A DNA stretch of 64,000 bases from an uncultured Ruminococcus sp. (lineage in GTDB: Bacteria > Bacillota > Clostridia > Oscillospirales > Acutalibacteraceae): the NCBI GenBank assembly GCA_902798755.1, contig CADBYC010000015.1, positions 17,499 to 81,498 of the forward strand, in the 5' to 3' direction. Every line of letters starts with the position of its first letter. Position 1 is the first letter of the stretch. A model generated the notes under the pieces. That model had not been told where the DNA came from, made no database searches, and worked only from the letters and a program-made list of their open reading frames with translations. The translations under genes and the position numbers were made by a program. Below are positions 1 through 64,000 of this stretch, in pieces.

Positions 1-1618
1 CGCCGACCTCGACGACCGTGGTGGATACTAAGACGGAGATCTCATTCGCGGCAAACTGCGCCATCACCCGCTCCTTGTCCTTCGGCTTCATCTTGCCGTG
101 CAGGATACCGACAGGATAATCACGGAACACGCCGAGCATCAGCTCAGCCGCGTAATCATTGGCGTTTTGGAGCTCGTCCACGCCCTCTCCCTCTTCGACC
201 AGCGGACAGACGATGTAGCACTGTCTGCCCTCGTCCACCTGCTTTTTGAGGAAATTCAGCGCGCGGTCGCGCTTATCCGTACCGATGAAAAAGGTATCGA
301 CCTCTGTTCGTCCGGGCGGGAGTTCATCAATAATGGTGATATCCAGATCGCCGTAGATGATCAGCCCGAGGGTACGCGGGATCGGAGTCGCGGAGAGTAC
401 CAGCACATGCGGGTGCTCGCCCTTTGAAGCGAGCCGCGCTCTCTGCGCCACGCCGAAGCGGTGCTGTTCATCGGTGATCGCACAGCCCAAGCGCGCGAAC
501 ACGGTGCTCTCGGATACTAAGGCATGCGTACCGATCACGATATCGCTCTCGCCGCTCTCGATCCGCTCGCGGGCTTTGCGCTTCTCAGCGGCGGTCATGG
601 AGCCTGTCAACAGCTCGATACGAACGTCGGTGTCGGAGAACATCTTTGAAAAGGTCTCAAAATGCTGCTGCGCCAATATCTCTGTCGGCGCCATAAAAGC
701 CGCCTGATAGCCGTTTTTGACGGTATGATAGCATACGGCGGCGCACACGGCGGTCTTGCCCGAGCCGACGTCGCCCTGTATCAGACGGTTCATCGGAGAG
801 GGCTTGTCGCGCATATCGCGCACACAGTCGCTGACCGCTCTCTGCTGGGCACAGGTCAGCTGATACGGCAGGCTGTCGATAAACTGTGCCGTGTAGTCCT
901 CTGTCATATGGATCGCCGTCTGCTCTCTCGACTGTGATTTCATCATCCGCATACCGAGATTAAGCACGAGCAGCTCCTCAAATATCAGCCGATGTCTTGC
1001 CTTGTACATCGCCGCAAGGTCAGAGGGAAAATGCACGTTATTCAGCGCGTAGGACAGCGGACACAGATCGTAACGGTGCAGGATATCATACGGCAGGGGG
1101 TCGTGGATCACCTCGGGCAGCATCGAGAGCGCTTCTCTCGCCGCGCGGATCATCATGTGATTGTTCAGCCCCGCCGTCAGGTGATAGACAGGGGTGACGG
1201 TCTCGCTGTCTGAGAGCTTATTGAACGCGGGCGACACCATCTGAAAGCCGTAACGGTCGCGGGTCACCTTGCCCATGAACAGGTAGGTCTCGCCGTAAAG
1301 GAGCATGGACGAGATGTATTTATTATTGAAGAACACAAGATTCAGATAGCCCGTATCGTCGCAAATACTCACCCTCGCCATCATTCTGCCGCCCGAGATA
1401 CGGACATTGTTGACAGGAGTAGCGACGCGCGCTTTGACAACGCAGGTGGTATCGGGCAAGAGATCGGCGATATCCGTGGTATCCGACCAGTTCTCATACG
1501 AACGCGGATAGTAGGTGACCATATCGCCGACGGATCCGATCCCGAGCTTGCGAAAAAGAGCGGCACGCTTCTCCCCTATGCCGCTGAGCTTGGTGATGGG
1601 TATATCATACAGTGACAT
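1..1618 (-). CDS. recG: ATP-dependent DNA helicase RecG (3' end cut by window edge)
   Basis: RecG is the branch-migration helicase that remodels stalled forks and Holliday junctions. Translating back from ATG at 1618 gives MSLYDIPITKLSGIGEKRA, the usual RecG N-terminus with a helix-hairpin-helix-like start and an OB-type wedge domain. Further on come the helicase Walker A GDVGSGKT, the DExH box DEQHRFGV, and the LVLSATPIPRTL motif. About 539 codons are present; RecG is normally near 680, so only the end of the second RecA-like domain and the C-terminus lie outside the window. An AGGAGGGCGG ribosome site stands just upstream of the ATG. The neighbour fakA/yloV is also near recG in Bacillus, which supports ordinary vertical inheritance. 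Identification is firm. Confidence 0.95.
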   Translation of the reverse strand, partial: MSLYDIPITKLSGIGEKRAALFRKLGIGSVGDMVTYYPRSYENWSDTTDIADLLPDTTCVVKARVATPVNNVRISGGRMMARVSICDDTGYLNLVFFNNKYISSMLLYGETYLFMGKVTRDRYGFQMVSPAFNKLSDSETVTPVYHLTAGLNNHMMIRAAREALSMLPEVIHDPLPYDILHRYDLCPLSYALNNVHFPSDLAAMYKARHRLIFEELLVLNLGMRMMKSQSREQTAIHMTEDYTAQFIDSLPYQLTCAQQRAVSDCVRDMRDKPSPMNRLIQGDVGSGKTAVCAAVCYHTVKNGYQAAFMAPTEILAQQHFETFSKMFSDTDVRIELLTGSMTAAEKRKARERIESGESDIVIGTHALVSESTVFARLGCAITDEQHRFGVAQRARLASKGEHPHVLVLSATPIPRTLGLIIYGDLDITIIDELPPGRTEVDTFFIGTDKRDRALNFLKKQVDEGRQCYIVCPLVEEGEGVDELQNANDYAAELMLGVFRDYPVGILHGKMKPKDKERVMAQFAANEISVLVSTTVVEVG

Positions 1619-1671
1619 GACCGCCCTCCTTTCGATGGAACAATAATCAACCGCGACGAATAAACTTTCAC

Positions 1672-1735
1672 GGCGCAAGCACTACAGTGTACGCAGGACG
1701 TCTTACCATTTTAATCGGTTGAGATTGCCACATCG
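1672..1735. repeat. Family A half-element with upstream extension
   Basis: The stretch ending TTTTAATCGGTTGAGATTGCC matches the region before the metK leader (about 33334-33392), including the preceding GCAAGCACTA and TTACCATTTTAATCGG. Only the right half of the family A palindrome is present here. Confidence 0.6.
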
Positions 1736-1805
1736 TCGTCGCGCGCCGTATTCGTAAGGCTACTCCGGTTGGTATGCCTTGACCTCATGTGGCGACTCCT
1801 CCTCT
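1731..1805 (-). repeat. Family D dispersed repeat, copy 1
   Basis: Read on the minus strand this reads AGGAGGAGTCGCCACATGAG and continues to a GGCGCGCGACGACGA end. It aligns along its length with 27938-28010 on the plus strand (for example CGCCACAYGAGGTCAA and GACGACGA), with scattered substitutions. It borders a family A half-element. No function is known to me. Confidence 0.55.
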
Positions 1806-1887
1806 CCTCAGCGTCCTCGTTGGCTGTGCTCGATGACAACGGTCAAGTGTGACCGTTGTCGTACTCGCTTTGCCACTCGTCCTTTCT

Positions 1888-1908
1888 CCAAAAAGCAGGG
1901 CTTTTTGG
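1888..1908. other. Perfect 9-bp palindrome in the recG-fakA gap
   Basis: CCAAAAAGC and GCTTTTTGG flank a three-base loop. It could form a weak terminator-like hairpin on either strand, but no gene ends close by. Apart from the listed repeats, hairpins and low-complexity tract, I see no gene in 1619-2468. Confidence 0.35.
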
Positions 1909-2017
1909 TTGAATAACAGCCATTAATATTATTATACAGTATTCGAACATACATGTCAAATTATTTCTTAACCGAAAAACTCTCTATCATCGGGCTTCAG
2001 CCCGAAACAACTATGTA

Positions 2018-2194
2018 TGTGTTCTGTTTCTGTTTCTGTTTCTGTTTTTGTTTGGGTTATTTGGTTGTTTTTGCTTGTTTTTATCTTTGGTTTCGTCTTC
2101 GTTTTCGTTTTCGTCCTCGTTCTCGTCTTTGTTCTCGTCTTTGTTTTCGTCTTCGTCTTCGCTTGTTTTGCTTGTTTTGCTTGTTTTTCTCTTC
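2018..2194. repeat. Low-complexity hexamer tract (TGTTTC / TTTCGT type)
   Basis: Starts as TGTTTC repeats and passes into a degenerate (YTYCGT)n tract. Positions 2084-2194 contain no A at all. The minus strand has an open frame rich in Asp, Glu, Asn and Lys simply because of the repeat; no ribosome site or recognisable domain supports it as a gene. Confidence 0.7.
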
Positions 2195-2295
2195 ATCTTG
2201 GCATAAAACGCATATGTTACGCAGAGAATAGACGGAAGCGAAAGTTGCATATCATACTAAACCTTGATAAAAAGATTTAATCAGATATTAGTGAA

Positions 2296-2371
2296 ATATT
2301 TCGGATAGCGCGACGGGAGACGCAGACAGGCTGGCGCCTGTCAAGGAGCCCAACAAAGCTATACGAAATAT
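2296..2371. other. Nested inverted repeats, possible structured element
   Basis: Outer arms at 2296-2309 and 2358-2371 match at 13 of 14 positions (ATATTTCGGATAGC against GCTATACGAAATAT). Inside, GACAGGC (2325-2331) and GCCTGTC (2336-2342) form a perfect 7-bp hairpin. I do not recognise a known riboswitch or small RNA. Confidence 0.35.
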
Positions 2372-2425
2372 AGCGCAATAGATGATAAAGGTTTATGGAT
2401 TAGTATCAATACGCAACATTTCAAA

Positions 2426-2453
2426 CAAAAAGGCTGCTCCCGTAGGAACAGCC
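2426..2453 (-). terminator. Rho-independent terminator of fakA
   Basis: GGCTGTTCC and GGcTGcTCC-type arms close a CGTA loop at 2432-2453, and a T run on the minus strand follows. It lies 16 bases past the fakA stop codon. Confidence 0.85.
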
Positions 2454-2468
2454 TGACAGTATCTTTGA

Positions 2469-4145
2469 TTATTCTACGCTGAAGATGTAGTAGTAGATGG
2501 GCTGATCACCCTTGATGTAGGTGATGTCTACCTGATCGGCGAACTTGTTCTCGAGCATTTCGACAGCGGACGCTGCCTCTTCCTCAGAAACGCCCTCGCC
2601 GGAGATCAGGGTCACAAAGGACATATCCTTGTTGATCATGGACTTAGCGAGCTTATACAGCGCCTTGTTGGGAGAAGAGGAAGTGACGGTGAGCTTACCG
2701 TTGTCCAGACCGATGATCTCGCCCTCTTTGATCCTTCTCGCGCCGAACTCGGAGTCACGAGCCGCGAAAGTGACCTGACCGGTGGAGACGTTCTTAGCCG
2801 CCTGCATCATGTTTTCGACGTTGGTCTCAGCGTCGGAATCGGGATCGAATACCAGCATCGCGGACAGACCCTGCGGAATGGTACGGGTCGGTACGATGAC
2901 GACCTCTCTGTCCTCAACAAGATTGACGGTCTGCTGAGCAGCCATGATGATGTTCTTGTTGTTGGGCAGGACGAAAATCTTCTTAGCGGGAGTAGCAAGA
3001 ACAGCCGCGAGGATATCCTCGGTAGAAGGGTTCATGCTCTGACCGCCGGATACGACGTGCTGGCAGCCAAGCTCGTTGAAGAGGTTGCACAGACCCTCGC
3101 CCGCCGCGACAGCGACAAAGCCGAATTCTTCGGTCGGCTCGGCGATCTCGGGCTCAGCCTTCTTCTCAGCCTTTGCCTTAGCCTTTTCGTTTTCCTCTTT
3201 CGCCTTCTTGTGCTGTTCCTTCATATTCTCGATCTTGACAGTCAAAAGCTGACCGTATTCAAGACCGCGCTGCAGCGCGTTGCCGGGAGTCTCGGTATGT
3301 ACATGGACCTTGATGATCTCGTCGTCAGCTACCATAACGATGCTGTCGCCGATGGTCTCAAGATACAGGCGCAGGTCGTTGGGGTCCTCTTCGCACTCTT
3401 CGTTTCTGCCTACGATGAACTCGGTGCAGTAGGTGAAGTTGATGACCTGGTCGAATTCAGCGGCAGCGGAACGGAAGAAGTCATCGTCGTTCTGCTTCTC
3501 ATAAGCCTCTTCCTGATATTCTACGACAACGCCGTCACGGATAACGGAAAGCATACCCTCGAAGATGGTCAGGATACCCTTACCGCCCGCGTCAACGACG
3601 CCTGCCTTCTTGAGGACGGGGAGCATCTCGGGAGTCTGCTCGAGCGCGTCGAGAGCCGCGTCACAGACGATCTCCCACAGAACAGCGGGATCCTCTTCGG
3701 TCTCGAGTGCCTCAAGACCCGCCTCATAACCCATGCGGGCTACGGTGAGGATGGTGCCCTCGGTGGGCTTGGTGACAGCGTTGTAAGCCGCCTCTACGCC
3801 CAGACCCAGCGCGTGGATCAGGTCGGAGCCTGTCGCTTCAGTCTTTCCCTCAAGACCCTTGGAGATGCCTCTGAACAAGAGAGAGGTGATAACGCCGGAG
3901 TTACCGCGCGCGCCGCGCAGCATTGCGGAAGCGGTCGCCTTGGAGACAGCCGCTACGTCGCCTGCCTCAGCGTTCTTGAGCGCGTCAGCCGCCGCGACGA
4001 TCGTCATCGACATATTAGTACCTGTATCGCCGTCGGGCACAGGGAAGATATTAAGGTCGTTGATTCTCGCCTTGATAGACGAGATATTATTGGCGCCTGA
4101 AATAATAGCCTGTTTTAAAGTTTCACCGTTAATCAATGGTAACAC
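2469..4145 (-). CDS. fakA: FakA/YloV family protein (DhaL domain, fatty acid kinase type)
   Basis: Members of this family phosphorylate fatty acids carried by a FakB/DegV-type binding protein, feeding exogenous acids into phospholipid synthesis. The N-terminal 200 residues form a DhaL kinase domain with the nucleotide/Mg motif PVPDGDTGTNM near residue 35 and GARGNSGVI near residue 97. A Lys/Glu-rich linker around residues 315-345 leads to the FakA C-terminal domain. At 558 residues it has normal length. The frame opens with GTG at 4145, but the AAAAGGAT ribosome site is then only two bases away; TTG at 4136 (giving MINGETLKQ, closer to homologues) is a likely alternative. No degV gene lies beside it. 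Function in fatty acid use is by family, not shown here. Confidence 0.88.
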   Translation of the reverse strand: MLPLINGETLKQAIISGANNISSIKARINDLNIFPVPDGDTGTNMSMTIVAAADALKNAEAGDVAAVSKATASAMLRGARGNSGVITSLLFRGISKGLEGKTEATGSDLIHALGLGVEAAYNAVTKPTEGTILTVARMGYEAGLEALETEEDPAVLWEIVCDAALDALEQTPEMLPVLKKAGVVDAGGKGILTIFEGMLSVIRDGVVVEYQEEAYEKQNDDDFFRSAAAEFDQVINFTYCTEFIVGRNEECEEDPNDLRLYLETIGDSIVMVADDEIIKVHVHTETPGNALQRGLEYGQLLTVKIENMKEQHKKAKEENEKAKAKAEKKAEPEIAEPTEEFGFVAVAAGEGLCNLFNELGCQHVVSGGQSMNPSTEDILAAVLATPAKKIFVLPNNKNIIMAAQQTVNLVEDREVVIVPTRTIPQGLSAMLVFDPDSDAETNVENMMQAAKNVSTGQVTFAARDSEFGARRIKEGEIIGLDNGKLTVTSSSPNKALYKLAKSMINKDMSFVTLISGEGVSEEEAASAVEMLENKFADQVDITYIKGDQPIYYYIFSVE

Positions 4146-4296
4146 ATCCTTTTAGTTCGGTTGCCATAGGGTAACTCGATTTTGAGCCGCCGAAAAAGCA
4201 ACCGTATTTCCAATAGTTACAAACTTGTATTATTATACACTAATTTGCCGTAATATTCAAGCACTTTGTATACAAAAAAGAATTGGTTTTTCAAAA

Positions 4297-5070
4297 TTAT
4301 ATTAGTTCATATGACTGTGCCGCCGTACATCTTCCGCTGCCGCGGTCGATATCAAATACCACGCAGTTGAGCTTGCACGCGCCGCTTGCCAGCTCAAAAC
4401 GCTCGGGCAGCTGGGTCGTAAAGCGCCTGAGAATGATCTCCTTCTTCACGCCTAAGATACTGTCGATCACGCCCGTCATGCCGACGTCGGTGATATAACC
4501 CGTACCGTTCGGCAGCACCTGCGCGTCGGCGGTCATCACATGAGTATGTGTGCCGAAAACAGCGGACGCTCTGCCGTCGAGATAAAATCCCATCGCGCGC
4601 TTCTCGCTGGTGACTTCCGAGTGGAAATCGACGATGATGATCTTCGCGTCGATCTCTTTGAGGATACGGTCGGCGACGATGAAAGGATTTTCGAGAGTCG
4701 CGTCCATGCACTGCTGACCCATCAGGTTGATCACGCCGATCGTGGTAAAGCCCATATCGACGACGGCGTAGCCCCTGCCGGGAGGCGCCGAGGTGGGGTA
4801 ATTCGCGGGTCGGATAACAGAGGGATTCTCGTCAAGGTACGAAAAGACCTCCTTGCGGCGGAAGCTGTGATTGCCCAGCGTGATGAAATCCACGCCCGAG
4901 GTAAACAGATGGTCGGCGGACTTAGGCGTGATGCCGTTGCCGTCGGCGGAATTCTCGCCGTTGCAGATAACGAAGTCGATCTGCTGCTGACGCTTGAAAT
5001 AAGGCAGATGTTCTCTGAGGAAGGCGCAGCCCACCGAGCCGACAACATCGCCGATACACATAATACGCAT
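4297..5070 (-). CDS. ymdB: YmdB-family metallophosphoesterase
   Basis: A 257-residue calcineurin-like phosphoesterase of the YmdB type. In Bacillus YmdB hydrolyses 2',3'-cyclic nucleotides and influences biofilm and motility choice. The metal-binding motifs are all visible: GDVVG at the N-terminus, CNGENSADGNGI, GNHSFRR, DFHSEVTSEK, GTHTHV and DVGMTG. The ATG has GAAAGATGATACT upstream. It is often next to the RNase Y gene, but here it stands between fakA and yqfD. Length and motifs are complete, so the enzyme is probably active. Confidence 0.9.
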   Translation of the reverse strand: MRIMCIGDVVGSVGCAFLREHLPYFKRQQQIDFVICNGENSADGNGITPKSADHLFTSGVDFITLGNHSFRRKEVFSYLDENPSVIRPANYPTSAPPGRGYAVVDMGFTTIGVINLMGQQCMDATLENPFIVADRILKEIDAKIIIVDFHSEVTSEKRAMGFYLDGRASAVFGTHTHVMTADAQVLPNGTGYITDVGMTGVIDSILGVKKEIILRRFTTQLPERFELASGACKLNCVVFDIDRGSGRCTAAQSYELI

Positions 5071-5172
5071 AGTATCATCTTTCTATATGTGGGATAAAAT
5101 CAGTATAGCATAGTTTGAAAAAAATGACAAGGATTAAACAAGTTCCGTCAAACAATGCAACTTCTCCCCTCT

Positions 5173-5217
5173 TTCTCACTCCTAACTCCTCACTCCTAAC
5201 TCCTCACTCCTAACTCC
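5173..5217. repeat. 14-bp tandem repeat TCCTCACTCCTAAC
   Basis: Three tandem copies of a 14-bp unit begin immediately after the yqfD stop codon (5218-5220). Related stretches occur near 25203-25228, 25450-25468, 56976-57010 and 63870-63884. Confidence 0.7.
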
Positions 5218-6438
5218 TCATTCAGACTCCGTCGGAACGATACGCGGGGTGAGGTCGGTGTTCTCGTCCGTGCCGATCGGCTCCTTGTACGCGATATCCT
5301 CTACACAGGTGTAGGTCGCACGCAGGGTATAAACGCTGTCAGAATAGCTTAAATGATAATCCCTGTTCTCTACGGTGCAATCACTCAGGGAGAATATCTC
5401 ATACAGCTGTGCTTCACGCGTCAATAATTCTTCTGCGGAATTATCGTCTAATTCCTGCTCTTGATACTCCAAGGCGCTGACGGTCTCGACAGACGCACCG
5501 AGCGGGAGCGTGATATTCAGAGGACACGGCGACCAAAGCTCCCGCGACGATACGGAATACGGTGAACGGACCGCGCTGATGTGATACGGAAGCCGCAAGC
5601 CGAACAGCAGAAAGCTCTTACGCTGCGCGGTCTCGCCGTTCGGGATCAGCGTATTGCTGACAGCGGGCACGGAGAAGCTCGCTTCTCGCGCGGTACGGGC
5701 ATAGACGCGCGCCTGAGCGTGTACCAAGCGGCTCTCCCCCTGCCCGCCGGTGCGAACGCCGCTGACAAGGAGCTGACCCTCGATCACGCCCGAACCCTCG
5801 GTGATCTCCGTCTCGCCCTCCATCGCCTCGATGCGCAGGATCAGACCGTCCGATCTTGCCTTGACGTTACACGGCGCGCTGATATCCTCCACCTCGGGAG
5901 CGGGCGCTTCTTCCTTGATCTCTACAGAAGCATAGGAGCCTGTGAGATTCACCGCCATCCAGCCGATCTCCCTGCGCCTGAGCATCATCTCCCGCGATAC
6001 CTGCTTGGGGTCGATCAGGGGCTTGAACGCGCCGACGTACAGCCCTTGCTCTCTGAGATCAGCGAGCATTTGCGTGCGGCTGACGGTCTGACACCCTGTG
6101 ATATCCACGCTCCAGACAAACAGCGACATCACGAACACCGATACTAAAAAGGCGCACGCGCCGATCACGACCCCTACCCTGCCGCGGTAGCGACCGATCA
6201 TACCGGGCAGACCGTTCTTTTTGTAGATACGCAGGGTCACCCCCGCGCCTCTCGCGACAGGTCGGATACGGCGGTAATCGGAGCGGTACATACAGGCGGT
6301 GAAGCCGCCGTCCTTGCGCTGAACGTCCCACAGGCGGATATTCCTGCGGGCGGTGATATTCAAAAAACGTTCGGGATATTTGCCGCTGACGGTAAAGCTG
6401 ACCCACCCGCGGAAAAAATGCAATAATCGCAGTAACAT
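5218..6438 (-). CDS. yqfD: Sporulation protein YqfD
   Basis: YqfD is a membrane protein of the mother cell, required for normal sporulation in Bacillus under SigE. The predicted protein has 406 residues, with an N-terminal cytoplasmic segment starting MLLRLLHFFRGWVSFTVSGK, one strong membrane helix near residues 90-110 (VVIGACAFLVSVFVMSLFVW), and a long extracytoplasmic part with the family's GWMAVNLTGSYASVEI segment. A frame extends upstream to a TTG at 6450, but the AGGTG ribosome site points to ATG at 6438. That ATG lies one base after the yqfC stop, so the two are translationally coupled. Confidence 0.9.
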   Translation of the reverse strand: MLLRLLHFFRGWVSFTVSGKYPERFLNITARRNIRLWDVQRKDGGFTACMYRSDYRRIRPVARGAGVTLRIYKKNGLPGMIGRYRGRVGVVIGACAFLVSVFVMSLFVWSVDITGCQTVSRTQMLADLREQGLYVGAFKPLIDPKQVSREMMLRRREIGWMAVNLTGSYASVEIKEEAPAPEVEDISAPCNVKARSDGLILRIEAMEGETEITEGSGVIEGQLLVSGVRTGGQGESRLVHAQARVYARTAREASFSVPAVSNTLIPNGETAQRKSFLLFGLRLPYHISAVRSPYSVSSRELWSPCPLNITLPLGASVETVSALEYQEQELDDNSAEELLTREAQLYEIFSLSDCTVENRDYHLSYSDSVYTLRATYTCVEDIAYKEPIGTDENTDLTPRIVPTESE

Positions 6439-6439
6439 A

Positions 6440-6709
6440 TCACACCTCAAAATTCAGGCTCGTGATAAAGCCGTCGATGATCAGCGCGGAGTCGGAGATA
6501 CACCGCAGGTTCAGCCCTCTGCCGCATACGGTCAACAGCATGGAAGCGGTATTGACCCGCACCTTTTCACTCGTATATTCCAACACGCCCTTACTGCCCT
6601 CGATCAGTATTTCATGATTGCCGCTGACCTCGATGAACGACTCGTTCGCGGAGGGTATCGCGGACACATGGCGCTTTTCTCTCTGTTTATCTCTTTGTTT
6701 CTCTTTCAT
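6440..6709 (-). CDS. yqfC: Sporulation protein YqfC (YabP family)
   Basis: An 89-residue protein with the YqfC/YabP beta-rich domain: EVSGNHEILIEGSKGVLEY, then VRVNTASMLLTVCGRGLNL and a hydrophobic C-terminus. It begins with a highly charged stretch (MKEKQRDKQREKRH). In Bacillus yqfC and yqfD form a SigE-dependent pair; the same order is kept here with only one base between them. The gene is divergent from ylbJ, another sporulation gene, across a 56-bp gap that should hold both promoters. I could not identify SigE sites with confidence. Confidence 0.85.
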   Translation of the reverse strand: MKEKQRDKQREKRHVSAIPSANESFIEVSGNHEILIEGSKGVLEYTSEKVRVNTASMLLTVCGRGLNLRCISDSALIIDGFITSLNFEV

Positions 6710-6765
6710 TGTATCACCCGTTTATTTTTATGAGCGAGCCTGCATATATATAATCGGTGAGGTCA

Positions 6766-7839
6766 ATGAAAATCAAAAAATTATTCTGTAACAGAAATAT
6801 AATCCGCTTGCCGACGGTGATACTCGGCATTTACATCTGCCTGAGATACGCGGCGGAATGTACGAAAGGTATTGAAAACGGTATCCTCTTCTGTATCGAG
6901 GTACTGGCGCCCTCGCTGTTCCTGTTCATGGCGCTGTCGTCGTATATCGTCAAATGCGGGTTCGCGCAGATACTCGCAAAGCCCTTGGGCAAGCTCACGC
7001 GGTTTCTGTTCCGCCTGCCGCCGATCGCCGCGTCCGCGATCCTGCTGAGCATGATCGGCGGCTATCCTGTCGGAGCGAGGATCGCCTGTATGCTGTACGA
7101 AAGCGGAGAGCTAAGCGCAAGCGAGGCGCGAAAGACCGCCTGTATCGCCGTATGCGCGGGACCGGGATTTTTGCTCAACTACGTCGGTCGGGCGTTGATC
7201 GGGAGCGTAGAAGCGGGGACTGTCCTGCTGGCGTCACAGATCATCGGCATGCTGTTGACAGGCTTCATCGCGGGTCGGCTGATACCGTCAAAGCCTGAGT
7301 ATTCCCGACGAGCTGTGACAGATCAAGCAAGCGGAAATCTGTTGACAGAATCGGTAGAGAGCGCTTCACGGAGTATCTTTCAGCTATGCGGCATGGTGGT
7401 GATCTGCTCCGCGCTGATCGAGGTCATCGCGACGGTATCGCCGAGCGGGATCGTGACGGATATCGCGTCCGCTATGGTCGAGATCACGACAGGGTGCGAC
7501 AGGATGTGCGGCAGATATCCGCTGTACCTGATCGCCTTTTTCATCGGCTTCGGCGGGATATCGGTGCATTTGCAGATCTACGCGGGTATTGGTAAGCTAT
7601 CATTGAACAAAGGCTTATTTTTCCTTTGCAGAATCATACAGGGTATATTTACTGCCGCCGCGGCATATATTTTATTTATGGTTTTCCCCATTCAACAGAG
7701 CGTTTTCAACAGTACCGACGCGCCCCTGACCTTTTCCGGATCCGCTACGCTGGCGGGTTCCGCGGCGCTGGTGCTGTCGTCGCTCTGCTTTCTGGGGAAC
7801 GTACACCGACTGAAGCTCAAAAGGCAATATCATAACTAA
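6766..7839 (+). CDS. ylbJ: Sporulation integral membrane protein YlbJ
   Basis: A multi-pass membrane protein of the nucleoside-recognition/YlbJ family, 357 residues, with about eight hydrophobic helices. The typical MIGGYPVGARIACMLYESG segment around residue 100 and CAGPGFLLNYVG near 130 are present; the duplicated second half has FFIGFGGISVHLQI. YlbJ is needed for a late step of spore maturation; its substrate is unknown. GTG at 6757 would add three residues, but GGTGAGG five bases before ATG 6766 favours the latter. The divergent yqfC-yqfD pair points to shared mother-cell expression. asnB starts 16 bases downstream. Confidence 0.88.
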   Translation: MKIKKLFCNRNIIRLPTVILGIYICLRYAAECTKGIENGILFCIEVLAPSLFLFMALSSYIVKCGFAQILAKPLGKLTRFLFRLPPIAASAILLSMIGGYPVGARIACMLYESGELSASEARKTACIAVCAGPGFLLNYVGRALIGSVEAGTVLLASQIIGMLLTGFIAGRLIPSKPEYSRRAVTDQASGNLLTESVESASRSIFQLCGMVVICSALIEVIATVSPSGIVTDIASAMVEITTGCDRMCGRYPLYLIAFFIGFGGISVHLQIYAGIGKLSLNKGLFFLCRIIQGIFTAAAAYILFMVFPIQQSVFNSTDAPLTFSGSATLAGSAALVLSSLCFLGNVHRLKLKRQYHN

Positions 7840-7855
7840 ACGGAGGTAATGATAC

Positions 7856-9691
7856 ATGTGCGGAATCGCAGGATGGCTGGATCAGAAAAGGAATATGGAG
7901 GAACTCGGCGCGGAGCTGAGCGCGATGTCGGAGAGTCTCAGAAAACGAGGTCCCGACGAGCACGGCGAGTACATCAAACGGCATTTTGCCCTCTTGCACC
8001 GACGGCTGAGCGTCATCGACCCGCAGAACGGTCAACAGCCGATGAGCACCCTCTATGACGGCGAGAAGTACACCATCGTCTACAACGGGGAGCTGTACAA
8101 CACAGAGGAGCTCAGAGAAGAACTGCGGCAGGAAGGCTTCGGCTTTGGTACGCGCAGCGACACCGAGGTGCTGTTGAAGGCGTACTGCTACTACAAAGAG
8201 GACTGTGCCAAAAAGCTCAACGGCATTTTCGCTTTTGCGGTACTCGAGGAATGCTCGGGCAGGCTGTTCCTATGCCGCGACAGAGTCGGCGTGAAGCCGC
8301 TGTTTTATCACACCTATCATGATGGGATCATCTTCGGCTCAGAGATCAAGGCGATCCTTTCAAGCGGCATGGTCGCGCCGACGGTCGGCGAAGAGGGCTT
8401 ATATGAGCTGTTCTTCTTAGGACCTGCGAGAACGCCCGGCAACGGTATCTTCAAGGGTATCAGCGAGCTTCTCCCCGGAGAATACGCCGTGTATGAGGAC
8501 GGCAGGCTCCAAAAGACCCGCTACTATCATCTGACGGCGCATGAGCATGAAGAGGACGAGATTCAGACCATCGAAAAGACGCGGTACCTTCTGACGGACG
8601 CGATACAGCGCCAGCTCGTGTCCGACGTGCCGATGTGCTTCTTCCTCTCGGGGGGACTTGACTCGAGCCTGATCTGTCAGACAGCGGCGAACAGCGAGAA
8701 ATACCGTCACCAAATGATCGACACCTACTCCGTCGAATACGCCGAGAATCAGCAGTATTTTCAGCGCTCTCTCTTTCAGCCGAACGCCGACTACGAATAC
8801 ATCGGCATGATGGTGCAGAGCACAGGCTCGCGCCATCACGAGATCGTCTTGGATAACGAAAAGGTGGTCGAAGCGCTGTACCCGTCGGTCAGGGCAAGAG
8901 ACCTGCCGGGATATGTGGACATCGACTCTTCCCTTTTGCTGTTCTGCAAGGAGATCAAGAAGCGCTTCACGGTCGCTCTGTCGGGAGAATGCGCCGACGA
9001 ACTGTTCGGCGGTTATCCGTGGTTTCACAATCAGGATATCTTATTTGAGGACTGCTTTCCGTGGTCGCGGGAGCAGGATATCCGCAGACAGGTATTGAAA
9101 AAGGGCATACTCCCCCGAGGGGAAGAATACGTGCGCGAAAAATATCTCGACACGCTCAAAGAGGCTGACTCGCTGAAAAGCGACAGCAAGGTCGATAAGC
9201 GTATGCGCGAGATGTTCGCCCTCAACTACTACTGGTTCATGCAATGCCTGCTCGAGAGAAAGGACCGCTGTTCGATGTGGTCGGGGCTTGAAGTGAGAGT
9301 GCCGTTCTGTGACGCGCGCTTAGTCGATTACGCCTACAATATGCCGTGGGAGCTCAAAGCCTACTCAGGCAGAGAAAAGGGCATTATCCGCAAGGCGTTC
9401 GAGGACATTCTCCCCAAAGAGATCGTCTACCGCAAGAAAAGCCCTTATCCCAAAACGCACCACCCCGTCTACATGAAGCTGTGCGCCGATAAGGTCAGGG
9501 AGATACTCGCGGACAGATCGAGGAAAATCAATTCCCTGATTTCCGCAGAAGGGGTCGAGGAGATCATCGAGCATCCCGACAGCCTGCGATCTCCGTGGTA
9601 CGGACAGCTGATGAAAGCCCCGCAGATACTCGCCTACCTGATCGAGCTGGACGACTGGCTCGAGAACTACCACGTGACGATCGAGATGTGA
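7856..9691 (+). CDS. asnB: Asparagine synthetase, glutamine-hydrolysing
   Basis: Converts aspartate, glutamine and ATP to asparagine and glutamate. The protein has 611 residues. The nucleophile Cys2 (MCGIAGW) and RGPDEHGEY mark the N-terminal glutaminase; the PP-loop LSGGLDSS lies near residue 264; CADELFGGY and the C-terminal RVPFCDARLVDYAYN belong to the synthetase domain. All catalytic elements look intact. CGGAGGTAATGATAC precedes the ATG. It follows ylbJ by 16 bases and may share its transcript, though asnB has no known sporulation role. 9692-9885 downstream is AT-rich and shows no clear gene or terminator. Confidence 0.95.
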   Translation: MCGIAGWLDQKRNMEELGAELSAMSESLRKRGPDEHGEYIKRHFALLHRRLSVIDPQNGQQPMSTLYDGEKYTIVYNGELYNTEELREELRQEGFGFGTRSDTEVLLKAYCYYKEDCAKKLNGIFAFAVLEECSGRLFLCRDRVGVKPLFYHTYHDGIIFGSEIKAILSSGMVAPTVGEEGLYELFFLGPARTPGNGIFKGISELLPGEYAVYEDGRLQKTRYYHLTAHEHEEDEIQTIEKTRYLLTDAIQRQLVSDVPMCFFLSGGLDSSLICQTAANSEKYRHQMIDTYSVEYAENQQYFQRSLFQPNADYEYIGMMVQSTGSRHHEIVLDNEKVVEALYPSVRARDLPGYVDIDSSLLLFCKEIKKRFTVALSGECADELFGGYPWFHNQDILFEDCFPWSREQDIRRQVLKKGILPRGEEYVREKYLDTLKEADSLKSDSKVDKRMREMFALNYYWFMQCLLERKDRCSMWSGLEVRVPFCDARLVDYAYNMPWELKAYSGREKGIIRKAFEDILPKEIVYRKKSPYPKTHHPVYMKLCADKVREILADRSRKINSLISAEGVEEIIEHPDSLRSPWYGQLMKAPQILAYLIELDDWLENYHVTIEM

Positions 9692-9885
9692 TCGGGGTTC
9701 AGCTCCTGCTCCCCTGCCAGTATTTACCAGATGAAATGACAATCCTGTAACAATGAATCTTTTTATTCACGATTTTCAGAAAAGCTCATAGAATGTTAAT
9801 AAATCGGTCATATTTTGTTCTAATCAGCGACACAATCGCCTGATATGATAATGACAAACGATCATGACTGAAAGGAAGTGGCAGA

Positions 9886-10389
9886 ATGAAAGGCGAAAGC
9901 TATCAAAACATGAGCGCGTTTTTCTCCGAGAACAAAGCGCGCAATACGACCGTCAAGGCACTGCATGATATTCTGCCGCTGGTCATGTACATCTTCTACC
10001 CCGTACAGCTCATCACGCTGGCGATCAATCAGGGGCTTGGGAGCGAAGCCTTCCTGCGTTTCGCGCTGATTCCCTTGGGTACGCTGATTATCATCTCGAT
10101 CGTCAGGGTACTGGTCAACGCCAAGCGTCCCTATGAGGTGTATAACTATGAGCCCGCCGTACCGAAGAAAACGCACGGCAAGAGCTTTCCGTCCCGACAC
10201 ACGGTTTGCGCCTTTATCATCGCAATGGCGTTCCTGTATGTCAATACGCGGATCGGTATCATCATGCTGTTCATCGGCGTTTTGATCGGTATCACCCGCG
10301 TGATCGCAGGCGTACACTTTATCCGCGACGTCGTGTTCGGCGCGCTGATCGGTATCGCTGTCGGGCTGGTCGGATTCTTTATTATTTGA
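9886..10389 (+). CDS. PAP2-superfamily membrane phosphatase
   Basis: A 167-residue membrane protein of the type-2 phosphatidic acid phosphatase fold, with five to six helices. The three phosphatase motifs can be read: KRPYE near residue 84, FPSRHT (the SRHT with acid/base His) near residue 103, and TRVIAGVHFIRDV near residue 138. It may act on undecaprenyl diphosphate or a phospholipid phosphate at the outer membrane face; the substrate cannot be told from sequence. AGGAAGTGGCAGA precedes the ATG. It is convergent with the flippase-like gene and shares the hairpin between them. Confidence 0.85.
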   Translation: MKGESYQNMSAFFSENKARNTTVKALHDILPLVMYIFYPVQLITLAINQGLGSEAFLRFALIPLGTLIIISIVRVLVNAKRPYEVYNYEPAVPKKTHGKSFPSRHTVCAFIIAMAFLYVNTRIGIIMLFIGVLIGITRVIAGVHFIRDVVFGALIGIAVGLVGFFII

Positions 10390-10432
10390 TGATTCCCTTT
10401 TTTTGATAAAAGTTCTCTCCTTTTTGAAACAG

Positions 10433-10466
10433 AAAAAGCGTGGGCATATCGCTCACGCTTTTTTTG
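10433..10466. terminator. Bidirectional terminator
   Basis: AGCGTGGGC and GCTCACGCT form a 9-bp stem (one G-U pair) with loop ATATC; A run on the left and seven-plus T on the right. It serves the PAP2 gene on the plus strand and the flippase-like gene on the minus strand. Confidence 0.85.
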
Positions 10467-10491
10467 TTATATCAAATATTCATTTTTTCGG

Positions 10492-11610
10492 TCAGCTTTC
10501 CTGCTTTTCGTCCGTGGATTGCTTTTCTTCCACAGGCTGTTTTGTCAGGAAATGCACGCGGATATGATGGACGAGGGTCACGATACCCGCGAAGATGAAG
10601 CTGATATAGAAGTTGATGCCTCTCGTGATGACCATGGTGGAGTCGAGTAATACGACGTTGCTGATAACCATGGAAAAGACGTTGTTGAAGATCGCCTCGC
10701 TCGCGCCGACAGCGCCAGGCAGCGGGATACAGTACGCGCCGAACCAGCAGTATGCCTGCAACGCGTAGATGTCGATAACGTTGATCTTCACGCCCGCTAA
10801 TTCGGGGATATTATACAGCGCGCCGTAGAACACGCACACGCCGATGGAGATATAGATAAAACGCTCGATGAAGTTAAAGACGAACGATTCGACCATCGCT
10901 TTTTTGTTATGGCTGAGCAGAGAGATCGACGCCTTGAAGCGATGAACGGACGCGTCGATACGTCCGATGTACTCTTCCTTATTCTTGACGATCCTGACTA
11001 ATGACGCGAGCTTGACCAGCCACGTCGCGATCCTGATGACGATCTTCTCAGAGACCATGATCATGACATAGACCGAGAGGAACAAGAGCTGGACGAGCAG
11101 ACCGACGATGATACACACCTTGACGATCCACGAGTCGATGTTGAGGAACAGGTTCGGACGAAGAATGAAGGTGATCAGCGCCAGCGCCATCAACGACGCG
11201 GTGTACATCAACAGGTTGACCGACAGGATCGCGGTCGTATGCGAGATCGGGATACCGTCCTTGACCATGTAATACGCCGAGGCGGGCTGACCGCCCGTCG
11301 CGGAAGGCGTGATCGCGGAGAAGTAGATATCCGCCGAAGCGTAGGTATAATTCCTTCTCAGCCCCTTGTGGTAGCCCAGCGCCTTTGACAGCGTGCGGAT
11401 ACTCAGCCCCTTGAAGCCGATGTTCAAAATCATGCACAGGAACGCGCCGACTAAGAACGGCCAGTGTATCTTGCGAATGAATTCGCCCAGTGAAGCGAGC
11501 GAGAAGCCGTCGCCGTTGCGGAAGATGATATAGAAGGTCAGTCCGATCAGGGCGAGCAGGATCGCACCATTCACGATCGTCCTTTTCAAGCTCGGTTTCT
11601 TCGTTTCCAT
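10492..11610 (-). CDS. Flippase-like / LPG-synthase transmembrane domain protein
   Basis: A 372-residue protein with about eight membrane helices of the UPF0104/LPG_synthase_TM family, the membrane half of MprF without the catalytic domain. Family signature segments include FKGLSIRTLSKALGY, FFSAITPSATGGQP-type sequence (here YFSAITPSATGGQPAS) and the PLPGAVGASEA motif near residue 295. Such stand-alone proteins are thought to move lipids or lipid-linked sugars across the membrane; the substrate here is unknown. The start ATG has AAAGGGGGC upstream. It is a single-gene unit, convergent with the PAP2 phosphatase. Confidence 0.85.
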   Translation of the reverse strand: METKKPSLKRTIVNGAILLALIGLTFYIIFRNGDGFSLASLGEFIRKIHWPFLVGAFLCMILNIGFKGLSIRTLSKALGYHKGLRRNYTYASADIYFSAITPSATGGQPASAYYMVKDGIPISHTTAILSVNLLMYTASLMALALITFILRPNLFLNIDSWIVKVCIIVGLLVQLLFLSVYVMIMVSEKIVIRIATWLVKLASLVRIVKNKEEYIGRIDASVHRFKASISLLSHNKKAMVESFVFNFIERFIYISIGVCVFYGALYNIPELAGVKINVIDIYALQAYCWFGAYCIPLPGAVGASEAIFNNVFSMVISNVVLLDSTMVITRGINFYISFIFAGIVTLVHHIRVHFLTKQPVEEKQSTDEKQES

Positions 11611-11757
11611 CGGACATGCCCCCTTTCACCGCGGCAGCGGAATGCAGACGTCGTATGAAAACCGTTTACGATGGCTCTGTCTGACAACAGGATCTCGTAA
11701 ATAACCAATTTATATTTTACCTCAAAGAAAGGAAAAGGTCAAGTTACAATCATACGG

Positions 11758-11786
11758 CAAAAGAAATCAGCCCCGTAAAGGGGCTG
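11758..11786 (-). terminator. Terminator after the amidohydrolase gene
   Basis: CAGCCCC and GGGGCTG pair across GTAAA at 11768-11786, followed on the minus strand by a short T-rich run. It closes the T-box 1 transcription unit. Confidence 0.75.
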
Positions 11787-11801
11787 ACAGACTGTCGTTT
11801 A

Positions 11802-12611
11802 TTATATGCTTAAACCGTAGAGCTTCTTGACGTTCTCGCTGAGGATGAGCTTCATCTCATCATCGGACAGACCGAGATCGAAGAACATCTCCACCTCGTC
11901 CTTCGGGTGCCACATGGGGTAATCCGTGCCGAAGAGCACTCTGTCCGCACCGTAACGGCGAATGATCTCGGCGGTCTTGTCGAGCGGTACCCAGTACATG
12001 GTAGACGAGCAATCGACATACAGATTCGGGATACCCTTGAGCTCAAGGCTCGCTTCGTCCCACAGCGACCACCCGCCCATATGAGCGCCGATGATGGTCA
12101 GGTTGGTGTAGGTCTCGAGTATCGGGATCAGACGGTTGGTGTTGGAGTAATCATAGCGCTTGTCGCCTGTGTGCATGAGGATCGGCAAGCCGTATTCCTC
12201 GCACAGCTCATAGATCTTCAAACAGCGATAGTCGTCGATCTTGAACCGCTGGATATCGGGGTGGAGCTTCACGCCCCTGAGCCCAAGATCCACCAAATGC
12301 TGTACGTCGGCGCGCTGATCCTCGCTGTCGGGGTGGAGCGTACCCAGACCCGTTAATTTACCGTCGGAAGCGGCAACCGTCTGAGCGATAAAGCTGTTGA
12401 TGGAATTCACCTGCTTGGGGGTCGTCGCGACAGACTGCACGAGAGAATGATCAATCCCGCAAGCCTCATTTATCTTCATCAGACTGTCCGCGGTGCCGTC
12501 ACACTTCGCGACCGTGCCGTAAAAGGTATCGGTACCCGCGACCGCCTTGGCGGCGATCTTCTCGGGATAGATGTGACAGTGGGAGTCGATGATCTGAAAT
12601 CCGTTTCTCAT
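11802..12611 (-). CDS. Amidohydrolase family protein (amidohydrolase 2 type)
   Basis: A 269-residue TIM-barrel metal hydrolase. Metal-ligand motifs are DSHCHIYP at residues 9-16, GVKLHPD, ILMHTGD, GAHMGG and the C-terminal LFGTDYPMW. The family includes decarboxylases and lactone hydrolases such as ACMSD and LigJ types; the exact reaction cannot be assigned. Its ATG shares one base with the stop of the upstream ligase fusion (TGATG), so translation is coupled and the two products probably work on related compounds. It is the last gene of the T-box 1 unit, followed by a terminator. Confidence 0.82.
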   Translation of the reverse strand: MRNGFQIIDSHCHIYPEKIAAKAVAGTDTFYGTVAKCDGTADSLMKINEACGIDHSLVQSVATTPKQVNSINSFIAQTVAASDGKLTGLGTLHPDSEDQRADVQHLVDLGLRGVKLHPDIQRFKIDDYRCLKIYELCEEYGLPILMHTGDKRYDYSNTNRLIPILETYTNLTIIGAHMGGWSLWDEASLELKGIPNLYVDCSSTMYWVPLDKTAEIIRRYGADRVLFGTDYPMWHPKDEVEMFFDLGLSDDEMKLILSENVKKLYGLSI

Positions 12612-15136
12612 CAGGCAGTCACCACGCTGTTCGCCTTTTGCAGTCCGAGCTTCTCGACCGCGTCCTCGCGCATTTTGTACTTGAGGATCTTACCCGCGGC
12701 GTTCATCGGGAAGCTGTCGACAAAGTCGATATACCGCGGCACCTTATGGCGCGCCATATTCGCGGCGATATAGTCCTTCATCTCCTGCTCGGTCATGGTC
12801 TCGCCCTCTTTGAGGATGATGCAAGCCATGATCTCTTCGCCGTAGTTTTCATCGGGAACGCCGATGACCTGTACGTCGGAGACCTTCGGATTGGTATAGA
12901 TGAACTCTTCGATCTCCTTAGGGTAGATGTTCTCACCGCCGCGGATGATCATGTCCTTGAGTCGTCCCGTGATCTTATAGTAGCCGTCCTCGGTCTTGCA
13001 GGCAAGGTCGCCCGTATGGAGCCAGCCGTCCTTGTCGATGGCTTCGGCGGTCTCCTTGGGCATCTTATAATAACCCTTCATGATATTGTAGCCGCGGGCG
13101 AGAAATTCGCCGTTGACGTTGGGCGGGCACTCCTCCCCTGTCTCGGGATCGACGATCTTACATTCGATCTCGGGCAGCTCCTTGCCGACGGTGTTGACGC
13201 GCACCTCGATAGAGTCCTCGGTCGAGCTCATGGTACAGCCGGGAGAAGCCTCAGTCTGACCGTAGACGATGGTGATCTCGGTCATATGCATTTTATCGAC
13301 GACCTCGCGCATTTTGTCGATCGGACAGGGAGAACCCGCCATGATGCCCGTGCGCATATAGGAGAAGTCGGTTTTGGGGAAGTCGGGGTGCTCAAGCAGA
13401 GAAATGAACATTGTGGGAACGCCGTGGAAGGCGGTGATATGCTCGTTATTGATACAAGCCAGCGCGGGCTTGGGGCTGAAATACGGCAGGGGCAGGACGG
13501 TCGCGCCGTGGGTCATGGAGGCGGTCATCGCCAGTACCATGCCGAAGCAGTGGAACATCGGCACCTGGATCATCATGCGGTCGGCGGTGGACAGGTCCAT
13601 TCTGTCGCCGATATTCTTACCGTTGTTGACGATATTATAGTGGGTCAGCATAACGCCCTTGGGGAAGCCTGTCGTACCCGATGTATACTGCATGTTGCAG
13701 ACGTCGTCCTTGTCTACTAATGAAGCCATACGGTAGACCTCGCTCTTCGGGGTCTTGGCGGCATAGCCCATCGCCTTCTCCCACGTCAGGCAGCCCTTCT
13801 GTTCAAAGCCGACAGTGATGACGTTACGCAGGAACGGCAGACGCTTTGCGTGGAGCTGAGCGCCCTCTTTCACGCTCTCGAGCTCGGGACACAGACTGGC
13901 GATGATCTCGCCGTAGCTGGTGTCCTTCGCGCCCTGTGTGATGATCAGGGTGTGGGTATCGCTCTGCTTTAAGAGGTACTCCGCCTCATGGATCTTATAA
14001 GCGGTGTTGACGGTGACCAGTACAGCGCCGAGCTTGACAGTCGCCCAGAACGCGATGTACCACTGGGGTACGTTTGAAGCCCATACAGCAACGTGAGAAC
14101 CCGCCTTCACGCCCAAGGAGATCAGCACGCGGGCGAATTCATCGACGTCGTCGCGGAACTCGCTGTAGGTGCGGGTATAATCGAGAGAGGTGTATTTGAA
14201 CGCCAGCTGATCGGGGAATTCCTCTACCATGCGGTCGAGCACGTCGGAAAAGGTCGCGTCGATCAGGATCTCCTTCTTCCAGACGAATTTACCTGTGTGG
14301 CGGTTGTTCCAGTACAGGGCGGATTCGTTCTTCGATGTATCGGCGAACTGCTTCATGTAGCTGATGAACTGGGCGAAGATGATATCCATGTCGTCCAGCT
14401 CGGGCTCCCATGTGGGGTCCCATACCAAAGAGATAAAGCCGTCGTAGTTGACGGAGCGCAGGGCTTTCATGGTCTCGGTGATCGGCAGATCGCCCTCGCC
14501 GACCAAGCGGTATTCGATACCGTCGTCGGTCTTGACAGCGTCGTTGAGATGAACGTGACGGACATATGCGCCGAGGTTCGAAATGATCTTCGAGGGGCTT
14601 TCGCCGACAGTGAAGTAAGCGGCAGACATATTCCACAACGCCGCGACATAGTCGGACGCGAAATACTCGAGCGTATCGCGCAAAAGCGCCGTATCGGCAT
14701 ACAATCCGCGAGTCTCGATCAAGAGAGAGATCTTCTCCTTCTCCGCGTCGGGCAGAACGGCCTCGATCAGGTGCTTGGAGTTCTTGACCGCCTTCTCCTT
14801 ATCCTCATGAAACTCCGCGCGCAGGCGGATATTCGGGATATGGAGGTTAGAGGCGATACGCATACAGCGCTCGATCTCGGCGATCGCGTTGTCGAACTGC
14901 TCCTCGTCAGCGATATCGTTGATAACGTCGATACACGGCAGGGTCAGATCGCGGTCATACAGCATGCGCATGGTAGCCGCCGCCGAATAATCCTGAAAGA
15001 CCCCGCTCTTCTCACAGAACGCGGCATTATTGATGTTATGGGGCTCGATGCCCTCGAATTTGAAGTACTCAGCGGCTGAACAAAATTCTTCAAAAGAAAT
15101 ATCGTGCCAGCCCTTGGTAGAAAATGAAAATTTCAT
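12611..15136 (-). CDS. Fusion: sugar-phosphate-isomerase-like TIM barrel + acyl-CoA ligase
   Basis: An 841-residue two-domain protein. Residues 1-275 resemble xylose-isomerase-like/AP-endonuclease-2 TIM barrels (KFSFSTKGWHDISFEEF, LLIETRG, VRHVHLNDA, GEGDLP), but usual metal ligands look partly changed (ALWNMSAAY where Asp-x-His is common, LVWDPTWEP in place of a Glu motif). Residues 290-841 form a complete AMP-forming acyl-CoA synthetase: YTSGTTGFPKG near 485, YGQTEASP, TGDLACKTEDG, GRLKDMIIRGGENIYPKE and the catalytic Lys in NAAGKILKYKM. The acid substrate is unknown. It follows the LeuA-like gene across a family B repeat and is coupled to the amidohydrolase. Fusion is real in sequence: no stop or start signal separates the halves. 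Confidence 0.88.
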   Translation of the reverse strand: MKFSFSTKGWHDISFEEFCSAAEYFKFEGIEPHNINNAAFCEKSGVFQDYSAAATMRMLYDRDLTLPCIDVINDIADEEQFDNAIAEIERCMRIASNLHIPNIRLRAEFHEDKEKAVKNSKHLIEAVLPDAEKEKISLLIETRGLYADTALLRDTLEYFASDYVAALWNMSAAYFTVGESPSKIISNLGAYVRHVHLNDAVKTDDGIEYRLVGEGDLPITETMKALRSVNYDGFISLVWDPTWEPELDDMDIIFAQFISYMKQFADTSKNESALYWNNRHTGKFVWKKEILIDATFSDVLDRMVEEFPDQLAFKYTSLDYTRTYSEFRDDVDEFARVLISLGVKAGSHVAVWASNVPQWYIAFWATVKLGAVLVTVNTAYKIHEAEYLLKQSDTHTLIITQGAKDTSYGEIIASLCPELESVKEGAQLHAKRLPFLRNVITVGFEQKGCLTWEKAMGYAAKTPKSEVYRMASLVDKDDVCNMQYTSGTTGFPKGVMLTHYNIVNNGKNIGDRMDLSTADRMMIQVPMFHCFGMVLAMTASMTHGATVLPLPYFSPKPALACINNEHITAFHGVPTMFISLLEHPDFPKTDFSYMRTGIMAGSPCPIDKMREVVDKMHMTEITIVYGQTEASPGCTMSSTEDSIEVRVNTVGKELPEIECKIVDPETGEECPPNVNGEFLARGYNIMKGYYKMPKETAEAIDKDGWLHTGDLACKTEDGYYKITGRLKDMIIRGGENIYPKEIEEFIYTNPKVSDVQVIGVPDENYGEEIMACIILKEGETMTEQEMKDYIAANMARHKVPRYIDFVDSFPMNAAGKILKYKMREDAVEKLGLQKANSVVTA

Positions 15137-15164
15137 CGGTAATCACATACCTTTCAAATAATTC

Positions 15165-15325
15165 AGCCTTCCCCTTGAGGGGAAGGTGTCACCGTTAAGG
15201 TGACGGATGAGGTGAAAGCGTTTCCATCTTATCACGCTAATTGATATATCGGATAGGTTTCCACCTCATCCGACCAATTTGCCTGAGTCGGCAAATTGCC
15301 CACCTTCCCCTCGAGGGGAAGGCAG
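15165..15325. repeat. Family B element, copy 1
   Basis: Both ends carry the self-complementary CCTTCCCCTNGAGGGGAAGG; inside lie GGATGAGGTG and its inverse CCACCTCATCC. The element begins one to two bases after the LeuA-like stop codon and fills the gap to the ligase fusion. Looks like a MITE-type palindromic repeat. Confidence 0.8.
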
Positions 15326-15326
15326 T

Positions 15327-16697
15327 TTAATCCTCTTCGTAAACGATCTTGTTGACGGCGTTGATATAGGCGCGGACAGAAGCGCCGATGATATCGGTGG
15401 ACAGACCCGTACCGGAGTAGATCCTGCCGCCGACGCGCAGGCGTACCAGCGCGTTGCCCATCGCTTCCTTTTCCTGGGTGACGGTCTGGATCGAGAAATC
15501 GTCCAGCTCAAAGCGTCTGCCGATGATCTGCTCGATGGCGTGGAACGCGGCGTCGATGGGTCCGTCGCCGATGGCGATGCCCTGTACCGTCCTGCCCTCG
15601 CGGTTCAGAGAGATCTGAGCGGAGGATGAAATGCGGTTGCCGCTGTTGATGACATAGTTCTCGAGGGTGTAGGTCTCGGGCACCTGCAAGGCGGCTGACG
15701 CTATGATCGCGTCGAGCTCCTTGATACCGACGTTCTTCTTGCGGGCGATACGCAGGAACTCGTCATATACCTTCTTGATATCCTCGTCAGAGAGGTCGTA
15801 GCCTAATTTCTCGATACTCTCGCGGACGGTGTCGATGGTGTCGTTGATGGACAGGCGCACGCCGTCGTCCACGATCTCACGCGCGTTAACGGAGCGGGTC
15901 TTGCCGTTGATGATCCACTCGATCTGGTCAATGGTGCGGTGCAGCTCGGTGGTGCGGATATCGGCGGCGATACCGTAGTTCTCGCGGATATCCTTGATCA
16001 AAGCGCCGAATTCACGCAGCGGTGTCGCTTCACCGCCGATCGAGGTCTTGACGCAGGCGGCGCCGTTCTTGACGGCTAAGATCGCCGCGGCGGTCGCTAC
16101 GCCGTTTTTATTGTTGCACAGCACACCGACAGGGACGTCCGCGACCTCTGTCACGCGCACGACAAACGCCGCGAAATCGTCGGGCAAGAGGATCGCCGCG
16201 TCATCGCACAGGGTCACCTTGGAAGCGCCGGCTTCTACCGCTGTCTTGACAGCTTCTTTCAAGAAGGCTTCTTCGGCTCTGGTCGCGTCTACGGCGACGA
16301 ACTCAACGTCATCACAGACGGTCTTTGCTTTCGCGATCATCGCGCTGACGTAATCGCACATTTTATTCTGCTTCTTGTGAAGCGTGTACTCCATGATAGA
16401 AGAGGTCATCGGCAGCTCAATGCGGATACGCGGGTGAACAGCCGTCGAGAGCGCCTCAGCCGCGCGGTCGATCGCCGCGGGAGAGGTGGTCGCCGCTACC
16501 GACAGGACGGAATTCTTGACGAAAGAAGCCGCGGTACGCACCAACAGCGTGTCGGCTTTTACCGCACCGACCTCGGGTAGCTCTACAGCGTCTACACCCA
16601 GTCGTTCAAGCTTACGCGCGATCTCGAGCTTCTGCTTGAAGGTGAGATTAGATTTGGGATCGGATAAAGTCGTATCGGCGATCTTGATGTAGTTCAT
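15327..16697 (-). CDS. LeuA-like protein with regulatory domain but degenerate active site
   Basis: A 456-residue protein with the order of 2-isopropylmalate synthase: a DRE-TIM-like barrel (1-270), a linker, and a LeuA C-terminal leucine-binding-type dimer domain (from about 340: NYVINSGNRISSSAQISL, ...GIAIGDGPIDAAFHAI). The catalytic residues are gone: the TTLRDGEQ motif reads TTLSDPKS (9-16), the HxH metal ligands read LCN (193-195), and the conserved Glu strand reads FVAVDATR. The GIHQDG motif is absent. So it is probably not a synthase; it may be a leucine sensor, partner subunit or enzyme of another kind. The T-box leader upstream with a Leu-like specifier ties it to leucine supply. AGAGGA precedes the ATG. 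Confidence 0.85.
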   Translation of the reverse strand: MNYIKIADTTLSDPKSNLTFKQKLEIARKLERLGVDAVELPEVGAVKADTLLVRTAASFVKNSVLSVAATTSPAAIDRAAEALSTAVHPRIRIELPMTSSIMEYTLHKKQNKMCDYVSAMIAKAKTVCDDVEFVAVDATRAEEAFLKEAVKTAVEAGASKVTLCDDAAILLPDDFAAFVVRVTEVADVPVGVLCNNKNGVATAAAILAVKNGAACVKTSIGGEATPLREFGALIKDIRENYGIAADIRTTELHRTIDQIEWIINGKTRSVNAREIVDDGVRLSINDTIDTVRESIEKLGYDLSDEDIKKVYDEFLRIARKKNVGIKELDAIIASAALQVPETYTLENYVINSGNRISSSAQISLNREGRTVQGIAIGDGPIDAAFHAIEQIIGRRFELDDFSIQTVTQEKEAMGNALVRLRVGGRIYSGTGLSTDIIGASVRAYINAVNKIVYEED

Positions 16698-16796
16698 AAC
16701 AATTCCTCTTTTCTGAATAACGGTACTGAATGATACAGAAATCGGGTGAGGGCAGCGCCCTCCCGCAATTATTCATTATTCATTTTTCAGTTTTCA

Positions 16797-17120
16797 ATAA
16801 TAAAGTCCCCGAGGCATTTTCAGCCTCAGGGACGAATTCACTTCGCGGTACCACCCTGCTTACCGTATAAAACGGTCACTCTAAGGCTCTGACAAGCCCT
16901 CTGCCATGATAACGGGACAATCCGTAGCCGGTTACAATGCCGATCGGTTGAGATTGCCGCAGGCTGACACGCGTGTCAAGCCCTCGCAATGACGATCAAT
17001 AGTAGTTCGCCGACTCTGCTCCGAAATGAGACTCGCTCCTGCTGTCCTGCTGTCTCACACCGACCGACAGCTCTCTGAAAAGACCTTGTGTAAAAGCGAT
17101 AATTTCATCAACGCATTTAT
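16797..17120 (-). promoter_or_regulatory. T-box leader 1 (Leu-like specifier)
   Basis: Read on the minus strand: stem I with AGAGAG and GGTCGGTGTGA distal-loop sequence, the T-box GGTGGTACCGCG at 16844-16855, then a terminator GTCCCTGAGGC/GCCTCGGGGAC (16805-16833) with T-rich tail. Counting six bases before GGAGC, as in glycine T-box stem I, the specifier is CUC (Leu) at 17028-17030. It controls the LeuA-like gene. A family A element sits between stem I and the antiterminator. Confidence 0.88.
16943..16994. repeat. Family A element inside T-box 1
   Basis: CGGTTGAGATTGCC ... CTCGCAATGACG with an inner GCTGACACGCGTGTCAAGC palindrome. Position corresponds to the stem II/III region of the leader. 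Confidence 0.75.
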
Positions 17121-17263
17121 GTGGTTATTCAACTATAAGGTACTATATCACAACGAAAATCAATTGTCAACACTTTAACATACGAAAATTACGTTTCGGC
17201 TTTTATGCTCAATCAACGGAAAAGTACGCAGAAAATTATGGTGTTTTTGACAAGAGCTTCCAT

Positions 17264-17292
17264 AACAAAAGCGGCAAGGTCTCCCCTGCCGC
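17264..17292 (-). terminator. Terminator after ilvE
   Basis: GCGGCA/TGCCGC plus GG/CC stem at 17271-17292 followed on the minus strand by TTTTGTTATG. Confidence 0.75.
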
Positions 17293-17314
17293 TGTGTCTT
17301 ATTGACTATTACGA

Positions 17315-18379
17315 TCAAACCTCAACGGTCCAGCCGAATTTGTCCTCGATCTCGCCCCACTGGATACCGGTGACGGTATCGTACAGGTGCTGGGACAGTT
17401 CGCCGATCTCGTTGTTGTTGACGATGTACTTGTGATCCTTGTAGCACAGCTCGCCGATCGGAGAGATGACCGCCGCGGTACCGCAGCCCCATGCCTCCTC
17501 GAGAGTGCCGTCGAGCATAGCGTTGCTGAGCTCTTCTACGGAGAGAAGTCTCTCGGAAACGGTGATACCCTCGCTCGCGAGCAGCTCGATGCAGGACTTA
17601 CGGGTGATACCGGGCAGGATAGAGCCGGTCAGCTTCGGGGTGACGATCTCGCCGCCGATCTTGAACATAACGTTCATCGCGCCGACTTCCTCGATATACT
17701 TGCGCTCTACGCCGTCGAGCCACAGAACCTGAGAATAGCCCTGCTGCTCAGCGCGCTCGCCCGCGCGGTTGGAAGCCGCGTAGTTGCCGCCGCACTTCGC
17801 GTAGCCTGTACCGCCGCGTACCGCACGAACGTCCTGATCCTCGATCATGATCTTGACGGGGTTAAGACCTTCCTTGTAGTAGGAGCCGACAGGAGAAGCG
17901 ATGATGATGAACTCAGCGTTGTGAACAGCGTGAACGCCTAAGCTCTCGTCGTTGCCGAACATGAAGGGGCGCAGGTACAGAGAAGTACCCTTGTCGGACG
18001 GCGTCCAATCCTGCTCCAAGCGGACGAACTCAATGAGCGCTTGCATGAAGTCCTCCTCAGGCATCTGAGGCAGGCAGAGACGCTCGGCAGAGTTATTCAT
18101 ACGGCGGATGTTCTCGATAGGTCTGAAGAGCTGTACCTTGCCGTCAGCGCGGCGATACGCCTTGAGGCCCTCAAAAATCTCGGAGCCGTAGTGCAGAACG
18201 GTGGAAGCGGGATGGATGGACAGGCGCTCGAAGGGCACGATACGGGGATTGTGCCAGCCTTCTTCGCTGTTCCAGCTCCAGCGGAACATGTGGTCGGTGA
18301 AGATCTTACCGAAACCGAGTGCGGAAGAATCGGTAGGCTTCTCCTTCGGATTCGGGTTTAAGGTAACTTTGATATCCAT
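17315..18379 (-). CDS. ilvE: Branched-chain amino acid aminotransferase
   Basis: Fold-type IV PLP aminotransferase that interconverts Val, Leu and Ile with their 2-oxoacids. The 354-residue protein starts MDIKVTLNPNPKEKP and has GFGKIFTDHMF, the GSEIFEGLKAYR segment, YLRPFMFG, KCGGNYAAS (which carries the PLP lysine region) and EEVGAMNVMFKI. It is the long, BCAT2-like type typical of Firmicutes. The frame can be read 27 residues further upstream, but that part comes from a repeat element; AGGAGGAATGTTATT before ATG 18379 fixes the start. It lies downstream of the 2-oxoacid oxidoreductase genes on the same strand, separated by a family B-like repeat. Confidence 0.95.
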   Translation of the reverse strand: MDIKVTLNPNPKEKPTDSSALGFGKIFTDHMFRWSWNSEEGWHNPRIVPFERLSIHPASTVLHYGSEIFEGLKAYRRADGKVQLFRPIENIRRMNNSAERLCLPQMPEEDFMQALIEFVRLEQDWTPSDKGTSLYLRPFMFGNDESLGVHAVHNAEFIIIASPVGSYYKEGLNPVKIMIEDQDVRAVRGGTGYAKCGGNYAASNRAGERAEQQGYSQVLWLDGVERKYIEEVGAMNVMFKIGGEIVTPKLTGSILPGITRKSCIELLASEGITVSERLLSVEELSNAMLDGTLEEAWGCGTAAVISPIGELCYKDHKYIVNNNEIGELSQHLYDTVTGIQWGEIEDKFGWTVEV

Positions 18380-18394
18380 AATAACATTCCTCCT

Positions 18395-18570
18395 ACGTAT
18401 GCCTCCCTTTGGTAAAGGGAGGTGGGCAATTTGCTTGCAAATCGGTCGGAGGGATTGCATATTTGACCGAGCGTCAGCGAGATACCATAATCATTTGGTT
18501 GGTCGCTTCGCTCATTTTGTACAATCCCTCACCCGCTTATGCGGGAGCTCCCTTTACCAAAGGGAGCCTG
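18395..18570. repeat. Family B-like element (CTCCCTTT ends)
   Basis: CTCCCTTTGGTAAAGGGAG at one end and CTCCCTTTACCAAAGGGAG at the other, with GTCGGAGGGATTG and CAATCCCTCAC inside. It starts four bases after the stop of the gamma subunit gene and ends just before the ilvE ribosome site. Confidence 0.8.
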
Positions 18571-18574
18571 AAAC

Positions 18575-19113
18575 TTATCCTTCAAACTCCGCGCCCATCC
18601 GGATCGCCTTGAAGTTGACGTCCTTCATGTTGGCGCGCTTGGCGGGAATGACCTTATCGAGAGCGGCGCGGATCCCCTCCTCGGTATAGTCGCCCGTCTC
18701 TTTGAGGAGCTTACCGACGATGATCATGTTGGCGAGGTTGCCGAGCTTTTCGTCGGAAGCCATCTTGGTAGCGGGTATATAGAACACCTTGACGTCGTCG
18801 CGCTCGACCTTGCGCTCGATCAGGGTGGAATCCGCAAAGATCATGCCGCCCGGAGTGACCTTGCTCTCAAAGCGGTCGAGAGAGGGCAGGTTCATGGCGA
18901 CGAGAATGTCGGGGTTAGAAACGATCGGAGAGCCGACAGGGGTATCGGACACGATGACGGAGCAGGATGCCGTACCGCCGCGCATCTCGGGGCCGTAGGA
19001 CGGCAGCCAACTTACCTGCTTTTCTTCGATCAGGCCCTTGTAAGCGATGAATTTGCCGGCGAAGAGGATACCCTGACCGCCGAAGCCGGAGAACAACATA
19101 TTTTTAGCGCTCA

Positions 19114-19114
<1 letters not shown>
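18575..19114 (-). CDS. 2-oxoacid:ferredoxin oxidoreductase, gamma subunit
   Basis: A 179-residue subunit of the pyruvate/ketoisovalerate oxidoreductase gamma family: [18 protein letters not shown] at the N-terminus, [19 protein letters not shown], and GLLKET-type C-terminus. It completes a heterotetrameric enzyme with the next three genes. Its ATG overlaps the beta-subunit stop by one base (TAATG). The four-gene order delta-alpha-beta-gamma with an IlvE downstream best fits the VOR (3-methyl-2-oxobutanoate) or KOR type. Confidence 0.9.
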
Positions 19115-19871
<757 letters not shown>

Positions 19872-19872
<1 letters not shown>

Positions 19873-20936
19873 TACTTGATACCTCCGTTAACATCTTGGA
19901 TTGCCCTGAGCACCTGCTCGGGATCGGGGATCATACCGCCCGCGCGGTTGCAAAGGGTAACAGGACACTTAGACTCAATGGCGAGCTGTACGTCCTCGAT
20001 CATCTGACCCATGTTCAGCTCGACAGAGATGAACGCCTTCGCGTGCTCCGCGGCTTTCTTGAAGGGAGCCTTCGGGAACGGCCAGAGGGTGATCGGACGG
20101 ATCAGACCTACCTTGATGCCCTGCTTTCTTGCTTCATCGACAGCGTTCTTACTTACGCGCGCGGCAATACCGAACGCGGCGATGACGATATCAGCGTCCT
20201 CGACCTTGTATTCCTCATACATGGTCTCGTTTTCTTCGATGACCTTATAGCGGTCATAGCGCTTGAAGTTCAGCTCCTCGAGCTCCTCGGGAACGAGAGA
20301 GAGGGAGTTGACGATATTGTGCTCACGCTCGAGCTTAGTGCCTGTGGTCGCCCACGGCTTCTCGGGAGCGGGATTGACTTCGAGGTCGTCGATGGAAACA
20401 GGCTCCATCATCTGACCCATGGTACCGTCAGCGAGCACCATCGAGGTCACGCGGTATTTGTCCGCGAGCTCAAAGCCCTTGACGGTCAGCTCAGCCATTT
20501 CCTGGACGGAAGCGGGAGCGAGGACGATCATGTGATAGTCGCCGTGACCGCCGCCGCGGGTGGACTGGAAGTAGTCGGACTGAGAGGGCTGAATGCCGCC
20601 GAGTCCGGGGCCGCCTCTCTGTACGTTGACAACGAGAGCGGGAAGGTCAGAGCCCGCGAGATACGAGATACCCTCGCCCTTCAGAGAAACGCCGGGAGAG
20701 GAAGAAGAAGTCATAACTCTTTTGCCTGCGCTTGCTACGCCGTAGACCATATTGATCGCGGCGATCTCAGACTCAGCCTGCAGGAAGGTACCGCCGATCT
20801 TGGGCATGACCTTAGCCATGTACGCGGCGATCTCGGTCTGAGGGGTGATCGGATAACCGAAGTAATGCATGCAGCCTGCCTTGATAGCGGCGGCGGCGAT
20901 CGCTTCGTTACCCTTCATCAAAATCTTATCTGCCAT
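19872..20936 (-). CDS. vorB: 2-oxoacid:ferredoxin oxidoreductase, alpha subunit (VorB type)
   Basis: The 354-residue alpha subunit contains the pyrimidine-binding domain (GCMHYFGYPITPQTE, QAESEIAAINMVYG, MTSSSSPGVSLKGEG) and the transketolase C-terminal-like domain (GLIRPITLWPFP, ELNMGQMIEDV). Length and motifs are those of proteins named VorB, 3-methyl-2-oxobutanoate oxidoreductase. Substrate choice between branched 2-oxoacids and 2-oxoglutarate cannot be proven by eye; the ilvE neighbour favours branched acids. It starts nine bases after the ferredoxin gene and overlaps the beta subunit by one base. Confidence 0.9.
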
Positions 20937-20945
20937 CGTTTTTCA

Positions 20946-21152
20946 TCACCTTTCTACCTTGATAATGCAGTCGGGGCACATCATATAGCAGGACGCGCAG
21001 CCGATACATTCACTCATATCGGTGCACTCTACGGGGTGATGACCCTTCTTGTTGATCTTGTCTGTGGCGATCTGCAAAATCCCCTTGGGGCAAGCGTCCA
21101 CACACAGCGCGCAACCTTTACAGTTGTCGGTCTTGAATGTCAGTTTTGCCAT
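20946..21152 (-). CDS. 2-oxoacid oxidoreductase delta subunit (2x[4Fe-4S] ferredoxin)
   Basis: A 68-residue ferredoxin with two cluster motifs, CKGCALCVDACPKG and CIGCASCYMMCPDC. It is the electron-transfer subunit of the oxidoreductase that follows. An upstream in-frame ATG at 21158 is two codons away, but GAAGGGAAAATGTAT spacing favours ATG 21152 (MAKLTFKTDNCKGC). It is the first gene of the four-gene operon. Confidence 0.92.
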   Translation of the reverse strand: MAKLTFKTDNCKGCALCVDACPKGILQIATDKINKKGHHPVECTDMSECIGCASCYMMCPDCIIKVER

Positions 21153-21236
21153 ATACATTTTCCCTTCTTTATCATAATGTATTATTATGTATATCTATTT
21201 CGCTTGAAATGTTCCCTTTGAGTCATAGATAGCAAG

Positions 21237-21375
21237 AAAACGCTTCCGTAGGGATGACCATTGGTCATCCGAGAATGACGGACGCTTCCGCTATCGAAAG
21301 CCATAGATAGGAGGACAGGTCATAGCCATACGGACGATCAATGATCGTCCCTACGACAACGTATCCTGTGCTTCG
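21237..21375. repeat. Family C repeats
   Basis: Two related modules: GTAGGGATGACCATTGGTCA with CGAGAATGACGG, and GGACGATCAATGATCGTCC followed by CTACGAC. A third copy is at the right edge of the window (63905-64000). They fill the gap before the oxidoreductase operon promoter. Confidence 0.65.
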
Positions 21376-21407
21376 CTCTAACGTTGAACTAAAAACTTTA
21401 AAGGCTT

Positions 21408-22070
21408 TTATATCGGCTTCTTCTGGAGCTTCAAGCGGAATAATGGGCTGATTTTATCCTTCAGTTCATCGTAAAGATGTGTTTCGACGGTGGTGAGCAC
21501 TACGGGCAGGCCCGAAAGCTCGGAAACTTCCTGAGCGTACTTCACAGAGGAAAGAACGTCCTGAGCGTCGGTCTCCCCCGCCAGATTCGAATTGTTGATG
21601 ATTCCCGTGAACGGGATACCGCACGCCCACTCGATCTCGCGCATGACCTCGATGGTGGACTCAGCGTCGGGAGTCAGCGGACGGAATTTGTTGACAACCA
21701 TCAGCATTTCGTAGTCGTTCTCATTTTTAATCGCGTCGCGCAATCTGCCCAGCGCGTAAGCGCCCCTGTCGTCGCCGCCGATATCCATGATGACCGATAA
21801 GCTCCTGTCGTCGGTGATCGAATACAGGTCGGCGGGCATGGACGGCAGATCGACGTTGGAGGACGCGAAGTCCGAGCAGATCAGACGGATGTTATGCTCT
21901 TTGAATTCATCCTCGCTGTCCTTAGAACGGAAATAGGGATTGACGATATCGAGGTCGGCGATCGCAACATTGTCCCGCTTTTTGGCGAGATCAAGCGCCA
22001 TGTTGACGGCGATATTGGTCTTTCCCGAGCCGTAGTGACCGCAGAGTATGGTCAGACGTTTGTAGGTCAT
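21408..22070 (-). CDS. P-loop ATPase of the CobQ/MinD/ParA type
   Basis: A 220-residue protein beginning MTYKRLTILCGHYGSGKTN, a deviant Walker A motif of the SIMIBI class, followed by ADLDIVNPYFRS and MDIGGDDRGAYALG. Proteins like this often travel with VOR/KOR operons in Clostridia; their role is not established (maturation or metal/cluster handling would be guesses). The frame runs 63 residues further upstream, but that part is encoded by a repeat; GGAGGTTTTA before ATG 22070 sets the start. It lies between the XRE-cupin ligase and the oxidoreductase genes on the same strand. Confidence 0.82.
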   Translation of the reverse strand: MTYKRLTILCGHYGSGKTNIAVNMALDLAKKRDNVAIADLDIVNPYFRSKDSEDEFKEHNIRLICSDFASSNVDLPSMPADLYSITDDRSLSVIMDIGGDDRGAYALGRLRDAIKNENDYEMLMVVNKFRPLTPDAESTIEVMREIEWACGIPFTGIINNSNLAGETDAQDVLSSVKYAQEVSELSGLPVVLTTVETHLYDELKDKISPLFRLKLQKKPI

Positions 22071-22081
22071 TAAAACCTCCG

Positions 22082-22262
22082 GATTTTGAAGTTGAAAGTT
22101 GACAGTTGAAAGTGGAAAATTGTGGGAAACGCTTCGCGTTTTGAAGTTGACAGTTGAAAGTTGAAAGTGGAAAATTGTGGGAAACGCTCGCGTTTTGATT
22201 GATATGGAATTCATTTGAGGGCGAAGCCCTCCCTTAACTTTCCACTTTCCACTTTCCATTTT
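22082..22262. repeat. Family E repeat (GAAAGTTGAAAGTGG type)
   Basis: A direct duplication containing GACAGTTGAAAG, GGAAAATTGTGGGAAACGC and CGCGTTTTGA; a CTTTCCACTTTCCAC run closes it next to the ligase stop codon. The duplicated unit is about 60 bp. Confidence 0.7.
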
Positions 22263-22265
22263 CCA

Positions 22266-24554
22266 CTATAAAAGGTTTCTCTGTATCTTGCCGCTGGTGG
22301 TCTTGGGCAGGGATTCGCGGAAAACGACGATACGCGGGTACTTATACGGAGCGGTGTGGGTCTTGACGTAGTCCTGGATCTCCTTCTTCAGCTCGTCGGT
22401 AGGCTCAGTACCCTTGACGAGCACGATGGAAGCCTTGACGACCTGACCGCGCACGGGGTCGGGAGCGGCGGATACGCCGCATTCGAGTACGTAAGGCAGC
22501 TCCATGATGACCGATTCGATCTCGAACGGTCCGATACGGTAGCCTGACGATTTGATAACGTCGTCAGCTCTGCCGACATACCAGAAGAAGCCGTCCTCGT
22601 CACGCCACGCAAGGTCGCCCGTGTGGTAGTAACCGTTGCGCCAGTTCTTGCGGGTGGAATCGACGTCGTTGTAGTAGTACATCGCCAGACCGCACGGCAT
22701 ACCCTCTGAAATGTTGATACAGATCTCGCCGGGCTCGCCGTCGGGAACGTCGTTGCCATCCTTGTCGATAAGGTGGATATCATAGATCGGAGAGGGCTTG
22801 CCCATCGAGCCGATCTTATGCGGAGCGCCGATCATGTTGCAGATGATGACGGCGGTCTCGGTCTGACCGAAGCCCTCCATGATCTGCAGTCCCGTCAGCT
22901 TCTCAAACTGGTTATATACCTCGGGGTTCAATGCTTCGCCCGCGGTGGTCATGCGCTTGACGGAGGAGAAATCGTACTTAGAGATATCCTCCTTGATCAT
23001 CATACGCAGCATGGTAGGCGGCGCGCAGAAGGTGGTGATATGATACTTTGCGAACATAGGCAGGATATCGTCGGCGTGGAAGCGGTCGAAATCATAGACG
23101 AACATCGGCGCTTCACAGAACCACTGACCGTACAGCTTGCCCCATGCCGCCTTCGCCCAGCCTGTGTCGGAGATGGTGAAGTGCAGACCGTCGGGGTCGA
23201 CGTTGTGCCAGAAGTGAGCGGTCATGAAGTGACCCAGCGCTAATTTATAGCTGTGGGCGGCGATCTTCGGATAGCCCGAGGTGCCCGAGGTGAAGTACAT
23301 GAGCATGATATCGTCGCCGCAGGGAGTGCTCTCCTTGCGCTCAAAGTGTGAGGAGAAGAGCTTGTACTCTTCGTCAAAGTTGCGCCAGCCCTCGCGCACG
23401 CCGTTGACCATGATGCGCTTTAACTGCGGATAATTCTCCATCGCTTTCTCGACCTCTTCGGCGGAGTAGCCGTCGCCCGTGCAAATGATTGCGGACACGC
23501 CCGCCGCCTTGAAGCGGTATTCAAGGTCGTGGGACTGGAGCTGGTTGGTCGCGGGGATCGCGATCGCGCCGAGCTTGTGCAGACCGATGATCGCGAACCA
23601 GAACTGATAGTGGCGCTTTAAGATCAGCATGACGCGGTCGCCCTTGCGGATACCTAAGCTCTTGAAGTAGTTCGCGCACTGGCAGGAAGCGTGGCGAATA
23701 TCGGTGAAGGTGAAGCGGCGCTCGGTCTTGTCGCCCGCGACATGGATCATCGCCAGCTTCTCGGGATCTTTATAGGAAATGGCGTCGATGACGTCATAGC
23801 CGAAGTTGAATTTCTCGGTATTCTTAAAGGTGACCTTGGTGGGCGTACCGTTTTCGTTGACCTCATAATCGACGAACTTCTTCCAGACGCGCTCCTTGGT
23901 GTCGGTGTTCTCGACCTTCTTGGGAGCGATCGCCTTGGTGTGAGTCAGCTCGGGGATCGGCTCGCCCTTGGGATTGAGGACGATGGCGTAGAAGATACAG
24001 TCCTCTTCGCCGACCGCCATCTCGCCGTGGGGAGTGTTGGAGTCGAAGTAGATGGTATCACCGGGGCCTAAGATCTCCTTATGATCGCCGACCTGTACCA
24101 TAAGCTGACCCTCGATGACGATGTCGATCTCCTGACCGTCGTGGGTCGTCAGCTCCATGGGCTTGTTCTGCGCCTCGGGGTTGTATTTGCTCTTGACGTA
24201 GAGCGGCTCCGCGATACGGTTCTGGAAGGCGTAGGCGAGGTTATAATAGGTCATGCCGTGCGCCTGGCTCACCTTCTGCCCTGCCCCTCTGCGGGTCACG
24301 GTGTAGGATTTCAGGTTCGGAGAGATACCCTCGATGATCTCGGTGACGTTGACGTTCAGCGCCTGAGAGACCAGATAGATGAAGGCGAAGTTCAAGTCCT
24401 GCTCGCCCGATTCACAGGCGATGTACTCCTCCTCGGTGACGTCGGTAAACGCCGCCATCTCAGCGACAGTCTTGCCCTCAAGCTCTCGAAGCTCTCGGAT
24501 ACGCGCCGCCATCTCCTTTATTTTGGTGTCCAAAGCAGTCGTTTTGTTTTCCAT
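22266..24554 (-). CDS. XRE-HTH + cupin + AMP-forming acyl-CoA synthetase fusion (paralogue 1)
   Basis: A 762-residue three-part protein. Residues 10-75 form an XRE-type helix-turn-helix (IRELRELEGKTVAEMAA...). Residues 110-195 form a cupin (HDGQEIDIVIEGQLMV, GPGDTIYFDSNTPHGE). From about 230 on it is a medium-chain-type acyl-CoA synthetase: YFTSGTSGYPK near 423, GFGQTETAV, GRADDVIKSSGYRIGPFE, and the catalytic Lys in KTTSGKIQRN. Upstream in-frame ATGs exist; GAGGTTATGTGT before ATG 24554 is the best start. T-box leader 2 precedes it. The HTH-cupin half resembles PuuR-like regulators, so the protein might bind DNA or sense a ligand as well as activate an acid. Substrate unknown; branched short-chain acids are inferred. 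Confidence 0.9.
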   Translation of the reverse strand: MENKTTALDTKIKEMAARIRELRELEGKTVAEMAAFTDVTEEEYIACESGEQDLNFAFIYLVSQALNVNVTEIIEGISPNLKSYTVTRRGAGQKVSQAHGMTYYNLAYAFQNRIAEPLYVKSKYNPEAQNKPMELTTHDGQEIDIVIEGQLMVQVGDHKEILGPGDTIYFDSNTPHGEMAVGEEDCIFYAIVLNPKGEPIPELTHTKAIAPKKVENTDTKERVWKKFVDYEVNENGTPTKVTFKNTEKFNFGYDVIDAISYKDPEKLAMIHVAGDKTERRFTFTDIRHASCQCANYFKSLGIRKGDRVMLILKRHYQFWFAIIGLHKLGAIAIPATNQLQSHDLEYRFKAAGVSAIICTGDGYSAEEVEKAMENYPQLKRIMVNGVREGWRNFDEEYKLFSSHFERKESTPCGDDIMLMYFTSGTSGYPKIAAHSYKLALGHFMTAHFWHNVDPDGLHFTISDTGWAKAAWGKLYGQWFCEAPMFVYDFDRFHADDILPMFAKYHITTFCAPPTMLRMMIKEDISKYDFSSVKRMTTAGEALNPEVYNQFEKLTGLQIMEGFGQTETAVIICNMIGAPHKIGSMGKPSPIYDIHLIDKDGNDVPDGEPGEICINISEGMPCGLAMYYYNDVDSTRKNWRNGYYHTGDLAWRDEDGFFWYVGRADDVIKSSGYRIGPFEIESVIMELPYVLECGVSAAPDPVRGQVVKASIVLVKGTEPTDELKKEIQDYVKTHTAPYKYPRIVVFRESLPKTTSGKIQRNLL

Positions 24555-24624
24555 ACACATAACCTCATTCTGAAATTCGGGATCGGGGCTCTGAACAATG
24601 AACGCTGTTATCATCATACGAACG

Positions 24625-24679
24625 AGTGCGGGCAACGCCCGCCATTCGTTATTCACTATTCATTATTCATTCTTCAGTC
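24625..24679. repeat. ATTCATTATTCATT low-complexity repeat
   Basis: GGGCAACGCCCGCCATTCGT then TTATTCACTATTCATTATTC. The same run with GGGCAGCGCCCTCCCGC occurs at 16751-16799 after T-box 1, also between a T-box terminator and the start codon. Confidence 0.6.
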
Positions 24680-24688
24680 ACACAAGAA

Positions 24689-25105
24689 AGCGCCCATCCC
24701 AAAGTAATAACTTTGAGACGAGCGCATAACACCCGCGGTACCACTCAAATTGCAGGCTGATATCTCAGCACTGCCTCTCTCAGGGTCTATCTCTATCAAT
24801 CGTCATTGCGAGGCATCTATGCCGCGGCAATCTCAACCGATTATTACGTACAATCGTCATTGCGAGGCATTTATGCCGTGGCAATCTCAACCGATTATTA
24901 CGTAATGACAATTGATATTCTAACCCCCAGACATTCACGCAGTCATCACGAGGGAGGTCTAATCATATCGTAGGATACTTTCTTCTCCCCGGCTCAGAAG
25001 CTACAAACACGGAATCCATCACAGAAGCTCGCACCGACCGCTTCTTCTCTGAGTGATGAGAGGACCGCGCCCTCTTCGTCATAGCCTTTATCTCGTCTAA
25101 TGTTA
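24689..25105 (-). promoter_or_regulatory. T-box leader 2
   Basis: Minus strand: GACGAAGA stem I start, AGAGAAGAAGCGGTCGGTGC distal loop, GAGCCGG, the T-box GAGTGGTACCGCGGG at 24732-24746 and a terminator with GGGCGC and T-rich tail (24689-24726). The specifier, six bases before GAGCC, reads GUA (Val) at 25002-25004; UGU or UUU are other possible frames. It controls the XRE-cupin ligase at 22266-24554. Two tandem family A copies sit in the middle. Confidence 0.88.
24796..24902. repeat. Two tandem family A elements inside T-box 2
   Basis: TCGTCATTGCGAGGCATCTA and TCGTCATTGCGAGGCATTTA each end in GGCAATCTCAACCGATTATT. The two copies differ at a few positions and lie head to tail between the GGGGTTAGA and AGACCC arms of the leader. 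Confidence 0.85.
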
Positions 25106-25199
25106 TCACATTATTCGCAGTTTGTCAATATTTATTTAGCGTATGCTGTAGCAAGCTGTAGTAAGCGCCGTTGCTAACGCATATATCAGCCTACTATAT

Positions 25200-25470
25200 C
25201 TTCCTAATTCCTAACGCCTAACTCCTAAGTAAATACTGATTAATTACTATGTCATTGCGAGGGCTTTAGCCCGTGGCAATCCCACAAAGAGAGAATCCGA
25301 CGTTTCTGTCCCTATTTGTTGAGGAGTTGTCCAAATGCAACAGCGCAGGGGGAGCGTAGCGATTGGCTAAGCGCCACTACTGGGATTCCCACGGTCGCTA
25401 AGTCGCTCCCTCGGAATGACAGCGAAAATGCAAACTGCATTAATCAGTATTTACCTAACTCCTAACTAAA
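25200..25470. repeat. Cluster of family A and CCTAACTCC repeats
   Basis: 25203-25228 and 25450-25468 carry CCTAACTCCTAA-type runs. 25250-25284 is a family A element (GTCATTGCGAGGGCTTTAG, GTGGCAATCCCAC). 25378-25425 is a diverged, inverted one (GGGATTCCCACG, CCTCGGAATGACAGCG). No gene is visible between T-box 2 and the second ligase. Confidence 0.65.
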
Positions 25471-25483
25471 AGAGCCGCGCGTC

Positions 25484-27748
25484 TTAGAGCTTATTGCGCT
25501 GGATCTTGCCACTGATGGTCTTGGGCAGGCTGTCCTTGAAGACGACGATACGCGGGTACTTATACGGAGCGGTGTGCTTCTTGACGTAGTCCTGTATCTC
25601 CTTCTTCAGCTCGTCGGTGCCCTCTTTGCCCTTGACGAGCACGATGGAAGCCTTGACGACCTGACCGCGCACCTCGTCGGGAGCGGCTGATACGCCGCAT
25701 TCGAGGACGTAGGGCAGCTCCATGATGACCGACTCGATCTCGAACGGTCCGATGCGGTAACCTGAGCTCTTGATAACGTCGTCGGTCCTGCCGACGTACC
25801 AGAAGTAGCCGTCCTCATCGCGCCACGCGGTATCGCCCGTGTGGTACATGCCGTCGTGCCATGCTTCCTTGGTCGCTTCTTCATTATTATAGTAGCCCTT
25901 GAACAGTCCGCAGGGAACACGCTTGTCGGTGCGGATAATGATCTCGCCCGGCTCGCCGTCGGGTACGGGATTGCCGTCGGGGTCTACGATGTCGATGTCA
26001 TAGCCGGGGATGGGCTTGCCCATCGAGCCGAGCTTGGGGGTGGTGCCGAAAAGGTTGCCGATCGTGAGGGTGGTCTCGGTCTGACCGAAGCCCTCCATGA
26101 TCCTCAGCCCCGTCGCCTTGCGGAACTGGCGCCATACCTCGGGATTGAGCGCCTCGCCGGCCGTCGTCATATGGACGATACTCGACAGGTCATACTTAGA
26201 GATATCCTCCTTGATCATCATGCGCAGCATGGTAGGCGGCGCGCAGAAGGTGGTGATATGGTATTTTGCGAACATCGGCAGGATATCGTCGGCGTGGAAG
26301 CGGTCGAAGTCATAGGTGAACACCGCGCCCTCGCTGAGCCACTGACCGTAGAGCTTGCCCCACAGCGCCTTGCCCCAGCCTGTGTCGGAGATAGTGAAGT
26401 GCAGACCGTCGGGGTCTACGCCGTGCCAATATTTGGCAGTTACATAATGTCCGAGCGCGTATTTGTAGCTGTGATTCGCGATCTTCGGATAGCCTGTCGT
26501 ACCCGAGGTGAAGAACATGACCATGGTATCGTCGCCGCAGGGAGTGTCCACGGTGCGATAGTAATGGGTGGAGTACATATCAAATTCCGCGTTGAAGTCA
26601 TGCCAGCCCTCTCTCTTGCCGCCGACCAGGATCTTCGTTGTCAGGGTCGGGCAGGTCTTCTGCGCTTCATCAACGGAGTCAGCTACAGAGCCGTCGGCGG
26701 TCGCGACGATAGCGGACACGCCCGCACTTTGGAAGCGGTACTCGAAGTCGTGCGCGAGGAGCTGGTTGGTCGCGGGGATTGCGATCGCGCCGAGCTTATG
26801 CAGAGCGAGCATAGAGAACCAGAACTGATAGTGGCGCTTTAAGACGAGCATGACGCGGTCGCCCTTCTTGATACCCAGACTCTTGAAGTAGTTCGCGGTC
26901 TGATTGGAGCGGCGCTTCATGTCGTTGAAGGTGAAGCGGCGTTCGGTCTTGTTCTTGTCGATATGCAGCATGGCGAGCTTGTCGGGGGTGTTGTTCGCGA
27001 TAGCGTCCACGCAGTCGAACGCAAAGTTGAATTTATCCTCATTGCGGAAGCTGATGGCTTTCAGGCAGCCGTTCTCGTCCTCGAGGGTGCGGACGAACTG
27101 ACCCGTGATCGCGGATTTCTTCTTGACGTGCGCCTTCATGACCTCGTCGTCGGCTTCCTCGACCTCTTTCTCACCGGGCAGGATGATGGCGATGAATTTG
27201 ACGTCCTCGCCGCCGATGGCGATCATGCCGTGAGGGGTGGACGAATTATAGTAGATGCTGTCGCCCGCCTGCAACTCCTCAAAGTTGTTGCCGATCTGGA
27301 TCTTCATCTTGCCCGACAGGACGAAATCGAATTCCTGTCCCGCGTGCTTGGTCAGATGGATCGGCTTATTCTGAAGCGATTCGTTGTAGTCATACTGGCA
27401 GAAGTACGGCTCAGCGATCTTGTTCTTGAACATCGGAGCGACATTGACGATGGAAATGCCCTCCTCCTCGGCGGTTTGTCTGCCGCCGCCGCGGCGGGTA
27501 ACGGTGTAGCTTTTGAGTCGAGCCGACTCGCCCTCGAGGATATCGGTGATACCTAAACCGAACGCCAGCGCGCACTTGTGGATAAAGGTGAAGGGAAAAT
27601 CCTCCGTACCGTTCTCATAAGCGTTGTACTCGGATACGGTGACCTCGGTCTTTTCCGCCATTTCCTCGACGGAGAAGCCGCTGATCTCGCGCATTTCACG
27701 GATACGCTTAGCGACCTCGAGCAGTTTTTCGTTGTCTACTACTGACAT
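25484..27748 (-). CDS. XRE-HTH + cupin + AMP-forming acyl-CoA synthetase fusion (paralogue 2)
   Basis: A 754-residue paralogue of the protein at 22266-24554 with the same three parts: XRE helix-turn-helix (IREMREISGFSVEEMAEKTE), cupin (HAGQEFDFVLSGKMKIQIGN, AGDSIYYNSSTPHG) and acyl-CoA synthetase (FFTSGTTGYPK near 416, GFGQTETTL, GRTDDVIKSSGYRIGPFE, KTISGKIQRN). The last 100 residues of both are almost identical, while the sensory halves differ more. AGGAGGAACACATT precedes ATG 27748. T-box leader 3 lies upstream, with a 335-bp repeat-bearing stretch between leader and start. The duplication took the leader along. Probable role: activation of a second branched or aromatic short acid. Confidence 0.9.
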   Translation of the reverse strand: MSVVDNEKLLEVAKRIREMREISGFSVEEMAEKTEVTVSEYNAYENGTEDFPFTFIHKCALAFGLGITDILEGESARLKSYTVTRRGGGRQTAEEEGISIVNVAPMFKNKIAEPYFCQYDYNESLQNKPIHLTKHAGQEFDFVLSGKMKIQIGNNFEELQAGDSIYYNSSTPHGMIAIGGEDVKFIAIILPGEKEVEEADDEVMKAHVKKKSAITGQFVRTLEDENGCLKAISFRNEDKFNFAFDCVDAIANNTPDKLAMLHIDKNKTERRFTFNDMKRRSNQTANYFKSLGIKKGDRVMLVLKRHYQFWFSMLALHKLGAIAIPATNQLLAHDFEYRFQSAGVSAIVATADGSVADSVDEAQKTCPTLTTKILVGGKREGWHDFNAEFDMYSTHYYRTVDTPCGDDTMVMFFTSGTTGYPKIANHSYKYALGHYVTAKYWHGVDPDGLHFTISDTGWGKALWGKLYGQWLSEGAVFTYDFDRFHADDILPMFAKYHITTFCAPPTMLRMMIKEDISKYDLSSIVHMTTAGEALNPEVWRQFRKATGLRIMEGFGQTETTLTIGNLFGTTPKLGSMGKPIPGYDIDIVDPDGNPVPDGEPGEIIIRTDKRVPCGLFKGYYNNEEATKEAWHDGMYHTGDTAWRDEDGYFWYVGRTDDVIKSSGYRIGPFEIESVIMELPYVLECGVSAAPDEVRGQVVKASIVLVKGKEGTDELKKEIQDYVKKHTAPYKYPRIVVFKDSLPKTISGKIQRNKL

Positions 27749-27884
27749 AATGTGTTCCTCCTGTAAAATATTAGGATTCAACAATCAATAATCGAAATTG
27801 TGATAAAGCAGTCGGCTCGGGTATACAAGCAGGGTATCACCACACAGGTCTGATCTTTCGGAAAAAGACCTCGCAGTAGCTCTC

Positions 27885-28051
27885 AGCCAATCATCGTTCG
27901 CCCAAAGGGACCCCGCAACTCCCCGAGTTGCGGGGAGAGGAGGAACCGCCACACGAGGTCAAAGTGTTCCATTCGGATACACTTACCGAGTACGGCGAGT
28001 GACGACGAGGGAGAGCCTTGCGTGGGTGCTGTTAGCCAATCAGCGTTCGCC
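27885..28051. repeat. Near-perfect direct repeats bracketing family D copy 2
   Basis: AGCCAATCATCGTTCGCC (27885-27902) and AGCCAATCAGCGTTCGCC (28034-28051) match at 17 of 18 positions. Between them lies family D copy 2 at 27938-28010 on the plus strand and a CCCCGCAACTCCCCGAGTTG palindrome. Confidence 0.6.
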
Positions 28052-28080
28052 ATGCGGCTCCGCTTCTTGGACGAGCACCG

Positions 28081-28415
28081 CAAAAAAACGCCCGCCTCAA
28101 TACACATTGAGACGAGCGTGAAAAATCACATCCGCGGTACCACTCAACTTGCAGTAATGCTACTGCCACTCTCGGGGTCTGTATATCGGTTGAAATTGCC
28201 ACAGCTCCTATGGAGCTTCGCAATGACAGTTTATATCTAACCCCTATGCCTTTACGCAGCAATCACGGGAGATATCTACTAAGCAAACGCCGTTCGGGTC
28301 TCCGGCTCGGAAGGGATGGGTACTCAGGTCAACTTTGTCGGCTCGCACCTGCCGCCGACTCTCTGGAAAAGTTCAGCCTTGACCGTCTTCGTCACAGCCT
28401 TTATCAATTGTCTAA
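28081..28415 (-). promoter_or_regulatory. T-box leader 3
   Basis: Minus strand: GACGAAGACGGTC, CAGAGAGTCGGCGGCAGGTG distal loop, GAGCCGG, the T-box GAGTGGTACCGCGG at 28132-28145, and a terminator ending in seven T (28081-28120). By the same count as in T-box 1 and 2 the specifier is AUC (Ile) at 28315-28317; ACC, CCC or UAC nearby cannot be excluded. It controls the second XRE-cupin ligase. A family A element at 28184-28231 sits between stem I and the antiterminator. Confidence 0.87.
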
Positions 28416-28472
28416 GTCAAATTTTATCACAATCGGCAGAAAAGTCAATATCGGCATATTGACAATTATCTG

Positions 28473-29372
28473 TCAATCTCGCTTTGATATTTTAGTGAAA
28501 TTATCTTTGCTCAGGAAGAAGTTGAGTATCGCCATGCCGATGATGATGACGTAACCGATGATACTGTAGAGATCGGGCGTCTGCTGAAAGACGATCAGGC
28601 TCATCAAGGACGCGAAGATGATCTGGCTGAAATCGTAGACGGAGATCTCCTTGGCGGGAGCACAGGTATACGCCGCAGTGATGGAGAACTGCGCGAGCGC
28701 CGCAGAAATGCCCGCACTTAGCAGATACGCCCACTGCAACGCCGTCATCGGAACATAACCGATGATCATGACAGGCGTGACGATCAGGGTGGAGACGGTC
28801 GAGAAAAAGAACACGATGTACGGATTGTTCTCCCCCATCAGCCCCAATTTGCGCACACAGCCGTAAGCCGCGCCCGCCATCACGCCGCTCAAGAAGCCGA
28901 CCAGCGCGGGAATGAACGCCGCGTTCGAGAAGCTCGGCTTGATGACGAACAGCGTGCCGAACAGCGCGCCGCCCAAGATCAGCCATTGATAGAGCCTCGG
29001 GCGCTCCTTGATAAAGATGAACGAGAACAGCACCGCGAAGAACGGCGACATCTTGTTGAGGATAGACGCGTCGGACAGCACCAGCGTCTCGAGCGCGTAG
29101 TAGTTGCACACCACGCCCGCAAGCCCGAACAGCGTGCGCATGATCAAAAACGGCAGACTGCCCTTGACAGAGGGCTTTAAGGGAGCTTTATTCTTTAAAA
29201 GAACGATGAAAGCGATCACCGCCGCCATCGCGTTGCGGAAGAAAACCTTCTGAAAAACAGGCAGCTCCTCGCCGCTGAGCTTGACGAACATATTCATGCA
29301 GGCGAAGAAGAACGCCGACAATATCAACAGCAGGATTCCCTTGGTTCTTTTACTCACGATATCTTGCACCAC
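28473..29372 (-). CDS. EamA/DMT-family transporter
   Basis: A 299-residue membrane protein with ten helices in two EamA repeats: KRTKGILLLILSAFFFACMN at the start and ITAAYTCAPAKEISVYDF before the last repeat. Such proteins export or import metabolites, often amino acids; substrate unknown. Start is uncertain: GTG codons at 29372, 29369 and 29357 are all possible and no strong ribosome site is visible; the last would give MSKRTKG. It stands upstream of T-box 3 on the same strand and may run toward it, but T-box 3 would insulate the ligase. Confidence 0.82.
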   Translation of the reverse strand: MVQDIVSKRTKGILLLILSAFFFACMNMFVKLSGEELPVFQKVFFRNAMAAVIAFIVLLKNKAPLKPSVKGSLPFLIMRTLFGLAGVVCNYYALETLVLSDASILNKMSPFFAVLFSFIFIKERPRLYQWLILGGALFGTLFVIKPSFSNAAFIPALVGFLSGVMAGAAYGCVRKLGLMGENNPYIVFFFSTVSTLIVTPVMIIGYVPMTALQWAYLLSAGISAALAQFSITAAYTCAPAKEISVYDFSQIIFASLMSLIVFQQTPDLYSIIGYVIIIGMAILNFFLSKDNFTKISKRD

Positions 29373-29485
29373 TCATACCATAATAATAACAGACCTATTG
29401 TATCACAAGACGCGCGCATTTTCAATAACGGTAGATAATGAAGTCTAATTGCTTCAATGGATATTTTGCGGCTTTATAGTTAGAG

Positions 29486-29755
29486 CAATTCGTTTACAAG
29501 CCTTCCCTCTTAAGGTGCTCCCCATTACAAAAGCCTTCCCCTTGAGGTGTTCCCCGTTGGGGAGACGTCAGCCGCAGGCTGACAGAGGGGGAGCCGTCTC
29601 CGGCGAGGAAAAGGTGTCAACGAAGTTGACGGATGAGGTGGAAGCTTTTCCATAATATCAAATTAACGGGATATAACTGAAATGTTTCCACCTCATCCGA
29701 CCTTTTCAACTCTTGAGGAGTTGAAAAGCCCACCTTCCCCTCAAGGGGAAGGCTC
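29486..29755. repeat. Family B element, long copy
   Basis: Contains CCTTCCCCTTGAGG, GTTGGGGAGACGTCAGCCGC, GACGGATGAGGTGG, the inverse CCACCTCATCC, and CCTTCCCCTCAAGGGGAAGG. The same long form is at 35437-35660. Located between the divergent DMT transporter and mazF genes. Confidence 0.8.
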
Positions 29756-29791
29756 TTTGAGACTAATCCTTATTTATGACTGAACAGATTT

Positions 29792-29837
29792 ACGTGAACG
29801 GTAATGAAGGTAATTGAATAATCCGAACCGTTTACGT
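29792..29837. promoter_or_regulatory. Inverted repeat upstream of mazF (candidate operator)
   Basis: ACGTGAACGGT (29792-29802) and ACCGTTTACGT (29827-29837) are inverted copies with one mismatch, 41 bases before the mazF start. No known operator is recognised. Confidence 0.4.
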
Positions 29838-29877
29838 CAACAATATTATCGTATCAAAAACACAGGAGCGTGAAGAA

Positions 29878-30225
29878 ATGAACGTCAGACGCGGTGATAT
29901 CTACTATGCGGATCTAAGCCCCGTGGTAGGCAGCGAGCAGGGCGGGATAAGACCCGTGCTGATCATACAGAACGACGTCGGCAACCGCTACTCCCCTACC
30001 GTGATCGCGGCGGCTATCACCAGCAAAACGGATAAGAACAAGCTGCCCACCCATATCCCGATCGAAGCGAAGGACTGCGGCTTGCAGAAGGACAGCGTGG
30101 TGCTGCTCGAGCAGGTGCGTACATTAGACAAGCGCAGACTCAGAGAGAAGATGGGGAGCGTCAACGTGCAGTCGATGAAAGCCGTCAATCAGGCGCTGTC
30201 GGTCTCCTTCGGACTGATCGGCTGA
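29878..30225 (+). CDS. mazF: MazF/NdoA-type endoribonuclease toxin
   Basis: A 115-residue PemK/MazF ribonuclease very close to Bacillus EndoA in pattern: [52 protein letters not shown], and [14 protein letters not shown]. These toxins cut single-stranded mRNA at short motifs and are held by a small antitoxin usually encoded just upstream. Here the upstream 120 bases hold only a 13-codon frame, and beyond it a repeat, so no antitoxin is visible. AGGAGCGTGAAGAA precedes ATG. All conserved toxin residues look present. The antitoxin may be encoded elsewhere. Confidence 0.92.
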
Positions 30226-30248
30226 AATCTGCTGTCACTTCAAGGACA

Positions 30249-30298
30249 CGGGCTCCCTTTCCTAAGGGAGCCGGCGCACAGCGCCTGAGGGTTCCCTC
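30249..30298. repeat. Partial family B-like element after mazF
   Basis: GGCTCCCTTTCCTAAGGGAG followed by CGGCGCACAGCGCCTGAGGG. It could end the mazF transcript by structure, but has no T run. Confidence 0.55.
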
Positions 30299-30351
30299 GT
30301 GACAACACCTACTCTTTTAACAACAAGGGAAATCCCCTGCACCCATTCGAT

Positions 30352-30383
30352 CAAAAAACGCCCTGCCGTAAAGCGGGGCGTTT
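30352..30383 (-). terminator. Terminator of the metK operon
   Basis: AACGCCC and GGGCGTT pair at 30357-30382, followed on the minus strand by TTTTTTGA. Located just after the stop of the membrane protein gene. Confidence 0.85.
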
Positions 30384-30389
30384 GACTGT

Positions 30390-32045
30390 TTATATCGACT
30401 TTGCAGAGGGTTCTTCTACCCTGTCGGTTTGTTCGGAGAGCTGTTGTTCGGCAGGCTCCTCCCCTGCCGTTTCGGCGTTCTCCCGCTCCTTGATCTCCTC
30501 GCGCATCACGAGCAGCAGGAGGATGGGCATGACGGGAAAGGTATAGAAGAACAGGCGTATCTCCTCGCCGCTGAGCAAAAGCATTGTGCCGAAGTTGTAC
30601 AGCAGCATGGAGAGGACGGGCAGGATACGCTTCCACTCGGCTTTTTTGCGGAATCTGAACTTTGAGAGAGCCGCGACGATCATGATCAGGTTGATCACGC
30701 CGACGTCCCAGAACAGCCACTTCAGGCAGCGGTTCAGCCGCGAGGAAATGAAGCCCGCGATGTATTTCGCGTTCCAGTCAGTCTGATAGGTCACGCCGTA
30801 GTCGTTGCCGATAATACCGGGATAGAGCTCGCTCCAGTCCTTGTCCTCGCCCGTGACCGTGTACGCCATATCGGTCGCAGCGAGCAGCCCCGTGAAGGCT
30901 TCCTTCGGCGACTTGACAAAGCATCTGAACATATAGCCGATGACCTTCGGCGCGCCTTCCTCGCCGACCTTATGATAATTCGAGCCCGCGCGGAACTTGA
31001 CGGTATTGAAGTTGCCGATCACATAGCCGTCCGTCCACGACTCTGCGGGCGCGACGGAGTAAACAAAGCGCTTGATATCCTCGTCGAGCGCCTGCGGGTT
31101 CCGCGCCGCGACGGTACCGATCACGGACATCGGCACGCCGAGCATCTCGGTCTGTCTGTCGCCGGGCTGTTCGACACGGAGCGCGGCGTACAGCGGACCC
31201 TCGATCAGCACGATCGCCGCGACAAAGCACACGGCGGTGATGATCGCCGCCTTCTTTTTGAGATACAATATCAGGGCGATGAGCATCGGCAGGGTAAACA
31301 GCAGGGCGTTGTGGCGGAACACCGTTGCCAGCACCAGCACGATGACCACGGCGGCGATATGGCTGCGCTTTTTCAGCCATTCGCCCTTGGTGAACCACGC
31401 GTTCGCGGCGTAGGACGCCGCCAGCAGGGCGGTGATCGCGAAGGGCACGTCCTTCCACGGATACATTGACACGACCGCGGTGCAGGGGCTGAGCAGAATG
31501 TACGCAAGCGACAAAAGCGCGTAGGGAATACTGCTGTGGCGCAGAATGGTATAGGCGGCATAGGCGGCGGCGAAGGAGAACGCGATGAGCTGGAACAGCA
31601 CGATCGAGCCGATCCACCCGCCCGTGATCGAAAGGGGCAGCGTGAAGCCCAACAGCGTATGCAAAACGGGGTGCCAGTTGTTATACTCGCCCGTGATCGC
31701 CTGCTTGTACTGGGTGAAGGAATCGGCAGAGAACGCGCCGGGGTAGTTCGCGGCATAGTAAAGCCCGAACACCGCCATGCTGATCAAGAGAAAGCCGCTG
31801 AACCAGAGGACTTTTCTCCTGCTCGACGAAAGCACCGCCTTGTACCGCAGGCTGAGTCGGCGGCACAATCGGATCACCGCGGGACAGACGAGCACCGAGA
31901 AAGCGAATATCAGCAGATACAGCCATGTCTTGGCAGCGTCGCTGTAATCGGAGATGAACACGTCCGCGCCGATAATAAAGCAGGTGTACAGGATCAGAAC
32001 GATCCCTTTCCACCCCTGTAAGTAACCGTAAACGCGCCTGATCAT
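30390..32045 (-). CDS. Large membrane protein, GT-C-like (DUF6020-type)
   Basis: A 551-residue protein with about eleven to twelve membrane helices. The first external loop carries [16 protein letters not shown] and [11 protein letters not shown], an acidic-and-His pattern seen in PMT/GT-C glycosyltransferase relatives and in DUF6020 proteins; the [13 protein letters not shown] segment follows. A long external region (about 300-400) and a charged Glu/Gln-rich tail complete it. It may transfer sugars from lipid carriers, but no donor or acceptor can be named. Its ATG overlaps the metK stop by four bases (ATGA), so it is co-translated with metK and hence under the SAM-I riboswitch. Confidence 0.72.
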
Positions 32046-33220
32046 GACAGAGCCGCTCTCAAGGCGTCGGTCTTGTCGGTCTTTTCCCAGCGAACGCCGA
32101 GCTCTTCCCTGCCCATATGACCGTAGGCGGAGAGCGGCGCGTAGGTGGTGTTCAAGAGATCGAGCGAGCGAATGATGGACGACGGACGCGCGTCAAACAC
32201 CTTGTTGACGGCTTCCGCGAGCTGCTCGTTGGTATACTCAGAGGTGCCGAAGGTCTCCACCATGACGGAGACGGGCTTTGCCACGCCGATCGCGTAGGCG
32301 AGCTGTACCTCCGCCTTCTTCGCAAGTCCCGCCGCGACGATGTTCTTCGCGATATAGCGGGCAAAGTACGCGGCGGAGCGGTCGACCTTCGTCGGGTCCT
32401 TGCCCGAGAAGGCGCCGCCGCCGTGACGGGCATAGCCGCCGTAGGTATCGACGATGATCTTTCTGCCGGTAAGCCCCGAGTCGCCCTCGGGACCGCCGAC
32501 GACAAATCTGCCGGTGGGGTTGACGAAGATCTTGGTGTTCTCGTCCATCAACCCTGCGGGAATGATGGGACGGATAACTTCCCTGATGATATCCTCTCTG
32601 ATAGTGGAAAGCGGCGTTTCCTCGTCATGCTGAGTGGACACGACGACGGTGTCGACGCGCTTTGCCTTGTCGCCGTCATATTCGATGGTGACCTGTGTTT
32701 TGCCGTCGGGTCTGAGATACGGCAGGGTGCCGTCCTTGCGCACCGCGGTCAGGCGGGACGCCATCTTGTGCGCCAAGGAGATCGCCAGCGGCATCAGCTC
32801 GGGCGTTTCGTCGCACGCGTACCCGAACATCATGCCCTGATCGCCCGCGCCGAGCTGGTTCTCGGCAAGCTGTTCGCCGTCCTTGAGCTCATAGGACTCG
32901 TTGACGCCCATCGCGATATCGGGACTCTGGCGGTTGAGGAAAATATTGACCTCGCAGGTGTTGCCGTCAAAGGTCGCTTCCTTGCTGTCATAGCCGATGT
33001 CGCAGACAGCCTTGCGGATCACCGCCTCATAATCGACCTCAGCGGTCGTAGAGATCTCGCCCATCACGTTGATGCGATCGGTCGCCGCCGTGGTCTCACA
33101 GGCGACGTGGGCGTTCTTGTCCTGTGATAAGATCGCGTCTAAGATAGAATCGGACACGCGGTCGCACACCTTGTCGGGATGCCCCTCGGTCACGGATTCG
33201 GAAGTAAAGAAATAGCTCAT
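32042..33220 (-). CDS. metK: S-adenosylmethionine synthetase
   Basis: Makes SAM from methionine and ATP. The 392-residue protein has all family motifs: [18 protein letters not shown], the [12 protein letters not shown] loop near residue 117, [11 protein letters not shown], and [19 protein letters not shown] near residue 260. AAAGGGGTATATGT precedes the ATG. A SAM-I riboswitch lies 200 bases upstream on the same strand, giving SAM-dependent shut-off. The overlap with the downstream membrane protein gene is unusual. Confidence 0.97.
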
Positions 33221-33333
33221 ACATATACCCCTTTCAAAATAACGATCACTTGACTGAGTTCGCTGCTCTCTTACGGCACGATATCAACGCACCGTAAGCG
33301 TCTGAATTGCCGATCATTGATAAATTTCCCCGA

Positions 33334-33420
33334 TGCAAGCACTAAAGTATCCATCGAAGATTTTACCATTTTAATCGGTTGAGATTGCCACAGCCCCTAA
33401 AGGGGCTTCGCAATGACTGT
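33334..33420. repeat. Family A element with extension, before metK
   Basis: ATCGGTTGAGATTGCCACAG, CCCCTAAAGGGG, CTTCGCAATGACTG: a complete family A palindrome. The preceding 35 bases match those at 1672-1710. It lies between the SAM-I terminator and the metK start. Confidence 0.75.
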
Positions 33421-33425
33421 TGAAT

Positions 33426-33557
33426 AAAAAAACTCCGCGCGGCGTACCGTACGGAGCAAAATACTCATCTCTCGGTAATACCGCAGGATTTGGCACCTTA
33501 CATACGCAGGTTGCCGGACTTCACAGGGCCTGTCCCTCAGTCGCTCTTGATAAGTGA
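33426..33557 (-). promoter_or_regulatory. SAM-I (S-box) riboswitch
   Basis: Minus strand reads CTTATCAAGAGCGACTGAGG, then GACAGGCCCTGTGAAGTCCG and GGCAACCTGC, the conserved S-box core, ending in a terminator CTCCG...CGGAG (33433-33456) with seven T. It controls metK and the overlapping membrane protein gene. Confidence 0.95.
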
Positions 33558-33570
33558 TGTAGTCTGATAT

Positions 33571-33602
33571 TATAAGAAAGGGAGGAGCAAGCCCCTCCCT
33601 CA
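33571..33602 (-). terminator. Terminator of the glycyl-radical-like gene
   Basis: AGGGAGG and CCTCCCT arms (33579-33600) followed on the minus strand by TTTCTTATAAT. Lies 60 bases past the stop at 33662 and just before the SAM-I leader. Confidence 0.7.
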
Positions 33603-33661
33603 TGCTTTTTCAAATTATAATACATTCGACAAGGATTGTCAATATATTATGTCGGATCGGT

Positions 33662-33955
33662 TCAAGCGATCTCCTCTAAGGAACAGCCGCAGTCGATCGA
33701 GTGCTTGACTCTGTCCTGTACCTCGGCGCGCTTCGCGTTATTGAAGCGGTCTATGGTACCTACGAGGTAGCCGGTGATGCGGCGAATACGCTCGAAGGGA
33801 ACATTGTCATAGGTATAGCTCATATCAACATACTCGCCGTCTACGTCGAAAGTGACGGAAGTGATCAGCTTGTCGGGATTCTGCTCTTTGATCTGAGATA
33901 CGTACGCATTGATTTCTGCTTGTGAAAGGATGCCGCCGTTTACTGTTACTGTCAT
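33662..33955 (-). CDS. Stand-alone anaerobic-RNR glycyl-radical-like domain protein
   Basis: A complete 97-residue protein. Residues 59-63 read RITGY, the R-[VI]-x-G-Y glycyl radical fingerprint, followed by LVGTIDRFNNAKRAEVQDRV, which parallels the C-terminal WNDGKxxE segment of class III (anaerobic) ribonucleotide reductase NrdD. The large catalytic domain is absent. Two Cys near the end (CGC, 89-91) are its only ones. It resembles in concept YfiD, a spare glycyl-radical domain for pyruvate formate-lyase. GAGGAGATTAAC precedes ATG. A promoter with an NrdR-box-like palindrome in its spacer lies 90-120 bases upstream, consistent with a ribonucleotide reductase link. The function is inference; it may also be a non-radical relative. 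Confidence 0.78.
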   Translation of the reverse strand: MTVTVNGGILSQAEINAYVSQIKEQNPDKLITSVTFDVDGEYVDMSYTYDNVPFERIRRITGYLVGTIDRFNNAKRAEVQDRVKHSIDCGCSLEEIA

Positions 33956-34047
33956 GTTAATCTCCTCATTTCCTAATAGTATTGTAGTACAGTATTATAT
34001 CGTGATGGTAAGCGTTCGAAAAGCACTTCATCTTGATTGCAATTAGA

Positions 34048-34076
34048 ATAATAGCACAATATATTGTGGTTTGCAA
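34048..34076 (-). promoter_or_regulatory. Promoter with NrdR box for the glycyl-radical-like gene
   Basis: Minus strand: -35 TTGCAA (34071-34076), 17-base spacer, -10 TATTAT (34048-34053). The spacer holds the palindrome CACAATATATTGTG (34055-34068), matching the NrdR box consensus aCaCAATATATTGtGt almost fully. NrdR would block polymerase here. Confidence 0.75.
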
Positions 34077-34107
34077 GTAACAAAAGTATATTTATTATTA
34101 CAAAGTT

Positions 34108-34154
34108 TTAACATATTTAGTGTTGCCCGATCACAAGGGCGCTATATATAGTAT
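34108..34154. promoter_or_regulatory. Tandem NrdR-box-like sites, 31 bp apart
   Basis: TTAACATATTTAGTGT (34108-34123) and GCGCTATATATAGTAT (34139-34154) match the NrdR consensus at about 11 and 13 of 16 positions. The start-to-start distance of 31 bp is the three-turn spacing typical of NrdR box pairs. They lie just upstream of a plus-strand promoter. Confidence 0.6.
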
Positions 34155-34181
34155 TGTACAGCATGAATGTATATTTATAAT
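34154..34181 (+). promoter_or_regulatory. Promoter for the 51-residue membrane peptide
   Basis: -35 TTGTAC (34154-34159), 16-base spacer, -10 TATAAT (34176-34181). Predicted start near 34188, 66 bases before the ATG at 34254. Confidence 0.65.
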
Positions 34182-34253
34182 GATATATGGGAATAATAGA
34201 ATATAAATATTTATTCACTATCATTTCAAGTTCATGAATAAAGGAGGAGCAAT

Positions 34254-34409
34254 ATGATCGGATTTCTGATAGGGCTTTTCGTCGGCGGCATCTTCGGCGT
34301 GATCGTGATGGCGCTGATGAACGCCGCTTCCCGCGCGGACAAGAGTATGCGTGAGCATGACAGAGAGATGGACGAGGAAGCCATGTACACCCCCGACACT
34401 CTCGCATAA
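34254..34409 (+). CDS. Small membrane peptide, DUF3789-like
   Basis: A 51-residue peptide starting MIGFLIGLFVGGIFGVIVMA, one glycine-rich membrane helix, then NAASRADKSMREHDRE and an acidic tail ending TPDTLA. An excellent ribosome site AAAGGAGGAGCAAT precedes the ATG. The pattern (short helix plus SRAD and a charged tail) is that of DUF3789 peptides in Firmicutes, of unknown function. Its promoter sits beside NrdR-box-like sites, which is unusual for this family. Plus strand, alone between minus-strand genes. Confidence 0.75.
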   Translation: MIGFLIGLFVGGIFGVIVMALMNAASRADKSMREHDREMDEEAMYTPDTLA

Positions 34410-34470
34410 AAAAGCGCATAAGCTCTCATAAGCGAAAAGCACCTCACAAAACGATCTGAGATGCACAACA

Positions 34471-34496
34471 AAGGAGCAGTCTTGCGGCTGCTCCTT
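34471..34496. terminator. Bidirectional terminator between the small peptide and SPFH genes
   Basis: AAGGAGCAG and CTGCTCCTT form a 9-bp stem (34471-34496). T-rich on both outer sides (TCTCTT on plus, TTGTTG on minus). Confidence 0.7.
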
Positions 34497-34514
34497 CTCT
34501 TACATAGGAGGATA

Positions 34515-35420
34515 TTATTCCTTCACGTCGGTGACCAGTTCCTTGACGGAGGTCGCCAGAGAAGCGACCTTGGACATATCCGAGGGAATGATCAGCTTGG
34601 TGGCTTTGCCGTCGGCGACCTTCGCGAGGGCTTCGAGGGATTTGAGCTCGATGACCTTCTGGCTGGGATCAGCCTCGGACAGCATACGCAGGGCGTCGGC
34701 GTTCGCCTTCTGGACGGTCAGGATCGCCTGCGCTTCACCTTCGGCTTCACGGATCTTAGATTCCTTCACGGCGTCCGCTTTGAGGATCGCGGATTCCTTC
34801 AAGCCCTCTGCGACGAGAATCTGCGAACGCTTCTCGCCCTCCGCGTCGAGGATACGGGCACGGCGTTCGCGCTCCGCCTTCATCTGCTTCTCCATCGCGT
34901 CTTGGATCTCACGCGGGGGCAGAATGTTCTTGAGCTCTACGCGGATCACGCGGATGCCCCACGCGTCGGTAGCTTCATCAAGGATGATGCGGATCTTGTC
35001 GTTAATGGTGTCGCGGGAGGTGAGGGTCGAGTCGAGCTCGAGGTCGCCGATAATGTTTCTCAGAGTAGTGGCGGTCAGGTTCTCGATCGCCGAAAGAGGA
35101 CGTTCCACGCCGTAGGTATACAGCTTCGGGTCGGTGATCTCAAAGTAGACGACCGTATCGATCTGCATGGTGACGTTATCGCGGGTGATGACCGGCTGAG
35201 GCGGGAAGTCCACGACCTGCTCTTTGAGCGATACCTTCTTAGAGATACGGTCGATAAAGGGGACCTTCAGGTGCAGACCTGTTCCCCATGTCTGATAGTA
35301 AGCGCCGAGACGCTCGATGACGAACGCGTGTGCCTGGGGCACGATCTTGATATTGCGCACGATGACGATGATCAGCAACAGCGCGATGATCGCAATAATG
35401 ATCAATGATACGATTGGCAT
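34515..35420 (-). CDS. SPFH/stomatin-like membrane protein (slipin, QmcA type)
   Basis: A 301-residue protein: an N-terminal membrane helix (MPIVSLIIIAIIALLLIIVI), the band-7 domain (IVPQAHAFVIERLGAYYQTW, LKVPFIDRI, FFPQPVITRDN-type sequence here DFPPQPVITRDN), then a long Ala/Glu-rich coiled coil (about 180-260). It is thought to scaffold membrane microdomains with its NfeD partner, encoded just upstream. AAGGAGAAATCATT before ATG 35420 sets the start; an in-frame ATG six codons earlier lies in the repeat. The gap to nfeD is filled by a family B element. Confidence 0.9.
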   Translation of the reverse strand: MPIVSLIIIAIIALLLIIVIVRNIKIVPQAHAFVIERLGAYYQTWGTGLHLKVPFIDRISKKVSLKEQVVDFPPQPVITRDNVTMQIDTVVYFEITDPKLYTYGVERPLSAIENLTATTLRNIIGDLELDSTLTSRDTINDKIRIILDEATDAWGIRVIRVELKNILPPREIQDAMEKQMKAERERRARILDAEGEKRSQILVAEGLKESAILKADAVKESKIREAEGEAQAILTVQKANADALRMLSEADPSQKVIELKSLEALAKVADGKATKLIIPSDMSKVASLATSVKELVTDVKE

Positions 35421-35436
35421 AATGATTTCTCCTTTC

Positions 35437-35660
35437 AAATTGCCTTCCCCTTGAGGTGCTCCCCGTTGGGGAGACGTCAGCCGCAGGCTGACAGAGGGGG
35501 AGCCGTCTCCGGCGAGGAAAAGGTGTCACCGCAAGGTGACGGATGAGGTGGAAGCGTTCCAGCTTCGGTTCTTATATTGTTCTATCGGTGAGGTTTCCGC
35601 CTCATCCGACCAAATCACCTCAGTCGGTGATTTGTCCACCTTCCCCTCAAGGGGAAGGCT
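35437..35660. repeat. Family B element, long copy overlapping the nfeD end
   Basis: Same long form as 29486-29755: CCTTCCCCTTGAGG, GGGAGACGTCAGCCGCAGG, GGATGAGGTGG, CCTCATCCGACCAAATCACC and a final CCTTCCCCTCAAGGGGAAGG. The nfeD stop codon at 35647 is inside it. Confidence 0.82.
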
Positions 35661-36084
35661 TAGATACCATCAGCTTGACGCCCTCGATGGCGGCGACGGT
35701 GACGGTCATGCCCTCTTCAATGGGTGATCCGTCAACGGAACGCGCCGTCCACTTCTGGTTATCGACCTTGACAAGTCCCGTGGCGTTCTCGTTGTCGATC
35801 CGCTCGACCACGACAGCCGTCTTGCCGATATAGCGGTCGGCGTTGGTAGGCTCCGCGCCGCGGCGTTTGAGTTTTTTCACCAGCGGTCGGGTCACTAACA
35901 GAGCGATCGCCGATACGACCACGAACACAACGCCCTGTATCAGGATACTGTCCGTGAACAGCGAGGTGATACACGCCGCTACCGCGCCGATACAGAACCA
36001 GATCGACACGAGCTGGACGGTCATGCCCTCCACCACCGCCATTACGACGGCAAGCACCAGCCATATGATCGTCATAGTATTCAT
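35647..36084 (-). CDS. NfeD-family membrane protein
   Basis: A 145-residue protein with three to four membrane helices (MNTMTIIWLVLAVVMAVVEG, IWFCIGAVAACITSLF, VVFVVVSAIALLVTR) and a C-terminal OB-fold domain (YIGKTAVVVERIDNENATG... EEGMTVTVAAIEGVKLMV). NfeD proteins partner with SPFH proteins such as the next gene. The final KPSP and the stop codon are encoded by the family B repeat end, so the natural C-terminus was probably different. Otherwise complete. Confidence 0.88.
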   Translation of the reverse strand: MNTMTIIWLVLAVVMAVVEGMTVQLVSIWFCIGAVAACITSLFTDSILIQGVVFVVVSAIALLVTRPLVKKLKRRGAEPTNADRYIGKTAVVVERIDNENATGLVKVDNQKWTARSVDGSPIEEGMTVTVAAIEGVKLMVSKPSP

Positions 36085-36128
36085 AGGATATTCCTTTCTT
36101 TACAGTAGTATATCAGGTTTTGTCCTTA

Positions 36129-36437
36129 TTAATCGTCGTGATCCTTGAAGATCGCGTCGGGGTGATCCCGCGGCTCGACGGGAGCGTTCTGTCTGTCGGC
36201 GCGTTTCGCGACAAAGAACGAGATCATCAGAATCACGAACAGCGGGATAAAGATCAGCATCATCAGGTTGTTGCCCGTGAAGATCGCGATCATCATGAGA
36301 ACGAACACGATCACACTCAACACCGCGCTGAGAGTCGTAAAGGTAGATTTCTTCTGCGTGCCGTAGACGTCCTTGAACTGGTTCGCCTGTGCCGCTACGG
36401 GACGGTTCTTCATAAAATCAGTTTGATTGTTTTCCAT
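36129..36437 (-). CDS. Small two-helix membrane protein, unknown
   Basis: A 102-residue protein: a polar N-terminus (MENNQTDFMKNRP...), two hydrophobic helices (TLSAVLSVIVFVLMMIAIF and LMMLIFIPLFVILMISFFVA), and a polar Asp/His tail. I recognise no family. It lies between the two SPFH-type genes on the same strand, with 44 and 60 base gaps, so it probably belongs to the same membrane cluster. No clear ribosome site was checked beyond GAAGGTGAATATTA before the ATG, which is acceptable. Confidence 0.7.
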   Translation of the reverse strand: MENNQTDFMKNRPVAAQANQFKDVYGTQKKSTFTTLSAVLSVIVFVLMMIAIFTGNNLMMLIFIPLFVILMISFFVAKRADRQNAPVEPRDHPDAIFKDHDD

Positions 36438-36497
36438 TAATATTCACCTTCATATCTGTTGCGGGAAAGGTGCGATCCCCTCTCCCGCTTTGAACCG

Positions 36498-37325
36498 TTA
36501 TTTCTTATTCTCGATATCGCCGAGGTCGATGATGGTGCCGCCGCTGCCGCTGACTCTGGGCAGCTCGCCGTTCCACTTCTCGATCTTCTTGTTCTCCAGT
36601 ACTTCGCTTGTCAGCGACTTTGAGATGGTGTTGTTCGCCTCAGCCTCGCCGTCTGCGCGTACCTTTGCCGCCTCTGCCTCAGCTTCAGCGTTAGTGATAG
36701 CGGTCTTTTTCTCGGTCTCTGCCTTCAAAAGCTGCTGCTGAGCGACCTGCTTCTCCTCGATCGCGGTGATGAACGCTTCGGAGAAGTCAAAGTCGATGAT
36801 GTTCACGTCCGTGACGTACAGACCGATGGAGTTGAGCTTTTCGTTCAGCCCCGTTACCAGTCCGTCAGAGATCAGCGCGCGGTTGGTGACGGTCTCCTCC
36901 GCCGTGTAGGTCGCGGTGATCGCCTTCAAGACCTCGTTGACGGCGGGCGTGACGAGCACGTCCTCATAGTTCGCGCCGATATTCTTATAAATGCTGTAGG
37001 ACTTCGCGGTATCAACGCGGTAGTTGATCGCGAGAGTAGTATCTACGCTCTGCAGGTCCTTCGAGAAAGCCTCGGTCTGCACCTCGAGCTTCTGGATACG
37101 GTTGTCGATCTTGACGACGCTCTGGATAAAGGGGATCTTTAAATGGATGCCCTCCTGCAAAACGCCCTCGTTGACCTTACCCATCGTGACCACAACGCCT
37201 GTATGACCCGCGTCGACCACGACAAAGGCGTTGAACGCAACGACGCACAGGATCACGACGATGACTATAGGGATCACGATCCTCTTGATTTTGACTTTTT
37301 CTTTTAATTCAGTGACCTTTTCCAT
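36498..37325 (-). CDS. Prohibitin/HflC-like SPFH protein
   Basis: A 275-residue SPFH protein: an N-terminal Lys/Glu stretch, one membrane helix (IVIPIVIVVILCVVAFNAFV), then the prohibitin-type domain (DAGHTGVVVTMGKVNEGVLQ, HLKIPFIQSVVKID, TEAFSKDLQSVD) and a coiled coil with Ala-Glu repeats (KKTAITNAEAEAEAAKVRAD). C-terminus SGGTIIDLGDI. It differs in type from the stomatin-like protein 1 kb downstream, so the cluster carries two kinds of SPFH scaffold. Role in membrane organisation or protease control is by family. Confidence 0.88.
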   Translation of the reverse strand: MEKVTELKEKVKIKRIVIPIVIVVILCVVAFNAFVVVDAGHTGVVVTMGKVNEGVLQEGIHLKIPFIQSVVKIDNRIQKLEVQTEAFSKDLQSVDTTLAINYRVDTAKSYSIYKNIGANYEDVLVTPAVNEVLKAITATYTAEETVTNRALISDGLVTGLNEKLNSIGLYVTDVNIIDFDFSEAFITAIEEKQVAQQQLLKAETEKKTAITNAEAEAEAAKVRADGEAEANNTISKSLTSEVLENKKIEKWNGELPRVSGSGGTIIDLGDIENKK

Positions 37326-37358
37326 GATAAACTCCTTATCGGTTCAGTAAAAATGTTA

Positions 37359-37895
37359 TCAGTCAAGTATGATTGCTTCATACAGTTTTTCCGACTCGCG
37401 TTTACAGCAGTTCGCCGCGTAAACGTAAGCCATGATTCGCAGAGCGTTTTGTATCCGCTCTCGGTCGCTTTCGGGGATATCCGTCAGCAGTTGCGCCGCG
37501 TCCCGGGCGACCTGACCTACCCTGTCAAGGGGCAAGGGTTTTTCATCAAGCGTATCCGCCATCGCGCAAAAGACGTCGTAGAGCCGTTCCTCAGTGATGA
37601 TATCGTCGCTTTCATCGTCGATATCGCCGTTGATGTAAGAGAGCAAGCCGCCTACACGGTCGATCGCCATGCACTCGCGTAGTTCTGAGATCAACAGGAT
37701 ACGCGCGAGATGGCGCTCGCTGTACTTCTTTGATACAGGGTGCGGCACATAGCCGCGCTTGATCCAGTTCTGGATCGTCGTCTGCTCAAGCGAGCTGACG
37801 GAGCAGACCTGCCCGAGCGTCAAGCCGTCGGTCGCCCTGATCAGCGGCAGGAAGTCGGATATCCTCCCCCGTTGCTTGTTCATTTTCCCGGTCAT
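37359..37895 (-). CDS. DUF1836 protein (MerR-like helix-turn-helix)
   Basis: A 178-residue protein with the DUF1836 pattern: DFLPLIRATDGLTLGQVCSV, then TTIQNWIKRGYVPHPVSKKY, which is a winged-helix/MerR-like DNA-binding segment, and an all-alpha C-terminus. Such proteins are small regulators of unknown target in Clostridia and Bacilli. AAGGGAGGCGGCTT before ATG 37895 sets the start. It is the first gene of the run leading into the SPFH cluster (33 bases before the prohibitin-like gene) and may regulate it. Confidence 0.82.
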   Translation of the reverse strand: MTGKMNKQRGRISDFLPLIRATDGLTLGQVCSVSSLEQTTIQNWIKRGYVPHPVSKKYSERHLARILLISELRECMAIDRVGGLLSYINGDIDDESDDIITEERLYDVFCAMADTLDEKPLPLDRVGQVARDAAQLLTDIPESDRERIQNALRIMAYVYAANCCKRESEKLYEAIILD

Positions 37896-38003
37896 AAGCC
37901 GCCTCCCTTTCAAAAGTTTACATGATTATATCACAGGTTCATATGACTGTCAATAGTTTTCGGATGAATTTTTTAAATAATTATTTGGGAAATTCAGACA
38001 GCA

Positions 38004-38145
38004 AAAAAGGGGCTGTGAAAAAACAAGCCATCGGCATTGTGAGAAGCGATAGACGCGGCTATCTTCCAAAGTACTATCTTGGCTTTGTGGGATTGCCATG
38101 GGCTAAAGCCCTCGCAATGACTGCGTTTTTTCACAGCCCCTTCTT
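38004..38145 (-). terminator. Large inverted-repeat terminator carrying a family A element
   Basis: AAGGGGCTGTGAAAAAAC (38007-38024) and GTTTTTTCACAGCCCCTT (38125-38142) are perfect 18-bp inverted copies, with a T run on the minus strand after the stem. The 100-base loop holds a family A element (GGGATTGCCATGGGC...GCCCTCGCAATGAC). It lies just past the lipoprotein stop codon. Confidence 0.7.
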
Positions 38146-38148
38146 GTA

Positions 38149-38706
38149 TTATTCGTAGATCCTCTCGGTGATCTCTGTACCGTCGCTGTTGCGATAGATG
38201 ACCTTTGCCTTGGGATTCTCAACATTGACGTAGGTTTTCAGCTCCTTGACAACGTCCGAGAAGGTGCCGCTCGCGTTTTCGAGCGAAGAATCCAGCGACG
38301 ACTTCACCGTCGCAAGCTCGCTTTCAGTGAACGCCTGAGTAAAGGTATAATCATATACCAGCGTATCGCCCTCGGCGTAGACGTCCATCTTGATCGAGCT
38401 GTCGGTGCTGTTGTCGCGCTGCTTTTGGATGCTCTCCTGCACCTGCGGATTATTGAGATAATCTTCAACGCTCGCGAACATCTTTGTCGCGGTATTGCCG
38501 CCGGCGGCAGAGGAAGTATCGGATGATACGGCGGGCCGGGTCGCTTCCGCGACAGTCTCGGCGGTATCTTCCGCGGAGGAAGCGGCGCTTGAAGCAGCGC
38601 TGTCCTTGGTCGCGGAATCCTCGGTCGCGGTACCGCCATTCTTGCCGCAAGCCGCGAAGCTCAGGCATAATAGAACAGCTAATATGATACATACGATTCT
38701 TTTCAT
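38149..38706 (-). CDS. Lipoprotein, DUF4854-like
   Basis: A 185-residue lipoprotein: signal peptide MKRIVCIILAVLLCLSFAAC with the lipobox LSFAAC, a Ser/Thr/Ala-rich linker (about 23-70), and a C-terminal domain with YLNNPQVQESIQ, VYAEGDTLVYDYTF and KVIYRNSDGTEI, the pattern of DUF4854 proteins. Function unknown. A 30-residue upstream extension of the frame lies in the neighbour's end and has no ribosome site; AAAGGAGTTTTAATC before ATG 38706 does. It follows the E2-like gene by 13 bases. Confidence 0.82.
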   Translation of the reverse strand: MKRIVCIILAVLLCLSFAACGKNGGTATEDSATKDSAASSAASSAEDTAETVAEATRPAVSSDTSSAAGGNTATKMFASVEDYLNNPQVQESIQKQRDNSTDSSIKMDVYAEGDTLVYDYTFTQAFTESELATVKSSLDSSLENASGTFSDVVKELKTYVNVENPKAKVIYRNSDGTEITERIYE

Positions 38707-38719
38707 GATTAAAACTCCT

Positions 38720-39622
38720 TTATTGATAATCAAATCCGCTGGGCTCACCGATGGGCTGATCGAGGATCTCGGGGTGAGCGCAGAGATAATGTACAAGCTT
38801 CAGACTACGGGCAAAGTAGAAGCCGTCGCCGATTCGCTCGTCGAGGGTCGCGCCGATATCGCAGACCTTGCGGATCTGCTTCGTCCCGTCGGGCATGATG
38901 CGCTCCTCGTCGTGGATCGTGCCGATGGTGATCATCATGCTGTTGGTGCCGTAGTTGTTCAGGTGATGATACACGGCGGGGCACTTGATGGAGCCGAGGT
39001 TCGAGAGGAAGATCGACGAGTAGTGCGGGTCGCCGTCGGAGAGGGCTTTCGGGGTCTTGCCCCAGTAATCGAGCCAGCGGGCGACCTTGCAGATCAGCAT
39101 GACGATGGGTCTGGGCAGAGCGCCGACCTTGTCGAGCAGATCGTCTACGCCGTCTTTTTTATTCATCTGCGCCTGTCTGCGTACCTTTCTGACCTTATCG
39201 ACAACCAGCTTACTGACGCTGTCGACGGTGTCGGTGGGCTTGGGCACGAAGAACAGCATGGATTCTTCCGCGTGATCCTCAAACGCGAGCTTCGCGGCAA
39301 AGGCGCAGCTGATCTCGTAGCGCTCATAGGTGCGCCCCGCCTGAACAAAGCGGTTCATCAGCGGGCGCTCGTTGACCATCTTTGTCACCGCGGCGATGAC
39401 GCAGTGGAAAAAGGTCGTTTTCAGTTCAGGGTGCTCCGCGTTTTTCTTATCGACGAATTTGACGAGCTCCGTCACGTCGAGCGTATCGTTGAGGTAGACC
39501 TCGCAGTCGGTACGCTTTGGCCACAGGGTCGACATGATCGTCTGCAGTCCGGGGGTCTTGATGCGTCTGCCGTCCCAGCGGTCGCCCCATTTGCGTTTGT
39601 ATCCGTTGATTACTTTTGCCAT
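38720..39622 (-). CDS. Stand-alone E2-like acyltransferase domain, catalytic His replaced
   Basis: A 300-residue protein with the fold of the dihydrolipoyl acyltransferase/chloramphenicol acetyltransferase catalytic domain (YLNDTLDVTELVKFVDKK, FFHCVIAAVTKMVNERPLMN, FLSNLGSIKCPAVYHHLNN). It lacks lipoyl and peripheral-subunit-binding domains. The DHRxxDG active-site motif reads DERIGDG near residue 265, so the catalytic His is Glu. It may not be an acyltransferase in the usual way. It lies in one run with an MBL-fold hydrolase and an acyl-CoA ligase upstream and a lipoprotein downstream, suggesting acyl-CoA chemistry. No E1 or E3 genes are near. Confidence 0.82.
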   Translation of the reverse strand: MAKVINGYKRKWGDRWDGRRIKTPGLQTIMSTLWPKRTDCEVYLNDTLDVTELVKFVDKKNAEHPELKTTFFHCVIAAVTKMVNERPLMNRFVQAGRTYERYEISCAFAAKLAFEDHAEESMLFFVPKPTDTVDSVSKLVVDKVRKVRRQAQMNKKDGVDDLLDKVGALPRPIVMLICKVARWLDYWGKTPKALSDGDPHYSSIFLSNLGSIKCPAVYHHLNNYGTNSMMITIGTIHDEERIMPDGTKQIRKVCDIGATLDERIGDGFYFARSLKLVHYLCAHPEILDQPIGEPSGFDYQ

Positions 39623-39648
39623 ATACCTATCCCCTATCTTGGTTCGTT

Positions 39649-40428
39649 TTAAATTTCATATACCTTGCCGAATTTCATCGCCATGGTCGGGATGCCGCTC
39701 TGCGTCTGACGATAGCTAAAAACCTCCGTCCCGATCTGTGACGACATCGGCGGGAACGTATCGTCATAATGGTCGAGAAAGATCGACTTCGGCTGCAGCT
39801 TCTCGATGATCGGGCGCACCGTCCTTGAAGGGTCGCCCGTCCCCTGGAACGGCAGGATCAGCACGTCCGCTCCTGTGGGATACAGTGTGTCGATATCCGT
39901 GCCCATACTGCCCATGAGCTGTATCCGTTTCCCTTCGGCTTCGATCTCATAAAAGAGGGTCTCACCGTTTTCCTCAAAGCGGCGGTTGAGCTTGATCAGC
40001 TCATAGAGCCGTTTCGTATGCAGAAGCGTTTCCTTCTTAAAGATGGTTTTCACCATCACGCCGAGGTCGAAGCGGCAGTGCCGTCCCTGATACACATGAA
40101 TGGTGAAATTGCCGAGCTTAAAACTCACGCCCGGAGAGATCAGGGTCAGATTCTTTTTTGGCAGTCCGTGAGAGATCAGCGTTCTGCACGGCGTTTTGGT
40201 GGCGTACACCTTGATATCCGAGCCTTTATACAGGCGCGGAATATCTAAAATATGGTCGAAATGCCCGTGGGTCACCAGCACCGCGTTCGCTGTACGCAGC
40301 TTGACCGTGCGCAGCTTGCGGCGGCATAACGAATCCTGTATCGGAATACCGAGGAACGGGTCGAATAGCAGACGATAACCGTCCGACTCCAGCATGACCG
40401 AAGCCGTGCCGTACCAACTCAGCTTCAT
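39649..40428 (-). CDS. Metallo-beta-lactamase-fold hydrolase (UlaG-like)
   Basis: A 259-residue protein: KLSWYGTASVMLESDGYRLL at the N-terminus, the metal motif THGHFDH near residue 54, and HYDD near the C-terminal quarter. This is the simple MBL fold of UlaG-like and UPF0173-like hydrolases. Substrate unknown; thioester or lactone bonds are plausible given its neighbours. Its ATG overlaps the stop of the acyl-CoA ligase by four bases, so the two are translationally coupled. Confidence 0.85.
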   Translation of the reverse strand: MKLSWYGTASVMLESDGYRLLFDPFLGIPIQDSLCRRKLRTVKLRTANAVLVTHGHFDHILDIPRLYKGSDIKVYATKTPCRTLISHGLPKKNLTLISPGVSFKLGNFTIHVYQGRHCRFDLGVMVKTIFKKETLLHTKRLYELIKLNRRFEENGETLFYEIEAEGKRIQLMGSMGTDIDTLYPTGADVLILPFQGTGDPSRTVRPIIEKLQPKSIFLDHYDDTFPPMSSQIGTEVFSYRQTQSGIPTMAMKFGKVYEI

Positions 40429-42107
40429 GCCTTTTCCTCCTCGGCGTTCGCCTCTTCCTCTAACTTGCGGTAAGCGACCTTGCCGACCAGCGTCTTCGGC
40501 AGTTCATCACGGAAGATGATCTCCTTGGGCAGCGCGTAAACGGCGACGTGCATTCTCAGCACGCTCATGATCTTCTCTTTCATTTCATCTGTCGGCTGTA
40601 CGCCGTCGTGCAATACGACATAGGCGCGCACTCGCTGCATACGGCGCGGGTCTTTCACGCCGATGACGCAGCTGTAGGCGACTTCCTCCACGCCGTCGAT
40701 CAGGTTCTCGATCGGACCGGGATAGACGTTGTAGCCGTTGGTGATGATCATGCGCTTGATACGCTGTTTGAAGTAGACATAGCCGTCCTCGTCCATAGAG
40801 CCGAGGTCGCCCGTATACAGCCAGATATTGCCGTCAGCAAGCCGTTTGAGCGTGTTGGCGGTCTCTTCGGGATTTTTCAGATAACAGGTCATCACGGACG
40901 GTCCGCGCAGGATGATCTCGCCCTCTTCGCCGTAGGGCAGGACGTCGTCCGTACCCGGCGCGACGATCTGGTAATAGGTGTCGGGATAAGGCAGACCGAT
41001 GCTGTTCTCGCGGTACTCGTCCTTCGGGGTCAGACAGCTTGCCGTAACGCATTCGGTCAAACCGTAGCCCTCGCGCACCTGGATAGACGCGTTATGCTCT
41101 TTCAGGAAAGTGTCGATCTTTTTCTTGAGCTCTACCGACAGCGAATCGCCGCCGCAGAACATGCCCATCAGATAGGACAGATCCTTGCCCTCGAGCTCGG
41201 GTAAATGTAACAGCGCCTCAAAGATGGTCGGAACGCCCGCGATGAAGTTCGGTCGCTTTTGGATCAGTGCCTTGGCGTAGGTATGTTTATTGAAGGTCGG
41301 CATGAGCATACAGCACGCGCCGTACATCAAGATGATATGGATATTGATACCCAGCCCGAAACCGTGGAACATCGGCATACAGCTGAGCATTCTCAGTCCG
41401 TTTCTGAATTCGAGACCGATCGCCTCTCTCGACTGCATGGCACAGGCGTTGAAATTGAGGTCGGTCAGGCAGATGCCCTTCGGCAGTCCCGAGGTACCGC
41501 CGCTGTACAATATCGCCGCGGTGCGGTCCTTTTCAAAGCCGACGACGGGCGCTGAGGGTAGCTTATCTCCGCCCTTGAGGAAAGCGCGGTACAGGATACC
41601 TTTATCGGAATCGGGATATTTCAGATAGCTCTTGCCCTTTTTCAAGAGAAACGCCGCCGCCAAAGGTCCTCGCAGCTCGTCCTGCATACGGCAGACGATC
41701 GCCTTCACCTCATGATCGGCGTCCGCCATTGCCTTAGATACGTTCTCATAGAACATGTCTACCGTGACGATGGCTTTGCTCTCGCTGAGGTCGAGATAGT
41801 AGGTGATCTCCTTCTGCGCCGACTGAGGGTGCACCATGTTACATATTGCGCCGATACGGTTGAGCGCGTAGAAGCATTCGACCGTCTGTGGGATATTCGG
41901 CAGGCAGAGGGTGACGGCGTCGCCTTTCCTGATACCGAGAGCGACAAACGCCTTCGCGCAGCGCTCGATCCGCCTGATCAGCTTTATATACGGTATCTTT
42001 TTACCGTAAAACTCCACGGCGATATCATCGGGATACTTCCCCGCCGTTCTCTCCACCGTCTGATACATAGTCAGCTCGGGATAATCGATCACAAACTTTT
42101 CATTCAT
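40425..42107 (-). CDS. AMP-forming acyl-CoA synthetase
   Basis: A 560-residue ligase that activates a carboxylic acid with ATP and CoA. Motifs: YSGGTSGLPKG near residue 200, GYGLTEC near 345, TGDLGSMDEDG, QRIKRMIITNGYNVYPGPIE, and the catalytic Lys in KTLVGKVAYRK. It is of the long-chain fatty-acid ligase type, distinct from the XRE-cupin ligases. GAGGAAAGTACT precedes ATG. It heads the run ligase, MBL hydrolase, E2-like protein, lipoprotein. Acid substrate unknown. Confidence 0.9.
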   Translation of the reverse strand: MNEKFVIDYPELTMYQTVERTAGKYPDDIAVEFYGKKIPYIKLIRRIERCAKAFVALGIRKGDAVTLCLPNIPQTVECFYALNRIGAICNMVHPQSAQKEITYYLDLSESKAIVTVDMFYENVSKAMADADHEVKAIVCRMQDELRGPLAAAFLLKKGKSYLKYPDSDKGILYRAFLKGGDKLPSAPVVGFEKDRTAAILYSGGTSGLPKGICLTDLNFNACAMQSREAIGLEFRNGLRMLSCMPMFHGFGLGINIHIILMYGACCMLMPTFNKHTYAKALIQKRPNFIAGVPTIFEALLHLPELEGKDLSYLMGMFCGGDSLSVELKKKIDTFLKEHNASIQVREGYGLTECVTASCLTPKDEYRENSIGLPYPDTYYQIVAPGTDDVLPYGEEGEIILRGPSVMTCYLKNPEETANTLKRLADGNIWLYTGDLGSMDEDGYVYFKQRIKRMIITNGYNVYPGPIENLIDGVEEVAYSCVIGVKDPRRMQRVRAYVVLHDGVQPTDEMKEKIMSVLRMHVAVYALPKEIIFRDELPKTLVGKVAYRKLEEEANAEEEKA

Positions 42108-42144
42108 AGTACTTTCCTCAATTTACGATTCGTCTGACAAGCAA

Positions 42145-42170
42145 ACAGGATACCCCTTCGGATATCCTGT
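42145..42170. terminator. Hairpin after tRNA-Leu
   Basis: ACAGGATA and TATCCTGT arms with an inner GCCC/GGGG-like mismatch; T-rich on both sides. Likely ends the tRNA transcript on the minus strand. Confidence 0.65.
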
Positions 42171-42177
42171 TTTATTA

Positions 42178-42261
42178 TGGTGCGGGTAACAGGACTTGAA
42201 CCTGCACGGGGTTACCACCAGAACCTAAATCTGGCGCGTCTGCCAATTCCGCCATACCCGC
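42178..42261 (-). tRNA. tRNA-Leu (anticodon UAG), CCA encoded
   Basis: Minus strand begins GCGGGTATGGCGGAATTGGC and ends TACCCGCACCA. The anticodon stem CCAGA/TCTGG encloses TTTAGGT, giving anticodon TAG. The variable arm is long (GTAACCCCG), as in class II tRNAs, and the T arm is GCAGG-TTCAAGT-CCTGT. Acceptor stem GCGGGTA/TACCCGC is perfect. It stands alone between the MutS-like gene and the acyl-CoA ligase. Confidence 0.95.
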
Positions 42262-42355
42262 ATATTAAAGGTATCTTTCGGAAGGACAAGCCGAACGCCG
42301 CCCTTCCGAAATGTATTATAATCAAATAATGGATATTTGTCAATCGGCTTTCATT

Positions 42356-44059
42356 TTACCGATCCGCGGGCTTCTTGCCGTCGATCCCCTCTTTGATCTG
42401 GCTAAAGGTCACGCCGTACTTTTTGGCGATATCGGCGGCGTAGCTCACACCCTGAGGCGGCGCGATACTGACCTTGAAGCTTCGCTCGCCGTCGTGCACG
42501 CCTGTGATCAGGCTCTCCGCAAGGCTGTCGCCCTCGACAGAAGCGTTGATCTCACCTACAGAGCTTGCCAGCTCGTGCATATGGGTGTTGAAGATCGCCC
42601 GAGCGCCCAGATAACGCATGGATTTGACAACGTCCTTCGCGATGAAAACGCCCTCGGCGACGCTGGTGGTGGCAAGGCTCTCGTTGAGCAGGAGCAGACT
42701 GCGGCGGGTTGCTACCTCAAAGATACCCGACAATCTTTGGCTCTCTTCGCCTAATCTACCCAGATCGACAGTATCGTTTTCGTCGGCGGGAAAATGGGTG
42801 TAGATATTATCGCACGGACTGATGGAAGCGCTGCCGGCGGGGATATACACGCCCCACTGCGCCATCAGCATGGCGAGTCCGATCGCCTGGGTGAAGATGG
42901 TCTTACCGCCGCGGTTGGGGCCCGTGAGGATATAGATGCGGTGCTCGTCGCTGAATTCGAAGTCGTTCGTGATGATATTGATCGCTTCCCCGCGCGCCTT
43001 ATTGATCGCGAGCTTTAGGTTATATACATCTTTAAAGGAGCAATTGCGCTCGTCGGGGTCGGTGATCGCGGGCTTGCAAAGCGGCATTCCGGTCGCCATG
43101 AGCTTTTCGGTCAGCTCCGCCCAGCGGTTGTAGAACAGTATCTCGGGCATAAGGCTGATCAGGGAGTAGCCGTTGACGTTGACGTATTTTTTGATCCTCG
43201 ATTTCAGGTCGTTGACCGTATGACGCATGATCTGAGTGACCTGCTTGCGCATCGCGTCGGACAGCGGGTCTTTTCCCGTGGCGTTATCCTGCAATTGGAT
43301 ATTGTGGGTGGTCGCTTCGGTTACTACCATACCCGCCGACATCTTGGAGCTTGAGGAAGTAGTAGCGTGATAACGGCGTCCTTCGCCTAAATTCGCGCCG
43401 TGGTGCAGGTCGTCCTTTTGATCCGTAAAGCCCTTGAAGCGGCTGAGGATACCCGAATCGGTGAACTTCGTGTCATTTAGCGACACGATACCCGCGAATT
43501 CGGGACGGAGCAGCTTATCGAGATTGATGCCGATGGTCACGCTCTTTAAGCGGCGGGCTTGGTTCATCATATCCTCGATATCCGCTTTCAGCTCGTCAAA
43601 GCCGCTTTCTCTCGCAATATCCGTAACGATATCACGCAGGTCGCGCATACCCTTTGAGGTGACGTCAAGGTCGTTCAGCGTCGCTTTTATCATGTTGATA
43701 CAGTCGATATAATCGTCTATCTCGCGCAGGCGGTTGATCAGCGACCAGAGCGCCGAGGTGTCGCTGTCCATCTGAAAGCGCTCAAGATCTCGTAGATCGC
43801 TCAGCTTCAAGGTCAGCTCGGTCATCGCTTTCCGAAGCTCGGGAAAGCGCAGAAAATCCTCGAATACGTCATGGCGGTAGCGGATGATCTCAGGCTCCAT
43901 CGGGACTCTGATCAGCATACCGCGCAGGTGCGGGCGCTCGTTCTGCTTCTCGGTCAGCGCCTCAAGGATAAAGTCGATCGACAGATCGTTGATCGCTTCA
44001 TCGGGCAAGACCTGATAGGATTTTTCGGTTCCGTTCGGATTCATCAAGCTGAATTTCAT
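42356..44059 (-). CDS. MutS-like ATPase, unknown role
   Basis: A 567-residue protein with the MutS core and ABC-type ATPase but no N-terminal mismatch-recognition domain. Walker A TGPNRGGKT lies near residue 390; the Walker B region reads LLLNESLATTS, with Asn-Glu in place of Asp-Glu; the signature-like THMHELA follows. Such shortened MutS homologues are common in Clostridia next to housekeeping genes and have no assigned role in mismatch repair. The ATG is at 44059 with CGGAGGTCAGT upstream; the longer frame adds five residues. It stands alone, followed by tRNA-Leu on the same strand. Confidence 0.83.
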   Translation of the reverse strand: MKFSLMNPNGTEKSYQVLPDEAINDLSIDFILEALTEKQNERPHLRGMLIRVPMEPEIIRYRHDVFEDFLRFPELRKAMTELTLKLSDLRDLERFQMDSDTSALWSLINRLREIDDYIDCINMIKATLNDLDVTSKGMRDLRDIVTDIARESGFDELKADIEDMMNQARRLKSVTIGINLDKLLRPEFAGIVSLNDTKFTDSGILSRFKGFTDQKDDLHHGANLGEGRRYHATTSSSSKMSAGMVVTEATTHNIQLQDNATGKDPLSDAMRKQVTQIMRHTVNDLKSRIKKYVNVNGYSLISLMPEILFYNRWAELTEKLMATGMPLCKPAITDPDERNCSFKDVYNLKLAINKARGEAINIITNDFEFSDEHRIYILTGPNRGGKTIFTQAIGLAMLMAQWGVYIPAGSASISPCDNIYTHFPADENDTVDLGRLGEESQRLSGIFEVATRRSLLLLNESLATTSVAEGVFIAKDVVKSMRYLGARAIFNTHMHELASSVGEINASVEGDSLAESLITGVHDGERSFKVSIAPPQGVSYAADIAKKYGVTFSQIKEGIDGKKPADR

Positions 44060-44147
44060 ACTGACCTCCGACAAAATTTGTTGGTAATATGATACAATAC
44101 CCGCTGTGATATTTCAAGAGAAAATCAGCGCTTACGAGCAAAAGATG

Positions 44148-44175
44148 ACCCCTTACAGATCATACCGTAAGGGGT
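44148..44175 (-). terminator. Terminator of the UPF0371 gene
   Basis: ACCCCTTAC and GTAAGGGGT form a perfect 9-bp stem (44148-44175), followed on the minus strand by CATCTTTTG. Confidence 0.75.
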
Positions 44176-44186
44176 TGAATTCTATA

Positions 44187-45668
44187 TCATCCGCGATAGA
44201 GCTTCTTTGTCTCGTACTTCGGCTCGGTCGTCAAAAGGATTCCCAGCTTTTTGAGCGTGCGGGTATCGGTCTCGGAGAGAATGACCGTCGCGTGAGCCTC
44301 GGCGCCGTTGAGCTTCTCGAGCTGCTGCATGGCAAGTCGGACGGTCGGATTGGTAACGGCGGAGATCGACAGAGCGATCAGGATCTCGTCGGTATGCAGT
44401 CGGGGATTGACGGAGCCGAAATTATCGACCTTGAGCTTCTGGATCGGTTCGATCACGGCGGCGTCGATCAGGTCAACGCCCTTCGGGATATTGCCCAGAT
44501 ACTTCATCGCGTTGAGCAGCATTGCGGAGCACGCGCCGAGCAGATCGGAGGTCTTGCCGGTGATGATGGTGCCGTCGTCCAGCTCGATCGCCGCGGCGGG
44601 GCTGCCGGTCGCCTCTTCCCTGTTGAGAGCTGCCGCGATCACGGGGCGGTCGTCGGCGGTGAGCTTGTTCTGCTTCATCAACAGACCGATCTTGTACGCT
44701 TCATCAGCGGAGCCGTTGCCCTTGGTGTGGTTGCACATCGCGGTGTAATAGCGGCGAATGATCTCCTGATTGGCGGCGGCGCAGGTCGCCTCGTCATAGA
44801 CGATACACTTGCCCGCCATATTTACACCCATATCGGTAGGAGATTTATAGGGTGAACTGCCTAAGATGGTCTCAAACATGGTATTGAGCACCGGGAAGAT
44901 CTCGATATCACGGTTGTAGTTGACGGTGGTCTCGCCGTAGGCTTCGAGATGGAAGGGGTCGATCATGTTCACGTCGTTGAGGTCGGCGGTAGCGGCTTCA
45001 TAAGCGACGTTGACAGGGTGCTTTAAGGGCAGGTTCCAGATCGGGAAGGTCTCGAACTTTGCGTAACCCGCCTTGATACCGCGCTTGTTCTCATGATAAA
45101 GCTGAGACAGGCACACAGCCATCTTGCCCGAGCCGGGACCCGGAGCGGTGATGACCACCAGACGGCGGGAGGTCTCGACGTAATCGTTCTTGCCGTAGCC
45201 GTTGTCGCTGACGATCAGGTCGATGTCGGACGGATAATTCGGGATACTGAAATGATGATACGCCTTGATACCGTTCTCGGTCAGCTTCTCCTCAAACTTC
45301 ACCGCGGCAGGCTGGTCGGCAAAACGGGTCAACACGACCGAGCCGACATACAGACCGCGTGAGCGGAACACGTCGATCAGGCGCAGCACGTCGAGATCGT
45401 AGGTGATACCGAGGTCGCCGCGGACCTTGTTCTTCTCGATATCGTCGGCATTGATGACGATGACGATCTCCGCTTCGTCCTTGAGCTGCATGAGCATTTG
45501 AAGCTTGGAATCGGGCTTGAAGCCCGGCAGGACGCGGGAGGCGTGATAGTCGTCAAAGAGCTTGCCGCCGAATTCCAGATACAGCTTGTCGCCGAACTGA
45601 GCGATACGGTCGCGGATATGCTGACTTTGCATGTCCAGATACTTTTGATTGTCAAATCCAATTCTCAT
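44187..45668 (-). CDS. UPF0371 / DUF1846 family protein
   Basis: A 493-residue protein of the DUF1846 (UPF0371) family, recognised by MRIGFDNQKYLDMQSQHI, FGGKLFDDYHASRVLPGF, APGPGSGKMAVCLSQLYHE (a P-loop-like motif near residue 175) and GKTSDLLGACSAMLLNA. Members are widespread in Firmicutes and Actinobacteria; structures exist but the reaction is not established to my knowledge. Single-gene unit with its own terminator. Confidence 0.9.
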   Translation of the reverse strand: MRIGFDNQKYLDMQSQHIRDRIAQFGDKLYLEFGGKLFDDYHASRVLPGFKPDSKLQMLMQLKDEAEIVIVINADDIEKNKVRGDLGITYDLDVLRLIDVFRSRGLYVGSVVLTRFADQPAAVKFEEKLTENGIKAYHHFSIPNYPSDIDLIVSDNGYGKNDYVETSRRLVVITAPGPGSGKMAVCLSQLYHENKRGIKAGYAKFETFPIWNLPLKHPVNVAYEAATADLNDVNMIDPFHLEAYGETTVNYNRDIEIFPVLNTMFETILGSSPYKSPTDMGVNMAGKCIVYDEATCAAANQEIIRRYYTAMCNHTKGNGSADEAYKIGLLMKQNKLTADDRPVIAAALNREEATGSPAAAIELDDGTIITGKTSDLLGACSAMLLNAMKYLGNIPKGVDLIDAAVIEPIQKLKVDNFGSVNPRLHTDEILIALSISAVTNPTVRLAMQQLEKLNGAEAHATVILSETDTRTLKKLGILLTTEPKYETKKLYRG

Positions 45669-45849
45669 AATACCATTCCCCTGTAATCAAGATTACAATA
45701 ATACATAGTAAATATAGCACAATTCATTCACGGTATAAATATGTAAAAGAAATTTGATAAATTTTTGTCGAAGAAAAGGAGAATGATCATCGGTTGAGAT
45801 TACCGCGGAAATATCGTTATCTCATTTGAATCTATTATCATACACAGAA

Positions 45850-45881
45850 AACGCCGAACGGATCATTCCCCGCTCGGCGTT
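45850..45881 (-). terminator. Terminator of the ABC exporter operon
   Basis: AACGCCGA and TCGGCGTT pair (45850-45881); on the minus strand TTTTCTGTG follows. In 45669-45849 I see only AT-rich promoter-like sequence and a family A fragment (ATCGGTTGAGATTACCG at 45790). Confidence 0.8.
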
Positions 45882-45894
45882 TAGATAACACGAT

Positions 45895-46641
45895 TCAGTT
45901 TTTCTTGATCTTGACGGAGAACACCGCTACCGCTACGACGGTCAAAACGACCGCGTAGGCGATCACGATCCACAGATCGGCAAAGATTGCGGAGAAGTTG
46001 CCCGCGACAGCCGCCTGCGCCGCTTTCACCGCGTGAGAGAACGGCAGGATATTTGCGACCTTCTCAAACAGACCGCCTACCATCGAGGTATCGAACCATA
46101 TATTAGAGAACCACGCGGATAGATTCGTCAGCAATGCGCCGCACACGCCGCCGACAGCCTTTTCGCTGAGCAGGGAGCCGAACAGCAAACCGAGCGCGAT
46201 GAACACAACGGCGATGGGGATATTCACTGCCACGGCAAGGAGCAGATTGAAAGTCAGTTCCAATCCAAAGAGCAACGCGCAGATGTAGCAGACAACGGAC
46301 TGCAACAGCGCCATCGGGATCATCGGCAGCGTATAGCCGAGAATAAATTCAGAAGGACGCAGCGGCGAGGTGAACAGCCGAAGCACAAAGCTCGAGGTCC
46401 TGTCCTTTGAGATCAGCAAGGAGGAGAACAGCGACAGAAAGCTCAGTCCGAACACGGTGATACCGGGCGCTAATTTTTCGATTTGGAAGTTAGAAGGACC
46501 GTAGCCCTGCGGAATACTCTTGTTGATCGCCGACAGAAGGATCATCAAAACCAGCGGAAAGGCGATCCCGAATATCAGCGTCAGTATATCGCGTGTGATC
46601 TCTTTGGTATTGCGTGAAGCAAAGGTCATCGTTCTCGTCAT
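45895..46641 (-). CDS. ABC-2 type transporter permease
   Basis: A 248-residue membrane protein with six helices of the ABC-2 type (AILTLIFGIAFPLVLMILL-like start, here DILTLIFGIAFPLVLMI; LFTSPLRPSEFILGYTLPMI; ILPFSHAVKAAQAA). It overlaps the ATPase gene by four bases. Substrate unknown; drugs, lipids or peptides are typical. With the ATPase and the XRE regulator it looks like a small stress- or antibiotic-response exporter. Confidence 0.88.
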   Translation of the reverse strand: MTRTMTFASRNTKEITRDILTLIFGIAFPLVLMILLSAINKSIPQGYGPSNFQIEKLAPGITVFGLSFLSLFSSLLISKDRTSSFVLRLFTSPLRPSEFILGYTLPMIPMALLQSVVCYICALLFGLELTFNLLLAVAVNIPIAVVFIALGLLFGSLLSEKAVGGVCGALLTNLSAWFSNIWFDTSMVGGLFEKVANILPFSHAVKAAQAAVAGNFSAIFADLWIVIAYAVVLTVVAVAVFSVKIKKN

Positions 46642-47366
46642 TTTGCTCCCTCCCCTGCTAACCGGATAAACGCTTCTTCAAAATCATCGGTATCAGCCTT
46701 TGCTTTCAGCTCCTGCGCGCTGCCCTCCGCGCACAGAACGCCGTGAGCCATGATGCCGATACGGTCGCACAGGCTCTCAGCCTCTTCGAGATAATGGGTA
46801 GTCAGGACAATCGTCATCTTCCCCTTTAAGCTTTGGATAAAATGCCACAGCTCTCTGCGGGCAAGGACGTCCAGGCCCAGCGTCGGTTCGTCAAGAAAAA
46901 GCATCTGCGGTTCCGTGATCAGCGCCATGGCGATGCTCAGCCTGCGCTGCCAGCCGCCGGACAAGGTCGAAGCCCGCTGCTTCGTTATTTCCTGCAGGGA
47001 GAAATCCTCGATAATCCGATCCGCCTTTTCTTTTGCCTGCTTCTTATCACACCCGTAGATACGGGCGATGAATTCGAGATTCTCACGAACGCTCAGCTTT
47101 GCGGCGACAGCCGTCTCTTGCGGAGAAACGTTCATGATCGCCTTGACCTTGTCCGACTCACCGTTTACGCTGTACCCCATTACATACGCTTCGCCCTCAG
47201 TAGGACGGGTAAGGCAGGACAGCATTTTGATGGTGGTGGATTTGCCTGCGCCGTTTACGCCCAAAAGACCGTACAGCTCGCCCTGATGAACGGTCAGATC
47301 CAGTCCCTTGACCGCCGTTTTGTCCTTATATTGTTTGACTAAGCTTTCGGTTCTGATCGCTTCCAT
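46638..47366 (-). CDS. ABC transporter ATP-binding protein
   Basis: A 242-residue ATPase: Walker A GVNGAGKST near residue 37, Q-loop region VSPQETAVAAKLSVREN, signature LSGGWQRRLSIAMAL, Walker B MLFLDEPTLGLD and H-loop TTHYLEEAESLCD. Pairs with the permease whose gene overlaps its end. A terminator lies upstream, so it has its own promoter. Confidence 0.93.
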   Translation of the reverse strand: MEAIRTESLVKQYKDKTAVKGLDLTVHQGELYGLLGVNGAGKSTTIKMLSCLTRPTEGEAYVMGYSVNGESDKVKAIMNVSPQETAVAAKLSVRENLEFIARIYGCDKKQAKEKADRIIEDFSLQEITKQRASTLSGGWQRRLSIAMALITEPQMLFLDEPTLGLDVLARRELWHFIQSLKGKMTIVLTTHYLEEAESLCDRIGIMAHGVLCAEGSAQELKAKADTDDFEEAFIRLAGEGAK

Positions 47367-47403
47367 CGCATCTCCCTCATTTCTTTTAACAATTCAAATT
47401 GTA

Positions 47404-47438
47404 CAAAAAAACAACTCGGATTTCTACCAACCCGAGTT
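47404..47438 (-). terminator. Terminator of the XRE regulator gene
   Basis: AACTCGG and CCGAGTT arms (47413-47438); on the minus strand a run of seven T follows. It separates the regulator from the ABC exporter. Confidence 0.85.
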
Positions 47439-47503
47439 AACCGTTTTTGTTCAAAATAGTAGCGGCGCCGCTCCGTTCGGAACAGTGCCGCAAATCATAT
47501 GTA

Positions 47504-47911
47504 TTATTTCTTGTGAAAGAGATTACCAAGAGAGACCTTTGCCAGTGCGATACCGCCCTTTGCGGTATCTCCCATCACCATCAGTCCATCACCGGGCTTG
47601 AGTCCGAACACCTCGCGGGCATATTCGGGGAGCGTCACCCGACCGTCCTGATCCATCTTCACGATACCGAATATGTATTTTCCCTCGGTGGTTTTTTCAT
47701 TGATCTCCAAGCCGTCGAGAGAAACAGAAACGAGCGTATCGATCGACAAATCGTAGTACCGAGCGATCTCACGACATTTTTGCAGATCGGGCGTGCTCTC
47801 GCCGCTCTCCCACTTCGCGACGCTCTGCCGCGATACGCCGAAGCGTTCGGCGAATTCCTCCTGACTGAGGTTTTCACTTTTTCTGAGAAAACGGATGTTA
47901 ACAGCGATCAA
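47504..47911 (-). CDS. XRE-family regulator with AbrB/SpoVT-like C-terminus
   Basis: A 135-residue protein. Residues 1-60 are a clear XRE helix-turn-helix (IRFLRKSENLSQEEFAERFG, SRQSVAKWESGESTPDL). Residues 85-125 resemble a SpoVT/AbrB swapped-hairpin domain (VKMDQDGRVTLPEYAREVFG, LKPGDGLMVMGD). It probably regulates the ABC exporter just downstream on the same strand. This two-domain form is common next to ABC-2 exporters in Clostridia. Confidence 0.87.
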   Translation of the reverse strand: MIAVNIRFLRKSENLSQEEFAERFGVSRQSVAKWESGESTPDLQKCREIARYYDLSIDTLVSVSLDGLEINEKTTEGKYIFGIVKMDQDGRVTLPEYAREVFGLKPGDGLMVMGDTAKGGIALAKVSLGNLFHKK

Positions 47912-47964
47912 CGCTCTTTCCTCCTTGCTTTTTCATTGTATAACAAACGGATTCAAATGATCGA

Positions 47965-48531
47965 TCAGTACGGCTGATTTGTCGAACCGTAATACTGCTG
48001 AGGACCGTAGTAGAAGATATTCTTATGCAAGCCGATCAGCGGGAACATGACGAACGGAACAAAGAGCAGTCCCCATGCCCACGCGCGCTTTAAACGGAAC
48101 GCCTGCGTCAGTCTGACGTAGATCCGGAACTGCAGTACCAACAGGAGAATCGCCATGACCAGCGCGGCGATCACCAGCGACGCGCCGAGGACAATGAAGA
48201 TGATACCGGTGGGGCTTGCGGACTGATTATAGTAGGCAGAGAAAATCGTACCAATGCCGCCCAAGCCCATGAACAGCCCGCCGAACATCGCTGAGCCGGC
48301 GCCTACACAAGTATAGATCAAAAGTCGCCAGAATATTTTCGTGTCCCAGACCTTTTCACAGATGACGTAATAATTATAAAAAGGAATAATGCCTTTCCAA
48401 CCGGGAAGTCCCATCTTCCTGAACGTAAACCATAAGCCGACGTACTGACCCGCGATCAGGATCATCGAATACATCGAGCCCATGAGAGAACTAATGATAC
48501 CGCCTAACGCGGCAAAAGGCTGCATTGCCAT
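47965..48531 (-). CDS. Small membrane protein, DUF5684-like
   Basis: A 188-residue protein with about four helices and the segment FRKMGLPGWKGIIPFYNYYV, typical of DUF5684 proteins. C-terminus FYYGPQQYYGSTNQPY is Tyr/Gln-rich. Function unknown. Located 21 bases after uvrA on the same strand, so possibly cotranscribed with it. Confidence 0.78.
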   Translation of the reverse strand: MAMQPFAALGGIISSLMGSMYSMILIAGQYVGLWFTFRKMGLPGWKGIIPFYNYYVICEKVWDTKIFWRLLIYTCVGAGSAMFGGLFMGLGGIGTIFSAYYNQSASPTGIIFIVLGASLVIAALVMAILLLVLQFRIYVRLTQAFRLKRAWAWGLLFVPFVMFPLIGLHKNIFYYGPQQYYGSTNQPY

Positions 48532-48552
48532 AAAATCAATCCTTTCAGATAG

Positions 48553-51372
48553 TTATTTCAACAACGGTTTCAAATATTGTCCCGTGAAGGATTCTTCACA
48601 CGCGGCGATCTCCTCGGGCGTACCCTGCGCAACGATCGTGCCGCCCATGTCGCCGCCCTCGGGACCGAGGTCGATAATGTGGTCGGCGGTCTTGATCAGC
48701 TCGAGGTTATGCTCAATGACGATGACCGTATTGCCCGCGTCCACCAGCTTGTGGAGCACCTCGACCAGTCGGTGTACGTCCGCGATATGCAGACCCGTCG
48801 TCGGCTCGTCGAGGATATAGACCGTCTTGCCGGTCGGGCGCTTAGAAAGCTCTGTAGAGAGCTTCACGCGCTGGGCTTCGCCGCCCGAGAGCGTAGTCGC
48901 GGGCTGACCGATCTTGATATAGCCGAGACCCACGTCGTAGATCGTCTGCAGACGGCGCTGGATCTTCGGGATATTCTTGAAGAACTCCAAGCCCTCCTCG
49001 ACGGTCATTTCGAGAACGTCGTGGATCGACTTGCCCTTGTACTTGACCTCTAAGGTCTCGCGGTTATAGCGCTTGCCCTTGCACACCTCGCACGGAACGT
49101 AGATATCGGGCAAAAAGTGCATCTCTATCTTGATGATACCGTCGCCCTGACAGGCCTCGCACCGACCGCCCTTGACGTTGAAGCTGTAGCGCGACGAGGT
49201 ATAGCCGCGCATTTTGCTGTCGGTGGTGGAGGCGTACAGATTGCGGATATCCGTGAATACGCCCGTGTAGGTGGCGGGATTGGAGCGCGGGGTCTTGCCG
49301 ATGGGGCTCTGGTCGATATTGATGACCTTATCGAGCGCGTCGACGCCCTCGATCGCCTTGAACTTACCCGGCGTACACTTCGCGCGGTTCAGCTCACGCG
49401 CCAGATGCTTATACAGTATCTCATTGATCAGGGAGCTTTTGCCTGAGCCTGATACGCCTGTCACACAGACAAATTTCCCTAAAGGAATTTTGACGTTGAT
49501 ATTTTTCAGGTTGTTCTGCTGAGCGCCCTTGATGGTCAGGAACTTGCCGTTTCCCTTTCTGCGCTTTTCGGGGAGCGGGATCGCGCGCTTGCCGCTGAGG
49601 TACTGACCCGTCATAGAGCCTTCGCAGTTCTCGATATCCTTCACGGTGCCTGTCGCGACGATCTCGCCGCCGTGAACACCCGCTCCGGGACCGATATCGA
49701 CGATGTAATCCGCCGCGCGCATGGTATCCTCGTCATGCTCAACGACGATGACGGTGTTGCCGATATCGCGCAAGCGCTTCAATGTGCCAAGTAATTTATC
49801 GTTATCGCGCTGGTGCAGACCGATCGACGGCTCGTCAAGGATATACAGCACGCCCATCAAAGCGGAGCCGATCTGAGTCGCCAGTCGGATTCGCTGGCTC
49901 TCGCCGCCCGACAAGGTCGCCGAAGCGCGGGACAGGGTCAGATAGCCCAAGCCGACGGATTTGAGGAAGTTCAGGCGGGATTTGATCTCATTGATGATCT
50001 CGCCCGCGATCATGCGGTCACGCTCGGAGATATCGAGCCGATCGACAAAGTCAAGGATCTTGACGACCGACAGGTCGCACAGATCGGCGATGTTCATTCC
50101 GCCGACGGTAACGGCGAGAGAGATCGGCGACAGTCGCTTTCCGTTACACTCGTCGCAGGGGATCTCGGTCATGTAACTCTGGATCTCTTCCTTGATCCAC
50201 TGGGAGTTGGTATCTTTGAAACGGCGCTCGAGGTTCGGGATAATGCCTTCAAACTCGCGCTGCATCTCGCTTTTATTGAACGGTGTACGGCGGATCAGGT
50301 GGAGCTTCTCCCCCTTTGTGCCGTACAAAATCGCGTTCACCGCCTCACTCGGCAGATCCTTGATCGGCGTAAAGTAGTCAAAGCCGTATTTCTCCGACAG
50401 ACCGTCCATATACATCTGCGCGATGGTGTTGCCCTCCATCGCCCAGCCTGAGCCTTTGATACCGCCCTGCGAGATGGTCTTGGTCGGATCGGGAATGATC
50501 AGTGCGGGATCAACGCGCAGGAACACGCCCAGACCCGTACACTTCGGACACGCACCGAAGGGGTTGTTGAACGAGAACATACGGGGAGCGAGCTCGTTGA
50601 TGCTGATACCGTGCTCGGGACAGGCATAATTCTGAGAATACAGGATATCCTCGCCGTCCACTACGCTGATCAGCACCAGTCCGTCGGCGAGCTTGGAGGC
50701 TGTTTCTAAGCTGTCGGTCAGGCGGGATCGGATACTCTCCTTGATCACAAGGCGGTCTACAACGATCTCGACATTATGCTTTTTATTCTTTTCGAGAACA
50801 ATATCCTCACTCAGATCATAGAGGATACCGTCGGCGCGGACGCGCGCGAAGCCCGACTTGCGGGCGGAATCGAACACGCCCTTGTGCTCGCCCTTCTTGC
50901 CGCGGATCATCGGCGCCAAGACCTGGATCTTGGTGCCTTCATCCATCGAGAGAATGCTGTCGGCGATCTGATCGACCGTCTGCTGGCTGATCTCTCGACC
51001 GCACTTCGGACAATGCGGAACGCCGATACGAGCGTAGAGCAGACGGAAATAGTCATAGATCTCCGTGACCGTACCGACCGTGGAACGCGGGTTCTTGGAG
51101 GTCGTTTTCTGGTCGATGGAGATCGCGGGCGACAGTCCGTCGATCGAATCCACCTCGGGCTTCTTCATCTGTCCGAGGAACATACGCGCGTAGGAGGACA
51201 GGCTCTCAACATAGCGGCGCTGACCCTCGGCGTAGATGGTATCGAACGCGAGGGAGCTTTTGCCCGAGCCAGACAGACCCGTGAGCACCACTAATTTATC
51301 ACGCGGTATCTCGAGATCAACGTTCTTCAGGTTATGCTTTTTCGCGCCTTTGATTACGATTTTATCTTGCAT
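48553..51372 (-). CDS. uvrA: Excinuclease ABC subunit A
   Basis: UvrA, 939 residues, the damage-recognition ATPase of nucleotide excision repair. Two ABC modules are present: [20 protein letters not shown] near residue 30 and [16 protein letters not shown] near 640. Both signatures ([11 protein letters not shown] and [11 protein letters not shown]) and Walker B segments ([28 protein letters not shown]) are intact. Zinc-module cysteines are visible in CPKCGREIS-like and [17 protein letters not shown]. uvrB is not adjacent. Complete and probably functional. Confidence 0.98.
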
Positions 51373-51396
51373 TTATCATCACTTCATAGAAACACT

Positions 51397-51513
51397 GTCA
51401 TTCCGAGGCTTCTTTCGAAGCCGTGGGAATCCCCTTGTCGTCAATACCGTGCTAAAGAAAAGTGAATTTCTTCCTTGCGGGATTGCCACGGGCGTTGCCC
51501 TCGCAATGACAGC
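51397..51513. repeat. Two family A elements upstream of uvrA
   Basis: GTCATTCCGAGGCTTCTTTC with CCGTGGGAATCCCC (51397-51432), and GCGGGATTGCCACGGGCGTT with GCCCTCGCAATGACAGC (51476-51512). They lie between the ftsH stop and uvrA start. Confidence 0.75.
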
Positions 51514-51523
51514 GAGTAATTTA

Positions 51524-53476
<1,953 letters not shown>

Positions 53477-53498
53477 ACTATTTCACTCCTTACTTTTC

Positions 53499-53628
53499 AG
53501 CCTCCCTTTTCTAAGGGAGGTGGCACGGACGCGCGCGTCAAGTGCCGGAGGGTTTCCGCGAAGCGGAGAAGGATCATCTTTCGTATTCCAAAGGCGTTCG
53601 ATGACAGCTCCCTTAGGAAAGGGAGCCT
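53499..53628. repeat. Family B-like element between hpt and ftsH
   Basis: CCTCCCTTTTCTAAGGGAGG and GCTCCCTTAGGAAAGGGAGC ends with CGGAGGGTTTCCGCGAAGCG inside. It begins one base after the hpt stop codon. Confidence 0.78.
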
Positions 53629-53629
53629 A

Positions 53630-54169
53630 TTATTCATATATCTCAGGCTTGAGTACGCCGATATAGGGCAGGTTACGGTAATATTCCTGATAATCCAGAC
53701 CGTAGCCGACCACAAATTCATCGGGCACGTCAAAGCCGATATAGTCTACGTCGATCTCGACCTCACGGCGTGAGGGCTTATTGAGCAGGGTGCAGATACG
53801 CACGCTCTTGGCGTTCTTCGCCGAGAAGTACTTTTTGATAAAGCTCAAAGTATTGCCGCTGTCGATGATATCTTCAACGATGATAACGTTTTTATCATCT
53901 ATAGGTTCTGATAAATCCTTGATGATATTCACTCTGCCGGTGCTCTTGGTACCTTTTCCGTAACTGGAAACGCACATAAAATCGATCGTGCACATCATAT
54001 CGATGTTTTTCAGCAGATCCGCCATGAACTGGACGCTGCCCTTCAACAGTCCGACGAGAACGATCTCCTCTTCGTCCCGATAGTCCTGCTCGATCATAGC
54101 GGCAAGGCGCTTGGCGGCTTCCTTGATCTCTTCTTCAGTGATCAGAATTTTTTCTAAGTCCTTATGCAT
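53630..54169 (-). CDS. hpt: Hypoxanthine phosphoribosyltransferase
   Basis: Purine salvage enzyme of 179 residues: the PRPP motif VIIVEDIIDSGNTL near residue 96, VGLLKGSVQFMADLLKN and the C-terminal VVGYGLDYQEYYRNLPYIG. GGGGGAAGTAAGA precedes ATG, which overlaps the tilS stop by eight bases. Order tilS-hpt-ftsH is conserved in Firmicutes. Confidence 0.96.
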   Translation of the reverse strand: MHKDLEKILITEEEIKEAAKRLAAMIEQDYRDEEEIVLVGLLKGSVQFMADLLKNIDMMCTIDFMCVSSYGKGTKSTGRVNIIKDLSEPIDDKNVIIVEDIIDSGNTLSFIKKYFSAKNAKSVRICTLLNKPSRREVEIDVDYIGFDVPDEFVVGYGLDYQEYYRNLPYIGVLKPEIYE

Positions 54170-55550
54170 TCTTACTTCCCCCGAAAATCAAATAAACTTC
54201 CCCGTTACGGGTGATTGCCTTGTTTGCCTGCGCCGAAGTACCGATCCCCTCTAACCACAGGACGGTCGAGCCGTCGGCGATCAGCGGGACAGTATCGCGT
54301 ACTTCACGCGGGAGCTTCATTTCGATCATCAGCTTTTTGACTGATTTTGTCACACCGCGTCGGGCAAAGGTGAAGATGTCGCCCGCTCTGCGGTATCTGA
54401 AAAAGGTATCACATGTGATTATATCACACGGAATACAGTGATGTAATAATAAATTGTGAACATTTTCGCCGATCCCGAGCCTTTTGAGCTCTGATTCCGA
54501 CAGCTCCAATTCGCCGTCCCTGACCTTGACGCGCATGCCGCCTGTTTTGATGAATTCATCAAACGGGATACAGACCTCTTGTGTGTGATGCTCGCTTTCA
54601 CGGACGATACGCAAAGTCCCCTGTGAACAGATCGCGGTAAAGCCCTGTCCGAGCTCGACCGCGCTTGATCGGCGCATCGCTTCTATTATAAGCGCAATAT
54701 GCCGAAAGTCAACAGGAGCGCCCGCGGATCCGAGCAGATTCTTCACGGCATAGCGAAGGACGATCAAAGGTAACTGTAACAGCCTTTCGCATTCATAGCC
54801 GCGATCGGTCTCCGCTTGTTTTAATTCTTTGACAGAAATTTCATTAAAGTATTCATCTGTCTCACGCATGAGAGCGGCGGTGTGAGCGATACTCTCCCCT
54901 ACCCTTGGATTCAGCTCCTTTAATACAGGCATCACCTGATGGCGGAGCTTGTTGCGGGTGTATTCGTCGGAAAGATTCGTCGAATCCGTGACGTATTCGA
55001 GCTGATGATCGTCGCAATAGCCCTCGATCTCAGCACGAGAACAGCATAAGAGAGGACGGATAATGTTCTCCCTTTTTGCGGGGATACCGCAAAGTCCGCC
55101 GATCCCCGAACCTCTCGTGAGATTCCAGAGCACCGTCTCAGCGTTATCGTCGCTGTGGTGAGCGGTCGCGATCTTCGCGCCCTCGATTTCCTTGGCAATA
55201 CGCTCTAAGAACGCGTAGCGCAATCTCCTGCCGCACAGCTCCAAACTCTCGCCGCTTTCTTCGGCAATGGCGGGAACGTCGGCTTTCTCGCAAAACAGCT
55301 TGATCTGATACTTTTCGCACAGCGCGGTTGCAAACGCTTGGTCGCGGTCGGCTTCTTCTCCCCTGATTCCGTGGTTGAAGTGCGCGGCACAGAGGGTAAT
55401 ATGTAATTCTTCTTTTAAAGAATCAAGAATATGCAGTAACGCAACGGAATCCGCGCCGCCCGACAAGGCTGCAAGCACCTTATCGCCTGACTTTATCAAC
55501 TCATGATCGTTGGTAAAGCTCAGCACCTTGGCGCAGAGATCATTCCTCAC
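54162..55550 (-). CDS. tilS: tRNA(Ile)-lysidine synthetase
   Basis: Modifies C34 of the AUA-decoding tRNA-Ile to lysidine. The 462-residue protein starts MRNDLCAKVLSFTNDHELIK (GTG start at 55550, with CAGGAGCGCAGTC upstream) and has the PP-loop LSGGADS near residue 26, HFNHGIRG-type motif HFNHGIRGEEADRDQ, and RRAGDIFTFARRG in the C-terminal domain. A longer frame exists upstream but overlaps dnaB almost completely and is spurious. It overlaps the end of dnaB by 11 bases. Confidence 0.95.
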   Translation of the reverse strand: MRNDLCAKVLSFTNDHELIKSGDKVLAALSGGADSVALLHILDSLKEELHITLCAAHFNHGIRGEEADRDQAFATALCEKYQIKLFCEKADVPAIAEESGESLELCGRRLRYAFLERIAKEIEGAKIATAHHSDDNAETVLWNLTRGSGIGGLCGIPAKRENIIRPLLCCSRAEIEGYCDDHQLEYVTDSTNLSDEYTRNKLRHQVMPVLKELNPRVGESIAHTAALMRETDEYFNEISVKELKQAETDRGYECERLLQLPLIVLRYAVKNLLGSAGAPVDFRHIALIIEAMRRSSAVELGQGFTAICSQGTLRIVRESEHHTQEVCIPFDEFIKTGGMRVKVRDGELELSESELKRLGIGENVHNLLLHHCIPCDIITCDTFFRYRRAGDIFTFARRGVTKSVKKLMIEMKLPREVRDTVPLIADGSTVLWLEGIGTSAQANKAITRNGEVYLIFGGSKNA

Positions 55551-56910
55551 GACTGCGCTCCTGTCCGGTGAACCGCATGAATTCGCCCTGCCAATGCAGT
55601 TTGACGGTCGTGGTCTCACCGTGACGGTTTTTCGCGACGATACATTCGCCGCTGTTCTGGTCGATCGCCGCCTGAGCCGTTTCCGCGCCCTTTTCACGGT
55701 CATAGTAACCGTCGCGGTAGAGGAACAGCACGATATCGGCGTCCTGCTCGATCGAACCCGAATCACGCAGATCGGAAAGCTGAGGACGGTGATCCTGTCG
55801 CTGTTCGGAAGCACGGCTGAGCTGGCTCAGACAGATAACAGGTACGTTGATCTCTTTGGCGAGGATCTTCAGGTTTCTTGTCAGCTCGGAGATCTCCTGT
55901 ACACGGTTGCCGTCACGCCGTCCCGTGGACATCAGCTGTAAGTAGTCGATGACCACCAGATCGGGGCGTTTGAGCCTTCTGAGCTTCGCTTTCATCTCGG
56001 GCACGGTGATGCCCGGGGTGTCGTCGAGATACATCGGCGCGTTTTTCAGGATATCGCCCGCGCCGATCAGTCGTTTCCACTCGTCGGGCAGGATACGCCC
56101 GGTACGCAGCTTGGTACCGCCGACGAGCGCCTCTGACGACAGCAAACGGGACGCGAGCTGCTCCTTGGTCATTTCGAGCGAGAAGAACGCGACAGTCTTT
56201 TTGCCGACGACGCTGACGTTGCGCGCGATATTCAGCGCGAACGAGGTCTTACCCATACCGGGACGCGCCGCGAGTAGGATCAGGTCGGAGCGGTTCAGAC
56301 CCGTGATGACGTTGTCGAGGTCGCCGATCCCCGTCGAGATAGGTTTGACGGAGTCATCTTTGCGAGTGAGCATGTCCAGACGGTCAAAGGTCTGGTACAG
56401 TACCTCGTCGAGCCGCTGAAGTCCTTGGATGTCCTTACCGCGGCGGATATCAAAGATCTTCTGCTCCGCGGAGTCGATCAGCATTTGCGGCTCCATCTCG
56501 CCGTCGGTGCTGTCCTCGATGATATCGCGGGCGGCGTTCATCAGCGCGCGCACGTCGTACTTATCACGCACGATACGGGCGTAATTCTCGACGTTTGCGA
56601 TAGAGGGGCAGTTCTGGGCAAGCTGATAGAGATAGGTTTTTCCTGTCGCGTCGTCAAAGTCGCGCTCGGTCTTGAGCGCTTCGAGCACGGTGATCTGATC
56701 GACCGGCTGACCCGAGGTGAACATCGACAGCATCACCGCGTAGATGGTGCGGTGATTGGCGAGGTAAAAATATTCGGAAGACGGAAGTACCTCCGCTACG
56801 CGGGAGATCGCGTCCGGCTCCATCAATACGGCGCCGAGTACCGCCTGCTCCGCTTCAAGCGAATACGGCATTCTCGGCCCGCTGAGAGTAGTGTTGTTAT
56901 TATCAGGCAT
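55540..56910 (-). CDS. dnaB: Replicative DNA helicase DnaB
   Basis: 456 residues: N-terminal helical domain (MPYSLEAEQAVLGAVLMEPD), Walker A ARPGMGKTSF near residue 220, Walker B LVVIDYLQLM, and the QQDHRPQLSDLRDSGSIEQDAD-type motif (here RQDHRPQLSDLRDSG). AAGGAAATAATC precedes the ATG. Usual rplI-dnaB order of Firmicutes. Complete. Confidence 0.98.
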   Translation of the reverse strand: MPDNNNTTLSGPRMPYSLEAEQAVLGAVLMEPDAISRVAEVLPSSEYFYLANHRTIYAVMLSMFTSGQPVDQITVLEALKTERDFDDATGKTYLYQLAQNCPSIANVENYARIVRDKYDVRALMNAARDIIEDSTDGEMEPQMLIDSAEQKIFDIRRGKDIQGLQRLDEVLYQTFDRLDMLTRKDDSVKPISTGIGDLDNVITGLNRSDLILLAARPGMGKTSFALNIARNVSVVGKKTVAFFSLEMTKEQLASRLLSSEALVGGTKLRTGRILPDEWKRLIGAGDILKNAPMYLDDTPGITVPEMKAKLRRLKRPDLVVIDYLQLMSTGRRDGNRVQEISELTRNLKILAKEINVPVICLSQLSRASEQRQDHRPQLSDLRDSGSIEQDADIVLFLYRDGYYDREKGAETAQAAIDQNSGECIVAKNRHGETTTVKLHWQGEFMRFTGQERSREE

Positions 56911-56975
56911 GATTATTTCCTTGATGAATGGTGAAGAATAAAGTAAGGGTCAAAGGAAGATTCCATCTTCCGAAC

Positions 56976-57010
56976 GATCAACTTCTCACTTCTAACTCCT
57001 CACTTCTAAC
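56976..57010. repeat. CTTCTAACTCCTCACTTC repeat after rplI
   Basis: Two 14-bp units related to those at 5173-5217 (CTTCTCACTTCTAACTCC), immediately before the rplI stop on the plus strand, that is, just past the stop of rplI. Confidence 0.6.
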
Positions 57011-57015
57011 TGACT

Positions 57016-57462
57016 TTATGCTTTTTCTACCGATACGGTGCAGTGGGCGGTGATGCCCGAATAGAGCTTGATCTCCACGTCATAGTCGCCTAAGTTTTTG
57101 ATATCGTCCTTGAGGGTCACCTTGCGCTTGTCGACGTCGACGTGCTTACGGTTCTTGACCTCGGCGGCGATCTCCTTGGCGGTGATACTGCCGAAGAGCT
57201 TGCCGCTCTCCCCTGCCTTTGCCTTGATGACAAACTTAGAGCCCTCAAGCTCCTCTTTCGCCTTCTGAGCGGCGGCGATCGCGGTATCGATCTTATATTG
57301 CTTGCTCTGCTCGGCGTTCTTGAACTCGTTCATCGCCTGAGCGTTGGCTTCCTTCGCTAAGCCGCGGGGAAAAAGGAAGTTGCGCGCGTAGCCGTCGGAA
57401 GCGTTGACCAGCTCGCCCTTTTTGCCGAGGGACTTGACGTCCTGTAACAGAATCACTTTCAT
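57016..57462 (-). CDS. rplI: 50S ribosomal protein L9
   Basis: 148 residues: [20 protein letters not shown], the [18 protein letters not shown] rRNA-binding N-domain, a long helix, and the C-domain with [12 protein letters not shown] and a VSVEKA end. GGAGGAATATGAA precedes ATG 57462; an in-frame ATG five codons upstream is part of the ribosome site region. Between gdpP and dnaB in the standard order. Confidence 0.97.
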
Positions 57463-57498
57463 TTCATATTCCTCCATTTATATCAATTAGATTATTGC

Positions 57499-59442
57499 TT
57501 ATTTCAGGATATTGACGTCCTTTAACACGTTGACAAGTTGTTCCTTAGCCTCCTGCAAGCTGACGTCCTTGAGCTGTACCGCCGCCATCGTCTGGTGTCC
57601 GCCGCCGCCGAGCGCCTCCATGATCAGCTGGACGTTGATCTTGCCGAAGGAGCGAGCGGAGATATTGACGGTATGCGCGTCGATACGGGAGATGACAAAG
57701 GACGCGTAGGTGTCCTGGATCGACAGCAGATCGTCCGCCGCCTGTGCGCAGACGACGCGGGAGTTGCGGGTGGTATCGTCGGCGACGGTGATCGCGCAGT
57801 GATTGACGATCTGGGCGGAGGATACCAGCAGGCTCTTGTCGCGGTAATTCTCGAGAGAATTTGCGAACACATTGCGGACCGTGACGGTGTCGGCGCCTTT
57901 CTTGCGAAGGAACGCCGCCGCCTCAAAGGTGCGAACGCCCGTATTGATGACAAAGTTCTTGGTATCGAGCATGATACCCGCCAAAAGCGCCTCTGCCTCG
58001 GTATGGCTGAGTACGTCGTCGGCAAGATACTGGACGACCTCTGTGACCAGCTCGCAGGTCGAGGACGCGGACGGCTCATGCAGGAACACGGACGCGTTGT
58101 CGATGAAGTTGACCATCTTGCGGTGGTGGTCGATGATGATCACGTTGCCGCAGTTCTTATACACCCTATCAGCCTCGATAAAGTCGGGCGACTGGGTATC
58201 GACGATAAACAGCAGGGTACGCTGACCCGAGAGCAGCATACTGCTGTCGGGAGAGATAAACATATCACGGCGGTTCTCGCTGAGCCGCGCGATCATATCG
58301 GAAGCCATCGTGCGGTTGATATCGGCGACGATATGGCAGTCTTTGTTATACTTTTTTGTCACCAGCGCGTACATGCCCGCCGCCGCGCCGATACAGTCGA
58401 GGTCGGAGTAGCGGTGACCTGTGATCAGCACGCGCTCCGCCTGTTCGATCGCTTCAGCGATCTCCTGCGATACCGCGCGGACGCGGACCTTTGAGGTCTT
58501 TTCAACGCCCTTGGCGACGCCGCCGTAAAAGACGTAGTCGCTGCCTGTCAGGACGGCTACCTGGTCGCCGCCTCTGCCCAGCGCCATATCCAGCGCCTTT
58601 CTTGCCTGTGACGCGCTGTCGGTCAGGGTCGTACATTCATGACCCACGCCGATCGACAGGGTCGCGGGTCTGCCGTTATAGGTGATCGCGCGGATCTCGT
58701 CGAGCAGGTCGAATTTCTGCTCCATCTCCTGTCTGAGAACGGCTTCTTCAAAAATAGCGATATAGCGGTTCTCACCAAAACGGCGTAAAAGGATATTACG
58801 CTTGGTCGCCCAGCGGTATAAGAGGTTCTCGGCGGCAAGGTGCGCCGCGGCAGCCTCCTGCTCCGCGTCAGAGGAAAAGTCCTCGATATTATCAAACACG
58901 ATCAGCGCCACGCTCGTTTTAGTATCGTTGTATTGGTCGGCGATATTCTTGTAATATGTATCGTCGATGAACTCGAACAGCATACCGTGCTCGGTCTCTC
59001 GACCGAATACCGTGAACCGCTTGCCGCCGTATTCCGCGTCAAAAGAGCCGCGCTTGACGGCGTCCTCGGGAGAAAGCTCCGCGATAAACGGGCTGATATG
59101 CACGTTCACGCCCTCGTAGTCGTCCAAAAACAGCTTACGGAACTGGGCGTTATACGCGATCAGCTCGCCGTGCGTACCGCAGACGGCAACAGGCGTTTTC
59201 ATCGCCTCGAGCCCCTTGTGGTTCGGCGAGTAGCAATCGTTCATCGCGGACTGCGCCACCTCGCGGATATAGTTGCGAAAGCGCAGCGCGAGGATAAAGA
59301 CAGCCGTCACCACGATGGCGGTGATCGCCATTTCGACAACACCTAATATTTTATCATACATAAAGGTAGCGGCTGACATCGGGATCATCAGTACCGCTAA
59401 TATCAGACAGGCGGGAATCACCGTCCAAACGCGTTTTTTCAT
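57499..59442 (-). CDS. gdpP: GdpP-type cyclic-di-AMP phosphodiesterase
   Basis: 647 residues: two N-terminal helices (VIPACLILAVLMIPMSAATF, MAITAIVVTAVFILALRF), a PAS-like domain, a degenerate GGDEF domain (RFGENRYIAIFEE, SIGVGHE), and the DHH/DHHA1 phosphodiesterase (GHRYSDLDCIGAAAGM, VDTQSPDFI, IIDHHRK, and GGGGHQTMAAVQL at the C-terminus). It degrades the second messenger c-di-AMP, which controls turgor and wall stress. AAAGGTGTTTT before ATG 59442 sets the start. Conserved gdpP-rplI-dnaB order. Confidence 0.94.
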   Translation of the reverse strand: MKKRVWTVIPACLILAVLMIPMSAATFMYDKILGVVEMAITAIVVTAVFILALRFRNYIREVAQSAMNDCYSPNHKGLEAMKTPVAVCGTHGELIAYNAQFRKLFLDDYEGVNVHISPFIAELSPEDAVKRGSFDAEYGGKRFTVFGRETEHGMLFEFIDDTYYKNIADQYNDTKTSVALIVFDNIEDFSSDAEQEAAAAHLAAENLLYRWATKRNILLRRFGENRYIAIFEEAVLRQEMEQKFDLLDEIRAITYNGRPATLSIGVGHECTTLTDSASQARKALDMALGRGGDQVAVLTGSDYVFYGGVAKGVEKTSKVRVRAVSQEIAEAIEQAERVLITGHRYSDLDCIGAAAGMYALVTKKYNKDCHIVADINRTMASDMIARLSENRRDMFISPDSSMLLSGQRTLLFIVDTQSPDFIEADRVYKNCGNVIIIDHHRKMVNFIDNASVFLHEPSASSTCELVTEVVQYLADDVLSHTEAEALLAGIMLDTKNFVINTGVRTFEAAAFLRKKGADTVTVRNVFANSLENYRDKSLLVSSAQIVNHCAITVADDTTRNSRVVCAQAADDLLSIQDTYASFVISRIDAHTVNISARSFGKINVQLIMEALGGGGHQTMAAVQLKDVSLQEAKEQLVNVLKDVNILK

Positions 59443-59592
59443 AAAACACCTTTTTCTGATTGTATTATTCAAAATACTACACTTAGATGGGAGCGGGTGG
59501 AGACCAATAGACTCCACCATGCTCAGCATAAAGTTATCCCGCTATTATCTCGGGAAAATACCGATACATATATAGGTATTTGCAAAATTGTT

Positions 59593-61422
59593 TTATACTT
59601 CCATCAGGATCGGCAGGATCATCGGCGAACGACCTGTTTGACGGACGATCAGCTTCGCGATGTCGTCCTTGACCAGGTTCTTGATCACGCCCCACTCGTG
59701 GATATTGCGGCGGGAGCAATCCTCTAAGATATCACGCGACAGGGATTTGATGTCGTCCATCAGATTGCCGCTCTCACGGACATAGACAAAGCCGCGGGAC
59801 ACGATATCGGGACCGCTGATAACATGACCGTCATAAACGTCGAGGGACGCGACGATGATGATCAAGCCGTCCTGACCGAGATGCTTACGGTCACGAAGGA
59901 CGATAGAGCCGACGTCGCCGACGCCGAGACCGTCGACAAAGACCTTGCCGGCGGGTACGGGATCGGATTCCTTGATGCCTGCGCTCTCGCTGATCTCAAC
60001 GCTCTTGCCGATATCGCCGATGTAGATATTTTTACTGTCCATACCCATCGACATCGCGAGCGCGCGGTGCTTTTGCAGCATCTTCTGCTCGCCGTGGATC
60101 GGGATGAAATAAGTGGGTTTTACCAAAGAATGGATGAGCTTCAACTCTTCCTGACAGGCGTGACCTGACACGTGCACCTCGTACATACTCTCGTATACAA
60201 CGTCACAGCCGCGCTTGAGCAGTTCGTCGACGACATTGCCGACGGCGCGCTCATTGCCGGGGATAGGATTCGCGGAAATGATGATGAAATCGCCCGTGCC
60301 GACACTTACCTTTCGGTGGTCGGAATACGCCATGCGTGACAGCGCCGACATCGGCTCGCCCTGAGAGCCTGTGGTCGCCAGAACGATTTTCTCGGGCGGA
60401 TACTCCTTGAGCTGGTCGATGTCGATGATCAGGTTATCGGGCACCTTGACATAGCCCAGCTCCTGCGCTACCTTCATATAGTTGATCATGGAGCGGCCTG
60501 AGAACGCGACCTTTCTGCCGTATTTCACAGCGCAGTTGATGATGAGCTGGATACGGCTGATATTGGACGCGAAGGTCGCGATGATGATGCGCTTCTTCTG
60601 CGCTGTCGAGAACAGCTTATCAAAGCTGTCGGTCACCTTCTGCTCAGTAGGCGTGTAACCGGGGCGCTCGGCGTTGGTGCTTTCGGCAAGCAGCGCTAAT
60701 ACGCCCTCGTCGCCCAACGCCGCAAAGCGGTTGAGGTCGGTCATCTTGCCCTCGATCGGGGTGTAATCCACCTTGAAGTCGCCCGTATGCACGAGGATAC
60801 CCGCGGGGGTGTGCATGGCAACGGCAACGGAATCGGGGATAGAGTGATTGACGTGGATCAGCTCGATATCAAAGCAGCCGAGCTGTATATGCTCGCCCGC
60901 GTTCTTCTTCACCAGAACAGGCGGAGCGGAAAGGCTGTGCTCTTTGAGCTTGTTCTCGATCAGACCGATCGTCAGGGGCGTACCGTAGATCGGCACGTTG
61001 ACCTTTGACAGCAGGAACGGGATACCGCCGATATGATCCTCATGACCGTGGGTGATGACCACACCGCGGATCTTGTCGCGGTTTTGCTCAAGATAGGTGT
61101 AATCGGGAATGACCAGATCGACGCCGAGCATATCGCCGTCGGGGAACGCCATACCGGAGTCGATGATGACGATATCGTTCTGACATTCAAATACAGTCAG
61201 GTTCTTGCCGATCTCATTCAGACCGCCGAGGAACGCCACGCGAACGGGCGGCTTGGCAGGCAGTGCCTTTTTCTTGGTATTGCGCTGTTTACCCTTGGTA
61301 TTAGCGGTCACCATGGGCTTATACGAGCGCTTGAATCCGGCTGATTTCGTTTGTTTATTCTTTCCGGGCATTTTCGATTTGCCCGTTTTCTTCATTTGAG
61401 GTTTCTTTTTTATTTCGCTCAA
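59593..61422 (-). CDS. rnj: Ribonuclease J
   Basis: 609 residues, beta-CASP metallo-hydrolase for RNA decay and maturation. An N-terminal Lys/Arg-rich tail of about 57 residues (KKKPQMKKTGKSKMPGKNKQ...) precedes the core. Metal motifs: THGHEDHIGG near 125, HTGDFKVD, and the beta-CASP SGHACQEELKL. The C-terminal domain has VRESGNLMDDI. The basic tail is longer than in Bacillus RNase J1 and may bind RNA. Single gene, promoter region 61423-61600 AT-rich. Confidence 0.94.
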   Translation of the reverse strand: MSEIKKKPQMKKTGKSKMPGKNKQTKSAGFKRSYKPMVTANTKGKQRNTKKKALPAKPPVRVAFLGGLNEIGKNLTVFECQNDIVIIDSGMAFPDGDMLGVDLVIPDYTYLEQNRDKIRGVVITHGHEDHIGGIPFLLSKVNVPIYGTPLTIGLIENKLKEHSLSAPPVLVKKNAGEHIQLGCFDIELIHVNHSIPDSVAVAMHTPAGILVHTGDFKVDYTPIEGKMTDLNRFAALGDEGVLALLAESTNAERPGYTPTEQKVTDSFDKLFSTAQKKRIIIATFASNISRIQLIINCAVKYGRKVAFSGRSMINYMKVAQELGYVKVPDNLIIDIDQLKEYPPEKIVLATTGSQGEPMSALSRMAYSDHRKVSVGTGDFIIISANPIPGNERAVGNVVDELLKRGCDVVYESMYEVHVSGHACQEELKLIHSLVKPTYFIPIHGEQKMLQKHRALAMSMGMDSKNIYIGDIGKSVEISESAGIKESDPVPAGKVFVDGLGVGDVGSIVLRDRKHLGQDGLIIIVASLDVYDGHVISGPDIVSRGFVYVRESGNLMDDIKSLSRDILEDCSRRNIHEWGVIKNLVKDDIAKLIVRQTGRSPMILPILMEV

Positions 61423-61668
61423 ATTATTACCTCCTTATATAGATTTGCTTGAAAATAATTGTATGATGTTCCGTTCCGTCACGCACAGGAACAGATAAGA
61501 TCCCGATATGGTAATTGTATGTAGCCTGAGAAGAGAACATACTCCCACTTATACATAGTATACTATAACGCAAAATCGCTTTCAGGTCAAGTACCGTGTA
61601 ACAATACCGACGGTATTTTTCCTATTATAGGCAATTTTATGTCCGATAATCACCCCATCATAAAACGC

Positions 61669-61698
61669 TTGTCATCACACGGTCAGGTATGCTATAAT
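61669..61698 (+). promoter_or_regulatory. Promoter of rnhA
   Basis: -35 TTGTCA (61669-61674), 18-base spacer, -10 TATAAT (61693-61698), 44 bases before the rnhA ATG. Confidence 0.7.
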
Positions 61699-61742
61699 AG
61701 CTTTAACGATTCCGAAACGGCAAAAACAAAGGAAGTGTCCCT

Positions 61743-62180
61743 ATGAAATCAGTAGAAATCTATACAGACGGCGCCTGCTCGGGCAATCCCGGTCCCGGCG
61801 GCTGGGGCGCCGTACTGCGCTATAACGGCAGAGAAAAGGAGATCTCGGGCGGTGAGGCGAATACCACCAACAACCGCATGGAGCTGATGGCGGTGATCGA
61901 AGCGCTCAGCCTGTTGAAAGAACCGTGCCAAGTCACCCTGTACTCCGACAGCCAATATGTCTGCAACGCCTTAAAGCTCGGCTGGGCAAGGAAATGGCAG
62001 GCAAACGGCTGGATGCGCAATAAAAAAGAAAAAGCCCTCAACCCCGAATTATGGGAAAGGCTTCTGAGATTATGCGATATCCACGAGGTAGAGCCCGTCT
62101 GGGTGAAGGGTCACGCGGGTCATCCCGAAAATGAACGCTGTGACAAATTGGCAGTCGCCGAAAGTCGAAAGTTTATGTGA
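61743..62180 (+). CDS. rnhA: Ribonuclease HI
   Basis: 145 residues, degrades RNA in RNA/DNA hybrids. Catalytic Asp and Glu are in [19 protein letters not shown] (Asp8) and [13 protein letters not shown] (Glu46), with YSDSQYV and the C-terminal [30 protein letters not shown] precedes ATG. Monocistronic, flanked by its own promoter and terminator. Confidence 0.97.
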
Positions 62181-62203
62181 ACAAAACGAATTTAATGAAC
62201 AAA

Positions 62204-62237
62204 GGGCTGTCACTTGAAAAGCGACAGCCCTCTTTTT
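62204..62237. terminator. Terminator between rnhA and the lipoprotein gene
   Basis: GGGCTGTC and GACAGCCC form an 8-bp stem (62204-62230) followed by TCTTTTT on the plus strand and TTTGTTC on the minus strand; bidirectional. Confidence 0.88.
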
Positions 62238-62277
62238 GTAAAGAAATATGCTTGTTTAATGATTACAGATCTTTTTA

Positions 62278-63039
62278 TTATTTGGTTTCGGCACAGATCA
62301 CGGTCAGATCTTCCGCTTTGGCGGATTTGCAATTATAAGACACGGAATCAGCGGAAAGAGAGAAGCTTCCTTTATCAAGATCACTCTCAGATAAACCAAG
62401 GCTCTCTAACGTGTCCCCCGCCTTGACGCCGCTGATCGTAGAGCTAAGCACAGCGTCGCCCTGAACAATCACGGTATTGACGCCGCATTTCTCGGCGAGG
62501 TTAGAGCCGCAAACGTCGGCGTATCTGTCTGTAGTGATGCCGACAACGACAACACCGGTACCGTCGGTACGCTTTACGCCTACCAAAACGCTGTATTCAC
62601 CGTCTTCGCCTACCGGAACGGGATCGCTCATCTGCTTGACGGAGACATCCTTGATAATGCTGCAAAAAGCCTTTTTATCCTCGATATCTTTGAGCTTCTT
62701 TCCGGCCTCTCCTTCAGGATATGAAGCAATGACTGTACGAGACGTATCAGCCACAGTGATGCTGTCAAGGAAGAGGTACTTCGCGATCTGCTCATATTCC
62801 TCTTTTGTCGTATCATCTTTGATCATCATAGCAGCCGCATAAGCTCTGGAGAACATCTCATTGGAGAATATCGAGTTATTGCGAACAGTGAAATGAGCGT
62901 AATCAGAAGCCTTCCCGGTAGCATAGGCGAGCTGGTCGTCAAGATGCTTTGAAGAAGAACAGCCTGCAAGCAATGCAGTCATAAGTACAAATGCAAGGAG
63001 TACAGCTAACAGCCTAAATGTTTTTCCATTCTTTTTCAT
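62278..63039 (-). CDS. Lipoprotein with Cache-like sensor domain, unknown
   Basis: A 253-residue lipoprotein: signal peptide MKKNGKTFRLLAVLLAFVLM with lipobox LLAGC, then YLFLDSITVADTSRTVIASYPEGEAGKKLKD and GEYSVLVGVKRTDGTGVVVVG, which resembles the ligand-binding Cache domain of sensor kinases and methyl-accepting proteins. Here it is anchored as a lipoprotein with no kinase or signalling module attached. Possibly a soluble sensory partner. GGAAAGGATTTATC precedes ATG 63039. The Cache resemblance is my own reading. Confidence 0.72.
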   Translation of the reverse strand: MKKNGKTFRLLAVLLAFVLMTALLAGCSSSKHLDDQLAYATGKASDYAHFTVRNNSIFSNEMFSRAYAAAMMIKDDTTKEEYEQIAKYLFLDSITVADTSRTVIASYPEGEAGKKLKDIEDKKAFCSIIKDVSVKQMSDPVPVGEDGEYSVLVGVKRTDGTGVVVVGITTDRYADVCGSNLAEKCGVNTVIVQGDAVLSSTISGVKAGDTLESLGLSESDLDKGSFSLSADSVSYNCKSAKAEDLTVICAETK

Positions 63040-63217
63040 GATAAATCCTTTCCGAAAAGACAGCGTCGATGAAACGCTCTTTTCTGTTAAAATATTCGGC
63101 GGATTGCCCTTGATTATATTATAGAATATCATCGGACAAAATGCAATTACAAATTAAAAAAATATTTAAATTTTCATTAGTTTTTATTAAGAATTAGTAT
63201 GATATCCACAAATATTA

Positions 63218-63249
63218 AAATCCCGACGCAAGCGAACGCGTCGGGATTT
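63218..63249. terminator. Terminator of nrdR
   Basis: AAATCCCGACGC and GCGTCGGGATTT form a perfect 12-bp stem (63218-63249), with A/T-rich tails on both sides. Confidence 0.85.
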
Positions 63250-63310
63250 CAACTATACAGTAAGCAGGAGAAAGTTTATATGATGCAAAAAACAATATTC
63301 TAAAAAGGAA

Positions 63311-63766
63311 TTATTTCTCTTTTAACAGCTTGTTCAGCTCTTCCATAAAGGTGTTGATATCCTTGAACTGACGATAAACGGACGCGAAGCGCACATACGC
63401 GACCTCGTCGACGTTCTTGAGCTGATCCATCGTCAGCTCGCCGATCATCATGGAAGTGACCTCACGGTCGAGGGAGCTTTGGAGCTGGGTCTCGATGGAG
63501 TCAACCATCCTCTCGATCTGCTCGATGGAGACGGGACGCTTCTCACAAGCGCGCAGGATACCTGCCGTCAGCTTATTGCGGTCAAAGACCTCGCGGGATT
63601 TGTCACGCTTGACGACGACGATCGGAACGGTCTCGATGACCTCATGCGTCGTAAAACGCTTGCCGCATTTCAGGCACTCGCGGCGGCGGCGAATACGCTC
63701 GCCCTCGTCCGCGGGACGGGAATCGATGACCTTGCTTTCTTCATATCCGCAATAGGGACATTTCAT
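63311..63766 (-). CDS. nrdR: Transcriptional repressor NrdR
   Basis: 151 residues: zinc ribbon [20 protein letters not shown] and [13 protein letters not shown], then the ATP-cone [20 protein letters not shown]. NrdR senses dATP/ATP and represses ribonucleotide reductase genes. ATG at 63766 has ATGGGGTGTAGAACT upstream. Its promoter (63810-63838) contains an NrdR-like box, suggesting autoregulation, and the glycyl-radical-like gene at 33662 carries a similar box. Confidence 0.97.
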
Positions 63767-63809
63767 AGTTCTACACCCCATATCTTGATTTCATAATTCT
63801 ACATTAGAA

Positions 63810-63838
63810 ATTATAAACTATATGTATGGTGTTGGCAA
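63810..63838 (-). promoter_or_regulatory. Promoter of nrdR with NrdR-like box
   Basis: Minus strand: -35 TTGCCA (63833-63838), 17-base spacer, -10 TATAAT (63810-63815). ACCATACATATAGTTT (63815-63830) matches the NrdR consensus at about 12 of 16 positions. Confidence 0.6.
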
Positions 63839-63844
63839 GTTAAC

Positions 63845-63869
63845 ATTTTGTAATCTGGCATTACAAAAT
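63845..63869. promoter_or_regulatory. 10-bp inverted repeat upstream of nrdR
   Basis: ATTTTGTAAT and ATTACAAAAT, perfect, with a five-base centre (63845-63869). It sits seven bases beyond the nrdR -35. Regulator unknown. Confidence 0.45.
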
Positions 63870-64000
63870 AGTGAGGAGTTAGGAGCAGATAGAGAATGAA
63901 ACGTCGTCGTAGGGACGAGCATTGCTCGTCCGGCATCGCAGATGCTTTTTCTCTCTATCTAAGGTTTCCGCCTGATTCTACGCCCGTCATTCTCGGACGA
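63870..64000. repeat. Family C and TAGGAGTTAG repeats at the right edge
   Basis: GTGAGGAGTTAGGAGCAG (inverse of the CTCCTAACTCCTCAC unit), then GTAGGGACGAGCATTGCTCG, and CCGTCATTCTCGGACGA at the end. No gene is visible here. Confidence 0.6.

What the first reader, a model, noticed from the sequence alone, without database searches (positions are those of the whole stretch)
11802..28415. T-box-governed block that may make branched-chain amino acids from branched short-chain acids
On one strand lie two XRE-cupin acyl-CoA ligases, a third ligase fused to a TIM barrel, a complete VOR-type 2-oxoacid:ferredoxin oxidoreductase, and IlvE. Three transcription units start with T-boxes, which sense uncharged tRNA and normally serve amino-acid supply, not acid activation. 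Established knowledge: Ruminococcus and other rumen anaerobes build Val, Leu and Ile from isobutyrate, isovalerate and 2-methylbutyrate by activation to CoA, reductive carboxylation with ferredoxin, and transamination. Inference: these genes encode that route, and T-boxes switch each acid-activating ligase on when its amino acid runs short.
Basis: partly seen in the sequence, partly recalled or inferred. Interest (0 to 1): 0.8.

Follow-up and report, generated by a model that had tools for sequence, protein, structure and literature searches.

The report
Amino acids from branched acids, tRNA-controlled
A gut or rumen bacterium appears to lack the usual genes for making isoleucine, valine and leucine; it probably builds them from scavenged branched short-chain acids, and RNA switches that sense each uncharged tRNA probably turn on the matching acid-activating enzyme.

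Summary
Three T-box units lie on one strand, with specifiers Ile (AUC; XRE-cupin ligase 1), Val (GUA; ligase 2, a P-loop NTPase, complete VOR, IlvE) and Leu (CUC; LeuA-like protein, TIM-barrel ligase, amidohydrolase). Wherever a leader could be read, the amino acid agreed: ligase 1-type 102 of 102 Ile, ligase 2 51 of 51 Val, LeuA-like 18 of 18 Leu. IlvC, IlvD, acetolactate synthase and LeuB were not found in the host assembly (about 90% complete). Of 297 genomes of the order, 27 of 29 with two or more such ligases lack IlvC, against 96 of 268 others (no kinship correction). The closest solved ligase is an enzyme that prefers 2-methylbutyrate. Against: two genomes keep both routes, and 21 of 24 tested ligase genomes with IlvC also keep IlvA or CimA. 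Isovalerate for the Leu unit rests mainly on its T-box. The biochemistry is known; T-box control of acid ligases and a LeuA without catalytic motifs look new in what I could search.

The parts
28421..28476 (-). promoter-like site(s) of the Ile unit
   Evidence: TTGACT-16-TAAAAT, 10 of 12, TG before the second hexamer; a second 10-of-12 site upstream
28105..28404 (-). T-box leader 1; specifier AUC (Ile) at 28317-28315; terminator 28119-28088
   Evidence: Rfam RF00230, 73.2 bits, E 2e-14, below gathering score 93; terminator
25484..27748 (-). ligase 1: XRE + cupin + AMP-forming acyl-CoA ligase, predicted 2-methylbutyryl-CoA synthetase
   Evidence: Pfam HTH_19, Cupin_2, AMP-binding; NCBIfam best MbcS 445 bits, below cut-off 850; closest PDB sequence 3etc
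25100..25128 (-). promoter-like site of the Val unit
   Evidence: TTGACA-17-TAACAT, 10 of 12
24711..25091 (-). T-box leader 2; specifier GUA (Val) at 25004-25002; terminator 24725-24690
   Evidence: Rfam RF00230, 67.9 bits, E 4.5e-13, below gathering score; terminator
22266..24554 (-). ligase 2: XRE + cupin + AMP-forming acyl-CoA ligase, predicted isobutyryl-CoA synthetase (ORF open from GTG 24656; ATG 24554 likely start)
   Evidence: Pfam; MbcS best, 422 bits, below cut-off; 63% identical to ligase 1; start by context
21408..22259 (-). P-loop NTPase (CbiA/ParA-like), role unknown; real start probably 22070
   Evidence: Pfam CbiA E 2e-7; model pLDDT 88, best PDB folds SRP-type NTPases, TM about 0.55
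20946..21158 (-). VOR delta subunit, 2[4Fe-4S] ferredoxin, 70 aa
   Evidence: ORF with two CxxCxxCxxxC motifs
19872..20936 (-). VOR alpha subunit
   Evidence: NCBIfam NF005507 546.6 bits over cut-off 399
19114..19872 (-). VOR beta (TPP) subunit
   Evidence: Pfam TPP_enzyme_C
18575..19114 (-). VOR gamma subunit
   Evidence: Pfam POR
17315..18460 (-). IlvE, branched-chain aminotransferase; terminator-like 17293-17270 follows
   Evidence: NCBIfam TIGR01123 and NF009897 over cut-off; terminator
17142..17170 (-). promoter-like site of the Leu unit
   Evidence: TTGACA-17-TATAGT, 11 of 12
16825..17120 (-). T-box leader 3; specifier CUC (Leu) at 17030-17028; terminator 16833-16805
   Evidence: Rfam RF00230, 105.1 bits, over gathering score; terminator
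15327..16697 (-). LeuA-like protein: RDGEQ and HxH motifs absent, LeuA dimerisation/allosteric domain kept
   Evidence: Pfam HMGL-like and LeuA_dimer; motifs in 0 of 27 aligned sequences, window included; LeuA-family fold
12611..15136 (-). xylose-isomerase-like TIM barrel fused to an AMP-forming acyl-CoA ligase; predicted isovaleryl-CoA synthetase
   Evidence: Pfam AP_endonuc_2, AMP-binding; follows the LeuA-like gene in 30 of 30 cases with enough DNA held
11802..12611 (-). amidohydrolase (Amidohydro_2), role unknown; terminator-like 11788-11766 follows
   Evidence: Pfam E 5e-34; terminator

Best explanation
The block is a reductive-carboxylation pathway for branched-chain amino acids, split into three T-box units by amino acid. 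Low charged tRNA-Ile raises ligase 1, which activates 2-methylbutyrate. Low charged tRNA-Val raises ligase 2 (isobutyrate) together with the shared enzymes: VOR adds CO2 to the acyl-CoA using reduced ferredoxin, and IlvE aminates the 2-oxoacid. Low charged tRNA-Leu raises the TIM-barrel ligase (isovalerate) and a LeuA-derived protein that has lost the motifs for condensation but keeps the leucine-regulatory domain. Shown: gene content, T-boxes and their specifiers, their conservation, and failure to find classical genes. Inferred: substrates, direction of VOR, regulation in the cell, and the role of the LeuA-like protein. Confidence is about 0.85 for the Ile and Val units and 0.65 for isovalerate in the Leu unit.
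For: (1) Specifiers AUC, GUA and CUC at the position Rfam's alignment fixes. With 4 duplicates removed and the window's own leaders counted, every readable leader agrees: ligase 1-type 102 of 102 AUC; ligase 2 51 of 51 Val (44 GUA, 7 GUC); LeuA-like 18 of 18 Leu (14 CUC, 4 CUG). Ten of these readings were corrected by eye; the 22 lowest-scoring automatic readings were looked at again and stand. (2) On a tree of 191 ligases, the rows with a read label (106 Ile, 47 Val) need one change. (3) IlvC and IlvD not found in the host, controls 14 of 14; LeuB not found, controls 10 of 14; acetolactate synthase absent in 27 of 27 genomes with two or more ligases and no IlvC, host included, and present in 7 of 7 genomes with IlvC; the only HMGL-family proteins found in the host are the LeuA-like one and one with a carboxylase domain. 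(4) Of 297 genomes: two or more fused ligases, 27 of 29 lack IlvC, others 96 of 268; LeuA-like match, 49 of 52 lack LeuB, others 58 of 245; all 29 two-ligase genomes have a LeuA-like match. (5) Closest solved sequence 3etc, E 2e-186 (that 3etc is M. acetivorans Macs is recalled, and its numbering fits); Macs prefers 2-methylbutyrate (PMC10455477 passages). Closest NCBIfam model MbcS (below cut-off), which uses 2-methylbutyrate and isobutyrate and is poor with isovalerate (PMC10026030 passages), so a separate ligase for Leu is expected. (6) Ligase residue 459 is Gly in 68 of 68 and 38 of 38 Ile-specifier proteins and Ala in 54 of 54 ligase 2 proteins. (7) Of 46 relatives with at least 10.5 kb held from ligase 1, 43 have VOR alpha-beta-gamma, 36 IlvE and 32 ligase 2 on the same strand within 11 kb.
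Against: No activity was measured. VOR homologues also use other 2-oxoacids and run both ways (established knowledge). Two genomes with two ligases (G075, G260) keep IlvC, acetolactate synthase and LeuB. Of 24 tested genomes with a fused ligase and IlvC, 21 also have IlvA or CimA (hand-picked controls 30 of 30; p = 0.08), so an Ile-specific replacement was not shown. No T-box core within 700 nt: ligase 1-type 27 of 133, ligase 2 6 of 57, LeuA-like 8 of 27; such rows lie scattered through the tree. Only 28 of 46 relatives hold ligase 2, NTPase, VOR alpha-beta-gamma and IlvE all together. Absence in the host rests on an assembly about 90% complete. The 2x2 tables are not corrected for kinship. 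The residue 459 difference may be a single event. The TIM-barrel ligase passed no NCBIfam cut-off among the 25 models shown.
Confidence: 0.8

Rival explanations
1. The ligases supply branched acyl-CoA primers for branched-chain fatty acids, as MbcS does in Staphylococcus, and the T-boxes merely report scarce Ile or Val as scarce primer precursor.
For: Closest NCBIfam model is MbcS, which feeds branched-chain fatty acid synthesis (PMC10026030 passages).
Against: Ligase 2 is in one unit with VOR and IlvE; 27 of 29 genomes with two or more ligases lack IlvC, the same 27 lack acetolactate synthase, and 27 of 29 lack LeuB.
Confidence: 0.08
2. VOR and the ligases degrade amino acids (VOR oxidative, acyl-CoA turned into acid).
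For: VOR does this in peptide fermenters (established knowledge).
Against: T-boxes switch genes on when the amino acid is short, the wrong sign for degradation; all three specifiers match; classical synthesis genes were not found.
Confidence: 0.04
3. The route is mainly a facultative salvage system beside classical synthesis, not the host's main source of Ile, Val and Leu.
For: Two genomes with two ligases and most tested single-ligase genomes with IlvC keep classical genes; the host assembly is incomplete.
Against: 27 of 29 genomes with two or more ligases lack IlvC, and all 27 lack acetolactate synthase.
Confidence: 0.12

Closest known systems
Carboxylation of isovalerate, isobutyrate and 2-methylbutyrate to Leu, Val and Ile in rumen anaerobes (as cited in PMC7356843, passages seen)
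   Same: Same three acids and same products in the rumen; its reference list names ruminococci
   Different: That work is physiology; here genes and regulation are proposed, with one ligase per acid under its own T-box
T-box control of branched-chain amino acid synthesis in Bacillales and Clostridia (PMC2494555, passages seen)
   Same: T-boxes before genes that supply branched-chain amino acids
   Different: There amino acid biosynthesis, tRNA ligases and transporters; the main text of that paper holds no 'CoA ligase', 'acyl-CoA' or 'oxidoreductase'
M. acetivorans Macs (3etc) and S. aureus MbcS
   Same: Ligase half; branched short-chain acids as substrates
   Different: The match to 3etc covers only the ligase half (residues 235-752); MbcS feeds fatty acid synthesis; our ligases score below the MbcS cut-off
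2-isopropylmalate synthase LeuA
   Same: Fold and C-terminal LeuA dimer domain
   Different: RDGEQ and HxH motifs absent; placed before an acyl-CoA ligase; 49 of 52 genomes with a LeuA-like match lack LeuB

Membership tests
T-box leader (RF00230) | covariance-model match with Stem I, T-box core and antiterminator | tested here: met
   105, 73 and 68 bits, E 1e-22 to 5e-13; two of three below the gathering score of 93
T-box leader (RF00230) | terminator overlapping the antiterminator's 3' side | tested here: met
   hairpins with T tails at 24725-24690, 16833-16805, 28119-28088, first three rows
T-box leader (RF00230) | response to uncharged cognate tRNA | not testable with these tools
   needs in vitro transcription
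MbcS acyl-CoA synthetase (NF047394) | score over curated cut-off 850 | tested here: not met
   445 and 422 bits: related, not filed as members
VOR (2-oxoacid:ferredoxin oxidoreductase) | alpha, beta, gamma subunits and 2[4Fe-4S] delta subunit | tested here: met
VOR (2-oxoacid:ferredoxin oxidoreductase) | preference for branched 2-oxoacids | not testable with these tools
   only the alpha subunit passes a VOR model's cut-off (NF005507)
2-isopropylmalate synthase LeuA | catalytic and metal-binding motifs (RDGEQ, HxH; their roles are recalled) | tested here: not met
   each in 0 of 27 aligned sequences; the Arg position is kept in seven, one His of the pair in L029 and L069; all NCBIfam LeuA models below cut-off
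2-isopropylmalate synthase LeuA | LeuA dimer domain | tested here: met
   Pfam PF08502 E 1e-30, well conserved
Classical Ile/Val/Leu pathway in this genome | IlvC, IlvD, acetolactate synthase, LeuB | tested here: not met
   none found; assembly about 90% complete

The most novel reading that the evidence does not exclude
The pathway has two layers of control per amino acid. The T-box sets transcription. The ligases' own added parts act as amino-acid or acyl sensors: the XRE-cupin half of ligases 1 and 2, and for Leu a dead LeuA that has become a leucine-sensing regulatory partner of the isovalerate ligase. Feedback on the lost LeuA reaction would thus have been moved to acid activation.
Probability: 0.3. 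Interest if true: 0.82.

Novelty: new variant of a known kind. Interest (0 to 1): 0.72.

Why it matters
Branched short-chain acids are known precursors of Val, Leu and Ile in the rumen (PMC7356843 passages) and matter to fibre-digesting bacteria (PMC9486477 passages). This locus offers candidate genes for all three acids in one place and a codon-level prediction of which ligase takes which acid. Branched-acid need could then be predicted from sequence across many uncultured gut bacteria (relatives here are titled mostly as Ruminococcus, Oscillospiraceae, Ruminococcaceae or Clostridia, a few as Lachnospiraceae or Erysipelotrichaceae), and tested directly. It also shows T-box specifiers used to assign enzyme substrates, and gives a possible example of a biosynthetic enzyme turned into a regulator.

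Tried and rejected
Aromatic-acid ligases (Phe, Tyr, Trp) were considered and rejected: no such specifier in any leader that could be read. For the Ile leader, Tyr (UAC) and Thr (ACC) readings were considered; the fixed offset in Rfam's alignment and the homologues with A after AUC settle AUC.

My first script printed codons one base late; corrected. Ten automatic readings were wrong parses and were read by eye: L011, L032, L043 (Leu), L014, L094, L121, L124 (Ile), L026, L050 (Val), and L072 (Val). One search took only ORFs matching from query residue 60 or earlier (and, for ligases, to residue 400 or later), so shorter pieces were dropped. Two ligase 1 leaders were cut off by contig ends (L030, L079); two ligase 1-type genes and one LeuA-like gene lay too near a contig edge.

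Expected that genomes with IlvC plus a fused ligase lack IlvA and CimA: not shown (3 of 24 against 0 of 30, p = 0.08). I tested 24 of the 28 such genomes (list checked), leaving out G001, G091, G165 and G213, whose matches held stops. The 30 controls were picked by hand from genomes with IlvC and no fused match. G216's CimA, cut by a contig end and below cut-off, was counted as present.

A further set of Ile-specifier ligases away from VOR (for example L109, L115, L147-L149): in the one locus whose neighbours I scanned, L109, they are SfsA, a deacetylase and an acyltransferase, so their partner enzymes are unknown. I did not test whether this set is one clade.

The P-loop NTPase model gave only a broad match. 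Ten paper searches listed nothing that I recognised as T-box control of acid ligases or a LeuA pseudoenzyme; the library holds open-licence papers only, and of the listings I opened six papers for passages. Two papers on MacsMa are not held.


Full report
What is there. On the minus strand between 28476 and 11766 lie three likely transcription units, each with a promoter-like site and a T-box with its own terminator. Unit Ile: T-box 28404-28105, then ligase 1 (XRE, cupin, AMP ligase; 754 aa from ATG 27748). Unit Val: T-box 25091-24711, then ligase 2, a P-loop NTPase, a 70-aa 2[4Fe-4S] ferredoxin, VOR alpha, beta, gamma, and IlvE, with a terminator-like site at 17293-17270. Unit Leu: T-box 17120-16825, then a LeuA-like protein, a TIM-barrel ligase and an amidohydrolase, with a terminator-like site at 11788-11766. 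No terminator hit lies between ligase 1 and the second T-box, so unit Ile may run on to it. One T-box passes Rfam's gathering score; the other two are below it, at E 2e-14 and 4.5e-13. The consensus scans alone prove little: 18 terminators found where 14.7 (sd 3.9) are expected, 19 promoters where 11.2 (sd 3.3) are; their weight comes from lying exactly at the T-boxes.

The specifiers. In Rfam's alignment the codon sits one base before the four-pair helix that precedes GAGC. This gives AUC (28317-28315), GUA (25004-25002) and CUC (17030-17028). The reading script scored structure and gave a small bonus for a purine after the codon, but did not look at the codon itself. With 4 duplicates removed and the window included, every leader that could be read agreed: ligase 1-type, 102 of 102 AUC; ligase 2, 44 GUA and 7 GUC, all Val; LeuA-like, 14 CUC and 4 CUG, all Leu. 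Ten readings are corrections by eye; the 22 lowest-scoring automatic ones were printed again and stand. Not readable or without a core: ligase 1-type 31 of 133, ligase 2 6 of 57, LeuA-like 9 of 27. In the Val and Leu units the third base varies while the amino acid does not, which supports both the frame and the role of the amino acid. The helix beside the codon changes on both sides (GAAG/CUUC, GGAG/CUCC, GAGG/CCUC).

Ligase tree and pocket. In a FastTree of 191 ligases the rows with a read label (106 Ile, 47 Val) need one change (local support only, long branches flagged). Rows without a read T-box lie scattered: counted as a group of their own, all labels together need 25 changes. Thirteen positions separate the ligase 1 group plus the window (68) from ligase 2 (54) at 85% or more; twelve lie in the XRE-cupin half, one (459 of P0001) in the ligase half. 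Position 459 is Gly in 68 of 68, Gly in 38 of 38 other Ile-specifier ligases (duplicates included) and Ala in 54 of 54 of ligase 2. [quoted passage not shown] A larger side chain there would fit a smaller acid in the Val enzyme. The mapping is my own count on the alignment, no structure of these ligases was examined, and the change may have happened only once.

What the ligases resemble. 3etc is, from recall, M. acetivorans Macs; its preferred substrate is 2-methylbutyrate (PMC10455477 passages). MbcS, the best NCBIfam model although below cut-off, takes 2-methylbutyrate and isobutyrate and is poor with isovalerate (PMC10026030 passages). A separate ligase for isovalerate would therefore be expected, and the Leu unit has one of a different type (best NCBIfam PRK12583, below cut-off).

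The classical pathway is missing. IlvC, IlvD, LeuB and acetolactate synthase were not found in the host assembly; for IlvC, IlvD and acetolactate synthase the controls rang in 14 of 14 genomes, for LeuB in 10 of 14. Only two HMGL-family proteins were found, the LeuA-like one and one with a carboxylase domain, so no true LeuA was seen. The assembly is 89.97% complete with 2.43% contamination. In 297 genomes of the order (the host and others drawn at 90% completeness or more), genomes with two or more fused ligases lack IlvC in 27 of 29 cases, the rest in 96 of 268 (Fisher 1.2e-9); with any fused ligase 75 of 103 lack it, others 48 of 194. A match counted as fused if it ran from query residue 12 or earlier to 430 or later; the match table was cut, so these are lower bounds, and two ligases in a genome need not be the ligase 1 and 2 pair. 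A LeuA-like match (E 1e-60 or better, motifs not checked there) occurs in 52 genomes, 49 of them without LeuB, against 58 of 245 others; all 29 two-ligase genomes have one. Acetolactate synthase was absent in all 27 two-ligase genomes without IlvC and present in 7 of 7 genomes with IlvC, two of which have two ligases. In the host's genus, of four genomes sampled, G000 and G194 have two ligases and lack IlvC and LeuB, while G248 and G266 have IlvC and LeuB and not two ligases. These tables are not corrected for kinship.

Results against a simple replacement story. G075 and G260 have both routes. In 24 tested genomes with a fused ligase and IlvC, 21 also have IlvA or CimA; controls 30 of 30 (p = 0.08). 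In part of the order the ligase is therefore probably a salvage addition. Distant ligases (54-62% identical to ligase 1: L128, L131-L134, L136, L137, L139-L146) show no T-box core within 700 nt.

Conservation of the block. Of 46 loci with at least 10.5 kb held from the start of ligase 1, the same strand within 11 kb holds the NTPase in 44, VOR alpha-beta-gamma in 43, a double ferredoxin motif in 44, IlvE in 36, ligase 2 in 32, and all six of ligase 2, NTPase, VOR alpha, beta, gamma and IlvE in 28.

The LeuA-like protein. It has a LeuA-family fold (model pLDDT 86.9, pTM 0.60). In 27 aligned sequences, the window's included, RDGEQ occurs in none and the HxH pair in none; the Arg position is kept in seven and one His in L029 and L069. 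The C-terminal LeuA dimer domain is well conserved. The TIM-barrel ligase follows it in 30 of 30 cases where enough DNA is held; 21 of 35 ligase hits span barrel and ligase, 4 begin at a locus edge, and the other 10 were not examined. I propose a leucine-sensing regulatory role, which nothing here proves. What the barrel, the amidohydrolase and the P-loop NTPase do is open.

How it most likely works. T-boxes raise transcription when uncharged tRNA accumulates (established). Each acid is activated by its own ligase, VOR carboxylates the acyl-CoA with reduced ferredoxin, and IlvE aminates the product. VOR and IlvE sit in the Val unit and would serve all three acids; how the cell keeps them up when only Ile or Leu is short is not clear, since readthrough from the Ile unit would still meet the Val terminator. 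This is a weak point of the model.

Comparison with what is known. The biochemistry is known: branched volatile acids as precursors of Leu, Val and Ile in the rumen (PMC7356843 passages), 2-methylbutyrate and isovalerate for Ile and Leu in rumen methanogens (PMC10658910 passages). T-box control of BCAA synthesis in Bacillales and Clostridia is known (PMC2494555 passages). My ten searches of the open-licence library listed no paper that I recognised as joining the two. I rate it a new variant of a known kind.

Noticed in passing
window 24803-24894, 16944-16992, 28186-28226, 33375-33416; parts also at 1715, 25252, 38112, 51501: A short repeat (TCATTGCGA ... GGCAATCTCAACCGA or a one-base variant, either orientation) lies inside all three T-box leaders, twice in the Val one, and also between the SAM riboswitch aptamer and metK. 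It seems to settle in riboswitch linkers without destroying them; the Ile leader of L011 is shorter.
   Followed up: partly
window 21408-22070: P-loop NTPase near ligase and VOR in 44 of 46 relatives with enough flank; function unknown. It may serve Fe-S loading or activation of VOR (guess).
   Followed up: partly
L109, L115, L123, L125, L147, L148, L149: Further XRE-cupin ligases with an Ile T-box and no VOR in the stretch held. In G127 (L147) this is a third ligase beside a tandem pair; in G135 (L148) and G285 (L149) it is on another contig than the other fused ligase.
   Followed up: partly
window 12611-15136 and 11802-12611: Why an isovalerate-type ligase should carry a xylose-isomerase-like TIM barrel and be followed by an amidohydrolase is unexplained.
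   Followed up: no
window 33556-33462 and 33220-32042: SAM riboswitch before an S-adenosylmethionine synthetase gene: ordinary.
   Followed up: no
window 10371-10469 (+): Sub-threshold match to Rfam rli61 (35 bits, gathering 50), in good part a terminator-like hairpin; probably chance.
   Followed up: no
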